From NCBI GenBank assembly GCA_903813345.2, contig CAIIXF020000008.1, positions 23,234,822-23,298,821 on the forward strand: 64,000 nucleotides of DNA, in the 5' to 3' direction. The translations under genes and the position numbers were made by a program. The DNA is from Owenia fusiformis. Taxonomy: Eukaryota; Annelida; Polychaeta; Sabellida; Oweniidae. Position 1 is the first letter of the stretch. Each line of letters starts with the position of its first letter. Below the pieces are notes generated by a model, which saw nothing but the letters and a program-made list of their open reading frames with translations, was not told the origin of the DNA and ran no database searches. Below are positions 1 through 64,000 of the stretch, piece by piece.

Positions 1-245
1 AAATTTATTATTTTCTATTCTAAATGCATTACAGCTGTTGAACAGGATGATCAATAGTAACATGAGGAACTCCATCCATCCTGGAGAATTCCTCAGGAGA
101 ATTCCACATAACATAACAGCTCTTACATGACTTCACAGGAAATACATATCAAGGTATTTATGACTTCAAAGGAAATACATACGAAGGGACAAAAGTTGCA
201 CCTCAAGGATAATTTACAACTTACAACAAGACACACAGTGATAAA

Positions 246-2090
246 TATCGCACTTTGAAGAGCAAACTGGCCACCATGCAATTTACCCAGCATGGCCAAA
301 ACCTAATCAGACCTTGGCACTAGTCTGCTCTTGCATCTGTAAACATTTAAAGTTGACAAGGTTAGCAGTTTTCCTGCAATTTTGATGACAAGAATTTATA
401 TGTAGTCTGGAACTTTGGGAAAATTTAGATAACATCGTTTGTGACCTAATTTGATGACCTTCGACCTTGAAAATTTAACTTTTTCAGACCTCAGTAGTTG
501 TTTTGTAATTAAGCTGACCTAAATTTAAATCCAAAATATCAATTTAGAAAATCAACTTTTTTTACCTTTTCAAGGTCACTGAAGGTGAATGCATGTGTAA
601 AAATTTCAAGTTGAACAGGTTAGCGGTTTTCTTGGAATTTTGATGACAAGATTTGTTGAAAAATTCAAAATGGCCACCACGTAGTTTACCCAGCATGCCC
701 TAAACCTAATCAGATCTTGGCACTTGTCTGCTATTGCATGTGTAAAAATTTCAAGTTGAACAGGTTAGCGGTTTTCTTGGAATTTTGATGACAAGAATTG
801 ATTTGTAGTCTCAAACTTTGAGAAACTTGGATAACATCATTTGTGACCTAGTTTAATGACCTTGACCTTCGACCTTGAAAATTTAACTTTTTCAGACCTC
901 AGTAGGTGTTTTGTAATTAAGCTGACCTAAATTTAAATCCAAAATATCAATTTAGAAAATCAACTTTTTTGACCTTTTCAAGGTCACTGAAGGTGAATGA
1001 AAGGTCAAATCTGAAATCTAAGGTCAGATTTGAACTTCTGAGAACTTGTAGATGTTTTTAAAAAAAAATAAAATTGGTCAATTTGGAGCAAGTTGAAAAA
1101 TTCAAAATGGCCACCAAATTGAAAAATTCAAAATGGCCACCATGTAATTCAGCCAGCATACCCAAAACCTAATCAGATCTTGGCAATAGTCTGCTCTTGC
1201 ATCTGTAAAAATTTCAAGTTGAACGGATAAGTGGTTTTCCTGGAATTTTGATGACAAGATTTGTTGAAAAATTCAAAATGGCCGCCACGTAGTTTACCCA
1301 GCATGCCCTAAACCTAATCAGATCTTGGCACTTGTCTGCTATTGCATGTGTAAAAATTTCAAGTTGAACAGGTTAGCGGTTTTCTTGGAATTTTGATGAC
1401 AAGAATTGATTTGTAGTCTCAAACTTTGAGAAACTTGGATAACATCATTTGTGACCTAGTTTAATGACCTTGACCTTCGACCTTGAAAATTTAACTTTTT
1501 CAGACCTCAGTAGGTGTTTTGTAATTAAGCTGACCTAAATTTAAATCCAAAATATCAATTTAGAAAATCAACTTTTTTGACCTTTTCAAGGTCACTGAAG
1601 GTGAATGAAAGGTCAAATCTGAAATCTAAGGTCAGATTTGAACTTCTGAGAACTTGTAGATGTTTTTATAAAAAAAATTTGGTCAATTTGGAGCAAGTTG
1701 AAAAATTCAAAATGGCCGCCAAATTGAAAAATTCAAAATGGCCACCATGTAATTCAGCCAGCATACCCAAAACCTAATCAGATCTTGGCAATAGTCTGCT
1801 CTTGCATCTGTAAAAATTTCAAGTTGAACGGATAAGTGGTTTTCCTGGAATTTTGATGACAAGATTTGTTGAAAAATTCAAAATGGCCGCCACGTAGTTT
1901 ACCCAGCATGCCCTTAACCTAATCAGATCTTGGTACTAGTCTGCTCTTGCCTCTGTAAAAATTTCAAGTTGAACAGGTAAGCAGTTATCCTGGAAATTTG
2001 ATGACAAGATTTGGTTTATGTCCCGCCCGCCCGCACGCCCGCCCAACAGCACAAGACGACGGCAATATAGCACTTTTTCAAAGTGCGATA
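246..2090 (+). mobile_element. Helentron/pearl-like element with tandem core
   Basis: Non-coding element with a core of about three imperfect direct repeats of roughly 606 bp (equivalent sites at about 671, 1279 and 1884). The units carry AAAATGGCC(A/G)CC motifs and GACCTTGACC runs. A (CCCG)n-type microsatellite follows at 2022-2044, then a 3' hairpin with stem GCACTTT/AAAGTGC (2070-2086, 3-base loop). The left end carries TATCGCACTTTGAA (246-259), the reverse complement of the right hairpin arm, so the ends are subterminal inverted repeats. Tandem core, microsatellite, terminal hairpin and a matching left subterminal repeat is the known layout of bivalve pearl elements and Helentron-associated (HINE/DINE-1) elements. 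No open frame of note; the short open frame at 1577-1777 is inside the repeat. The family call is inference from architecture. Confidence 0.65.
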
Positions 2091-3600
2091 AAAAGTATCA
2101 TTGGAGGTAATGAAAATATATAGCTTAGCTAACTCAGAGAGCACTAAAACCCTTATTTCTTCAACTACTTAATGCAATATAGTCTAATATGATTAAGTTT
2201 AAAAAAACTATTTACTTGATCTATGTTTCTTTTAAAATGTTCTTGAAAGCAAGTATTGCCTGAAGAGAATTCTTTATCTGGATTTGTTTAAGGTTGGGCA
2301 TTGGCTGTCAAGATAAAGTTATAAATGTTTTTTCTATTACACTTAGCCTACTGTTTAACCACTTATATGCTAAATATCTACTAATTAGATCTGATTTTAA
2401 TTATTCATCATGGTTTATGAAATCACAGAAGCACATATAAACAGTTCAACACATTAGCAGAAAGAGTGATCAGATGTGAGTTTATTCATAATATAAGGTA
2501 GTTCACTTGAGATTCTAAATATTCTTCTGCCTTCTAGACAGGATGGTATTCTCAAAATCATGGCGAAAATCATAGAGTGAGTGAATATGGTAGTTGTCCT
2601 AGCCTCAAACACCATCTATACATGGAGAAGAAAGATAATTTCAGTTTTAAATAGCAGAAAGGAACTAGTAGTGCAACTCACCAGAAAAATGCCACTCGAG
2701 TAGAAAGTGTAAAAATGCCACTGAATCAAGTGAACGAAAAATTGTAAAAATGAAAAGCTCACCCTGAAGACTGAAGGAAAAATAAATACTATATTAGCCA
2801 CTCTACTTCGTACTATCAGTGTTCTATATAGTTTGTATCAATTAAATGACAAGAAATGTAATTATTTATGCCAAAATTGTCATACAAAATTGATCATTCC
2901 TGAGGTAATAATAAAACATGCTCACTTGAGTTTGAAAAAACATACTCTTGTAACTACCTTGGACAGGTTCAACAAGTGAGAGGAGAGTACTGACATTCTA
3001 AACAAACCACAAAAAAAACATATTCTGAGTTCCCCTGTGGCATAGTACATGTTATGTTTATACATCCAGACTTGTAACTGTCAAGGTAAACAATAAATAT
3101 CAATCAAGTTGATTTATGATCTGGCAATGGTATTTATCCTTAATAAGACCTAAAACAATTGCTGCATTACAGAACCAAAGAATAAGTACTGAGTGTAGCA
3201 AAATACATCATCCTTTAAACCATTTGAGAAAGGCAGAGAAGAATCATATTGATAACTTAGCAGGCTTGCATGGCGATACAACACAAGTCTTCTCACCTGA
3301 CTCAACAGAAATACAACATTGGAAAGGTAGAACTGTAACCAATTAAAGCACTTAAATATAAATATGTTAATGTGACCTTTTATTCAAGAGATTGGGGTAT
3401 GTTAAAGGCCAAGATCCCTTATCTTAGTAGACTCCAGACAGAAGCCACGTTTGTGGTTTCCACATCTAGATAATTCTTCCTGGTTTTCAGCAGACTAAAT
3501 AAACCATGGCAACCAATATACTTGTCTACCAAGGAACAAACAAGTTGTATAGTTGTTATATGAATGGCTAAATATATCGCAGAAGTAGATTTAGCCAAGC
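2091..3600. other. Unassigned AT-rich intronic or intergenic sequence
   Basis: No recognisable gene, RNA or repeat was seen here. Short open frames of 60-76 codons (such as 3116-3346 plus) have no domain and no splice context. Later exons of the minus-strand PALS1-like gene could in principle lie here, but I could not find a stretch resembling the end of L27C or the central PDZ. Confidence 0.4.
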
Positions 3601-3609
3601 TAGATATCA

Positions 3610-3740
3610 TTACATAATATGGAGAACAAGGCATTAACATGCAAAATGTCACAACCTACCATTTGCCACAGACCCCAGATGCTGAAGTGCCGTCACAAAA
3701 AATGGAGACCGTAACATTTGGTGACATAAACAAACAAACA
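3610..3740 (+). repeat. Dispersed repeat, copy 1 (second at 8990-9100)
   Basis: A segment beginning AACAAGGCATTAACATGCAA and running through CCATTTGCCACAG to the GGAGAC/ACAAAAA portion is repeated in the same orientation at about 8990-9100 with roughly 75-80 percent identity by eye. Weaker relatives with CTAAATGC and CACAAAAAGT motifs occur near 27365-27425 and 35430-35490. It is probably a degenerate short interspersed element or minisatellite relic. No internal promoter boxes are evident. Confidence 0.45.
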
Positions 3741-3763
3741 AACTAGATGATATTGTTAACATG

Positions 3764-3943
3764 CAGTGGCGGATCAAGAAGCTAACAGGGTGGGGGGCAC
3801 ATTTCAAGTCAAAGATTTTGAAAGTTTAAGGCCCATTTTAAGATAATTAGGCTTAAAAAGGCCAAGTAATGCCCAAAAGGCCCAATTTTTTAGGCCCTAC
3901 AAAAATTTGGTGGGAGGAGCAGGCCCCATGGATCCACCAGTGA
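3764..3943. mobile_element. Short MITE-like repeat with CAGTGGCGGATC ends
   Basis: The left end reads CAGTGGCGGATC and the right end GGATCCACCAGTG, an imperfect inverted pair bounding about 180 bp. The interior has AAGGCCCA/GGCCCAATTTT motifs and the tract TTAGGCCCTACAAAA. The same GGCCCTAC motif appears inside the element at 42624-43060 and the degenerate segment at 35640-35740, so these may be related non-autonomous DNA elements. No coding potential. Confidence 0.45.
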
Positions 3944-5480
3944 CTTGGATTGTAATTTATGCCTATAAGTAGGTAAATCAATTTTGACTGAATTTTCAGA
4001 AAAGTAGAAAACCCTGAGTTAGAATACGAGAAAATAATCAAAGCTTTCTTGTATCAAATTATGTATAAGATTCAAATATGTTATGAGATTGAGAAGAAAA
4101 CTGGAGTCCCTCTATGTGCACTTTGCATTCGTTTGACTTAAAAATCATCTACCGGTATATTATTTATAAGTTAAAGAGACATCTATGAACTCACCAAGCC
4201 AACCATGTATTAACCAACATGAAACATTATTGAAACAGATTTCTTTCTGTTTGCTGATTGGTTGAGAAATACCCTGCGCACAGAGTCTAGTTATAAACTA
4301 CCCTCTGCCTAGTATAGACAATATTACAGTTTAGCAGCCCCATCCCCACGACCAATGCCTGTGACAGCTTGGGTCATAAACCATTTCACACCTACACCTA
4401 CCACGCTGACCTATTCTCAACCAATCAGTGAGCTGGAAGGAGCAAGTGCTAAATGCGTGCAAAATAATTATGCAATTACATCACAGAAAGGGACCCTGCA
4501 TAGAAAGTTGTTCGTATTGTTGTCGACGAAGAATTCTGATTCACTCGGTGAGTTCAGAGATTTATTGAAAACTGAAAGAGTGAAGACAAAGCCATCTTTT
4601 GAGAAGCAAAGTCAAACAAATGCAAAGGGTAGTTGAGAAAATATGAGTGTGATGGTATGAACTAATTTATGGCAAATCTTTCTTATTGGTGTCTCTAATA
4701 CCAGAAAATACAAAATGCATAATTGAGACAATATCGAAATGCAAACAGATCTTTAGCTACCTATCTGAAAAGTATGCAAGTAAATTGGAAACTTGAGCAT
4801 GAGCAGACAGGCATTCTAAAGAGTCTATGAGTCAGTCATATATTAGCACTGACATGACTTTCCAATGTTAGTCTGACCTGGCAAAAGATAAGTAAAAAAT
4901 CACAAAAATGAAATAAATACTTTGGCATAAACATTTGGTCCTGGGAGAATCAGTAATGTACAGATTGTGTTGAAATACAGTCTCAAAGGCACAACGTATA
5001 ATAGCATATTTTGAAAGCATATCAAAACTTCAAAAATGAATAACATGCTGTATAGCAGCCAACATTCTAAATCGTGACTAGAACAGATTCATTAGTAAAT
5101 ATGGTATGAGGGATTACAGGGGTTTTACAAAATGCATTCTTTAAGATGGTGATTTTTTGATAGTCAATTACTGTCTCAAGAATCTCAGAGAACCCAGGTG
5201 TGTAAAATCAATAAAAATTCCCTTCCTGTACTAGGTGTTTCAAATCCATCATTCATTAATACTAGATGGCAAACTTCCATGTGTTATATATCATATGAAA
5301 GCCTGTTCTATTTTGGACTCACTGAAACAATTTTGATTAAGCGAAGTAGCTTTTACAACTTGCTAAATATCGCTACAAAAGGTGCCCATTTGATCAATGG
5401 CATAATGATTATAGCATTTGATGGATTCTGAGGATATATCTTAATGATATTGAACAAATATTTCACTCTATTGAGGTGAA
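3944..5480. other. Unassigned sequence
   Basis: No feature I can support. A 93-codon open frame at 4355-4636 (plus) has no recognisable domain, no splice signals that would recommend it, and ordinary base composition. Confidence 0.4.
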
Positions 5481-5489
5481 TACCTGTAC

Positions 5490-5615
5490 ATCTTTCACAA
5501 GTGATATTCCACGAAGCCAAATTCCCGGGAGCGTGGGATATCGCTAGATATCTCACAGTTGTCTTATCTGATTAGCATTGCCATTGAATATCGCCATATA
5601 TCCCACGACATGTGA
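5490..5615. repeat. Palindromic repeat, GTGGGATATCG family
   Basis: Contains ATTCCCGGGAGCGTGGGATA followed by CTAGATATC and, about 60 bp on, GAATATCGCCATATATCCCAC, which can pair back to the first part. Similar text (ATTCCCGGGAGCGGGATA) recurs at about 43246-43265. It is probably a small foldback element related to the palindromes near 42.5 and 43.3 kb. Confidence 0.4.
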
Positions 5616-6054
5616 CCCGGTTTTGACCAATCATACTGTCGCTAGCTAGATAGTGATATAATAATGAAAAATATTAATGAAAAAATTATTAAATATTTCA
5701 AAGAACTACCCAAAGAGCTCTAATTGCTACGGTGCATCTTGATCTGCTCCTCTTTTTTATTCCGTTACTATTAGTAGCCTTCAATCAAGCAAATTATGTT
5801 CCCAAAGATCAATCATGCCAATACTTGGCCCATAAATCCAGAATTGGAAAAGCTTTACAATGATATCTTTAAAGCACAGTTGTTGTGACCTGAGATCAAG
5901 GTCAACTTTTATAGGTCAAGGTGATTCCAAGATCGAAGGTCCATCAATACCTAATTCTGTAGGTCTCAACCAACAGGATCCAGAGGTTCCATTGGCAGTG
6001 GTTTTATTCTTAGATCATTCGCAAAACTCTAAAATCACGAAGGAAAACACCTAC

Positions 6055-6341
6055 CTGGACATTTGCATTCTGCAGGATGTTCATAAGCTCATCAGTCTGG
6101 GGCCCCGTATATTCATCAAGTTCTATCAGAGCTGACCCGACCAACTCCTGAGAATTCGCCCCTAATGCTGTAGTTGGTGGAGTTTTAGACACAACCTCCA
6201 CAATTTTATTATGTGCTGCTAAAGCCCTTTGGAATCGCTGGGTCTCGAGTAAACGCTGAATGGCAGTCAGTTTTTCCTGATATTCTGTTGACTGCACCTG
6301 GCTCTGAACTCTACCAAGGGATCTGTACAGGTCTGTGATAT
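6055..6341 (-). CDS. PALS1: PALS1/MPP5-like exon: L27N and start of L27C
   Basis: Internal exon of a membrane-associated guanylate kinase scaffold of the PALS1/MPP5/Stardust family, which links Crumbs to PATJ and Par6 at the apical membrane of epithelia. The acceptor is CTTGTTTCAG just above 6341 and the donor is CAG|GTAGGT just below 6055. The 287-nt exon completes a codon split with the 10-kb exon and ends in phase 0. The peptide starts DITDLYRSLGRVQ, then KLTAIQRLLETQRFQRALAAH and HNKIVEVVSKTPP, and then a second helical block NSQELVGSALIELDEYTG. This matches vertebrate PALS1 [20 protein letters not shown] and NAQDLAQEVQTVL position by position: L27N (which binds the PATJ L27) and the first part of L27C. 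The C-terminal remainder (end of L27C, PDZ, SH3, GUK) was not found and is presumably left of the window. Confidence 0.88.
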
Positions 6342-6349
6342 CTGAAACA

Positions 6350-6453
6350 AGATAGAATACAATGATTTACTTTACTCTGCTCAAATAATGCAGGTTGTAG
6401 TAGATAGAATACAATGATTTACTTTACTCTGCTCAAATAATGCAGGTTGTAGT
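6350..6453. repeat. 52-bp tandem duplication beside an acceptor
   Basis: Two apparently identical 52-bp copies (6350-6401 and 6402-6453) starting AGATAGAATACAATGATT. They sit within 10 bp of the PALS1-like exon acceptor at 6342-6344 on the intron side, so the region expected to hold the branch point is present twice on the transcribed (minus) strand. The copies look recent because no differences are visible. Confidence 0.9.
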
Positions 6454-7198
6454 TACAAATCTAATATCATACAAAAAGCAGAATATTTTACTCATGAAAA
6501 TGAGGCAGATATGAAAAAAAAATTTTCCAATATTTTACATTTTCTAGAAAATGCAATAATAGGAGAGAGCCATTAATATTTCATGGAGAGGTAGCTGTTC
6601 TATAGCTCTTCTTACAGGGCTGGGCATCAGCTGAAAAAGGACCCTTATAAAAGCAAGCTGGAATAACACAATCAAATATAGGAATACATCCATATTAAAT
6701 TCATGTTAACTACTAGGCAGTTTGTAATGTAAGGGCTGGTACCATATTCATAGTTTCATGATGGTGCAATCAAGTGAATAGCCCAATTCCAATAAATCAA
6801 CAAACAGGAGCCCTGGTGGTAATGGTGAGATAACAAAGACAGAATGATGAATGGTATATCTCAGAACTCCAAGAACTAAACCACAATCACATGAATCAAT
6901 GAATAAACAAGAAATTATGCTTTTAATAATGCCATGTAGGATGTCAGTAGAAAGATTACTTCAAAGATTATACATGTCTTGGTAGTTGAGAGAAAGAGCT
7001 CTTCTCTTATCCTATTGAGGCAAATGCAATCCGTTGGAACATGAGAAAACAACAAGAAAATACATCTACTTGGTAGAGAGGCGAAATGCAACAAGTGTAT
7101 TGGAAGGATTTCCACGTTCCAACTAAGATACATCAGAAATGAAAAAGTGATAAGACCCCTCGGGAAGTTGTGAATGAAAAAAGTCAGACGATAAAACA
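6454..7198. other. Intron sequence, nothing recognised
   Basis: Part of the 3.7-kb intron between the 10-kb and 6-kb exons of the PALS1-like gene. No repeats, RNA genes or coding blocks were recognised. Confidence 0.5.
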
Positions 7199-7202
7199 AC
7201 TA

Positions 7203-7826
7203 GAAAACGGCAACTCCACGGAGTAGCAAATCCCAATGAAAACTATAACATATATGAATCTGTATTTGTCACAAAAATACACACATTAGAGATATATCAG
7301 AATTTCTATCAATTTAAGCATTGGGGTGACCATTAAAGAGTTTCAAAGGCACAAATAATAGACAATTTGAATTTATTTTCTGAGGCACAAATCAGGAAAA
7401 CAATACAATAATTGTGATGTACCCTAAATTTCCTTCAATTTGAGAATAATATATCCAATATTACTTTAAAGAGATCAGAAGAGATCATTTTCAAAATTGC
7501 CTTTCATTTGAGTATAATAAAGCTATACTTCAGAAAGATCTCAGAACTAATGCAAATTCCTGTTTTCCCGTAAAAACAATGTATATTGGTGAATAGTTTT
7601 TGCATAAAACTATTCACCAATATATTTGATGAAGAAAACAATGTATATTGGTGAATAGTTTTTGCATAAAACTATTCACCAATATACATATCTTCATCAA
7701 ATATGAAGAAAATCCGTCAACTCATATTCGATGTTATCTTCCGGACAGATGGACGGACGGACTGACTGACTGACGGACAGAGGTCTTCACTATATCCCTA
7801 CCGAATTTCGTTCATTGGGATAATTA
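7203..7826 (+). mobile_element. Small Helentron/pearl-like element (family B)
   Basis: Starts with AAAACGGCAACTCCACGGAG, related to ACAACGGCAACGCCAAAGCG at the start of the elements at 50675 and 57494. It ends with a GGACGGACGG microsatellite (about 7745-7780), then TATATCCCTACCGAATTTCG and TTCATTGGGATAATTACA. The subterminal motif TCCCAATGAA (left) is the exact reverse complement of TTCATTGGGA (right). It lies wholly inside a PALS1-like intron. Non-coding; two perfect hairpins sit in its middle. Confidence 0.6.
7582..7686. repeat. Two tandem perfect hairpins
   Basis: Stem TATATTGGTGAATAGTTTT with its perfect 19-bp complement around a 5-base loop TGCAT occurs at 7582-7624 and again at 7644-7686 (period 62). 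The spacers share AAACAATG. They lie inside the element at 7203-7826. Confidence 0.9.
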
Positions 7827-10073
7827 CAAAAGAATGTGATAATTACTAGCACATCACTGTTTAACCACTGTTAAGCCATGTTATTTAAATATATGCTCCA
7901 TTTTAAATGGACAATTTGGAGAAAAGTGTATCAAACTGGATAAAGATAATTTTCAGGATTACCCTACCAGGTCCTTGATAATTATAATAGCTTAGACTTT
8001 GTGTAGTATAGTTCAATATATTCATTTTGTAATGACTAATATGTCAGGTCATGACATATATAAAAGATATATAACCTGCCCCAGAACATATACAACTAAC
8101 ACAAATAGGGGAGATATACAGAGACTCGATGCAAGATTATGGAGTGAAGAAAAGCAAAGAGTCATTGTGAGTTACACATCTCATATCCATCAAAAGCATT
8201 GTAAGGATGGACTCTGATAAATCAGATGGCCAATGAGGACTGGTAGTTATCACCCCTTTTCCATCCTCAAACCAGCAAAAGATAATAGTAGTTGTGGTAA
8301 ATTAGAATGAAAAGCAGCAGGCAAATGGGAGATTCACTTGTCAATCAAGGTTATATAATAATTAGACAGGACTAATGTTAATGTAATACAATGAATCCCA
8401 AGTGAGGTAATTATAGAAGTAATTACAATCAGTTGGTGCCATTATGAAACTTATGAGCATCAGTTAAATAAACAATTGTACAATATGTTGTATAAACCAA
8501 ATCTACTTGCACTATGTCACTCTGATCAGTTGTTTGTTATTTTGTAGGTTAATGTGAAACTACAAACAATCTGATGCATGAATATATCTCCATAAGGAGA
8601 AGGTTTCCATTGACACCCCAAAAAGAAGTTTTTTATTAATGGACTTAAAAAGAAAAAGGATAATTGTAACATGAACCTTCAAGAAGATGACTCTTTTTGG
8701 AGGTTTCTAATGTGTCCCTGAGGAGAATCTTATCAATACCATTCAGATAGACTGCAGAATCAAACAGTTCTAGGATCTAATTTAAGTAAATTCTTAGGTG
8801 ATATTGGGCATAAAAATGAACAATGAAAGGTAGACTTAATATTCTGGCAAGATGCTGTCACCTTTTACTGACACATCAACATCAAGACCCCATAGAAACT
8901 ACACAAACCAGTAACCTTCCCAGCACTAAAGCATTTGGAGGCTGTACCATGTTGATTCTAACATACTGAAAATCTATTGCACTTTGTCAACAAGGCATTA
9001 ATATGCAAAATGTCACCACCTGCCATTTGTGTTATAGATGCCAAACACTAAATGCCAAACACCATCCACAAAAAGTTGGAGACTATAACAATATGTAATA
9101 ATAACAATTTATCTTAACAGGTAAATGGGCAGTACTTTCTCTGAAATTTCTAATAACAAAGTAGTTAAAGCCTTTTGGAGGGAGATATGACTAACAATGA
9201 GGTTTCTCCTCCAGGAGACTATGAGATATTATATGTAATAACGCCTAATATTTATGTCATTATGGCCTTACCCAAAATATAAATTCACAAAAATGAGCAT
9301 TAACATTGTAATGTAAAAGTTCACTGATATTCAATCAATAAGTGAATAATAAATGAGTGGTATTTCTCTGAGATAATGATACAAGGCTAATCAAGATATG
9401 ATGAAGCAGAAGTAAGCTAATGTAGTCTGTTTATCTTTGTCACTATATAGCAATATTTGTGCTACTTATCTTCATCATGATTACATTACCATTGAGGAGA
9501 CATGATCAGAAATAATCTCAAAATGATACATTACTTTTGCATAAACAGTCCAGGGATATAACAAAATTGGAGTCAGGAGGCAAATCATCATTTTGAAAAT
9601 AGAATACGATTTGGGCAAATCTTTGGAACAATGTACCATTTCCTTTACTGAAGAGAGAATGTGGGGCAATGGAACATTTTGCTATTCAAATCTTCTTGAC
9701 TGAGCTACCACTACTTTATATAAATATAAGAAGTTGGAACGTAGAGTGCAAATGAGAATGGCACCATGTCATATTCATTGGACCATTTTACAAAAGTATT
9801 ACAATCTGGCACAGAGCCATGGTCGCTGTTATAGTACATACATATATGGCATATGCATCATTCTGAGGCAGTTGTAACATTGATGGTGTCTCACTTTTGA
9901 AATCAGAATAATGGAAAGCCACTAATTTAACCATAGAGCTTTATAAAGTGGGTCCAACATTTGAAGCTGACAGACATGGCCATATAAAGGGTTGCCAACT
10001 CACTACAAGGGCAAAGGCAACCAGAACTGACATGAAAGAGAACAAGTGAGGGGAAAGAGATCCTGGCACTTAC
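7827..10073. other. Intron sequence with one dispersed repeat copy
   Basis: Intron of the PALS1-like gene. The only item recognised is the second copy of the 3610-3740 repeat at about 8990-9100. Short open frames (7999-8217 plus, 9481-9669 minus) have no support. Confidence 0.5.
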
Positions 10074-11153
10074 CTAATGGTTTCTGAGCCCCCGGTGGTG
10101 GTTTTCCCCTGACCTGTAAAGTGGCACCTTCATACTGTACATCCTTATTTTCATCTTCCTCCAAGTATGCTGTATTTACAAACCCTGAAGTTGGTACAGG
10201 AGGGCGACCTTGTTCAGAAAGTGCTTGCATTTTTTTAGAGCCCCGCAAGGACTCTCGTAAAAAATTTTGTTCCCTTGTATATTTATCCTCTTCCTCTTTG
10301 CGTTTGCGTAGACTTTCCTGATGCATCCGTATACGCTCTAATTGCTCCTTAGAGATATCATCTCTTGTAAGCTCCTGGGAACCCATAAATCCAGCATCAG
10401 TGCTGCTCTCCCCACCAGGGTTATTTATCTGAATACTAGGGGCAGGATTTGATGGTTGGGGAGGCACATAGCTATCCCGTGATTTTAACGATGGATAACT
10501 TGGACGCTGTTTTACTGTACCCTCAAAGTTCTCTGGTACATCAATAGCCATTTCTCTACAGTCACTGCTGTCACTATACTCTACAGCACCTTCAATGAGA
10601 GGTTCAGTACTTTTACTTGGTTTACCATTTTGATATAAAGGGGGTCCATTTGAGTTATATCCCTCAATATAGTTACTGTTATTGTAATCCGTTAATGAGT
10701 CCTTCGAGCTACTTGATGGGATGTGACCATTTTCCTGTGATGTGTTTTCAACTTGCACATTTACTTTGAGTGGGTTTCTAGAGTCAACTGCATATCCATT
10801 CATGTTTGAGGTGTTTGAGTTGCCGTTAATTGCACTTGGGGTATAGGAGTGACCGTAAGCTGGAGTCACACTGTCATGGTATGTGGGGCCTGCTGGGGGA
10901 GCAGGTCTCATATGGGGGGATGGACTAGAGTTATTACTAGGGTGCTGCACTACCGATGGAATAGAATCATGCAAATTATTATGTCCTATATTGCCGTTTG
11001 TTGTCTGTAGGTCTCCGTTGTCATGAAGACCAGACAATTTGGTCATATCTATGGGTTTGAGTTTATTAAGAGCTGATAGTCTCTCTAAGCGTTCTTTAGC
11101 CTGGTCTTCTACAGCAATTACGTAAGCATCTTGTATCTCACCTAACTCAAGTC
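10074..11153 (-). CDS. PALS1: PALS1/MPP5-like large exon: disordered N-region and EMAIDVP motif
   Basis: A 1080-nt internal exon (359 full codons plus split codons at both ends). The acceptor is GTGTACTTCCAG above 11153 and the donor is TTAG|GTAAGT below 10074. The start LELGEIQDAYVIAVEDQAKE is charged and helical (residues 1-45). Residues 46-195 are rich in N, S, P and G and look disordered. CREMAIDVPENFEG (199-211) matches vertebrate PALS1 REMAVDCPGDLG, the conserved region 1 reported to bind the Par6 PDZ. Residues 268-300 (EQLERIRMHQESLRKRKEEE) match PALS1 [32 protein letters not shown] (323-334) aligns with GIDNPMFDTEEG. The exon therefore covers the whole region upstream of L27N in PALS1 plus about 195 extra residues. 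Phase 1 entry and exit fit the 41.6-kb and 6.3-kb exons. The ATG at the very left of the open frame lies in intron sequence and is not the start. Confidence 0.88.
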
Positions 11154-12715
11154 CTGGAAGTACACAAAACAAAACAAAGATAAATAAAATTTTTGATAAC
11201 TGTGAAATGAAAAAGCACAAAGGGCAACATTTTAAATGAAAACTATCTAATGCTGATACATCTGCATGTATCTAAAAAGAAGAGGCAAATACTGTTTTGA
11301 ACAAGAACCTTCATAATTTTTGATGCAATTTATTTTAGAATTAATAATACAAATAATACAATAGCCCATAGAAACCCATTATCCAATTAATAAGGTATTA
11401 TTTTCCCCATTTTGCTTGTTCCAATATTCAAGCTATTATTTCACTTTGACAGTTTACAGCCTCAATGTTTCAGCTAAGATTAATGTTTCTGGAATTCATA
11501 AATAATTTAGGTTGAATTTTATACAATAGGGGTATTAGTAAAGTAAGTGTCTAGACTGCTGCTATGAACAATCTGCAAGTTTTTCATGCTAACTAATTTT
11601 CTCTCTTTTCCACAGTATCTTAGTTAAATAATGTTTTATTTAACTATATGAACTTGGTCGCAAGCCCTGGTGTACGAGCCAGTATTCGAGTTTATATTAT
11701 TTGGCAACATCATTGCTATGGTATTTTGTGAAAATAATATGGCAAAAACATTTCCAAATAGAATCAGAATTATGATTAAGGACATATCACTAGCCACAAT
11801 AAGAAATGTTGGCTGCCAATGCAGAAGGCTCTTATAATAATGAAGTAATAAATAAACCTGTTATTAACGTATGTGAAATTAGAACATCATGAATAAATGA
11901 TCAACCCTTGTGTAAATCATACTGAAAAAAGAAGTCACAATTTACAACCCCTAGATACTCATACTGGGCCTTTGGGAATTCACATTAAAGCTTACAAATA
12001 CATATTAATATTTGTTGCAGTTTGGTGCCACTCTCCAGTCTCTTCCAGAAATCAAGGCTATTATTAAACATTATTCAAGATCATATTTGTGCCAAAGAAA
12101 ATGTTAGTTTTTCTCATTAGTCTTACAGTACTTTATCATTAGGGTCATGTACATGTACAGTATATACAAAATACTATGCATCTATAATGCATATGAATTT
12201 ATACCATTCTTGCATTTATTCTGTACATGTATTTCATTAATCCACATTGTCACTCATATTTTCTCATCATTTTAGATTTATTCATTCTTTCATTTTATCA
12301 AATATGAAGGTAATGCAGAATTTTCTCCTTCAGATCTCTAATAAAAACTTTACATAAGATTTAAAACATTAGGAAAACAAAGCTTGAACAGTGAATATTG
12401 GCCCTGTATTAAACATCTAGCTTACTTTAAAACTCATAACTGAAACTAGAGGAAAACATTGTTCCATATATGAAACCAGTGATATTACATATCCTATAGT
12501 AAATATGATGTGATAAGAATGAGAGAATGAAAGTGAACAGTTAAGAGAAATTGCTCTATGAATGTTGTTACTATTAGCATGCTCTCGATTTTCTTTTCCT
12601 TATAATTAGATAATCATCAGATAAAGCAATAACTCAATTCTGAACAGAAATAATAAAACGTTCAGATGCTATTTCTTTACTTATTATCAGTGTGAAAGGC
12701 CCTTGTTGACTATCT
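11154..12715. other. Intron sequence, nothing recognised
   Basis: Start of the roughly 30.5-kb intron (41617-11154) of the PALS1-like gene on the minus strand. AT-rich, with no recognisable coding or repeat structure. Confidence 0.5.
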
Positions 12716-12871
12716 GTTTTCACCATTGGGTACCCCAATAATCTCTACAGACAAAAAGGGAGTTGATGTTTTCACCATTGGGTACCCCAATAATCTCTAC
12801 AGACAAAAAGGGAGTTGATGTTTTCACCATTGGGTACCCCAATAATCTCTACAGACAAAAAGGGAGTTGAT
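12716..12871. repeat. Three exact 52-bp tandem copies
   Basis: Units start at 12716, 12768 and 12820 with GTTTTCACCATTGGGTACCC and end AAGGGAGTTGAT. No differences are visible between the three copies, suggesting recent expansion. GGGTACCC is palindromic inside each unit. Confidence 0.95.
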
Positions 12872-13565
12872 GAAAGTGTGTTCTGGTTGTATTCCTTTAC
12901 AAGGTATCACTTTCACATCTGACAAGAAACAAGAACCTGTTCAGACAGCTGAAACAGCTTTATCTCAGTGCTATAGGGTACAAATTCTACAAATACTCCA
13001 CTACATGTAAAATGCAGTGTTAGGGAGCAAGAATCAAGAAAAGAATCTATTAAAGATGCCAGTTCTACCATACTGACATGTTTTTTTAATTGTTTTATTC
13101 ATTTATTTACTTCCCTTGTTCAGCAAATACAACACTCCCTATACTTACACATCTAGATTATATTTTATAGGGGGGGGGCTATACTAGGTAGTGATAGATC
13201 GTATAATTATTGTGTTAGACAAATGCTTTACATTCTTGGTTTAGTTAGAACAGGGAGTTCCCTGAACAAGTCAAGATAGATTACATGCAGCTAAGTATGT
13301 GCTATAAGAAGCCCCAAAACACAAAGTTCAATGTTGATTCATTGTTACTAATTCATCACATTTCAAATGAATATCAAATTTAACAGGAGGAATTTATTAT
13401 TAAAATTCTAATGGCTTGTAACATATGTGCCTGTTAATATTTTTCCTAATATACTGTAAAATTGTCTTCTTAGCCCAAGACACAGTAACGTTAACACATT
13501 AATTAGTGGTATACTTTTCCACTTAACCGCAATCCAACCATACCAGACAAATCAAAGACACGTGA
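12872..13565. other. Intron sequence, nothing recognised
   Basis: No supported feature. A G9 run occurs near 13171-13179. Confidence 0.4.
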
Positions 13566-14045
13566 ATGTGCCTAATATATTGCTCTAAATGATACAATCT
13601 TTGAAAATTTAATATCATTCACTGAAAAAGAAAAAAGTGAAAAAAACTGCACTGAAAGCAATCTATTTTCCTTTTTATGACCGTCATTTTTGTTTCAGAC
13701 AACTTTCTAAAATTTCAAAGATTGTATCATTTAGAGCAATGTATTGAGCACATTTTCTGAAAAATTCAAAAGATTCTGTTCAGTGACCTTTCTTATGCTC
13801 CTACTTTTAGCTATTTTTCAGTCACATTTTCAGAGGGCTGAAAAAATTATTTCATCATGTTTAGGGTCATTCTGACTTAATGTACATCCTGATCCTGGTC
13901 ATGTAAATGTTATGTGGAAGTAGTTTAACTGACTGGAGGTCAAAACAGAACTCTGATATCTTGGTTCAAAAAATGTTTGAAATCAAGCATGGTTTTGTAA
14001 TTTCCTATTTTATCATTTCCTGATAGTATCATGAGACCTAAGTTC
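13566..14045 (-). mobile_element. Truncated copy of the 37.4-kb palindromic element
   Basis: Holds the centre and one full arm of the foldback element at 37381-38137: TAATATATTGCTCTAAATGA on the left pairs with ATTTAGAGCAATGTATTGAG at about 13730. The right arm then continues through CTTTTAGCTATTTTTCAGTC and TTGGTTCAAAAAATG to CATGAGACC near 14030. The outer part of the left arm is missing and the right TTAA is not kept, so it is a decayed partial copy. Confidence 0.7.
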
Positions 14046-16115
14046 CGCTATATTTATTTTCTTGTTTTATTTTACAATAAATATGACAACTGAAAAAAAT
14101 AACTACATGTATATACATCTCATATCAAAGAATAGTAGTATATCAATTTGATGATAGCACATTGTATTTGTTCTAAACTTAGTCTTGTATCAAGCTCAAC
14201 ATACAGGACATACCTCATTTCAATATGAGTCAATAAAAGATAGATATATATACAATGTATATATATATCTGGAGGGAAAGCTTTGGGCTCAAGACTTGGT
14301 GCAAGACTATTAAAAACTTTCCAAGAAGAAATGATGGAGTACGAGACAAGTACTACATGCACATGATCTTTGAAGAGTCCAATAAACCGACTAAATTTTC
14401 AACTATGAGCCCTTGAACTTTGACAAACCTATCTATAATTCAGAAGAGTGAGTACCATTATACATTTTACTTATCTCTGTTTATCAAAATATTCTACATA
14501 GAATATGAATGATGTAATAAAATAAGTAAATATTATATTTATTTACTTACGTTCCTTCATTAATCCAAGACAATATATGTCTAACTTTCAACATGCACCT
14601 TAGCTTGCTTCATTGAAATTCCATTCACTGTATGTACAAACCTAAACAGACCCCTTCTAAACATCAACAATTTGGTTTAAACATACACATATGCTGGAAA
14701 TATTAAAATTCCAGAATTCCAAAGTTGAATGGATTAAGTTTTATTCCTTACTTTATGTTGAGTAAACATAGAACTAATCTTGATAGGATTTTGACGGGTT
14801 GTTTTCAAATTCAATACAATTTCAACAAGCTTTTTATGCTCTTTTAGACCCAGATAGAATTCTTTTGAATATTGAACTTTTATATTTAAAACTTTCAGGA
14901 AGAAGCACTTAAACATAAAAATATTCTCTATTAGAGCAAAATAATTGCCAGAGTTATATAGGTGCATACATTTGTCTTGAAAAGAAATTGAGAATTTCAA
15001 TACTGTGTTGTTTATATCATGTTTTTCATCAGGTGATTTCTCAAAATAACCAGCTTTTTAGCATTGTGGGAAATCACAACACTATCAGTTTCTTTTAAAA
15101 ACATATTTCAAGGTTTCTCTAGAATGTCTGGCGAAGGGTAATATGAATGAAAACAACAGGCAAAATTATTAGAAATTGTAATTTCAGCATCGAAAAGGAA
15201 AAACAGGAAAAATTATGAAATGTGAAGTAATCTTGCCAGAAATAGTTTGCCTGATAAGATGCATACTCATAAGGTGAACATATTATATAAATGCACCTTG
15301 TAACATACCTTGGATGAAGAAATTGCAACTAAATTATTCATGTCTATGAGCTAGCCCACAGGTTTAATTAACACTCACATATCAGACATGCCCTAGATTC
15401 ATATTGTTTCTTATTGAAAACCACTTGATGCCAAATATTTGGGGTAGATTTTACCACTGGAGAAATATGGGGTCCAAGGACCCTACTTTGTCAGACATTA
15501 TTGAAAACACTTCCTTGTAAACCTAAAAATAAATCATTTCATTTGTTAATTCATTATTAATACTAAGCATTTAATAATCTTAGTGAAAAGACCAAGTATA
15601 AGCTGAATGATTTCTAAGAATTGGTCACAATCTACTTTGATAACTTCCATCCAAGTGACCGGCATTAACACATGCAAGGTACCTGAAGGCTGAATTGCTG
15701 AATTGTAGTACCCTATAAAGACCAAACATTAAAACATCTAAATTTTGTATTTGTAGTCAGGCAAGTGGCATCTTCTTCTTTAATTATCAGTATATATTTA
15801 TCAAAAGATCCATGAGGATTAAATAAACTCGATCAATGTTATAAATGGTAGGGTTAATTTTCTCTGCCAGAATCTAGATTAACTGACAAGTATGCATAAT
15901 ATATATATAAGCAGAATTCTTTGATCCCACAATCCGTTATCTGACACTCAACACATATTTTTGTCATGCAATGAAGGATATACACTGAATTGAGGGGATA
16001 TAAATCAAAATCTCAATCAGATTTAGGAATTTAAAATATTCTCTCTAATCCCTTGATGATTTCATGTAAATGTACTAAAAAGAGGTTAATCATCTGATTC
16101 TAACTAACAGTCCAT
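14046..16115. other. Intron sequence, nothing recognised
   Basis: AT-rich. Open frames at 14120-14362, 14734-15000 and 15119-15328 (minus) have compositions typical of AT-rich noncoding DNA (F, I, K, Y rich) and no domain. Confidence 0.45.
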
Positions 16116-16261
16116 ATATTATTATTATTATGAGCTTTATTATACTTGTATCCCACATTTGGGCAAAGTGTACAGCTTAAACAGAAAAAAAATGAAAAAG
16201 CTTAACTAATTATCTATATAGTATATTAACTAATCAAAGGGTGCTTGATCATTGCAAGATT

Positions 16262-18382
16262 TTATTGGATGCATTTCGTGTTTTTTTCTCTCTCGATAAA
16301 AATATTAGATATATATTTTGCTAGTATATTTAATATTATTCCCTCTGAATTAAATAGAAACATTAATTTATGTTCCACGTTATTCATGTTTTCTAAATTT
16401 TGACAGTGTTTTTTTATTTTATCCATGTAACTTGACCGAACATCTTTTAACTTATTGCATTCTAATAGGTAATGACATTCTGAACCGGTTTTCTTGTTAC
16501 ACATTAAACATTTTCTTTCTTCAATAGGGGTAATTGGTTTTGTGTAACGACCTGTTTCGATTTCTAATTTATGTGCGCTAATTCTTAGCTTTGTCAAGTT
16601 ATTTCTGTCTATTTCATTTTTGATTAAATCCAAGTAGGGTTCCTTGTTCCATTTTGCTTTTATTATCTTATAAAACCTCAATTTACCATTATTTGATTTT
16701 ATTTTAGTTTCCCAAAATTGTATGTATCTATTTTCCAGTAATTTCTTAATTTCTCTTGGTTTTAAGTTTAAATAGTTTGGTGAAGTACCATTGTAAATAT
16801 ATTTAAGTACATCATTGATGTGCGTGAGCCATGATTGTTTATTCATATCTGTCAGTTGTTTATTTACCTCAAGGGCTTCACGTAGAAGCGAGTCGGTTCC
16901 TTTATTGTTAATATGATTAAGATATTTCATTTGTTGATAAAACAAAGAAATAAATAGTGGAAACCTACCTAAATCGCCTCGTGTAGCGTCATTACTGGCC
17001 TTTCTGTTAACACCGAGTATCGATTTCATAAATGATATATGAAGAGATTCAAATGTTATTCCATCATATCCCTTTTCTAATGCCCATTGTGGGTCTTTTT
17101 TAATTTTACTCGAGTTTAAGATACCCGTACCCCATATATCAGATCCATAGAGGCATATGGGCTTTATGAGTTGATCAAATAGTTTTAAGCATAATGATGG
17201 TTTCATATTACCATTAGAAATTAGACTTAATAATTTAAATTTTGCCTTTTCAGCTTTGTCTTTGATATGCTGGGCTGCAGGTCTCATTGACCCACTTATG
17301 CTTAATTCCATTCCCAGGTAAATGTATCGTGAAACAGATTCTATTTTGTAATTTCCTATAAAGAAGTGATTATCAATAAGTCTACCATTTTTATTCATTA
17401 CCATAATTTTGGTTTTATCAGTGTTGATATCTAAGTGCCATTCTTCACAGTATTTTTTTAATTTGTCCAATTTGGTTTGCATTTCATCTTTTGAGGATGC
17501 GATAATTACTAAGTCATCAGCAAAAAGGAGGCTTCCAATTCGCTTATTATTTAATAATGGGTCTGTTTTGAGATCTAATGTTTTAATAATGTCATTTATA
17601 TATATATTAAATAGAAGAGGACTCAGGGGGTCCCCCTGTTTTATTCCCTTGTTACAGTCAAATTCATTGGTAAATAAACCCTCATTATCTAGTCTGACTC
17701 TTGCTTTTGATTGTGAATATATATGTTTTATCATTCTATAGAATAAACCGTTTACACCCGATTGCAAAAGTTTCAAAAATAATCCATCATGCCATACCGT
17801 ATCGAAAGCTTTCCTCAAATCAACAAAACACATATATATATTCCCTTTTTCACTTAGTACATATTTATCCACGAGGGTTCGTATTATGAACATGTGGTCA
17901 GTTGTTCGTGCTTTCTTTGTGAAACCGGCTTGATTTTCTGATATTATTTTTCTGTCATGTACAAAGGCGTAAAGTCTATTATACAAAATTATTGAAAATA
18001 ATTTGCCAAAGCAATCAGAAATAAAAATACCTCTGTAATTTCCAGGGTCTTTCGTCGTTCCTTTCTTAAATAACGTAACGACTGATGAAATATTCCATTT
18101 CTCAGGGAAAACTGTTTTGCTCAGTAATATGTTAAACATTTTACATATAACATTATTTAAAACTGAGTATGACGCTTTAATCATTTCATAGCTAATGCCG
18201 TTAAAACCCGAACTCTTGTTGTTCTTTAATTGCTTAACTGCCTTGTAAACCTCGTTTTCTGTTATTCTGAAGCTAAGTTCGTCAAAATGATTGTCGTTTT
18301 CTATTGATTTAACAATTTCGTTGACTTTTTTTGTTGTTTTCGGTATTTTTATCCTTTTCAAATAATTTGGAAAAATGTTCAT
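16262..18382 (-). CDS. LINE ORF2, reverse transcriptase part
   Basis: A 706-codon frame carrying the RT of the LINE. Motifs in order: SSGFNGISYEMIK (58-69), NYRGIFISDCFGK (115-127), FVDLRKAFDTVWHDGL with the first catalytic Asp (186-201), GIKQGDPLSPLLFNIYIND (246-264), and LLFADDLVIIAS with the catalytic DD (285-296). A C-terminal Cys/His cluster CLMCNK...HYLLEC (around residue 640) is the CCHC-like finger common in CR1-like ORF2 proteins. The true reading frame begins upstream in the endonuclease frame. The first 15 or so residues here overlap that frame and are probably not translated as shown. The nearest family is in the CR1/L2/Jockey superfamily; I cannot fix the clade by eye. Confidence 0.9.
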   Translation of the reverse strand: MNIFPNYLKRIKIPKTTKKVNEIVKSIENDNHFDELSFRITENEVYKAVKQLKNNKSSGFNGISYEMIKASYSVLNNVICKMFNILLSKTVFPEKWNISSVVTLFKKGTTKDPGNYRGIFISDCFGKLFSIILYNRLYAFVHDRKIISENQAGFTKKARTTDHMFIIRTLVDKYVLSEKGNIYMCFVDLRKAFDTVWHDGLFLKLLQSGVNGLFYRMIKHIYSQSKARVRLDNEGLFTNEFDCNKGIKQGDPLSPLLFNIYINDIIKTLDLKTDPLLNNKRIGSLLFADDLVIIASSKDEMQTKLDKLKKYCEEWHLDINTDKTKIMVMNKNGRLIDNHFFIGNYKIESVSRYIYLGMELSISGSMRPAAQHIKDKAEKAKFKLLSLISNGNMKPSLCLKLFDQLIKPICLYGSDIWGTGILNSSKIKKDPQWALEKGYDGITFESLHISFMKSILGVNRKASNDATRGDLGRFPLFISLFYQQMKYLNHINNKGTDSLLREALEVNKQLTDMNKQSWLTHINDVLKYIYNGTSPNYLNLKPREIKKLLENRYIQFWETKIKSNNGKLRFYKIIKAKWNKEPYLDLIKNEIDRNNLTKLRISAHKLEIETGRYTKPITPIEERKCLMCNKKTGSECHYLLECNKLKDVRSSYMDKIKKHCQNLENMNNVEHKLMFLFNSEGIILNILAKYISNIFIEREKNTKCIQ

Positions 18383-19826
18383 GCCATTTCTCTGGTGTTA
18401 TATACGCGGACTTATTGTTTCCGTCTTTTTGCCTTAGTTGCTCAAGTAGTGACCAATATTCTTTAGGGTCATTGTCATAAAGTTCTTCTAATTTATTTAT
18501 CATATTAGTTTTAAATTTCCTCTGTTTTATCTTACAGCATTTCCTATATTCCTTTAGCAACTTGAAGTAATTACCTCTAATCATATTATCATTTGGTGAT
18601 TTTATTAGTTTTGCTCCAATTGACTTAACCTTTCTTTTCAGTATACTGCAATCATTATCAAACCATTTTTGAGATATCGAGCCCCCTTTCTTTTTACAGG
18701 GTAACTTTTTTCGTAGTGTTCTTTTTGCTGTGTTAATTATAATTTTTTCGAGCTTGTCAATACAATCATCAATATTATAGGTGTCGTTTAGCTCGTAATT
18801 GAGTTCATTTATATCATTTCGTGTTTTTAAATTATTGGAGAGGTCCGTTTTAAATTGTACCTCATGACGGGCGTCCCATTTATATTTGATTGGTTTCATT
18901 TTGATAGTATGCCCATTGTTTTTAGTCCGATTGTTACCGTGGTCGTTTGGTATTCGTACTTGCATTAATAGAGAAATCTTGCAATGATCAGAGAGCACAC
19001 AAAGGTTATCATGAACCTTGAAGTACATAATATCTGGAAGCATATTTTCATGAATAATACAATAGTCAACTACACTGCTTCCATTCCATTTATGACAGGT
19101 GAATCTACCGGGCGAGTCCCCAAGTACTCTGCCATTTATGATTCGTAAATTAGATGACCTGCATAGGTCTAGTAGCTTCTTACCCGAAGCATCAACAACT
19201 GAATCCATGCTGGAACGTTCATTGATGGTGACATCGTTGGGACAAAGCAGAATGTTTGGGATATGATCATCATAACCGTGATTATTTTCAAAATCGCGTA
19301 CTTCACCTGTTCTTGAATTAAGATCTCCCATAATCATAACATCACCTATATTAGAATATTTATTTATTTCTTTTGTCAAAATCTCGTATGGGTCATCCCC
19401 TGAGTTGAATTTACCTTTTGGGTTATAGTTTGCAGGTGAAAAATACGTTATACATAAGTACATGTCATTACTTGTATTAAAGAACTTTTTTGAAAGTTTA
19501 ACCCACAGGATATCTGGTGTCTTCGTTTTGATTATTGTCGTTCCTGCTATATATGTATTTCTTATAAGTACAGCTAATCCGCCATGACGTTTCCTGCCAG
19601 ATTTAACTCTATTTACCGAAAATGATGTGAAGCCCTTAACTCTATCAAAACATATCGGGTCTTTTTCATCACCATGTGTTTCGGTTAGACAGACTATATC
19701 ATGTGTTATTAATTCTTTGATAAAATCATTATCGTGCAATTTGTTTCTTACTTTGCTTTCAATTCCCTGAACGTTCCAGCAAGCGATATTTAAATGTGTG
19801 GTAATGGTCGTATTTTTATATATCAT
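18309..19826 (-). CDS. LINE ORF2, endonuclease part
   Basis: A 505-codon frame with an exonuclease-endonuclease-phosphatase fold that nicks target DNA for reverse transcription. Visible motifs: NIACWNVQG (13-21, active-site Asn), VCLTETHG with catalytic Glu (45-52), GGLAVLIRN (82-90), MIMGDLNSRTG with Asp and Asn (164-174), SSVVDYCII (250-258) and LSDHCKISLL with the final Asp-His (278-287). After the domain comes a helical linker, ending HEHFSKLFEKDKNTENNKK. There the frame shifts in a run of seven A (plus-strand T at 18326-18332): with six A the frame would pass directly into VNEIVKSIEND of the RT. So either a one-base insertion broke this copy, or the run is a slippage site or a sequencing error. 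Confidence 0.9.
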   Translation of the reverse strand: MIYKNTTITTHLNIACWNVQGIESKVRNKLHDNDFIKELITHDIVCLTETHGDEKDPICFDRVKGFTSFSVNRVKSGRKRHGGLAVLIRNTYIAGTTIIKTKTPDILWVKLSKKFFNTSNDMYLCITYFSPANYNPKGKFNSGDDPYEILTKEINKYSNIGDVMIMGDLNSRTGEVRDFENNHGYDDHIPNILLCPNDVTINERSSMDSVVDASGKKLLDLCRSSNLRIINGRVLGDSPGRFTCHKWNGSSVVDYCIIHENMLPDIMYFKVHDNLCVLSDHCKISLLMQVRIPNDHGNNRTKNNGHTIKMKPIKYKWDARHEVQFKTDLSNNLKTRNDINELNYELNDTYNIDDCIDKLEKIIINTAKRTLRKKLPCKKKGGSISQKWFDNDCSILKRKVKSIGAKLIKSPNDNMIRGNYFKLLKEYRKCCKIKQRKFKTNMINKLEELYDNDPKEYWSLLEQLRQKDGNNKSAYITPEKWHEHFSKLFEKDKNTENNKKSQRNC

Positions 19827-19979
19827 TATAATACGTAAATATGTTAATTAACATTCAACATCTTACATCTTACATCCCGACATACTGAAAATATAATGTA
19901 ATGATTGCATATAGTGTACTTCTGCTGATAACGTCTTAAATGCGTAGAAGTATTATACATTCTTACTTGAATTTATAAT

Positions 19980-20530
19980 ATAATTAAACGTCTTATATAA
20001 CTTATTTAGTCGCTGATCCGTCTAAATTATACAGTCATTTTATCTGACTGAAGTGTCTTTGAAATTGTGACCTACATGTATATCCTGGCTTTAAACCATA
20101 TCTGGAGTATATTGATTACATATCGAATACATATCGGAAACTACTACTACATTATACTACAATACAATATAGTACAACACAATACAATACTACATTATAC
20201 TACAATACAATACAATAATATCGCTGGTCTTGAGTGAGTAGAAGTTAACAATCCGTTTATGGTCGTAAATTCGCTGACCAGTCTAGAGTATCAACAGTTC
20301 CTTTATCGATAGTATCTTTGATACTATGCCCTACATGTATGTCTTGACTTAAAACCGTAAACGGAATGAATGAGTAAAATTCGTGATTACATTCTTAATT
20401 ACCATAGTTTTACAAAATAATGAAACATCTTAACTAAATAACGTTTAATTCGTCTAGTGTAGTCACTGATGATCAGTTTAGATTACCATCAGGCCCCGGA
20501 TCTAGTATCTTTGATACTGTTGCCTATATC
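19980..20530 (-). repeat. Degenerate tandem repeats between LINE ORF1 and ORF2
   Basis: Three related segments lie about 200-250 bp apart: around 20010-20110, 20265-20370 and 20460-20530. Each has a GTCGCTGA/GTCACTGAT start, a TCTAGA or TTTAGATT block, a GTATCTTTGATACT-like palindrome and TACATGTAT...CTTG. The last one runs into the C-terminal codons of ORF1. A TACTACAATACAATA simple repeat sits at 20140-20222. The ORF1-ORF2 spacer therefore seems to have grown by duplication of the ORF1 end. Confidence 0.55.
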
Positions 20531-21830
20531 TTGGCCGAGATCCATAAAAGTTATTGTTGCTGGTCATGTTATTGTTGTTACGATGTGCTGGTTGGGAGAG
20601 ATTACAAAACCTTCTAACCGTGCGAAGTATATTCCCGCAGAGCATTCTAGTTCCTTGTTCGTTAATATGTACGTTATCTCTGTAGAGATGGGGTTTCGGT
20701 TGGCCATTCAGTCCTAGATTGTCATTGGGGCAGCATGTGACGTTGTCGTTATCGTGGAATAGTACTTCCAATTGGCTAGCTATAGATTTCTGACGGAGGT
20801 TCCATTTTGGGTTGTCTTTTCTCGGTGGTGGTGGTAAGGACACTATAATCTTCGAGTTCGGAGCCTTTGTTTCGTTGAGTTTGACCAGTTCCTCCATCGA
20901 TTTGATGATCCTTTCATCTGATTGTACTGATTTGACATCATTACTTAACACCTGGAACACTGTTATGTCTGGTTTTGAAGTTGAACCATTTACGTAATCT
21001 TTAGCCTGTTGAATTGTATAGGCCTGTTCAACTGACACGTTAAGTCCGCTCATCCTCTTGCCATCCACATGGGACAAAATGCTTGATCCGATTAGTTTAA
21101 CAGTTGGTTCCTTCTCGCTATTCTCATCGTTGGTTATTTCTATTAGATTGTTAGATTTCCTGGTTACCACTGTGTAAGGCGTGTCGTCTTTCTTCTCGTG
21201 TGCTAATTTTTTGCACTGGAGTTTGAGTTCAAAATTTTCCTCTTCCTTATCTTCTAAATACTGGTTTTTATTTTTTATTCTTTGTTGTAGCTCTTCCATT
21301 TCATTCTTATTTGATCTGATAACTGAATCCTGTTTCTCCACTTTCTTCCTCAGTGTGTTAAGATCGTGAAGTTCATCATCTTGTTTGGATATTACTTGCA
21401 TCTTTGATTGAATCTTTTCATTTAGTTCTTCGATTTCCCTGTTTTTTGAACTTATAATTGTTTGTTGGTGATCAATTTCACTTTGATACGCCTTAATTTT
21501 TCTGGCTTGGTCTGTAACAAAATCAGCTTGTTCTTTTCTTATCTTTCTTACTCTGCGTAATTCTGTATCATGCTCGCAAGTCGATTCTTCTCCTGAGCAT
21601 CGCGTTTCTTTCTGTGATACGTTGTTCACACTCACTTTGTCTATTAGATCGCAAACTGTATTTTCTAATTTTTCCATCTTTCTAGTTATTTTTGACAGTT
21701 CTTGCTGAAGGATGCTGGTCTCACAATGCTTGTGCATTTCCTGTCCCATATATAACTTACCAGTTGCCATTGTGTAAGATATCATCAAATAGATTGAAAT
21801 GTTGAACTTACATGATGTAGCCTCTCCCAA
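20502..21830 (-). CDS. LINE ORF1: coiled coil plus SGNH-type esterase
   Basis: A 442-codon frame. Residues about 40-225 are strongly charged heptad-like sequence (coiled coil, with E, K, Q and regular L/I). Residues about 245-400 look like an SGNH/GDSL hydrolase: VKLIGSSILSHVDGKRM supplies the nucleophile Ser block, VFQVLSNDVKS an Asn block, and LYRDNVHINEQGTRML the Asp-x-x-His block. The tail is rich in N, R and Q and ends SRPRYRQQYQRY, likely RNA binding. Esterase-type ORF1 proteins are known from CR1/L2-like LINEs. The likely start is an internal Met (MATGKLYMGQ or MGQEMHKHC) rather than the first ATG; no evidence decides between them. An alternative is a captured host SGNH gene, but position and strand argue for ORF1. 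Confidence 0.82.
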   Translation of the reverse strand: MGEATSCKFNISIYLMISYTMATGKLYMGQEMHKHCETSILQQELSKITRKMEKLENTVCDLIDKVSVNNVSQKETRCSGEESTCEHDTELRRVRKIRKEQADFVTDQARKIKAYQSEIDHQQTIISSKNREIEELNEKIQSKMQVISKQDDELHDLNTLRKKVEKQDSVIRSNKNEMEELQQRIKNKNQYLEDKEEENFELKLQCKKLAHEKKDDTPYTVVTRKSNNLIEITNDENSEKEPTVKLIGSSILSHVDGKRMSGLNVSVEQAYTIQQAKDYVNGSTSKPDITVFQVLSNDVKSVQSDERIIKSMEELVKLNETKAPNSKIIVSLPPPPRKDNPKWNLRQKSIASQLEVLFHDNDNVTCCPNDNLGLNGQPKPHLYRDNVHINEQGTRMLCGNILRTVRRFCNLSQPAHRNNNNMTSNNNFYGSRPRYRQQYQRY

Positions 21831-22163
21831 GGCAGTATATGTTACTGAGTGATTGATGTAGTATAGTCATTTTGTAAACATATTTCTTTACAAATCTAGT
21901 CTTGCATACACCCACTTCCCCCCCCCCCACTGCTCCTATTATCTACTTACTTATGAAGGACGAAGTATATATGATAGGGACTAAGATACATAATGGATTG
22001 GTGCAAGATTCAGGGTTCTCGCTTGGCTTTTCTCTAGTATTAAAACCTGTGTCTCTCAATTCAAATCCTTAACTCATATGAATTTAAAGTATTATATATT
22101 GCTTATAGAATTGCATAAAGCCACTTAGTATGCCACACAATGCTTGTGCATTTCCTGTCCCAT
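21724..22163. repeat. 26-bp direct repeat at the LINE 5' end
   Basis: The segment CAATGCTTGTGCATTTCCTG plus TCCCAT occurs at about 21724-21749, inside the N-terminal codons assigned to ORF1 (MGQEMHKHC), and again at about 22138-22163, outside the recognised LINE. It could mark an internal duplication of the LINE 5' region, with 21750-22137 part of the 5' UTR, or host sequence on which the element landed. Confidence 0.6.
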
Positions 22164-22309
22164 TCTCTTCATCACACAGGATAACACATGTGATGGTAGA
22201 AATAGGCAGGAGGGGGTACACAGGGACTTGTTGTAAGACTTCATTTTCCTATGACTACTAGTGGTCGGAGGTAATACCGCATTACCGACAACGGCACTAA
22301 TTTGACCTA

Positions 22310-23384
22310 CAGGGTGGGCCAATAAAAATTGGAACATTTTTCTGTTTATTCAATTGTCTTTATTTTTGCAGTTCAATCCATGAAAATTCAGATAATGGTA
22401 AAATGATTATTTGTGAAAATGTTAAAGATAAAAATATGTATGTATGATTATTTTTGGCTTGTCATGGTCATGATCTGTATTCTGCGTGTGTCATGAAAAA
22501 TTTCCAATTTTTTTCTGCTTTAGACATCACTGCTGAAAATAAAGTATCTTTCATACCATACAATATGCACCCTCCAGTCTCAACACAATTTCCATCAATT
22601 AAAAAATATGTAGTTATCTCTAGGGGAAGCAAGACATGTCTCCCTTTGATAATATAGCTTAATGACCTCAGCTTTTTTTTTAAATTGGCACAATATGTCT
22701 CAAAACCTGTGATTTAAGCCATGTATGACTGTCAAATACAGCTAAGACTGATTGTTCAAGTAGGCGAAGGACATGTTCAGGAAACCCTTGCGTTGAGTAA
22801 AAAATTGGAACATTTTTCCATCAATTGTAACATTTTTGTTAGTCATGTATTATCTTCAATACTTTAGAAAATTGAAAAACAATTCATTGTCAACAGCTTG
22901 TACAAATAAGAATATACAAGCTCAACACTTAATTACTGAACATGTCCTCCACCCACCTGAACAATCAGTCTGAGCTGTATTTGACAGTCATACATGGCTT
23001 AAATGATAGGTTTGAGACATATTGTGCCTGTTTTGAAAAAAAGCTGAGGTCAGTTAAGCTATATTATCCAAGAGAATCATGTCTAGCTTCTCCTAGAGAT
23101 AACTACATATGCTTTAATTGATGGAAATTGTGTTGAGACCATTTGAAGGGCATATATTTTATGGTATGAGATACTGTATTTTGAGCAATGATGTCTCATG
23201 CAGAGAAAAATTTGGAAATTTTTCATGACGCACACAGTATACAGATCATGGCCATGACAAGCCAAAAATAATCATACATACATATTTTTATCTTTAACAT
23301 TTTCACAAATAATCATTTTACCATTATCTGAATTTTTGTGATCTAAACTGCAATAATAAAGAAAATTGAATAAAAAGAAAAATG
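22310..23384. mobile_element. Tc1/mariner-type element with ~460-bp inverted arms
   Basis: The left end is preceded by TA and starts CAGGGTGGGCCAATAAAAAT. The left arm (22310-22790) and right arm (about 22925-23384) are inverted copies throughout, for example TTTTTGGCTTGTCATGG against CCATGACAAGCCAAAAA and GACTGTCAAATACAGCT against AGCTGTATTTGACAGTC. The right arm lacks about 25 outer bases, so its TA is not seen. The middle repeats AAAATTGGAACATTTTT from the left end. No transposase remains; the two short frames MACHGHDLY... are just the two arms read antisense. Confidence 0.72.
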
Positions 23385-23954
23385 TAATGTCGGCATCAAA
23401 ATCTTCTTACCGGCAATGGACGGCATTCAGCTGAATTAGATTCCCGGGCGGAATCAGCCAAATTCCTTCATCAGTATGATCTTTAATTTATAGTTTCTTT
23501 TCTCACTTATTAACTAAACTGTTATGTATAGAAACCGATTTGTGTATATTACTAAGTGAAATAAACAGAATTAAACCATTTTCCTGACGTTGAAGTTTTA
23601 CTTTACCTATTATCGCCCGATTTGAAGTTCAGAACGAGGCTGATAATACAACGAATGAAAACGTTTTTATTTTACGAGTTTATATCACATGAACCGTTAG
23701 AATCAGGATTGTTTAGTGGTTTAAAATGATTCTGAGTGGGTTCTACTGCTTCTACAGATAAATTAAGTGGTATGTATGGCGTACTATGAGATTTGTACTT
23801 TTTTCAAAATACTTGCTAAATAATCGGTAAATATCGGTAATGACATACGGTAATATCGGCACCACTTTTCATAACCTGTCCGAGCACTAATGACTACCCT
23901 TCACACTCTTCTGATCCCTCCTACTAATAAATAAATAAAGAACCCGCGGTCCTT

Positions 23955-24380
23955 GGCTCACACAGTATTTTGTGCAACCAATGATGATTGACTTTATACA
24001 TGAGAAAGTTCCCTGAAAATGACAGTCCTACTTTTTGTCAAAATTTATAGAGTAAACACAAAAGATTTGCTTTGATTTTATCTTCAGAGAACATAAGTTG
24101 CATATACAGCAACTTCTACAAGTTATTTGAAAGTTCTACTTCAACAAAGTGTCTAGTATTTACAGAAAATTTGATTTTTTGACATTAAATCAGCAATTTC
24201 TCAGAAACCGGGCAACTTGGGAAATGGCGATGAAAGGTCAAATTATGGATATGCATAAAATGAATGTGGATATGACTCAATCCGAATAGCAGTTTTAATT
24301 TGTGCGGCCAATGTTGAGGGATGGATGGACCAACGGATGGACGGACGCCTGGTCAATCCCATAAGCTCACTGTGTGAGCC
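23955..24380 (+). mobile_element. Minimal Helentron/pearl-like element, no tandem core
   Basis: The right end is a perfect hairpin GCTCAC-TGT-GTGAGC (24365-24379). The left end GGCTCACACAGT (23955-23966) is the inverse of GTGTGAGCC at the right. A microsatellite GGATGGATGG...GGACGGACG lies at about 24321-24348, just inside the right end. The same end logic is seen at 246-2090, here without a repeated core. Confidence 0.6.
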
Positions 24381-24848
24381 GATAAGTCAGTTGAAGAAAT
24401 TAAAGTGTTTCAATCAGCTAATAATAGGAGCTTGGTACAAGACTGATCATACCTTAACCCTTTCACGATGATAGGCTCCATATGGAGCCCTATTATGTAA
24501 TAACTTTCAGGATGATAGGCTCCTTTTGGCACCATTATTTTTATTTATATACATCAATGAAATGACAATAACTCCAGTTCTATTCAGTATTTTTACACAA
24601 AATTTGGACAAGTTGTTCAAATGTGATAATCCTTACTAAAAATTGTATCTCAGTGATAAAATTCAAGGTATAGGTCCTGGGGCGGAGGTAATTTGCAGTT
24701 TTACCCTCAAAACTGCTCTTACTTATCTGTCATGAGGGCTAATTTTTCCTCTTATATTCACGTTGGGAAAGTCACTCTTCTATATGGAGAGCTTCCAAGT
24801 TCTTCAATATCAATCCAGATTTATTAGCATCTGCTCAAGAGGTCTTAC
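24381..24848. other. Unassigned sequence with small repeats
   Basis: GATGATAGGCTCC appears twice (about 24469 and 24511), the first followed by a perfect GGCTCCATATGGAGCC palindrome. This resembles a small repeat relic. No gene seen. Confidence 0.35.
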
Positions 24849-24954
24849 CTGGAATCTGGGGTACTTGCCATGTAGATAACTTCAACAGGTTGAAACTGTA
24901 AATCAGACTTATGATATCCCCTTGAGATATATTCCTCTTTGCAAAATGTATGTT
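24849..24954 (-). CDS. Candidate alternative exon of the PALS1-like gene
   Basis: A 106-nt stretch bounded by a good acceptor (CTATCTTATTTACAG above 24954) and an excellent donor (CAG|GTAAGA below 24849). Read from phase 0 it encodes NIHFAKRNISQGDIISLIYS and ends QVPQIP plus one base, that is phase 0 in and phase 1 out, exactly the phases of the 58-nt exon at 41618-41675. It could therefore replace that exon in frame before the 10-kb exon. Placed after it, a stop would follow at the junction. The peptide has no domain I know, and a second frame is also open. The signals alone are the evidence; chance is quite possible. Confidence 0.28.
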
Positions 24955-25240
24955 CTGTAAATAAGATAGAACACCATCTTGATTTACAAGGTTTCTGTTG
25001 TTCCTACCTATAGACCCAGTTGAACACCTCTCTGTGGCATATCCTTCCCTTTCAAGTCTAACAAACATATTGCATTGGGAGGAAGGAGTAAGACACTCTT
25101 ATCTGACATCTCTCATTTTGCATCAAAAAGGGCAGAGATGGAGGGCATGGTGTGGCTTAACAGTTTCTTGTAAAATAATAATAAACACAAAATCCAATAA
25201 ATTATGTCAATATAATGTTGATGTTCTACTCCCATCATGA

Positions 25241-25309
25241 TAAACCATGACATCTCATTTCTTCTCAGCCCCTCAGGTGAAACAGAAAGATGCTATGAGT
25301 ATCAGAATG
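25241..25309 (+). repeat. Inverted repeat partner of 29421-29483
   Basis: About 65 bp including GAAACAGAAAGATGCTATGA and ATGACATCTCATTTCTTCTC recur in inverse orientation 4.1 kb away, with few changes. No further pairing extends beyond this block, so it may be a shared short repeat or the footing of an inversion. Confidence 0.75.
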
Positions 25310-25820
25310 TTCTCTGTGCATAAGAAAGAATTTGAAAATCCATGGAGATCAACTTCAATGCTTCATCGCATGCAGTCATGATGAGACATTAAAAGTATAT
25401 AAGACATTGACCCTGACAGAATATTCAACAATGGTTACACTTTTAGAGAGAGAGACCCTTTAGAATACAAATACTCATACTACATCAATTAGTATTGGCA
25501 GTTTCATCCTAGGATAGTCTCTTAGGGTATGTCTAATGTCAGACTTTATCAGAAATAATGTCTAATTGGATGCCTTCTATGCACTCCCTGTTTCCATTAT
25601 TCTAATCTAAGAGCTTGTCATGAATATATATTAACCCAATTAGGCAAGAATTTGGAGAAAACTAATAAATCCATCACAAGTTATATTGTGATTTGTGATT
25701 CGAAACCAAGTAAAGATCCTGATAATAAACAAGGAAATTTATATCATAAAGTATCTAATGAGTAGTTTAATATTCTGCTAGAAAACAGCTCCATGATGCC
25801 ATATATTGAATTCTTTCTTG

Positions 25821-26243
25821 AGTAGGGAGGCATCAAAAGTTCAATGTTGGATTGGAAACTAAATAAATCTAGTTTTGACTCTGCCCCCCCCCCCCCTCCC
25901 CCCCCCAAAAACTAAATACCATGAAAGTTGATCGCTGACTTCGGTTTGAGAATTTGAAAAATTATTGCTAAACACAATCTAGTTTTCATTAATTCCTATC
26001 GTCATTTGAGGCTTTTAACAACTATTGATAGAATAGAATCCTTTGGAATGACCTTGACGAAGAAAGCATCAGGTAAAATCTTTATTTTCTAACCATTCCA
26101 AGGCATTCTGAGTCAAAATTGCCAAAAATTTGAAATGTTAAAAATTTGTCGGATAGCAAACTGAAATGGGTTTGAACCCCCTCCCCCCTAACTAGATTTA
26201 TTTAGTTTTCTATCCGACATCGAACTTTTGATGCCTCCCCTTA
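25821..26243. mobile_element. MITE with ~50-bp terminal inverted repeats
   Basis: The left end GGGAGGCATCAAAAGTTCAA continues through ACTAAATAAATCTAGTT (to about 25873). The right end, read inversely, is GGGGAGGCATCAAAAGTTCG and ends at the same ACTAAATAAATCTAGTT (from about 26195). C-rich runs lie next to both inner arms (25882-25905 and 26178-26188). No coding content. Confidence 0.75.
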
Positions 26244-26279
26244 CTTTAGCAGAGTTCTATGTCCCAAAAGAATCAGCAC

Positions 26280-26545
26280 ATAAAGTGGCCATATAGAGGC
26301 CATATTTAAAATACCTCCCCAAGCAGAGGTCCTTTGGCCATAAGATAAAAGGCTTTCAAATGGTGTGACCAAATTTCATAATTTGGTACATAAATAGTTT
26401 GTTATAAGAAATTACATTCTTTATGAAAAAATGGCAGTAATTTTGGACAAACAGACGGATGAACGGATGGACAAACAGATAGACAAACAGATGGAAGCCT
26501 TTTCTATATCCTTCATGAACTATGCTCAGTGGGATAACTGGAATT
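26280..26545 (+). mobile_element. Decayed 3' part of a family-B element
   Basis: Shows GGCCATAT/AGGCCATAT and AAAATGGCAG motifs, a degenerate GGACAAACAGACGGATG microsatellite (26452-26495), then CTATATCC and CAGTGGGATAACTGGAATTA. This is the order seen at the right ends of the elements at 7203 and 57494. Confidence 0.5.
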
Positions 26546-27500
26546 ATTAGAGTATATTGGAAATTAGGAAGATGCAAGAGGAATGAGCTAAAACAGCAAT
26601 TGTATTTTTTCTATCAAATTACAGCAGTTTTACATTTCCTGTTTAAAGTCTTTCAATTCCGCTATATATTCAATATCTGGTTATGATGTTGAATCGTTAT
26701 TAAAATGTGTTTACCTTCTGAATGGCACTATTTACTCCATTTCAACATTGTTCGTGTTGGATTGTCATATATCCATAAAGACTTAAACAAGATCCTTCAA
26801 CTCAAATGATGAAATCATTGACATTGTTTGAGATTGAGAAACATTTTAATGTTGCCAATTCTCCACATAATATTTCTATCAACATTCATGCTATAAATGC
26901 CTTTCTGGTCACGATTTCTCCATATAATTTCTATCAACTTAAAGTTTGATTTCTAAACATTCTAATTAATGCAGTTGATGGAATATACAGCTTCCTTAAT
27001 CTCTCAAAATCCACTATCTAAATTCATTTTATATTCTAAAACATGAACCGTCAAAAATACTTTACTTATAGAAATTAGTGGACTATCCATCTTGTCTATT
27101 TACGGTAAATAAGCAGCTACTTATTCCGCTGTTTTCTACGCTTTATTACATATCACATCAATATCTAAGGTTTACTGACAACTGCTTGAATTAGCTTGTT
27201 TCCCCTTGCATATCCCTTTTCTTGCAATCTCAGAATATCATCAAAAATTCTTACTTTCCCATTCACAACAAGTGATTGAGCCATGGTGCACAAAATTCCT
27301 TGACAATTTCAACACAGGGATTTTCTTCTCTTTGATTCTCTACAATTACTAGGAATTTCACAAGATGCACACTGCCCACAAAAAGTATGAGATTATATAA
27401 CAATAGGTCATCACTTGTGGTGGTGACATAATAGAGATATTTTAATCCAGTAACTGAGGATATTCATACTTTTAGAATACCCTAACAGTCAATATGGTAC
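26546..27500. other. Intron sequence, nothing recognised
   Basis: AT-rich. No supported coding, RNA or repeat feature. Confidence 0.4.
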
Positions 27501-27504
27501 AACG

Positions 27505-28340
27505 AAAATGGGACTTCTGCGCATGTTAAAATTTTTCGTCAAAACTCAACTTTTGTTCAAGTTGATACGATTGTCTTTCGAACTAGAGACTTACCTCATT
27601 CGAAAGATCATAAAAGACTTTATCTACACTGAAAATCTTAGATCCAAACATAGTAGAATACGCCGTCAGTCTGCATTTGATTTTTTGAAGTGACTTTCGT
27701 AGATCGTCAGATTTCTCCGACTGATATCGGGTTATCTCAAATTGGTTCGTTTATAAATACGAATTTCTTTACCGTTGTAAGGCGCATGCGCAAAATTGAT
27801 TTATAAACGTTATTGGTTGATGATTTTTCTCCTGAGCATGCGTGAAGTCTGATGAACACTTATGACGAAGACCGGAGCAAACATTACTAGCTCTTGAACG
27901 AAATTCCAAGATTCAGATCATATCGCCGTGTTTGCTAAGCGTGTATACGTGAATGACAAGCTGTTTTGAGTACATCAGGTACCTGTTTTAGACACAACAT
28001 TGATTTAGCTTGACATTAATGTGCACATTGGCACTTTTGAGCATGTTAATACAAGTTTTTACACTCTTAGCACGAGACGGGTTTTCGAAAAATCTGTTAT
28101 CTGATTCACTCGATTATCGTATGGATATGTATTTCTGCTGACATTACAACACCACATCACATAGAATTACGATGCAGAATGATAATAAAACACAAAACAA
28201 CTACAAAATTCCACTTGTTATTTCACAGGAGGTAAAAATGCAAACTGCCTAGATTCTTTGTAAGGGTCGTCAGACATCGGATTGGCCGCCATATTTGAAA
28301 TGAAAATATCACTAAATAGAGGTCTGCGCATGTCTCAACA
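27505..28340. promoter_or_regulatory. CpG-containing patch with NRF1-like palindrome
   Basis: This patch has more CpG than the surrounding introns. It contains GCGCATGCGC (27782-27791), a perfect match to the core of the NRF1/Ewg palindromic site, plus partial matches CTGCGCATGT (about 27519 and 28326) and GAGCATGCGTG (about 27834). It lies inside the large intron, upstream (minus strand) of the candidate exon at 24.9 kb and of the 10-kb exon, where an internal promoter of the PALS1-like gene would be useful. No TATA box or initiator can be assigned. It could equally be a mobile element remnant, since CTGCGCATGT sits near both edges. Confidence 0.28.
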
Positions 28341-30590
28341 TTTCGACTGCTAAATCCTAACATTTTCATGCTGAACATTGATAAATTAGTACTTTTCATA
28401 AATTATATTTCTAGTATTAATCAATAAAAAAGCATCAAGTTTTTTTGCATAGGATCTTCAATTCAAGCCATACAATTTAGCTGACAATTGAATCTGCCTC
28501 CCTTTGTGTTTATTAACCATTTGTCAAGATTGCTATGTTTCTTAATTCTAACTTCAATAGATTTATGGATTAGCTTCTCTATGACACCATTGTATGTAAT
28601 AGTATTTCATAGCTTGTTATTTCATAGCTCATCCAGGTGTTTCTTGCAAACTGGCTGCATGCATTGATTAGTTTTCCAATGTAATAAACTGCTATGTCTA
28701 GCATAGTTTAGATAGACTGACATGGCAATTTGGTACTGTGCTATTACTATGAATTATTTCAAATTGACATACATAAGAGAAATACATACTGATAAAGTGG
28801 AAAATAGCAATCACAAAGGCAAATCTCCCTTAAAGAGAATATGGTCAGATCAAATTAAAATGCACACTTGAGTTTTGCATCGAGATTCTCTAATCTAATC
28901 ATATATTACATCAGTGTTGTGCCCATATCCCTTGTAATCCCATCAAAGACATCTTTCTAACATAGCTAGGGTTTTGCATGAATAGGACAAGACTAGTGCT
29001 CACTCCATCATTTTGCACAAAACCCTTATATACCCCTCCCAATTACATACACTTCTTTTATGCATGTGATGAGATTGATCTTAAGAGAGGATTTACACAC
29101 GAAGTGGCACAATATATAAAAATTGGAATGAGAATATACATGTAATTTGTTTGATATTTTAACCAATGAAAACAATATGCCTGCATTCCCACATATTATA
29201 TTCAAATTGATGCTGTATGACCCGAAGGCACCTTTATTAAAAAAGAAATAATTAATGAGCATGCTATTAGATGTATCATGACCATCATATTCATAATGTA
29301 CTTTGAGGAGCTAAATTATTGTGAGTTTTTTTTCATTCCTAGTAGTATCCAGCCAATGCTTTACATGCTTAAGTATAGTAGTATGCATTTTTGGCAGTCT
29401 AAGGATTTGACTGATTCTCGGCATTCTGATACTCATAGCATCTTTCTGTTTCACAGGGCTGAGAAGAAATGAGTTGTCATGGTAAATAATGATGGATACT
29501 CGGGTAAAAGACATTCTTTATAATTAAAATGCAAAAATATAAAAGGCATTTGATGCAAGATAAAGTGAGATGAGGTCCTATGATGAACATACAATCATAT
29601 AGCTTGTATGTACATGTACATGTACTACTAAAAGGTGAAGATTAACATACAACACAATGAAGAACCTTTATCTGGTTGGTAAACAAACATATCACCTTAA
29701 ACCAGTTTTGATTATATAAAGAGATCATGAGGGAAAGGGAAAGTTATAGTGCAACTTTACATTCTATCAAAAATGTCTTTGAAATCAGTAAACATATAGG
29801 AACACATATAAATCATCCAATTGTTGAAATGGTCCTTTATTCCCCGTTCTTATCATTGATTAGTAGGGTGGGGTACATATAGTTGTTTGTTCACCTTAAC
29901 TTTTTTATTATTAAACATGAATTCAGGTGAGTGAAGCAATTACCTAATACCTTTCCTTTTCCTTTCTCATTAACCATGCTGTCTTATTTTGGCCACTTTG
30001 TCCTCTACATCTCACATATTTTTGTGTGCAAAAGATGATATACCTTGGACTGAGTAATTAATGTCTCAATAACTAGTTACCTACTGAATGAATCTTGATA
30101 GGATTTTCACAAAAGGGAGATATACCGTCTATTATCATGAAAATATAGATTTTGAGATTTTATTCATTAATAATAAACATACATGTACTGTAAATACTTC
30201 TATGGAATCTGCCATTTGCACCTTGAAAGACTCAACCTCAGGTCAGAATCCAAATCTGAGTTTGCAGCTCTTTAGAATGTTCAGATGTCAAATATCGACT
30301 TCCAAAAGCCTTAGCAGAGTTCAAAATCACAGTCTCCATCCTCAAAGTGTACTAAAAAGGATCAAAACCAAGTTGCAAAATTGGCAGACAGTCGCCGGCA
30401 GCACACTAAAGGTTGATGGAATTGAAAGCATACATACAGAAAACGTCAAATAATCTTCATAATCTCACCATAATCTCACCAGTTGGTAGATTAGTTCAAC
30501 AAGAACATAAATGTGTACATAATGTCCCCACCAATAGGTGATCCAGTCAAATGGTTATCCTGAAAATGAGTAGACAAGACTTTACCGACA
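28341..30590. other. Intron sequence with one inverted-repeat block
   Basis: The only recognised item is 29421-29483, the inverted partner of 25241-25309. The open frame at 30088-30453 (plus, 121 codons) has no domain and mixed composition; I do not support it as a gene. Confidence 0.4.
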
Positions 30591-31640
30591 CAATTTGAGG
30601 ACGGAAAATCCAAAATGGCCACCTTAAAATTTACCAGAATGCCCAAAATTAGTTAGTTCTAGATTTTCATACCTGAAAACCACCCCTGAAAAGTTGAAAT
30701 TGATCCATCAAACAATTAACCAGAAAACATGTAAACAAGACTTTACAGACAAGATTTTAGAATGGAAAATCCAAAATGGCTGCCTTTACATTTACCCAGA
30801 ATGTCAAAAAACTAATCAGTTCAAGATTTCAAAACTAAGAATCATCTTTGAAAATTTGAAATTGATCTACCAAACGGTTCACCTGAAAACACGTAGACAA
30901 GACTTTACAGACAGGATTTTAGGACGGAAAATCCAAAATGGCTGCCTTGACATTTACCCTGAATGCCAAAAAATTAATCAGATCTAGATTTTCATACTAA
31001 GAATCATCCCTGAAAATTTGAAATTCATCTACCAAGCGGTTCACCTGGAAATGCGTAGACAAGACTTTACAGACAAGATTTTAAGACGAAAAAATCCAAA
31101 ATGGCCGACAATAAAAAAGTGATTATAAGTTTTTGCTGATTTCCTTTTACAAAATTGTCACATATAACTACTGTTAACAATAACATAGGCTTTTACAACA
31201 AAGTACACCTGAAATTATTTATAAAGCTACTAAGTAGTTAAAGTATGAAAACTCAAAAACACCATTCAATATGATACAAAGTATTATCGCGCGCTAACTT
31301 TTCTTATGACATTCAAAATGGCTGACATGACTGAGCTAACAGGTCCAAAACCTAATCAGATGTAGAATGAAGTAAGCTGAACAAGATATTAAAGTTTTAA
31401 AAGCAACTGTGAAGCCGTTTTTCTTAAAGTTTCCAGACAAGGATTTTAGCATTTGACTTCAAAATGGCTTTAAAAAATTACTAAATGCAGTCTCCAATAT
31501 CTATTATTACTCATTTCTTGTGATCAATATGAATTAATTTTATTGTTTGAAACATACTAATGGAACATTATATATGAAAGGCAGGTATAACAGTCTAAAT
31601 ATTTGATGAATGAGTTATTCACAAGCCCACCCAACCGCCC
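30590..31640 (+). repeat. Tandem ~165-bp units with AAAATGGC motifs
   Basis: Units of about 160-165 bp, each with AAAATCCAAAATGGC, TTTACCCAGAATG, a TCTAGATTTTCATAC block and GACAAGACTTTACAGACA, are seen at about 30600, 30768, 30930 and 31092, then decay. The end region (31605-31640) holds CCCACCCAACCGCCCAAAC, similar to the C-rich microsatellite near the ends of other pearl/Helentron-like elements here. The open frame at 30694-30987 is only repeat read-through. Confidence 0.65.
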
Positions 31641-31644
31641 AAAC

Positions 31645-32225
31645 TACAGTCTAATGCAGAAGAATAGTCAATATAGTACTATTAGTACTACAGTCTAATA
31701 TAGTTGTACATTCAATATGGTAATACAGTCTAATATAATAGTCCAGTCAATATAATACTACACTCTAGTGCAGTAGTACAGTCAATGTGGTACTAGTCTA
31801 GTATAGGAATAATAAATATATAGGCATAGCTACTACAGTCTAATATAGTTGTACAGTCAATATGATACTACAGTCTAATATAATAATACAGTCAATATAC
31901 TACTACAATCTAGTATAGTGGTACAGTCAATATAACACTACAGTCTAACAAAGTAGTATATTCAATGTAATACTACAGTTTAATATAGTAGTACAGTCAA
32001 TATGCTAGTCTAATATAGAAAAACAGTTAATATAGTACCACAATCTAATAGTAGTACAGACAATATAGTACTACAGTTAAATGCAGTAGTATAGTCAATA
32101 TAGTACTACCATCTTATATAGAAGTACAGTCAATATAGTATTATAGTCTAATACAGTAGTATAGTCATAATACTTCTACATTCTATTACAGTAATACAGT
32201 CAATATAATATAACTTAATGCTAAT
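31645..32225. repeat. Degenerate minisatellite, ACAGTCAATATAGTACTAC type
   Basis: Around 15 imperfect units of roughly 36-40 bp built from TAGTACAGTCAATATAGTAC and CTACAGTCTAATATAGTAG. Strong divergence between units suggests age. No coding potential. Confidence 0.85.
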
Positions 32226-33224
32226 GCAGTACCAGTCTCTTTCATCCCAGTTTTTTGAAGTTAATTTGATGGTGATGCCATTTTCAATCTTGCTTGAACC
32301 TTACTGGTAACAATACTCAATGGCAGACCTAGATTGTAGTTCAAGATGTTTGACATCTGTACTGTAATACTGCATGTAACTCTGTCACATAACATGGTAC
32401 GAAATACTAAATGCATACTTCTTAATTTACTACTACCATCAGATTGAAAGAAACTCATCATGCCATCCTTATTCAAATAATTGCATTATCTGCCTTATTT
32501 CCTTAACAATTATTGACATTTATTCCAGTGTTCCGTCCAATAAAGCTATACGAATCTATTTAGAAGATTCTAAGTGAGTGTCTCTAGAGAAACCGAGTCT
32601 TATTAGTAAGGATAATTGAGCCTACTGCTAAATGTGTCATGAGAAAATTAGATCTGCTGTTTGTGGCATGTCAGCTAAGGTGTTAAGGAAGCTTAATGAA
32701 GTCATTGCGGTTGATGACATTAAGCGGACTATGAATCAGTTGCTCCAATAGGAAGAGAGATGTTTACAGCAACAAATGATCTATCGAGAGAAATTCTAAA
32801 AAAAGATGGGTGAATGGGTCTAAACAGTAAAGTAGCACTAAACACTTCAGTTAGAACTGTCTATGACAAACCATACAAATACTACTGTCAACATAAAGCC
32901 AGGACTGTATTTTTGAGCAAAACAATGGTAAATGTATAATAAAAACAAACATCTAGATATATGTATTCTTAATACATAAATCCCTACTTTACGTAAACCA
33001 ACCTTTGCTATTAGTTGAAATGAAAGATTTGATACAAGACTATTTCTATATGTACATGTAAATTAGAATGCACAACTATAAGCCTGTTAAAGTAATCAAA
33101 TAACACTTTAATTTCAGTCTCGAAATCTAAAATGAGAAAAGGATATTGCGACAAAATACTTGAGGAAATAACTAAATCTGATTCCGGAAATAATCTGTCT
33201 TCTTGGAAAAAAGAAAAATCAAAG
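32226..33224. other. Intron sequence, nothing recognised
   Basis: No supported feature in either strand. Confidence 0.4.
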
Positions 33225-33226
33225 TA

Positions 33227-34219
33227 CAGGGTGACCGGAAAAAAAGGAGACCATTGAAATAGGCAATATCTCCTAAAATAGACTAGTGACATCAATGAAA
33301 TTTTGCATACATCAGGACAGTTCTATGGAAATTTGTTCCTGAAAGTGTCAATACAAGCAGTCAACTGGTTCAGGAGCTATGATCATTTACATAACATGCT
33401 CCAAATAGGCGCAATTGAGACCAACGCAGAGCTGGATACATTTGGCAAATACCCTTACATATTCCTACCTTGTTATGGCATTACATTTAGCATTTATTGC
33501 CACCTTTAGGTCAGCAATTGTCTCAGGATTGTTTTGGTACACATTGTCTTTCAAATTGCCCCACAAAAAGAAATCAGGTGGATTCAAATTTGAGGTGTAT
33601 GGAGACGAAGCTTATCTGACCTATGGCTTCTGACTCAGTGGTCCCACTCAGTTACAGTATCATCCTAAGGAGGTTTTGGGCAGCCCTTGGTTTCCATATG
33701 GGATTTAATTGTGCCATATAGTGGTTTTAGTAACATGGCACTATGCCCAATACCTAAAGTGACTCTTAAGATTGGGTAAATCAGCACTTTGGCAACAGGA
33801 TGATGAACCACATGTCAGATAACCCTTCATTGCCATTACAGCCTAGACTTGAATCCTGCTGATTACTTTTTGTATGGATATTTGAAAGACAATCTATACC
33901 AAAACAATCCTCAGACTATTGTTGACCTAAAGAAGGCAATCACTGCTATATGTAATGCCATAATAATGCCATAGAGGGCAGAACATGTAAGGGTAGTTTG
34001 CCATATGAATCCAACTCTGCGTTGGTCTCAATTGTGCCTATTTGGAGCATGTTATGTAAATGATCATAGCTCCTGAACCAGTTGAATGCTTGTATTGAAA
34101 CCTTCAGTAACAAATTTCCATATAACTGTTCCAGTGTATGCAAAATTTCATTGATGGCACTTGTCTAGTTTAGGAGAAATTGATTACTTCAATGGTCTCC
34201 TTTTTTTCCGGTCACCCTG
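33227..34219 (+). mobile_element. Tc1/mariner-type transposon, decayed
   Basis: Flanked by TA on both sides (33225-33226 and 34220-34221), with ends CAGGGTGACCGGAAAAAAAG and its inverse. The inverted arms extend about 270 bp (33227-33500 and 33950-34219), sharing TATGATCATTTACATAACAT and ATTGAGACCAACGCAGAGCT. Between the arms is the relic of a transposase C-terminus. TA duplication and the transposase relic place it in the IS630/Tc1/mariner superfamily. Confidence 0.88.
33790..33965 (+). pseudogene. Transposase C-terminal remnant (mariner type)
   Basis: Around 33835-33965 the plus strand reads HYSLDLNPADYFLYGYLKDN and then LYQNNPQTIVDLKKAI, matching the mariner pattern SPDLNPCDFFLWGYLK...VYxxRPQTLEELKxAI. 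Upstream, QQDDEPHV resembles FQQDGAPPH, the block before it. In-frame stops and shifts separate the pieces, so no working protein is encoded. The final catalytic acidic residue would be the D of NPADY. Confidence 0.8.
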
Positions 34220-34545
34220 TATTATCAATGATCTCTAAAGAGCCCTTCTACAGAAAGTGGATATGAATTTGGTGAGCATTTAGGAAAAACATAATTAAGC
34301 ATTTTCAGTTTTAAGATCAGATATCCAATTAAGGCATCGCTTCATATACGGAAATTATTGGAATTTTCTATTGAGATTGCTCTTGACATTCTTGATGTGG
34401 CACTTGAACTTGATCTCAAACACGTGAGAATATGTAAATGTCAGCTCAGTCTCAATAGTTTTGATTTTGTTTTACAGACCCAACACAAACTCACAAACAG
34501 TATATACATATACATGTATCATGTTTATATGTATTTAGCCTTATT

Positions 34546-34757
34546 CAGGCCTCCTAGACTTCCTAGAACCACGATTCTCACATCGCGAACGTGAAATCTT
34601 TAGTCACATACCACAATTTCCTCGCTCCCAAACATATTTCTCCACTTGCACACAGAGATCCATTGCTCGAACCACTCAAACCACTTGTTCCAGTGCAAGG
34701 AACGTAGTTTGCAAGGTTAGAACTGATGTTCGAGTTGGTGGAAGTCTAGGAGGCCTG
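34546..34757. mobile_element. 212-bp MITE, perfect 18-bp inverted ends
   Basis: The left end CAGGCCTCCTAGACTTCC and right end GGAAGTCTAGGAGGCCTG are perfect inverse copies. Further pairing includes CGAGTTGG-type and AACCAC blocks with mismatches. No clear target duplication was found in the flanks. Interior non-coding. Confidence 0.85.
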
Positions 34758-35845
34758 TAATTGTACAGTTTAGATGAATGTTAACATACTTAACTTTAAA
34801 GTAACTTCACAGTATTTAAACAATAAGTCCTTCAAAATTAACTGTTTCAAATTAAATTGACAAGAACTGTATAGTGACCCATGTGTCGGAGAGACTGACA
34901 TATATAAGAGTCAATAAAAGAATATATAGTAAAATATAAGCCAAAGTGGTTTAAACTTTACATGGGGCCTTAAAAAGACTTTTGGGAGTAACCCAAATAG
35001 TCAGCTGGAGATGGTTAATGATAATATTAGTAATTGTAAACATTATAAAAATCAAAAAGAAATGAAAAAGTATGAAATTGTGGCAATTCATTTGATTAGT
35101 AGAACAATGCACATTTATTCAAGAATATACATGTATTTGCAAATTATGAAACAACAGATAAACTGTTAATAACTTGTTAAAGCAAATCAATTGCAGTCTC
35201 AATCTAGTCAAACAAGCCAGAACATTGCCTAACACTGAAAAATGAACTTTTACACAAACTGTAACATAATACATCGTCCAATTAGTAAGATTAAAACAAT
35301 AGGCCCCATAGATTATACAATTAGTGCCACCTTAACAGTTGGTTAGAAAAACCAAGTGGGTAGAGAAACCTGAATGTAACCACTTTATTGTTATGCAAAT
35401 GATTACCTGTGCAACAATTGTTTCAGACACAAAATGCTAAATGCTTACTGTTGAATGCTAAACACTATCTTCCACTTAATAAAAATTGAGGCAAAAAATG
35501 TCACCCTTGATATTGATCTTAAATCAGATTTAATGGTAGAGAAGTGTACAATTGTATTACGTACCTAGCAAAGCATTTGTATGGAAATCAATGGGAAAGT
35601 TAGTAGGCTATATCCATTGATATTGGACAATTTTGAAAATTTGATGCCCATTTTTGATAATTTGCCCTATAGTTAAAAAATAAGAGCCAAAAAAGCCCTA
35701 CTAATTGAGGCCCTACAAAATCTCTCTGGGAATGCATGTTTAGTTATTTCTTCAGTAAGGCATATTTTTTAATTGAATACTCCTTATAGTATTATATGAC
35801 GCCACACTGACATTGATGTGATGCTCCAACATACACAGGCAAATT
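34758..35845. other. Intron sequence, nothing firmly recognised
   Basis: A degenerate segment at 35640-35740 has GCCCATTTTTGATAATT and AGGCCCTACAAAAT, related to the MITE-like repeats at 3764 and 42624. Otherwise nothing is supported. Confidence 0.4.
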
Positions 35846-35849
35846 ACCT

Positions 35850-36435
35850 CGGACCCCGTACAAGCCCTTACGGAGCTCGTTGAGTCAACAGGCCCTGTAC
35901 AACCTTGTACATAATTTCAAGGCCCGTAATAGCTCCTAATTTTTGACCCCTGTACTTGACCGTTAGGAGCCTGTAACGAGCCACGTAATAAATCGTTATT
36001 TTCGATCCCCGTATTTGCTTGTACTGTGCCTGTTATGAGACCCGTAATAGCTCGTAATTTTCGAGCCTTGTACTCTTCAAGAGAAGTAAATGCATATAAA
36101 AACATTTGCGTGTGATAGAAAGAATAAGTTAAAATGTAATGTAAATAAATGTTATTGTTATCGAATGTGTGAATAAAAACATCAATTTGAAGTGATAGAA
36201 CATACACAACATGTTCTGAATAGATACGTGAATCATGTAGCATGACATTAATTAAATTTTTTTGTTCATTAAAGGAGTCCGATAACGGGCCTCGTACGAG
36301 CTCGTACGGGCCTCAAAATTACGAGTCTCGTACATGCCTCGAAAACAACAATTACGAGCATCCTACGAGCTCGCACGGGCTTCGAAAACGTGCTTCGTAC
36401 AAACCCATACGAGGATGGTGCACACTTATGAAATC
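35850..36435. mobile_element. Foldback element with CGTACGAGCTCGTACG arms
   Basis: The left arm (about 35850-36080) and right arm (about 36275-36430) are inversely related and are themselves built from degenerate 25-35-bp units such as CCCGTAATAGCTCGTAATTT and CTCGTACGAGCTCGTACGGG. The middle (36080-36275) is AT-rich. The right arm contains a perfect CGTACGAGCTCGTACG palindrome. It is unusually CpG-rich for this window. Confidence 0.6.
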
Positions 36436-37376
36436 CCATACAACTTTGTAAATCCAAAGATTATACTGTTATGTTTCATTAATTAATAACATATTTGGAT
36501 AAGATGTAGGGATGTGTAGGACGCAAATGGATTTTGACAGACACAAAAACACTTCCTGGTTTGGCATCTCGACCCCTGTACACTTTATGATTGAATATTG
36601 GCCCTAATAAGTGGCCCATTCATCAATACAGTGCTGAATATAGGTCAAAAAGATACTAGTGTACATATAAATGTAATAATAAAAGCAGTATTTTTATTTT
36701 GAAAAATCAGATGAATTATTTTTTTCTCATGGGGAGATCCCAATGGAGGGTGTATAAGGTCCTTTCATCTATGCAAATCTAAACCAATAACGGAAATGGG
36801 ATTAAAAATAGTACACTAAATAAATCTCCTCAGTAGTCCCATTAGTTCTATTTGTCAGGCTTGGCTGTCTCTTAAATATCATTTACTTTTCAATAAAATA
36901 GTTTATTAGCAACGATTTTACAAGATCTGAATATATTAATCTTGATTTAGAGAATGAAATGAGAATATTAAGATCTACACCAAATATATGTTTAATAAAG
37001 TGTCTATGGTATATGTCTAAGGTACATTTGACAATTTAAGTGTAAAAGTGCATATGTAAGACTTATAATTTTAATCATTACAAATCAAATACCATATATA
37101 TTCAAGAGGTTTAGCAAATAACACCTTATTGAAAGAAAACCTTGAAATAATCAAGAACAGGGGCAGGTCATATGGGTTTAAAGGTCAAGAGCTTGCTTCA
37201 TATTTGAGTGTTCTTAGCAATAATGGGTTGTTTTAAGAATACATAAATACCCAACAATACACTAAAAATTGCAGTAAAAGGAATTCTAGGTGACAGAAAT
37301 GACAAAATATTGCTTCTGGGACAAGATCAAATGACTTTGACACATTCTTTACCCTACCTATTTTGTAATTTAACAA
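36436..37376. other. Intron sequence, nothing recognised
   Basis: No supported feature. Confidence 0.4.
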
Positions 37377-37380
37377 TTAA

Positions 37381-38137
37381 GGTCTCATGGAAGTTAACAG
37401 GAAATGACAAAACAAAAAATGACAAAGCCATGCTGGATTTTGAAAATTTTTTGAACCAAGATAACAGAGTTCTGTTTGGACCTCCAGTCAGTTTAACTAG
37501 TTCCAAATATCATTTACATGACCAGGAACACAATTGAAATGGTCAGAATGACCATAAACATGATAAAATAACCTTTTTAGCCCTCTGAAAATGTGGCTGA
37601 AAAATAGCTAAAAGTAGGTGCTCAGGAAAGGTCAATGAACAGAATCTTTTGATTTTTTCAGAATATGTGTCCAATATATTGCTCTAAATGACACAATCTT
37701 TGAAATTTTAAAAAATCGTCTGAAACAATAATGGCTGTAGTAAAAAAGAAAATAGATCGATTTTCAATTCAGTTTTTTTCATTTTTTTCTTTTTCTAAGA
37801 ATGATATCAAATTTTTTTGAATTGTATCATTTAGAGCAATATATTGGGCACATTTTCTGAAAAAGTCAAAATATTCTGTTCAGTGACCTTTCCTGAGCAC
37901 CTACTCTTAGCTATTTTTTAGTCACATTTTCAGAGGGCTGAAAAGGTTATTCTATCATGTTTATGGTCATTCTGACCATTTCAACTGTGTTCCTGGTCAT
38001 GTAAATGATATGTGGAACTAGTTAAACTGACTGGAGGTCCAAACAGAACTCTGTTATCTTGGTTCAAAAAATTTTCAAAATCCAGCATGGCTTTGTCATT
38101 TTTTGTTTTGTCACTTCCTGTTAACTTCCATGAGACC
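37381..38137. mobile_element. 757-bp near-complete palindrome flanked by TTAA
   Basis: TTAA lies directly outside both ends (37377-37380 and 38138-38141), with ends GGTCTCATGG and CCATGAGACC. The two arms pair over most of their length, for example GAACCAAGATAACAGAGTTC against GAACTCTGTTATCTTGGTTC and CCTCCAGTCAGTTTAACTAG against CTAGTTAAACTGACTGGAGG. The axis is near 37755. TTAA duplication suggests a piggyBac-type integrase, but the ends do not show the classical CCC start. A partial second copy is at 13566-14045. Confidence 0.82.
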
Positions 38138-38367
38138 TTAACACAAATATACATACCATATTTAAGCAGATATCAGACAAATTCATAAAAAATATTTTTT
38201 GATCGATAAAATCATCGATTACTAAATTGGAAGTGTGTTCTGTGACATCCGCTAAGAAGATATATACAGATTTCAGTTATTTCAATTTTGCTACATGGAT
38301 TTGATTTTAAATGCTCTTTGAGTGCTTACTATGAATTCATTGTACTGTTTTGACTTCCCCACTTCAT

Positions 38368-40035
38368 GAAGAAGGAACAGTAGGAACATATACTGGGTTG
38401 TAGTGTATACACTGCCAACAGTAGGAACATATACTGTATTGTAGTATATACACTGCCCACAGTAGGAACATATACTGTATTGTATATACTACCTACAGTA
38501 GGAACATATACTGGGTTGTAGTGTATGCTGCCCACAGTAGGAACATATACTGTGTTGTAGTATATACACTGCCCACAGCAGGAACATATACTGTGTTGTA
38601 ATGTATACACTGCCCACATATACTGTATTGTAGTATATACACTGCCCACAGCAGGAACATATACTGTGTTGTAATGTATACACTGCCCACAGTAGGAACA
38701 TATACTGTATTGTAGTGTATATACTACCTACAGTAGGAACATATACTGTGTTGTAGTAAATACATTGCCCACAGTAGGAACATATACTGGGTTATAGTGC
38801 ATACACTGCCTAAAGTAGGAACATATACTGGGTTGTAGTATATACACTGCCCACAGTAGGAACATATACTGTGTTGTAGTGTATGCTGCCACAGTAGGAA
38901 CATATACTGTGTTGTAGTATATACACTGCCTACAGTAGGAACATATACTGGGTTGTAGTGTATACACTGCCTACAGTAGGAACATATACTGTGTTGTAGT
39001 GTATACACTGCCTACAGTAGGAATATATACTGCATTGTAGTGTATACAGTACCTACAGTAGGAACATATACTGTGTTGTAGTGTATGCTGCCCACAGTAG
39101 GAACATATACTGTGTTGTAGTATATACACTGCCCACAGTTGGAACATATACTGCATTGTAGTGTATACACTGCCCAAAGTAGGAACATATACTGTATTGT
39201 AGTGCATACACTGCCTACAGTAGGAAATATACTGTGTTGTAGTGTATAAACTGCCCACAGTAGGAAATATACTGTATTATAGTGTATACACTGCCTACAG
39301 TAGGAACATATACTGTGTTGTAATGTATACACTGCCCACAGTAGGAAAATATACTGTGTTGTAATGTATACACTGCCCACAGTAGGAACATATACTGTGT
39401 TGTAATGTATACACTGCCCACAGTAGGAACATATACTGTATTATAGTGTATACACTGCCTACAGTATGAACATATACTGTGTTGTAATGTATACACTGCC
39501 CACAGTAGGAACATATACTGTGTTATAATGTATACATTGCCCACAGTAGGAACATATACTGTATTATAGTGTATACATTGCCCACAGTAGGAACATATAC
39601 TGTATTATAGTGTATACATTGCCAACAGTAGAAACATATACTGTGTTGTAATGTATACACTGCCCACAGTAGGAACATATACTGTGTTATAGTGTATACA
39701 CTGCCCACAGTAGGAACATATACTGTATTTTAGTGTATACACTGCCTACATTAGGAACATATACTGTGTTGTAGTGTATACACTGCCTACAGTAGGAACA
39801 TATACTGTGTTGTAGTGTATGCTGCCTACAGTAGGAACATATACTGTGTTGTAGTATATACACTGCGTTGTAGTATATACACTGCCCACAGTAGGAACAT
39901 GTAGTGTATATACTGCCCACAGTAGGAACATATACTGTATTGTAGTGTATACACTCCCTACAGTAGGAACATATACTGTGTTATAGTGTATGCTGCCCAC
40001 AGTAGGAACATAACTTGTGTTGTAGTGTCTGCTGC
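38368..40035. repeat. 41-bp minisatellite, about 40 copies
   Basis: The unit is GTAGGAACATATACTGTGTT followed by GTAGTGTATACACTGCCCACA. Most units are 41 bp with substitutions, and a few have short deletions (GTATGCTGCC variants). Because 41 is not a multiple of 3 and the minus strand of the unit has few stops, all three minus frames stay open for long stretches and give VGSVYTTTQYMFLLWAVYTL-type peptides; I regard these as artefacts. The array lies in the large PALS1-like intron. Confidence 0.95.
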
Positions 40036-41617
40036 CCATTCTGATACTGATACTGATCATATCTCATCTGTTTTACTAGCAATATGGCTGAAACGAAATG
40101 TAATGATATGATTTAGCATGATGTATGCTGTCTATTCTAATTTATCTGAGTCCCTCATTATCTCCATCTTGATTCATATTAGCTGATGCTCGTGAGACTC
40201 CCTATTTTTATCATTTTGCCAATTTTTCATTTTTGCTACTTTTAGAAATAAGTGAAAATATTTCGAAAAACCTCTATCAAAAAGTATGCTCTAAGCCAAA
40301 CAGGACAGAATGGGCTCTTCATTCTATTTTTCAACTTTCAGTGTAACTGTGGAAAACTGCCACAGTGATACATTGTAGTTTCATATCACACAGACCCCTG
40401 TTTGGAGTGCAATGAATCTCTGGAACCCACTCTCTATTATTACAGTGCAGGGAGTGGGCCACAAGGACTTGAAGTGTATCAGTAACTATAGATTTGAGAA
40501 TGCCCTCGAAACATTCAACATTTGAATAACGAACATGAAAACCATAGAATTTCTTTATGTACAAGTACTTTAATTATTGATCATCAGACGTTTTCTTAAA
40601 AGCTTCTATTCTAAAATAGCATCTACCTTCTAAATTAATAGAACCTTCTGAAATCATGTTCTCCAGTTGATATATTGAGTTTTCAAATTGGATTTCTTAA
40701 CCTCCATATATAATTGATCCAATTTGATTCCCTTACATACCGATGACAAGGTCACAAGAAGTTTCATGGGAAGTATTAAGCTTTTAATCCCTTTTCTAGT
40801 AGTAGACCATTGAGGCAGTATAATGTATATACAATCTGCTCATATCTTCAGATTACTTGTCCTGAATCAAAACTCTGGAGTCCTCTGCTTGTCTTCTCCT
40901 TGTGGAGGTGAGATGTGTAAGAGGGGGGGGGGGGTTTACAAGGGCTTGTTCCAAATCTAACAAGACAAAGTTCAAAATGATCTAACGGGGAATAAAATCT
41001 GCGATGCCAAAGTAACAATAACAACAAATACATAAAGCAACATGGTCAAGCCATCTGAATTTCACTTAGACCTTTGAGTACATAGACGAATTTGCAAGAT
41101 GTATGTTATTTGACAATAACACTAGATTTGGTTCTAATCTGAACAGACATTCAAAAATCTCAAGACATAGTAATTGTGACAAAACATAGAAACGTCCAAC
41201 CATATTTCATACCAAATATGAGATTTATAACATGACAGGCTCAAATGAAATATCTGTATTTCCATTGAACTAACAATGCCTCCATCATATTTTATTTTAT
41301 ATACTTATACTAAGAAAGAATCATGACAAAACACCTTTGTTGATTCATATCTGATTCACCTGTGATTCTTTTCCACCTAATAGATTATGTGTGTATGTAT
41401 ACACACTCAATCTGTGTTGAATTTACGTCAAAACCATTACCCAATCATTAATTCCACATACACTATGCAATAACATTGAATAAGCTGAAAACACAACCAA
41501 GTACAACCCCATGAAGTATTTACCTAATAATATGCAAAAGTCCTCCCTGTAAGTGTTAGAAACAGCCTGTGTTATTTATCAACAATACTAACACTCTAGA
41601 ATAACAAACAAACATAC
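40036..41617. other. Intron sequence, nothing recognised
   Basis: No supported feature. A G12 run occurs near 40923-40934. Confidence 0.45.
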
Positions 41618-41675
41618 CTGATGAATTACCACACCTCCGTTTCACTCGTAGTTGAATAGTTCTTGACTTGATGCA
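41618..41675 (-). CDS. PALS1: Small exon completing the N-terminal PDZ domain
   Basis: A 58-nt exon with acceptor TTTTCATCTGTTTCAG above 41675 and donor CAG|GTATGT below 41618. It encodes CIKSRTIQLRVKRRCGNSS plus the first base of a Gly codon. SRTIQLRVKRR is a typical final beta strand of a PDZ domain and continues directly from HAEIIQHIHK of the 50.5-kb exon (phase 0). The exit phase 1 joins the 10-kb exon, giving ...NSSG-LELGEIQDAY. Too short for standard gene finders. An intron of 8.8 kb lies before it and one of 30.5 kb after it. Confidence 0.78.
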
Positions 41676-42440
41676 CTGAAACAGATGAAAATATTTCATT
41701 ACTTTCTATAATACAAACAAAACTGGGAGTGACACTATATTTGGAAAGTTGAACTTGGAAAAACTTTTACACACTTGAAAAACTCATGGAAAAATGCAAT
41801 AAAATGTACTTACAAAGTTTTGATTTTGATTTCAATATGTGTTTTAATATCCAATGTATATTAGTGTAGCTTCAGTTTGATTCTAAAGCTCCTATATTTA
41901 CTAGAAAGTGATTAAACATCCACCAGCTAATCTCAAACCATCACTCAAGTTATTCCAGATATTCAATATGGCTGACTCCTATGTAGGTCATAGGTTAAAA
42001 GGCCCCTTAGAATAAACACAAACATAAACAAACCCATGTGGGTGATTATTTGCTTATTTGATAAACTTTCACCTTGCTTCTCTCTAGTATATCTACTGTT
42101 AAACAATCAAACTTGATTGCTAATTAACACAGAAACATTTACACTGCAATTAAATCTGTTGAATAATTTCACTTTACCTTTACCTGATTAGTGGCCAAAG
42201 GCTAGTATCAAGTAGTAAGGGCATCAGAAAGCACCTTTTTGAGAATTTTTGATTCCACAACAATTTGTGAAAAAATTGCCTTCGAACCAACATCTTTTAA
42301 ATCTGTATCATTCTAATTGAAAGTCCATGGTGGATGGTAAGGGGAGGGAAATCCCAGAGCTTTAGAGATAACAGACATAATTATGTCTCTTGACATTGAT
42401 GACTTCATTTGTATATCAATTTTTGCAAATCAGATATATA
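41676..42440. other. Intron sequence, nothing recognised
   Basis: No supported feature. Confidence 0.4.
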
Positions 42441-42448
42441 AGGGTTCT

Positions 42449-42577
42449 GTACTGGGAGGTTTTGGATACAGGGTTTATCCCAAGGGAAATATGTATATCT
42501 CACGAGGGACCGCAGGGACCGAGGGAGATACACATATTTCCCACGGGATAAACACTGTATCCAAAACCGACCGTACA
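42449..42577. repeat. 129-bp palindrome with 60-bp arms
   Basis: The arm GTACTGGGAGGTTTTGGATA and on through TATCCCAAGGGAAATATGTA pairs with TACACATATTTCCC and TATCCAAAACCGACCGTACA. The short loop is centred on CGAGGGACCGCAGGGACCGA. It is a small foldback element. Confidence 0.88.
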
Positions 42578-42623
42578 TAACTGGTGTATCTCATACTTGA
42601 GTGGGTTTGGGGTAGATATAACA

Positions 42624-43060
42624 TGCCCGTAGCTAGCTTTTTTTTCTGGGCCCATCCATCCGCGGAAAAGCTTTTAGGGCCCTAGAACCAAACTTTTAAG
42701 AATTTATGGCCCATTTTTTAAAATTTGGTCTAAAATTGAAAAAAATGGCCCAAAAAGGTCAAGTAAAAAGGTCAAGTAAAGGCCAACTAAAGAGGCCCTA
42801 CAATAAAAAACAGAGGGAAAGGGGCACAAATACATGTATGTCCGCGAAAAAATTGGGCCAAATTTTGAAAAATAATGCTCAAATTCGAAAAACAATGCAC
42901 TGCAGTAATGCCAGTTTTTTTAATCTTAATTGCCCAGTGAATGTGGGGAAGAGCAAGTTTTTTTTCAAGGAAGCAAAAAGGTAGGTCCACATTTTTTTAG
43001 GAGATATCAGGGGGGGGCTCGTCCGAGCCCCCAGAGCCCCCCCTGGCTACGGGCCTGTAT
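42624..43060. mobile_element. MITE with GCCCGTAGC ends
   Basis: The left end TGCCCGTAGCTAGC and right end CTGGCTACGGGCCTG are an imperfect inverse pair bounding about 435 bp. The interior is rich in GGCCCA/AAAATGGCCC. This is a common style of small invertebrate DNA element. The overlapping short open frames on both strands are not supported. Confidence 0.6.
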
Positions 43061-43460
43061 AACCTTTACCACCTTTTTCAAATGACAAGATAGGCCTATA
43101 CTGTAAAAGCACAATTTACATTTAACATTTTCATAATATTCCTACAGCTCAATACAATAGAATTGTAACATTTAAACTTTTTGAAAAATTTTAAACTTCT
43201 GAAATTTAATTTTTTTAAATTTCTAAACTTTTTTAAACTTTTGAAAAAATTCCCGGGAGCGGGATAGATATATTATATCTGCCCGCATTTGGCCTAGAGC
43301 GGGACATATACAACATGCAGAAAATCACTGCATCCCGTGGAGTGCAAGTCATATGCAGTAAATCAACTGTGGATGAATGATTTGATAAAGATCTTACCTT
43401 GAGTCTCTTGATTTGGTCAAAATTCGCTAAATAATCAAAGAAAATTTTTATACTAAAAGA

Positions 43461-44276
43461 AAGGTTTGTGTAAAAAAAATGGGTGACCGGGTAACCGGGT
43501 GGCCGGGTGACCAGGTACCTAATATTCCTAGCAGGGTTACCAACTTTCAAGTTCAAGTTCATATTGGGACATTATTCCCCAATATAGTAGCCAATTGATC
43601 TGTCGAGCACCAAACAGACATAGCCTCCCTAATGTAGACTACTATTCGATATTTATACTTTATCATTTTTACCAAGAACTTGTAAGATATAGAGCACTTT
43701 TAAAATAATATACTACTTTATCAATATCAGAAAAAAACCAAAGTGATACCTGGTTACTCAAGATATCCACTGAATTAACATGAACACGTAACAAACTGAA
43801 TTCGCAAGTCCTAAGTAGTTTACATTTTACACAGTTTACGTACATGTACAACGACATAAGTTGCTTGATTAATTGTCTGAGTGATTGACAGGATATAGAT
43901 GATTGTTTTCTACGATGGCGATTTCTACCAGAAGATTTGTTTAATATATACAGTATTACGGACACGTAAACTAAAACGTTATTTGCCGTTTTAAACTGTC
44001 AATTAACATGCGATGTACAATATAAGGTTAGTTGCTTGATTTATCGCCATCAAGTGATTGACAGAATATTGATGTTTGTTTGTTTTGGCGGTTGGTTAAT
44101 TGGAAGATTAGTTGCTTGTTTGCTTGATTGGTTTTATGACTGGTGGTACATTGAGTTAGAGGTCAGTTGGTCGTTTTGAGGGATAAAAATGATAAAATCA
44201 AAAAATCAAATTCATAACCCTGGTAGGAATGTTAGGTACCCGGTCACCTGGCTACCCGGTTTTTTACACAAACCCC
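43461..44276. mobile_element. Element with inverted ends of ACCGGGT pentamers
   Basis: The left end AGGTTTGTGTAAAAAAAATG runs into GGGTGACCGGGTAACCGGGT and TACCTAATATTCCTAGCAGG. The right end is the inverse: CCTGGTAGGAATGTTAGGTA, then CCCGGTCACC and TTACACAAACC. The interior contains two related direct segments (about 43853-43930 and 44030-44110) sharing AGTGATTGACAGxATAT. No supported coding region. Confidence 0.72.
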
Positions 44277-46790
44277 TAAAAGAAACAAAATTTTCTTTCC
44301 AAGTCTCCTTCCCGGAAATTGATTTCCAATAGACTAGATGCGAATAGAAATAATCTTGATTTACGTCGTTAGATATTCAAAATTCAGTCAAAGTGATGTC
44401 ACATTTGAAATCTACATGTAAAAGTGCATCGAGAAATATGGTTTCAAAAATTGTTTATCAACTTTGAAAACTTAATTTTTTTTGAAAATGTGAATTCTAG
44501 TTCATGTTGATTCCCCATAGACCCCATGTTACAAAACCACAAAAAGTGAAATATCTTTTCTTGTATTGGACAGATAACATTTTCTTTTACTGGACATATT
44601 TTAATTTGCATAACTATTAGATACATACGGGTTATATGAAAATTGAACCACTAGAACAGATGTGATTTAAGTTAAAGGGAACTTTCTACTATACCCGCCA
44701 TGCTATCTGACCCGAACGAGTCACCTGGTGGTGAAACTGGTAACTACTTACTCGCATCTGCATTATTGAAATAGTATGAGGCATTTGATAGGACAATTAG
44801 TTGCCACAATACTCAATAACCGACTACCGTGCGGTAAATGGTACAAGTCCTATGATTGGCCTTTAGCTGAAGACCTGATGTACATTAAATCCAGCAATTT
44901 GATGAGTTCAAATTATTTAGAAGCATGCGCGATCAATAACTAGATATATTTTTAGATAGATGTCACCTATGTTATTTCACAGTAATCCCAACCCATAATT
45001 CCCTTTCTATTGCGGGAATATTTTCGTTGAGTGTTAAAACAAATAACACCCAACTTCAATGTATTTTCTCAATTCCTTGGCAATAATCTTGTTTCCTATC
45101 CCAAAAAAGCAATTTGAATCATGGGAATGAAGTACTTTATTTTATTATAGGAATCAAGTAAAAACCAAGCCCAGCGCAGATTGCCTGGACTCCAATTTTT
45201 TTTCAGCCATCAAAATCAATAGCAAATTACTTCGAAATACGCAAAGAATATTAGTTACCTCTTCCAAGTGATGGTATCCGTATCATTGTATGACCTACTA
45301 GATGTGTGTGGAATGCTGATTTAGGCCGATAAATAAAAAAAAATAAATACATCATCAATTTTATTTCGTCCAGTGTAAAAATGTGACTGAATTCCCGGGA
45401 ACCTATTTTCAAACCTATTGAAAACACTGTAACGGTCATATTAGTTTTCAATATGCGGTAACTTGACATCTTAGCTCTCCATTATAAACTCTCATAACAT
45501 TACCAAATCACCGTTTATCAGTTATCATCTGTAAAACTAAAATCCCAGTTAGCTTCCATTAAGCAGTTGAAGATATCGTTTAACTGTTGTGCTTACCAAT
45601 GGTATATGAACAAATGATCATACTCCAGAGTTCCAATTCTTCAAATTGTGAACACCTTGGTCCAAATCTGAACATCTTGGGAGGGGGGGGTAGGTACGAA
45701 ATATTTTGAGGATAATGCGTGACATATACAGTTTTCACATAAAAAGTCAGAACGAAATGCGTTTGTTTTTTTCGGCGTTATTTTTTTTGCTGTATCAACG
45801 ATCGCTTTTTGCTTGACAATAAATAGGTAAAATATGTATTTGCCTGACATATTCTGTGTAACAAAAAAAACTTCCAGCAAATGCGTGACATATACTCAAA
45901 TTGCAGGACAGTTGGACGGACTGCATTTATGCATACATGATATAGTTCAAATATTAAGACATTACGTCAACTGTAACATAGTTTAATGAATGATGAATAT
46001 TTAACTGATGAATGAAATTGTTCATAATTTTACATTTTTATGTCAATACTATTATGGCAGAATACATAATAGTTCAAAATCAAAATATTTAGATAAATGA
46101 CATTTTTCAATTTCTTATTGAACTTTTCTGAGAAAGTAACTACCATAGGCTACTAGGCCAGGCAAAAAGGTGGAAAATGGGTATGTTAAATCAAATCACA
46201 AGAAATTTTAAGTGACACTTTTGGGAGTGTTTCAAACTTTTTTAAACTAATTCTACTGAGTAATGACTTAGTCACGACTGTTTCTGCTATTGTAAGTTGA
46301 TATATTGATCAGAACATCTCTTGAAGCCATTGGTTAAAAGAAAGAACATTAAATCATTCAAAAAGTCACAAATATGATGATTCATTTTTCAACTCTTCCA
46401 TCTGTCAAATTCATTCATTGAAACACAAAGGCCTATTCTGTATTATTGAGGGCTGTTTGGCAAAGTATGGAAAGGAATATGAGGGGAGAAATGACCACAT
46501 CTATAAAGGGAAAATATGAATATGAACGAATAGAATAGAATAGAAAGATTAAGAAATATACTGTAGATTGTATATTACCCCCTAGAAAATACTAAATATG
46601 AAATAGGTATCTATCAACCATATTAACCCCCTGTTATTATTTATACTCTACAAATTCTTATCACTAATGATATATATTCCTGTTTCCATTACAATTTCAT
46701 AGATGGTAGTATTGCATGAATAGTACAGAAAGTGAGATGTGAAAGCTGTAGGGGAGAGGTCTATTCAGTGATGTATGAGGATTATGATTT
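44277..46790. other. Intron sequence, nothing firmly recognised
   Basis: The phrase GCGTGACATATAC occurs twice (about 45717 and 45881). Otherwise no repeats or genes are supported. Open frames at 45251-45469 and 45641-45880 (minus) lack support. Confidence 0.4.
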
Positions 46791-47045
46791 ATAGTGTGCG
46801 CCAAAACTCCAGAAAATCCCATAAACTGATGTTGAGGTAGGTTACTATCAAGTGACCCATAGTCATTATAGATTGGTTCATTGACTATTCATTTTTACTT
46901 GTCTGCAGTAAAAAAGGTGACACGAAAGGGCTAAACGGCTTGCCCCAAGGATCGACCATCAAAAAGATGAGTTTGAAAAAATCACTTTTTTTCAAATAAT
47001 AGCAGCGAGTATACGAAATAGGAGGAAACTTTAATATTGATATGT

Positions 47046-47645
47046 TTGATACTCTATTTGTGTGTGGTTATATTTATTAAAAACAATAATGGTGAAGAAT
47101 TATATATTTCTGACCTTAAAACGCCATTTTAATGCAAAAGTCACCATTGTTAACAATAATATTCATATTTTACCTGTTCAATGTTTTATAAGTATTACAA
47201 TTACCATTATATTAGTTTTTGGCAAAGTAAATAATTATAGGGCTCAGACAAGGATCAACTTTATTTACAACTTTTTCATATCTAGTGATGTTTTGAAAAA
47301 ATACTACGTTTAACACAATTCTATGTGTTAAATATTAAACAAAATAATGATAATGTGTTTGTTTTGTTGTTTCAACTGAAAAATCACAATTCATTGCTCT
47401 TGCTCTTAGAGCGGCAGGGCATATATCAGTATGAAAAATCGTAAATACAGTTGATCCTTGTGTGACCCCTACAATAATTTACTTTGCCAAAAACTAATAT
47501 AATGGTTATTCGGATATATGAAAATCATTTGATAGGTAAAATAAGAATAATATCATTGACTTTTGAATAAAAAAGCATTTTACAGTCAGATGTACCAAAT
47601 TTTGACCATTATTGTTTTTAACCATACCCTAATGGACTATCTCTA
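47046..47645. repeat. Palindromic unit inside the left arm (also in the right arm)
   Basis: Segment X (47046-47286) and its inverse X' (47425-47645) share CCATTATATTAGTTTTTGGC, AAGGATCAACT, AAAAACAATAATGG and GGACTATC ends at roughly 70-75 percent. The 140-bp spacer holds AAAATCACAATTCATTGCTC. The same X-spacer-X' block is present inversely at about 49335-49935, so four copies of X lie in one element. Confidence 0.8.
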
Positions 47646-48032
47646 CATATCGATAACTAAATTCTGCGAAATTTGCTTTAAATTTGCATTTTTGGAAACA
47701 CATCTGCTTATACCGATTCAATTCAGAACCACAATAGAAGGTAACTCTTTCATGAAAAACTTCGTCAACTTGACTGAAGATTACTGAATGCAGTCATCAA
47801 TATGACCTCATATTTGGATAACCTCTCGATCTCCTCTGTTAAAATTGTATTTCAAATCAGCAAATTTTATTCAAACCATCATAAAACAGAAATGATCGAC
47901 TGTTATTTTCAAAATGTCAATTGATAAAGTGTATTGCACTACGTGAATTGCAATGGAAAATTGATTTGACATATTAATCTAAACAAAACAATATCGGTCC
48001 ATGATTTCTTGTTAAGGAATTGTATCTTTTAA

Positions 48033-48105
48033 GCTTGGTTGTTTAGTTCAGGTGGTAGAGCATCAGAATCTAGACTAGAAGGTCCCAGGTTTGGTTAGAC
48101 AATTT
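48033..48105 (+). pseudogene. tRNA-like sequence (decayed, possibly SINE head)
   Basis: Reads TTGTTTAGTTCAGGTGGTAG then AGCATCAGAATCTAGACTAG. TAGTTCAGGTGGTAGAGCA is a good A box/D-arm match, and AGAGCATCAGA...GGTCCCAGGTTTGGTT has the spacing of a tRNA-Lys-type anticodon and T arm. The B box (GGTTTGGTTA instead of GGTTCGAATCC) is degraded and the acceptor stem does not pair well. It is either a tRNA pseudogene or the head of a SINE lying in the centre of the foldback element. Confidence 0.5.
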
Positions 48106-48189
48106 TCCCATCCTCCCGCTATATTCTTGTTTATCTTTAATAATACTAGCAATCTATTGTTCGAGTGGGTCACAGCAGCCCAACATGGC

Positions 48190-48960
48190 CGTAAAAATAA
48201 ATCCAAATACCTAGATATTGACTTTTGACCTTGAATTGACATTAACCCATCAGTAATAACTTTGACCTCGAGTCGCCTAATAATGGGTCACCAAGGGCTA
48301 CTTCGTCCCCTGGGTGCCTTTAAAGGCCAAATACCTAGATATACCTTATAATGTTTTTGAACCATAGGTATTGACTTTAACTCCATGTCACCTTAACATG
48401 AGTTGCAAAGGGCCACAGCAGCCCCCAGGGGCTCAAAACTCCAAATACTGAGATATTGACCTTGTAGGAATGACCTTGACCTCAGGACACATATTCATGG
48501 GTCCTCACGTGAAGCAGCATCCCCAAAACACCAAATATTTAGATAGATTTAGATCTATGACCTTGAGATGACCTTGACCCTAAACAATGACATTGACCGT
48601 AGCTCACTTTATCATTGGTGATCAAATGCTACTGGAGACCCACAGTAGCCAACTACCGAGAAATTACCTTGAAATCAGGTCTCCTCATCATTGGTCGCCA
48701 AATGTCACAATTGTTCTCAATTGCCTCAAAACGTCAAATTGCTACATATTGACCTTTGACCTTTAAATTACCTTGACCCATTCAGATCTTGACTTCAGGT
48801 CACCTTATCATTGGTTATGAAGGGTCAAATCATCGGGCAAGTGTTTTAAAAAGCGAACTAACTAAATATTGATATTTTTCCTAGAAATGACCTTGACCTT
48901 TCTAGAATTCACATTTTATGAACAAAAATGAAACATACAAAGTTGAAAACTGACCTTTTG
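48190..48960. repeat. Degenerate GACCTTGACC-rich repeats
   Basis: About six or seven loose units of roughly 110-130 bp with AAATACCTAGATATTGAC, GACCTTGACC, TCAGGTCACCTTATCATTGG and GGCCACAGCAGCCCC motifs. It is the core of the foldback element. Confidence 0.6.
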
Positions 48961-50451
48961 GAAATAAAATTGCTGCATATGTTTCAAAATGTAGGTATGA
49001 GTGCAGGAGCTGCTACAGGTATCACTCTGACATACATCCGTGAACAAATCAAACTTGATGTGATGCAAATCGGCATCTTTTAATTTGACATCCAAGCAGA
49101 ATGTTGGACAAATTGGCTAATTGTTAGATAAACCATCAACACTGGAATTGTCATTTGTCATTGCATTTATAAAGTAATTCCTGCCTCATCACTGTTACAC
49201 CTATTACAACAAGACGTTGCCACGTCTAGATCACTGTCTGCTAGCTAAAAATATCAAATTCACTGCTTGCTTTATCACAATAAACTTTTGTTACAAATAA
49301 GTACAGTAAAACATGCAAATAGAAGGCCCATTTGATATTAATATGTAAAGATAGTCCACTTTCGTGTGGTAATTTTACTGCAACAACTATAATGCCTTTT
49401 TATTCAAAAGTCAATCATTTTATTACTATTTTACCTATGAAATGATTTTTATATATCTGAATAATCGTTATATTAGTTTTAGGCAAAGTAAATTATTGTA
49501 GGGGTCACACAAGGATCAACTCTATTGACGATTTTTCATACTGGTATATGCCCTGCCGCTCTAAGAGCAAGAGCAATGAATTGTGATTTTTCAGTTGAAA
49601 CAACAAAACAAATACATTATCATTATTTTGTTTAATATTTAACACATAGAATGGTGTTAAACGTAGTATTTTTACAAAACATCACTAGATATGAAAAGTT
49701 GTAAATAAAGTTGATCCTTGTGTGAGCCCTATAATTATTTACTTTGCCAAAAACTAATATAATGGTAATTGTAATACTTATAAAACATTGAATAGGTAAA
49801 ATAGGAATATTATTATTAACAAAGGTGACTTTTGCATTAAAATGGCGTTTTAAGGTCAGAAATATATAATTCTTCACCGTTATTGTTTTTAATAAAAAAG
49901 ACCACACCTAAATGGACTATCATACATATCAATATCAAATTTGCCTCCTATTTTATATCCTTGCTGCTATTATTTGAAAAAAATGATTTTTTTCAAACTC
50001 ATCTTTTTGACGGTTGCACCTTGGGGCAAGCCGTTTAGCCCTTTCGTGTCACCTTTTTGACTGCAGACAAGTGAAAACGAATAGTCAATGAACCAAACTA
50101 TAATGCCTTTGGGCCGCTTCTTAGTAATCTACCTCAACATCGGTTAAGACTAACTAAGCCACTTTGGAAGCGATTTGGCGCATACTATTATCTCCTTGTA
50201 CAGCAAAGGTGTAACCATTTCTTAGATTTACCAATCCTGATCAAATAAATAGTGGCTTTGACAACACATATTCGTATCTACACTTAATTTAACAGTCCTA
50301 CAGCAATGATTGCTTCAAGTTAAGGCAACTCCTTTGCCATTATTTATTCATGGGCTTCATGGGCTATCTTGAAAGCCCATGATTTATTTAATTAACTAAT
50401 TCATCAATTTTCTCTCTTTGTATTATTCACTATAGACTGGTGATGTATTAC

Positions 50452-50561
50452 CTTATGTATGTGCTGTATGATTTCAGCATGGCTACAACCCTGGAGAGAG
50501 TTCCCATTTACCTCCAATATCTCATCTCCCACCTCCAGTTCAGCTCTGTCAGCTGGGGATC
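50452..50561 (-). CDS. PALS1: PDZ-domain exon upstream of the PALS1-like exons
   Basis: A 110-nt exon with acceptor CCTATGTTACAG above 50561 and donor AAG|GTAATA below 50452. After two bases completing a split codon (NGA, Gly or Arg) it encodes SPADRAELEVGDEILEVNGN, then SLQGCSHAEIIQHIHK. This is the middle and second helix of a PDZ domain (the GDEILEVNG core, helix alphaB HAEIIQHIHK). The carboxylate-binding GLGF strand must lie in an earlier exon, not found in 50.6-64 kb. Phase 0 exit joins the 41.6-kb exon, which supplies the last strand. Assignment to the PALS1-like gene rests on consistent phases and strand across three junctions. A separate upstream gene is the alternative. Confidence 0.78.
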
Positions 50562-50674
50562 CTGTAACATAGGGAACAAAGGAATATTATTTCTGCAAGG
50601 AGATATTATGGCAGAGCGATGAGAGGGAATATATATGATGTATGAATTGATGTGGTATTTTCATATGAGACTAG

Positions 50675-51660
50675 ACAACAGCAACGCCAAAGCGTAGCAA
50701 ATCCCATCGAACAGCCAAGGATGGCATTTTTACAAACAAAGTATATGGCAAAAATCATAAAATAACACCAAAAATGACCACCATTTTCAAAATGGTTGCT
50801 CACTATAGCCAAATTGTTATCAGAAAGTATGATATGCTTTGAAGTAGGCATATATAAAATTTCAAGAAAATCACACCATGCTTATGAATATTCACATACC
50901 AAATATGAACAAAACCGCTCTAGTAAATAACACAAGTAAAAACGGTGGCCATTTTTCATGCTTATAGTATTCACACACCAAATATGAACAAAACCACTTG
51001 CACTACTTTTCGAGTAAAAACCATTAAAATGGAGGCCATTTTTCAAAATGCCCACCTTCTACCAAAAGTGTCATTAGACATTGTACCATGCTTATAATAT
51101 TCACATACCAAATATGAACAAAATCGCTCTACTACTTTTCGAGTTATAGTAAAAACCGTTAAAAATGGCCACCTTCTACCAAAAGTGTCATTAGACATTG
51201 TGCCATGCTTATTATATTCACATACCAAATATGAACAAAATCACTCTACTACTTTTTGAGTTATAGTAAAAAACGTCTAAAAGGATGTCATTTTTCAAGA
51301 TGGCTGCCATGTGCTTGTTTGATATCTACATTTCTAGCTTTATTAATGTTCCATACTATACTATTTTTTTAAATTTAAAACATATTGCTATTACAGTTTT
51401 ACAAAATATACCTAAATTACTGTAAAATCTGAAAATCTAAAATGGCCACTAAATCCAGCAGCCATTTTGAAAATCAGCTTTCAAACAGAACTTCTACCCT
51501 CATAGGGTATATGTGCACAAAATATGAACAAGATCGGGTCAAAGGTATTTATTTTATTTATTTATATTCGGGTTATTGGCCCGAAGAATGTACGTACACA
51601 TGTACGCGAACGGACGGATAGATGGTCGGAGGCACTCTCTACATCCCTCTGAACTTCATG
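50675..51660 (+). mobile_element. Family-B Helentron/pearl-like element, copy A
   Basis: The left end is ACAACAGCAACGCCAAAGCG, then TAGCAAATCCCATCGAAC. The core has three or four units of about 130 bp with CACATACCAAATATGAACAA, CTACTTTTCGAGTTATAG and AAAATGGCCACC. The right part has GAACGGACGGATAGATGG and CATCCCTCTGAACTTCATGA. The right terminus is damaged compared with copy C. Confidence 0.68.
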
Positions 51661-53460
51661 ATGTCCTCCTTTAAGCAGCTTTTTTGCATCAAAATGACAA
51701 GGATATGACCTCAGAAATACGTCAAAAAGTTAACCTTTTTCACATTCCACTTGTTACAAAAAGGTTTTCACCACTTTCCTTGCACCTCTATTTTCTGCAC
51801 ATATAACCCTATCCAGAAATTGGTTAAATTCATTGCCATATGCATGTTTAATCAACTTTTGGTCATTTGATCTTTCTTATATCTGATTCTTATAATCCTG
51901 CCAAATACACCAAATTTCCATGTTTCTAGGCCTATGATCTCCTCAATTGATACAATGTAAACATTTGTGAGATTGATAGACATATATAGTGTAAGATATA
52001 TGCCAATCAACGTAACTTTGGAAGACCTTTCCAATGGTATATTACACTGTACCAAATATCTTGGTTTTGGCTGTAGAGGGGGGACGGGACTTACTCGACA
52101 CCCTGTATAATTCACTCGTTGGTAAAACAAAAATAGCATCTTAGTAGACTTTGACCATCATTTATATTGTAGACTATTGTGGTAATGAAATACATGTAAA
52201 TATATTAAAAAAGGCTCTAATTGCAATAAAAATTAAATGTGAGAATGCTTTGAAGTTTCTCCTATGAAACTATTCGAAAAATAAGAAAATAGAGATGCAT
52301 AACTACAGCAGCTATAAATATTACATTTACAGCCAAGATCAAATAGCCTTTCACTTTTAGAAAAAATGATTTTGGCATGCATTGGTACTAGGATACAAGC
52401 TAAATGTGATGGTACAGATGTAAAAATAATAATAAACGTAAAAATGTTAGTATCATGTGCCATGTATCACTCCTCCTTGAAAGATGAAATGATGAATCCT
52501 GCCAGTGAAATTAGTGAATTCTGAAAAAATGAACAAGTCCAATTCCATAAGTTTATATTTATGTATTTTGCATTTTTGACTATTTTGTTTGTTATTCTAC
52601 AAAGTATTCAACTGAAGAAAGTATAAGATTAACAAGATAATTTCTGTTCATGCTCTCAGCATTTGGAATTATGAAAGTGGTGAAATACTGTATCTACTAT
52701 AAAATGTCGGTATTTTTGTATTCAATTGTCTCAAACAACCAAAAGATTTTTCTAAAACATTATTTTGTGACTATTTTATTGCAAATGCTCATGGACAAGG
52801 GACACAGTATAGATTCTAGGTTTTTGTCATATACCCCTTAAATACATCCCCATATACATCCCATACACTTCCCTCCAAGGATTTAATTAACTTTTCTTTT
52901 GTTTCGTCTCTTGTAATTTTGTCATTTGTTTATGAATAATCATGCTGTAAACAGGTCAACCCCTCCCTAAGGTATAACCTCTATATATAAACCTATATAA
53001 ACTAAACATGATAAAGGAGGACGGAAAGTATCGCAACAGATTTTGGACAGTCATATGTTAGATTTTGTCTATTTTCTGAAGATTTAAACAGGTGCATATG
53101 TTAGGCCAATGCATTACTTCCAGGAAAAGCACTCATAGAGATGATAAAATAATTTCGACTTTGAGACAGGGAAGATGCAAACAACCCACCCACATGTTTT
53201 TTCTGAAATGTTGTCCTGATTTTCAACCCCTTCCACCCCTGTTTTTTCAATTTGTTGCATCGATATTTCATTTTTTCATTTCATTTTCTCATTTCATTTT
53301 TTCATTTCATGTGTTGCTTTTTGAGACACAGTTACCCCCTTTAAAGGAATAAGTAATATTGTAAAGTGTGATGTTATCTTCCCAGATTGGAATACTCTAT
53401 TTGTGAAAAATAGTTGTTTATGTAAGCATGCTAGTGCCTGGTCTGGTCTGCATGGTCAGT
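51661..53460. other. Mostly unassigned; one transposon end near 52109
   Basis: At about 52075-52109 the plus strand ends ACTCGACACCCTGTATA, which inversely reads TATACAGGGTGTCGAGT, the style of a Tc1/mariner terminus after TA. Its partner end was not found, so this may be a solo or truncated element extending left. A TTTCATTT simple repeat lies at 53265-53310. Confidence 0.4.
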
Positions 53461-53997
53461 TCAAATACTGAACATAATATGTCACTACTTCTTGGTGTAT
53501 GGTTGTGACATAAAAACAGAGGCCATAATAATATGTCACTACTTCTTGGTATTTGTTTGTGACATTAAAAAGTGCCAACAATAATATATCATAATATAAT
53601 TAAAGTGGCCATAACAATATATCACTATTTTTGGTGCTTAAAGGGTTATATAAGCTTCCCGTATAAAAACAATATGGTGGCTCCTAACAAATCTACTGGA
53701 TCAGTCTATTAGGGGAGTGTGGGAAATTCCACTTCATTGAAATTGTCTTCCTGAGGATAAAACTATCAGCAAAGTTTACAAAATGTTTTGTTTCAATAAT
53801 ATTCATTATTCAAAATCAAAGAAATATTATATGATATTGATTAGGAATTTTAAATACCAGTTTCCCATTAAACACATCCAGAAGATCCTGAAACTCCACC
53901 AATAAAAGGTGAAATTGATTTGTCAAAATTAAATTACCCTTTTATAAATGTATAACGATCTATACTGCACTATTGTTACATAAACAGGCTGACGTTT

Positions 53998-55470
53998 TTT
54001 CTGGCTATTAACAGTATATCACTATTTCTGGTGCTTGGTTGTAACATAAAAAGTGGCTATTAACAATATATCACTATTTCTGGTGCTTGGTTGTAACATA
54101 AAAAGTGGCTATTAACAGTATATCACTATTTCTGGTGCTTGGTTATGCCATAAAAAGTGGCTATTAACAATATATCACTATTTCTGGTGCTTGGTTGTGA
54201 CATAAAAGTGGCTATTAACAGTATATCACTATTTCTGGTGCTTGGTTGTAACATAAAAAGTGGCTATTAACAATATATCACTATTTCTGGTGCTTGGTTG
54301 TGACATAAAAGTGGCTATTAACAGTATATCACTATTTCTGGTGCTTGGTTGTAACATAAAAAGTGGCTATTAACAATATATCACTATTTCTGGTGCTTGG
54401 TTGTAACATAAAAAGTGGCTATTAACAGTATATCACTATTTCTGGTGCTTGGTTGTAACATAAAAAGTGGCTATAACAATATATCACTATTTCTTGTGCT
54501 TGGTTGTAACATAAAAAGTGGCTATTAACAATATGTCACTATTTCTGGTGCTTGGTTGTAACATAAAAAGTGGCTATTAACAATATATCACTATTTCTGG
54601 TGCTTGGTTATAACATAAAAAGTGGCTATTAACAATATATCACTATTTCTGGTGCTTGGTTGTAACATAAAAAGTGGCTATTAACAATATGTCACTATTT
54701 CTGGTGCTTGGTTGTAACATAAAAAGTGGCTATTAACAATATATCACTATTTCTGGTGCTTGGTTGTGACATAAAATTGGCTATTAACAATATATCACTA
54801 TTTCTGGTGCTTGGTTATGATATAAAAAGTGGCTATTAACAGTATATCACTATTTCTGGTACTTGGTTGTAACATAAAAAGTGGCTATTAACAATATGTC
54901 ACTATTTCTGGTGCTTGGTTGTAACATAAAAAGTGGCTATTAACAATATATCACTATTTCTGGTGCTTGGTTGTGACATAAAATTGGCTATTAACAATAT
55001 ATCACTATTTCTGGTGCTTGGTTGTAACATAAAAAGTGGCTATTAACAGTATATCACTATTTCTGGTGCTTGGTTATGATATAAAAAGTGGCTATTAACA
55101 GTATATCACTATTTCTGGTACTTGGTTATGCCATAAAAAGTGGCTATTAACAATATATTACTATTTCTGGTGCTTGGTTGTAACATAAAAAGTGGCTATT
55201 AACAGTATATCACTATTTCTGGTGCTTGGTTGTAACATAAAAAGTGGCTATTAACAGTATATCACTATTTCTGGTGCTTGGTTATGCCATAAAAAGTGGC
55301 TATTAACAGTATATCACTATTTCTGGTACTTGGTTATGCCATAAAAAGTGGCTATTAACAATATATTACTATTTCTGGTGCTTGGTTGTGACATAAAAAT
55401 GTGGCCATTAACATTATATCACTATTCTTGGTGCTTGGTGGTGACAGAGGCTACAACAATATGTCACTTC
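53998..55470. repeat. 52-bp minisatellite, about 27 copies
   Basis: The unit is GGCTATTAACAATATATCAC then TATTTCTGGTGCTTGGTTGT and AACATAAAAAGT. Variants (AACAGTATATC, GACATAAAAGT one base shorter, ATGCCATAAAAAGT, ATGATATAAAAAGT) recur in blocks, showing duplication of groups of units. More diverged units at about 53470-53650 mark an older flank. No coding potential. Confidence 0.95.
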
Positions 55471-55950
55471 TCTTTGATGGTGACACCAAAACTACTGATG
55501 CATGGTATAGAATCTTAACTGATAACACAATGAAATGTGTCAATCTGTAAGTGACATTGAACTGATATAGGTCAGAACAAAGAAGTGTCAAATGCTTGAA
55601 AGTAGCACAAAATCAATGGAAGATTATATATTGCTCTATAGGGACATCTTCCAGCTGTCAGTAAGACTCCCATGTAGTTTACTAATCAAGGATAACAGTC
55701 CTTGTTCTATCGATTGAATCCAAAAGAACAATGAGCGATTACATTCAAAATTACTTTTTTCTTCTGTTTGACTTCTGGGGCAGAACTAGAAACACATCGT
55801 GGTGAGAGCTGGAAATTTCTAAAAGGATCAAACAATTTTCAAACTAATGCAAACTTGAAGCCTAATTTCGAAAATAGTCGAGACATTCTTAGAATTTCTA
55901 GCTTTTGGATAAAGTATGAAATGGGCATCTGAATTATGATTGAGGCATGA
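55471..55950. other. Unassigned intronic or intergenic sequence
   Basis: No supported feature between the minisatellite and the next element. Confidence 0.4.
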
Positions 55951-55957
55951 CAGAAAA

Positions 55958-56636
55958 CATGAACAAAATCGCTCTACTACTTTTTGAGTTATAGTAAAAA
56001 ATGTAAACTAACACATGTAAAAATGGTGGCCATTTTGAAAAATGGCCGCCTACTACCTAAAATGTCATTGGAGATTGGGCCATGCTTAAAGTGTTCACAT
56101 ACCAAATATGAACAAAATCGCTCCACTGCTTTTTGACTTACAGTAAAAAATGTTAAATAACACACATAAAAATGGCGGCCATTTTTCAAAATGGCTGCCT
56201 ACTACCAAAAATGTCATTAGACAATGTGCCATGCTTAAAGTATTCATATACCAAATATGAAAAAAATCGCTCCACTATTTTCAAGTTACAGCAAAAATCG
56301 TTAAATGACGTGCAAAGGCAGCCATTTTTCAAGATGGCTGCTATGTATTTCTTCTGTATTTACATTTCTAGCTTAATCAATGTCCTATATAAATTTTTTA
56401 AATTTAAAACATATTGCTATTACAGTTTTATATGCAGTACCTAAATTACTGTAAAATCGGCACTAAAATGGCCGCCATTTTTAAATGAGTGGCCATTTTG
56501 AAAATCTACCCCCATTGGGTATATGTGTACAAAATATGAACAAAATCGGGCCAACGGTATTTGAGTTATTGCCCGGATGGACGGATGGAGGCGTTCCCTA
56601 TATCCCTCCGAACTTCGTTCAATGGGATAATTACAA
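55958..56636 (+). mobile_element. Family-B element, copy B, 5' truncated
   Basis: Begins inside the core (GAACAAAATCGCTCTACTAC) and carries two to three AAAATGGCGGCCATTTTTCA-type units. It ends GCCCGGATGGACGGATGGAG, TATATCCCTCCGAACTTCG and TTCAATGGGATAATTACA. The left end with GGCAACGCCAAAGCG is missing. Confidence 0.65.
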
Positions 56637-56639
56637 CCG

Positions 56640-57490
56640 TCTTGACATTTAACCAACTGAAAGTTCAATTTAATGCTAAATGTCTCCGTGACCCTTTATT
56701 AAGAAAAGCTCATGTTGCCTCAAACTAATTTGTTAGATGACGTTTCATGTCAAAACATTTTGTAATCTAAATCAAATCTACAAGCACTTTTTATTTTCTC
56801 AAAAATTGATAACCCTTCAATATTCTATAATAAATAGAAAAGTGATGATTATTTAAACTAAGCTGACACACAGTAACAAATCTTGTGTTGGTACTTCAGA
56901 GAAAAGGTAAAATTTCTATTTGAGCAGATATACAATATCAAAGTATCATTCCACCATTTTATTCATAGAACAAAGTGTTGCTATGAATTTTGAGTTGACA
57001 TTCAATCATCCCTTTTGGTGTTAGGTTTAAGCTTGTTTATGCAAGAATGCCACTGCACTGATAAGTAATGTCTTCTTGACATTTCAACTGAGATGAATTT
57101 GCCACTATGGTCCAATGCACGCAACCCAATGATTTTAGGCATTTGAGTAAGATTTAGGAGAACCTAAATCTCGAATGATCTTCATGAAATTACAATAATT
57201 TCAACTACTCAGTTTTCTCATTTCATACCCACTGCAATAACCTACTCTTATAATGAATTCAATTTGTTATAATAAAATTGAATAAAAATAAGGGAAATGA
57301 TGTGCGGAAGTGAAAGCAATGGAGTTATTTTACTTTTTTGATTATTCACAGAAACAAATGCATGATTTTAATAAAAGAAAACAAGGCATTTTAGGCCACG
57401 ACATTAAATGGTAAGGCTGCCAATAAACTTTTTATATACTCCTAGGGTACAAAAATCTCTACAGTACCAAATGCAGAGAGAAATGTGAAC
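56640..57490. other. Unassigned sequence
   Basis: No supported feature. I looked for the missing first half of the PDZ domain on the minus strand and did not find it. Confidence 0.4.
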
Positions 57491-57493
57491 CAG

Positions 57494-59150
57494 AACAACG
57501 GCAACGCCAAAGCGTAGCGAATCCCATCTAACAGAAATGGCTGGCATTTTTACAAACGAAATATATAGCAAATATCATAAAACAACACACCAGAAAGGCC
57601 ACCATTTTCAAAATGGTTAGCCAAGTTGTCATCAGAAGAAATAATATGCTTTTAGTAGCCACCTATACATTTTTTGAAAAATCGCACACATGTACTTGTG
57701 AAATAAGTAAAAAATGTAAAAATGACAGCCATTTTTTAAAATGGCCGCCTACTATCCGAAGTGTCATGAGACAGTGTGCAAGGCTCGTGAGTATTCACAT
57801 ATCAAATATGAACAAAATCGCTGAACTACTTTTCAGGTTATAGTAAAAACGTAAAAATGGTGGTCATTTTTCAAAATGGCCGCCTACTACCCAAAGTGTC
57901 ATTAGACAGTGTGCCATGCTTATAGTATTCACATATAAAATATGAAACATACCAAATATGAACAAAATCGCTGAACTACTTTTCGATTTATAGTAAAATA
58001 CGTTAAAATGGCAGCCATTTTTCAAAATGGCCACCTTCTACCAAAAGTGTCATTAGACAATGTGACATGCTTATAGTATTCACATACCAAATATGAACAA
58101 AATTGCTTCACTACTTTTCGAGTTATTGTAAAATATGTTAAAATGGCGGCCATTTTTCAAAATTTTTTCAAAATGGCTGCCTTCTACCAAAAGTGTCATA
58201 GGACAGTGTGCCATGCTTATAGTATTCACATACCAAATATGAACAAAATTGCTTCCCTACTTTTCGAGTTATAGTAAAATACGTTAAAATGGCGGCCATT
58301 TTTCAAAATGGCCACCTTCTACCAAAAGTGTCATAGGACAGTGTGCCATGCTTATAGTATTCACATACCAAATATAAACAAAATGGCTCCACTACTTTTC
58401 GAGTTATAGTAAAATATGTTAAAAAGGAGGCCATTTTTCAAATTTTTTTTCAAAATGGCCGCCTTCTACCAAAAGTGTCATAGGACAGTGTGCCATGCTT
58501 ATAGTATTCACATACCAAATATGAACAAAATCGCTCCACTACTTTTCGAGTTATAGTAAAATATGTTAAAATGGCGGCCATTTTTCAAATTTTTTTTCAA
58601 AATGGCCGCCTTCTACCAAAAGTGTCATAGGACAGTGTGCCATGCTTATAGTATTCACATACCAAATATGAACAAAATCGCTCCACTACTTTTCGAGTTA
58701 CAGCAAAAATCGTAAAATAACGAGTAAAGGCCGCCATTTTTCAAGATGGCTGCCATGTGCTTTTCTAATATCTACATTTGTAGCTTTATTAATGTCCTTT
58801 ATAATTTTTTTACACTTAAAACATATTGCTATTACAGTTTTACATATTGTACCTAAATTACTGTAAAATCTGCACTAAAATGGCCGCCATTTTGAAATGA
58901 GCGGCCATTTTGAAAATCGGCTTTCGAGCAGAACTTCTACCTCCATAGGATATATGTGTACAAAATATGAACAAAATCGGGCCAACGGTATTTGAGTTAT
59001 TGCCCGGACGGACGGACGGACAGACGGACGGATGGACGGACGGACGTACGTACGTACGTACGGACGGACGGACGGACGGACGGACGTACGTACGGACGGA
59101 CGGACGGAGGCGTTCCCTATATCCCTCTGAACTTCGTTCGATGGGATAAT
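57494..59150 (+). mobile_element. Family-B Helentron/pearl-like element, copy C (fullest)
   Basis: The left end is ACAACGGCAACGCCAAAGCG, then TAGCGAATCCCATCTAACAG. The core has about eight units of 136-147 bp, each with CACATACCAAATATGAACAA, TCGCTCCACTACTTTTCGAG, AAAATGGCGGCCATTTTTCA and CTTCTACCAAAAGTGTCATA. The right part holds a long (GACG)/(GTAC) microsatellite (58984-59110), CTATATCCCTCTGAACTTCG and TTCGATGGGATAAT. The arginine-, proline- and threonine-rich open frames across the microsatellite on both strands are repeat artefacts. Confidence 0.75.
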
Positions 59151-59225
59151 AAGATTCAACTCCTACATCTATTAACAAGGTTCAATAAAATCCTGTTACT
59201 CTGTTTCTGTTTCAGTCATGTTTAA

Positions 59226-61705
59226 GGTACTGGTAGCAAGAAAACACTTTTGAAAAAATGCTATACCTGCATGTGTTATTTTCTGGAACAAAATAAATTA
59301 TGACGGCATGTATGTATTTCCTTGCTTTTTTATTTATCTAAAGACTTCCAAGATGGCCACCAAAATGCAAGATGGTCGCCGAAAAGTTAATCAGCTCTAG
59401 AACTTCTTAACATGTAGCATGTGTGACAATTTGAAGTAAATCTACCAAGTGGTTTTCCTGGAATCACGATGGCAAGATTTATCTAGAAACTTCCAAGATA
59501 GCCACCAGAATGCAAGATGGTTGCCAAAAAGTTAATCAGCTCTAGAACTTCTGACCATGTAACATGTGTGAAAATTTGAAGTAAATCTGTCAAATGGTTT
59601 TCCTGGAATCGCATTGACAAGATTTATCTAAAAACTTCCAAGATGGCCACCAGAATGCAAGATGGCCACAGAAAAGTTAATCAGCTCTAGAACTTCTTAC
59701 CATGTAACATGTGTGAACATTTGAAGTAAATCCGTCCAGTGGTTTTCCTGGAATAGCATTGACAAGATTTATCTAAAAACTTCCAAAATGGCCACCAGAA
59801 CGCAAGATGGCCACCGAAAAGTTAATCAGCGCTTCAACTTCTTACCATGTAACATGTGTGAAAATTTGAAGTAAATCCGTCAAGTGGTTTCCTGGAATTG
59901 CGATGATAAGGTTTATCTAAAAACTTCCAAGATGGCCACCAGGATGCAAGATGGCCACTGAAAAGTTAGTCAGCTCTAGAACTTCTTATCATGTAACATG
60001 TGTGAAAATTTGAAGTAAATCCGTCAAGTTGTTTTCTTTGAATCGTGATGACAAGATAGTGAGACGCCGCCCACCCGTCCGCCCGACCATCAATGCATGT
60101 ATGTATTTCCTTGCTTTTTTATTTATCTAAAGACTTCCAAGATGGCCACCAAAATGCAAGATGGTCGCCGAAAAGTTAATCAGCTCTAGAACTTCTTAAC
60201 ATGTAGCATGTGTGACAATTTGAAGTAAATCTACCAAGTGGTTTTCCTGGAATCACGATGGCAAGATTTATCTAGAAACTTCCAAGATAGCCACCAGAAT
60301 GCAAGATGGTTGCCAAAAAGTTAATCAGCTCTAGAACTTCTGACCATGTAACATGTGTGAAAATTTGAAGTAAATCTGTCAAATGGTTTTCCTGGAATCG
60401 CATTGACAAGATTTATCTAAAAACTTCCAAGATGGCCACCAGAATGCAAGATGGCCACAGAAAAGTTAATCAGCTCTAGAACTTCTTACCATGTAACATG
60501 TGTGAACATTTGAAGTAAATCCGTCCAGTGGTTTTCCTGGAATAGCATTGACAAGATTTATCTAAAAACTTCCAAAATGGCCACCAGAACGCAAGATGGC
60601 CACCGAAAAGTTAATCAGCGCTACAACTTCTTACCATGTAACATGTGTGAAAATTTGAAGTAAATCCGTCAAGTGGTTTCCTGGAATTGCGATGATAAGG
60701 TTTATCTAAAAACTTCCAAGATGGCCACCAGGATGCAAGATGGCCACTGAAAAGTTAGTCAGCTCTAGAACTTCTTATCATGTAACATGTGTGAAAATTT
60801 GAAGTAAATCCGTCAAGTTGTTTTCTTTGAATCGTGATGACAAGATAGTGAGACGCCGCCCACCCGTCCGCCCGACCATCAATGCATGTATGTATTTCCT
60901 TGCTTTTTTATTTATCTAAAGACTTCCAAGATGGCCACCAAAATGCAAGATGGTCGCCGAAAAGTTAATCAGCTCTAGAACTTCTTAACATGTAGCATGT
61001 GTAACAATTTGAAGTAAATCTGCCAAGTGGTTTTCCTGGAATCACGATGGCAAGATTTATCTAGAAACTTCCAAGATAGCCACCAGAATGCAAGATGGTT
61101 GCCAAAAAGTTAATCAGCTCTAGAACTTCTGACCATGTAACATGTGTGAAAATTTGAAGTAAATCTGTCAAATGGTTTTCCTGGAATCGCATTGACAAGA
61201 TTTATCTAAAAACTTCCAAGATGGCCACCAGAATGCAAGATGGCCACAGAAAAGTTAATCAGCTCTAGAACTTCTTACCATGTAACATGTGTGAACATTT
61301 GAAGTAAATCCGTCCAGTGGTTTTCCTGGAATAGCATTGACAAGATTTATCTAAAAACTTCCAAAATGGCTACCAGAACGCAAGATGGCCACCGAAAAGT
61401 TAATCAGCGCTACAACTTCTTACCATGTAACATGTGTGAAAATTTGAAGTAAATCCGTCAAGTGGTTTCCTGGAATTGCGATGATAAGGTTTATCTAAAA
61501 ACTTCCAAGATGGCCACAAGGATGCAAGATGGCCACTGAAAAGTTAGTCAGCTCTAGAACTTCTTATCATGTAACATGTGTGAAAATTTGAAGTAAATCC
61601 GTCAAGTTGTTTTCTTTGAATCGTGATGACAAGATAGTGAGACGCCGCCCACCTGTCCGTGACCATCAAGCTGACGACAATATTGTACCTATTTTTAGGT
61701 ACAAT
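59226..61705 (+). mobile_element. Helentron/pearl-like element with three 789-bp higher-order repeats
   Basis: The basic unit is about 145 bp (ACTTCCAAGATGGCCACCAG, GAAAAGTTAATCAGCTCTAG, ACATGTGTGAAAATTTGAAG, GTGGTTTTCCTGGAAT). Five basic units plus GCCGCCCACCCGTCCGCCCG and an ATGCATGTATGTATTTCCTT joint make a 789-bp block, repeated three times (corresponding sites 59342, 60131, 60920). Only a few differences per block are visible. The right end is a hairpin ATTGTACCT/AGGTACAAT (61682-61705). The left limit is uncertain. Confidence 0.75.
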
Positions 61706-61714
61706 ACAAATTGC

Positions 61715-61905
61715 ATCTTTTAAGAAAAATGGTGGCCATTTTGAAATTCAGCAGCCATCTTGAAAATCTCTTCTTGAGCAAAGATCCTTTGTTCCTATGC
61801 ATCAGCATGTAAAATTTAGACAAAATCCATGAAACAATATTTGAGAATTTTTACGAAAAATGGCAGCCATTTTGAATTGAGTGACCATACTGAAAAATCC
61901 TTCTG
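61715..61905 (+). mobile_element. Fragment of another AAAATGGCAGCC-type element
   Basis: Carries AAAATGGTGGCCATTTTGAA and AAAATGGCAGCCATTTTGAA with a TTTAGACAAAATCCATGAAA block. Sequence typical of its right part (AAATTTGAATCAAATCAGTC, AGTAATCGCCCGGACAGACG) resumes at about 62948-63001. About 1 kb of other sequence separates the two, so the element may have been split by a later insertion. Confidence 0.45.
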
Positions 61906-61972
61906 GGCATGTATGGAATTTATTTTGGATCAAAATTGGACATTACATGATGTTTGGGAAAAATGGAACTAT

Positions 61973-62056
61973 ATGATGCGATACTCGAACCATATGATTC
62001 GAAACTCGCATCATACTATGCGAAATACGCATCATTATATGCGAAACTCGCATCAT
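61973..62056. repeat. Four 21-bp palindromic tandem units
   Basis: Units at 61973, 61994, 62015 and 62036 follow the form TATGCGAAACTCGCATCAT, each able to fold ATGCGA...TCGCAT. Half-units (AACTCGCATAGG, CGCTCGCATAGG) recur at about 62310-62345. The MRNSHH-type peptide across them is an artefact. Confidence 0.85.
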
Positions 62057-62945
62057 CGTATGCCATTTTCAATCCATGTTATACCAACAGTTAATTTTCT
62101 TCTAAACTTATTTCCATTCAAACACGCACTGGTTGTATCAAGTGTCACACAAAGAGTTAGCACTAACTCCAATCACTTTCCAAAAATCCAAAAGCAATGC
62201 TGAAATGTCACACGGATTGTGTTATAAGTTGCATAGAATACTGAAAGAATTACTCATGGATCAAAGTAAATTTCGAACGAACATGTCAATTTACACACGC
62301 ATTGAGTTCAAACTCGCATAGGATGGTTCCCGCTCGCATAGGCTGTCACAAACAAGTTGCACTTCACATAGGGTGCGAGATTTGAAGTCACGTGATATTT
62401 ACATCCTGGTTTCTACAATATGGCGCCCTCCGTTGAAATGTTATAAAATGTAAATTTTAAATTAAAAATATATAATAGTTCAAGGCCCTAGGCCAGGGAG
62501 ACGTACAGTGGCCATTTATTGAGAAACTACAAACTAGATCTTTTTATCTTTTTGCCGCGCTGATGTGTTATTTCGTTCAGTGCAAAAGTAACACGAGATT
62601 AAGAACAAAATCTCGAACATCTCTAGAAAGCAATTTAAGTTACATCAAGGTGTGTGGTCAGTACATCAAGGTGTGTGAAGGGAAAAACGTTTGTGCGAGC
62701 CGCATAAGCATTTGTTCGACTTGTGTACCCTGTTCGATGTCATTTTTAAACAATTATGCATACACAAATACGCATGTACAAGTGTGATTTTACAAACATA
62801 AAGTGTGCAAACTCGAACAAACCGTGTATGAAATAACACGGATTGTGTATGTATTCTGCTTAACGCTATTCCATGTGTTAGAGATATCACATAAATATAA
62901 GATGTCCAATTTTGGTACAGTTTTAACACCATAGGCATGATTCTC
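62057..62945. other. Unassigned sequence between element halves
   Basis: Motifs CACACGGATTGTGT (about 62209) and AACACGGATTGTGTATG (about 62836) recur, and TCACGTGA is at about 62388. It may be an inserted element, but no clear terminal repeats were found. Short open frames have no support. Confidence 0.35.
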
Positions 62946-63001
62946 TAAAATTTGAATCAAATCAGTCAAAAGGTATTTGAGTAATCGCCCGGACAGACGA
63001 A

Positions 63002-64000
63002 CAAAATTATATGACAAAAGAGATGACTTTAATTTTGACATTGTCAATTTTCCACATTTGGATAGCAATATTCCACTAAACCCAGCATATGGTGTTTATG
63101 TATCCCAGCTTATTAGATATAGCAGGGCGTGTTCAAAATATCTATATTTCAAATCAAGACACCATATTTTAGTGACCTGTTAGGTCAAGGTTATACTTGT
63201 AAAAAATTTTGAAATTTTGAAATTTCAAATTTTACCACTTGAGATGCTGAAGGATATAGGAATTCTATAATAAATTTGCAATGAACTCACAATTTTTTCA
63301 CTTGGCACCTTTTGAGGTGGATCCTGGCTATGGCATTAATGGTTGAGAAATAGGGATCGAAACCAGCCATAGTTTTCTCCTGATGACCATTGTGAATTGT
63401 TGTGTTTTATGGATTATGATGACGGCTTTGCGAACGGATGTTGACCCTTTGAACTGCCCATGGACTTGGAGACAGGATTTTATCTATCCACATCTTTTAT
63501 GAGTACTAGTATCTACAACTATTTTTGATGTTTTGAGTATTGGCTATCAATTTTTAAACTTTTCTTCAACATGTATTGTAATGACTTCAGTATGAATGAA
63601 ATGTCCCTTGGTGTTCTGGTCCTGGATTGTGATATTGGTTCTCGATTGGAGGGGGGAGGGGGATGTTAGATATTGTTTCTTTTCACGTTAGATCAAGGTT
63701 TTGGGATATATAGGGTCTTTTCTTGTTGGGTTTCTTTAAAGTTTTTAGTCACCCTTCCCTTTTGGCATTTGTGCTTATATATTCCCCATCAAACTTCATT
63801 CGATGGGTTAATTAAGTGTACCAGGAAAACAGTAAGTAAAGCTCAGACCACCAAGATCTTGATTAATCTCTGTTCAGATTAATAAAGGTAGTGTTATCAA
63901 CGTATACAAGATGTAAAATATATCAGACCCCAGGTGTAGGAGATAAGTTTGCCCCTAATTACAAACAGTGGATTCCAAAATTATTATGAAGGACGATTTT
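63002..64000. other. Unassigned sequence
   Basis: A family-B-like tail TATTCCCCATCAAACTTCAT then TCGATGGGTTAATTA is at 63780-63815. Apart from that no supported feature was seen. Confidence 0.4.

Follow-up and report, generated by a model that had tools for sequence, protein, structure and literature searches.

The Crumbs complex has PALS1 as its hub, and is modelled on the assumption of one PDZ domain, which is occupied by Crumbs (Bazooka in flies). The 64,000-nt stretch of Owenia fusiformis DNA analysed here (the window) carries, on its minus strand, exons of a PALS1/Stardust-type gene and, upstream of these, exons that encode part of a PDZ domain. This raises the question of whether the gene encodes a second, N-terminal PDZ domain or whether the upstream exons belong elsewhere.

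Organisation of the gene

An earlier note on this DNA described four minus-strand exons with AG/GT boundaries and phases of 1/0, 0/1, 1/1 and 1/0. These were present exactly as claimed, and the peptides quoted from them, which run from a PDZ half through a charged helix and EMAIDVP to L27N, are encoded in the respective exons. Exon 2 (50561-50452; minus strand, phases 1/0) encodes the second half of the N-terminal PDZ, SPADRAELEVGDEILEVNGNSLQGCSHAEIIQHIHK, and exon 3 (41675-41618; minus strand, 58 nt, phases 0/1) encodes its last strand, CIKSRTIQLRVKRRCGNSS. Exon 4 (11153-10074; minus strand, 1080 nt, phases 1/1) encodes a helix-like charged part, LELGEIQDAYVIAVEDQAKERLERLSAL, a linker, and ECR1/ECR2-type motifs. 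The linker, which is long and disordered-looking, lies between the charged stretch and EMAIDVP. The ECR1-type motif EMAIDVP (in CREMAIDVP) and the ECR2-type motif RKRKEEE were read directly from the DNA, and a Pfam scan of exon 4 gave no family. Exon 5 (6341-6055; minus strand, phases 1/0) encodes a putative L27N and the initial part of L27C. The N-terminal PDZ had also been placed next to the Par6-binding motif, but the two are about 205 residues apart, and most of the intervening sequence looks disordered by eye.

Exon 1 encodes the first half of this PDZ domain and is located on the minus strand at C8:23340279-23340141 (window coordinate 105458-105320), outside the window and 55 kb upstream of exon 2. 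Its donor is in phase 1 and matches exon 2, and the junction completes a glycine codon. Downstream, also outside the window, exons for L27C, PDZ, SH3 and GUK lie at C8:23227542-23221118. The full model consists of 13 exons in a single open frame of 1022 codons that continues through to the PALS1 stop codon, and the domain order is PDZ, ECR motifs, L27, PDZ, SH3, GUK. A genome search found the gene as one copy. The introns are very long, measuring 55, 8.8 and 30.5 kb between exons 1 and 2, 2 and 3, and 3 and 4, respectively. Pieces of a Toll-like gene lie on the opposite strand in the 55-kb first intron. For the first coding exon 33 candidates were examined, none of them compelling.

Relationship to PALS1/Stardust

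Among MAGUKs with solved structures, to which the comparison with other MPPs extends, the PDZ-SH3-GUK core scored 516 bits to MPP5/PALS1 (4wsi) and 192 bits to the next match, Dlg4. The PDB entries 4wsi and 7m4r are taken here to be human PALS1/MPP5. MPP5 was the closest solved-structure match by far, and the C-terminus is EPQWVPAQWV in Owenia as compared with EPQWVPSTWL in MPP5. Pfam L27 was found at positions 546-576 of the joined protein with 31.4 bits (cut-off 22), and L27_N at positions 463-509 with 15.2 bits, below the cut-off of 25.4. In mammals, ECR1 is HREMAVDCP and ECR2 is RRRREEE, both ahead of L27, according to PMC5180163; in Owenia, CREMAIDVP and RKRKEEE likewise precede L27. Arg282 of human PALS1 contacts the Glu of the Crumbs ERLI tail, as described in PMC4356366. 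The canonical PDZ keeps an Arg282-equivalent (SVIISR/SVIIGR, aligned with MPP5), its position being assigned by the 36-residue spacing to Phe318 given in the same paper (PMC4356366).

PALS1/MPP5 and Stardust share the L27, PDZ, SH3, GUK order of the Owenia gene; for Drosophila Stardust, likeness and difference are taken from descriptions, and the comparison by sequence is with the MPP5 structures. Published accounts, which are descriptive and include PMC5180163, give Sdt/PALS1 a single PDZ, whereas the Owenia gene has a second, N-terminal one well before ECR1. DLG-type MAGUKs likewise have several PDZs before SH3-GUK, but the core scores far lower to Dlg4 than to MPP5, and the Owenia gene has L27 and ECR between its PDZs.

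The N-terminal PDZ domain

A complete PDZ (PDZ1) is encoded by three minus-strand exons that are in phase with the PALS1 exons. The joined domain matched Pfam PDZ (PF00595) with 52.4 bits over profile positions 5-80 of 81, and exon 2 alone and exons 2 and 3 together gave 30.4 and 32.9 bits, respectively (cut-off 23.2). In the joined protein Pfam finds two PDZ stretches, and thus not the single PDZ of PALS1/Stardust. Exon 1 alone had no Pfam match. In a custom PDZ profile search, exon 1 alone had an E value of 0.12; it ranked third, with 10.5 bits, among 5248 minus-strand reading stretches; only the two known PDZ exons scored higher, and the next-best stretch reached only 5.1 bits. This profile was built from 20 seeds, with X at two stop codons and with the gene's own second PDZ (L013) included, and served also in the join test. 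The join of exons 1 and 2 scored 62.2 bits, as compared with 47.5 bits for the highest of the other candidates on the sense strand (144 were scored, 5 of which had the real donor) and with no more than 47.8 and 45.5 bits for antisense (142 scored) and reversed (243 scored) decoys, candidates ending in T having been left out owing to TGA at the junction (100 of the 244 on the sense strand, 86 of the 228 antisense ones and 289 of the 532 reversed ones).

Codon use in exon 1 was coding-like, and the codon score of exon 2 was equalled by a fraction of 0.00125 of 4000 intronic decoys. For codons 1-40 of exon 4 the null fraction was 0.0025 against intronic decoys; the codon model had this exon, starting at codon 41, as its training set, hence the result for its codons 41-160 is not independent. 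Splice sites were scored with a model trained on the gene's other exons, comprising only nine donors and nine acceptors. Scores for exon 2 were middling, with 0.087 of AG and 0.127 of GT sites as high, and the exon 4 acceptor, within the top 0.0015 of AG sites, was the strongest of the four tested. Exon 1 with its donor ranked 409 of 5389. Its acceptor scores poorly (0.534 of AG sites are as high), and therefore the 5' edge of exon 1 is uncertain.

Exon 3 (41675-41618) is the weak link; what speaks for it is its splice strength, phase and position. Two exon versions with its donor ranked 1 and 4 by splice score among 1409 open 0-to-1 sense candidates, and the best antisense decoy, at 18.7, exceeded exon 3 at 16.9. 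The codon score was not distinct from intronic decoys (null fraction 0.385). Nor was exon 3 singled out by PDZ profile, ranking 42 of 177 with the 20 seeds used above and 24 of 177 with 39 seeds (X at three stop codons, L013 left out), any GT donor being allowed in both rankings.

Two recent origins of PDZ1 were ruled out: that of a tandem duplicate of the PALS1 PDZ, given 21 of 81 identical residues, which is ordinary for two PDZs, and that of a copy of another PDZ gene in the genome, for which the best match had E 0.003 and 36% identity. In viral and prokaryotic contigs, the search for relatives of the N-terminal part gave 22 and 155 pattern matches and no tblastn match at E 1e-3.

Comparison with nematode MAGU-2

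For C. elegans MAGU-2A, called a PALS1 orthologue, a paper of 2022 described an extra PDZ at the N-terminus that PALS1 does not have (PMC9006659). The extra N-terminal PDZ is therefore less novel than the earlier note assumed: it had already been reported in the nematode, and is not described for vertebrates or flies. In MAGU-2A, as in the Owenia gene, it precedes the PDZ-SH3-GUK core, a likeness by description only. However, MAGU-2 is without recognisable L27 domains (PMC9006659), whereas the Owenia gene has L27 above the Pfam cut-off and ECR motifs. Both MAGU-2a and MAGU-2b forms occur in C. elegans, and 2b, which is without the extra PDZ, was reported to be predominant; Crumbs binding in yeast two-hybrid needed both the conserved PDZ and the SH3 of MAGU-2 (PMC9006659).

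Alternative explanations

The three PDZ exons might constitute an independent single-PDZ gene upstream, ending before 11153, with PALS1 starting near the EMAIDVP exon in vertebrate-like fashion. Introns of 55 and 30.5 kb do lie between the parts, three in-frame Met codons precede EMAIDVP in exon 4, and exon 3 is the weakest exon. This arrangement is nevertheless unlikely. Codons 1-40 of exon 4 look coding and most of them lie upstream of its first Met, the strong acceptor of this exon would be left unexplained if it were a start-codon exon, and the phases bridge exactly, 0-to-1 and then 1-to-1. Furthermore, the three ORFs scanned between 41618 and 11154 are retrotransposon-like (others were inspected by eye only), and an extra PDZ is also present at the N-terminus of the nematode PALS1 orthologue. 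From the neutral-looking codon use of exon 3, and from the fact that no start exon was chosen among the 33 candidates, one might suspect that the exons for PDZ1 have decayed or resemble a PDZ by chance, and lie outside any expressed gene. This is highly improbable in view of the open frames, the consensus splice sites and agreeing phases, the score of the full Pfam PDZ, and the coding-like codon use of exons 1 and 2.

The reading preferred here, with a probability of about 0.75, is that the gene is a PALS1/Stardust (MPP5) orthologue and that at least some of its transcripts carry the N-terminal PDZ before ECR1-ECR2-L27-L27-PDZ-SH3-GUK. The proposal of a PALS1 gene with one more PDZ at the N-terminus is well supported by the finding of the missing half in phase, by the open 13-exon frame and by the single copy in the genome. 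A two-promoter gene, in which a long PDZ1 form accompanies a short PDZ1-less main product and PDZ1 is isoform-specific, is compatible with this reading and has an even chance of being correct. An alternative 5' exon was not identified, though the search was not systematic; Met codons within exon 4, the MAGU-2a/MAGU-2b pair with its predominant 2b form (PMC9006659), and the several isoforms of Drosophila Sdt mentioned in PMC5180163 are in line with such an arrangement.

Discussion

As part of a two-PDZ PALS1, PDZ1 would allow a further ligand, different from Crumbs, to dock on the Crumbs complex. In the alignment of PDZ1 with PDZ2, PDZ1 has a glutamate where the canonical PDZ has the Arg282-equivalent. 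Helix alpha B of PDZ1 begins with a histidine, by which class I PDZ domains are usually recognised. A class I (S/T-x-hydrophobic) ligand is predicted for PDZ1 from two residues. The long flexible linker may enable PDZ1 to recruit a class I membrane or junction protein, and such cargo could be docked on the complex without hindering the binding of Par6, PATJ, Lin-7 or Crumbs. As in the nematode, a shorter PDZ1-less form may coexist, one that uses a different promoter and a start Met within exon 4.

Because the extra PDZ sits on an otherwise canonical PALS1, the gene structure suggests that this domain may be an old feature that vertebrates and flies lack. The ancestral protostome or bilaterian PALS1 could have had two PDZs, the first differing in ligand class from the Crumbs-binding one, with PDZ1 subsequently lost in vertebrates and flies and kept in nematodes, which would have lost the L27 pair; the chances for and against this combined reading appear balanced.

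The gene model, as read from sequence, places the extra PDZ on an otherwise canonical PALS1 with ECR motifs and L27. If this model is correct, a second PDZ, whose predicted specificity is different, would add a binding partner to the Crumbs complex. A two-PDZ PALS1 would also account for MAGU-2A carrying a domain described as lacking in PALS1. If, in addition, the ancestral PALS1 had two PDZs, the textbook single-PDZ Crumbs complex would be a reduced form.

Gene structure and identity

The window (bases 23234822 to 23298821 of contig C8 in the 498-Mb genome) contains four minus-strand exons that the earlier note had assigned to a PALS1/Stardust-type gene, and their coordinates, AG/GT boundaries and phases were borne out: exon 2 (50561–50452, phases 1/0), exon 3 (41675–41618, 58 nt, phases 0/1), exon 4 (11153–10074, phases 1/1) and exon 5 (6341–6055, phases 1/0). 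The gene was also extended outside the window on the same strand. Upstream, exon 1 (C8:23340279–23340141, from window coordinate 105458) encodes EQKKPVPTEEIFVKVMKMQGPDKRFGFSVIGGTDEGFEPKIEEIMS and ends at a phase-1 GTAAGT donor. Downstream, eight exons (C8:23227542–23221118) encode the rest of L27C and the PDZ, SH3, hook and GUK regions, the product ending in ...EPQWVPAQWVQS before a stop codon. The 13 joined exons form a single open frame of 1022 codons.

Comparison of the protein from L27 onward with solved structures revealed MPP5/PALS1 as the best match (516 bits), followed by Dlg4 (192 bits). Two PDZ stretches, L27, SH3 and Guanylate_kin were above the Pfam cut-off in the joined protein, and L27_N was below it (15.2 versus 25.4). 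Exon 4 encodes both EMAIDVP (ECR1) and RKRKEEE (ECR2), motifs as defined in PMC5180163. The first 551 residues matched 18 places in the genome, the strong matches being exons of this gene; the best match elsewhere was a PDZ with an E value of 0.003. The preferred reading of the locus, as predicted from sequence, is a PALS1 with two PDZ domains, the N-terminal PDZ1 and the canonical PDZ2.

The 30.5-kb PALS1 intron holds non-LTR retrotransposon-like ORFs on the minus strand (16265–21866) that matched RVT_1 reverse transcriptase (123 bits) and Exo_endo_phos endonuclease (46 bits); a GDSL-lipase-like match there was weak and below the cut-off. The 55-kb intron that splits PDZ1 includes, on the opposite (plus) strand, four reading stretches with Toll-like receptor pieces (LRR and TIR; C8:23331772–23333992, window coordinates 96951–99171, outside the window). 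Repetitive tracts at 38332–40063 and, elsewhere on C8, at window coordinates 86774–92589 have long reading stretches in several frames and, as judged by eye, resemble tandem repeats.

The N-terminal PDZ domain

The genome's own PDZ domains supplied a profile, with which 5248 minus-strand reading stretches (at least 12 residues each, in 193.9 kb) were scored. Apart from the two known PDZ exons, the exon 1 stretch ranked top (10.5 bits, E 0.12; next 5.1 bits). A Pfam search with this half by itself gave no match; hence, its support is the join. The phase-1 donor of exon 1 completes the glycine codon of exon 2 at 50561. Joined to the known half, exon 1 scored 62.2 bits (version starting at 105428, one of five with a common donor) on the genome's own PDZ profile of 20 seeds, PDZ2 of the same gene among them. 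The best rival joins reached 47.5 (other sense, 144 scored), 47.8 (antisense, 142 scored) and 45.5 bits (reversed, 243 scored). The Pfam PDZ score (cut-off 23.2 bits) rose from 30.4 bits for exon 2 alone to 32.9 bits for exons 2 and 3 and to 52.4 bits with exon 1, the helix stretch being attached in this last version. As compared with stop-free intronic segments of equal length (n = 4000), codon scores as high occurred in fractions of 0.0005 for exon 1, 0.00125 for exon 2 and 0.0025 for the first 40 codons of exon 4.

The 5' boundary of exon 1 is uncertain. In a splice model with nine donors (exons 4–12) and nine acceptors (exons 5–13) as its training set, the version from 105458 ranked 409 of 5389, and that from 105415 with the same donor ranked 4. 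An in-frame stop lies immediately 5' of the assumed acceptor; thus, translation would have to start in a further exon, unless an internal Met is used. Among 33 candidates for a start exon, none was compelling.

Exon 3 is the weak link of the model. This exon or a similar one is required to bridge the phase-0 end of exon 2 and the phase-1 start of exon 4, and it contributes TIQLRV, a suitable last strand of a PDZ. Its codon score was not above that of intronic segments (0.385 as high). Exon 3 did not stand out on the PDZ profile (rank 42 of 177 acceptors); when more seeds were used, it ranked 24 of 177 and acceptor 41666, three codons further in, ranked first, antisense and reversed decoys scoring slightly above both versions. 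Its other support comes from splice signals: with donor 41618, two versions ranked 1 and 4 among the 1409 open 0-to-1 candidates that the 39.3-kb interval offers; the top version would start at 41705 and be ten residues longer. The best of 841 antisense candidates exceeded exon 3 (18.7 versus 16.9).

Proposed role of PDZ1

Arg282 of the PALS1 PDZ contacts the glutamate in the ERLI tail of Crumbs (PMC4356366). Positions were assigned from the 36-residue spacing between Arg282 and Phe318. By alignment, PDZ2 retains the Crumbs-gripping arginine (SVIIGR, compared with SVIISR in the MPP5 chain), and the aligned residue of PDZ1 is glutamate. PDZ1 has a histidine in SHAEII, where helix αB starts, and a histidine in this position typically marks class I PDZ specificity. 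Judged from these residues, PDZ1 would not serve Crumbs and may instead dock a class I ligand onto the same scaffold, which a flexible linker of ~205 residues between PDZ1 and ECR1 would allow. In C. elegans, Crumbs binding is described as needing both the conserved PDZ and SH3 (PMC9006659), which by analogy would be consistent with this proposal.

Comparison with known PALS1 proteins

A two-PDZ PALS1 has a precedent in a nematode. As in the gene studied here, the long form of the PALS1 orthologue of C. elegans, MAGU-2A, carries at its N-terminus a further PDZ that PALS1 lacks; the same source reports MAGU-2b, without this domain, as the predominant form, and MAGU-1 and MAGU-2 as both apparently lacking L27 domains (PMC9006659). 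In contrast to the two PDZ domains here, fly Sdt has a single PDZ in published descriptions (PMC5968619, PMC5180163), and a single PDZ is called typical of the MPP clade in PMC12709283. No case beyond MAGU-2A was found among the matches listed in the open-licence literature, as far as its text was available; two-PDZ architectures may already be present but unremarked in database annotations. The point of interest is the combination of the extra PDZ with an otherwise canonical PALS1, and it is therefore plausible that PDZ1 is ancestral and was lost later.
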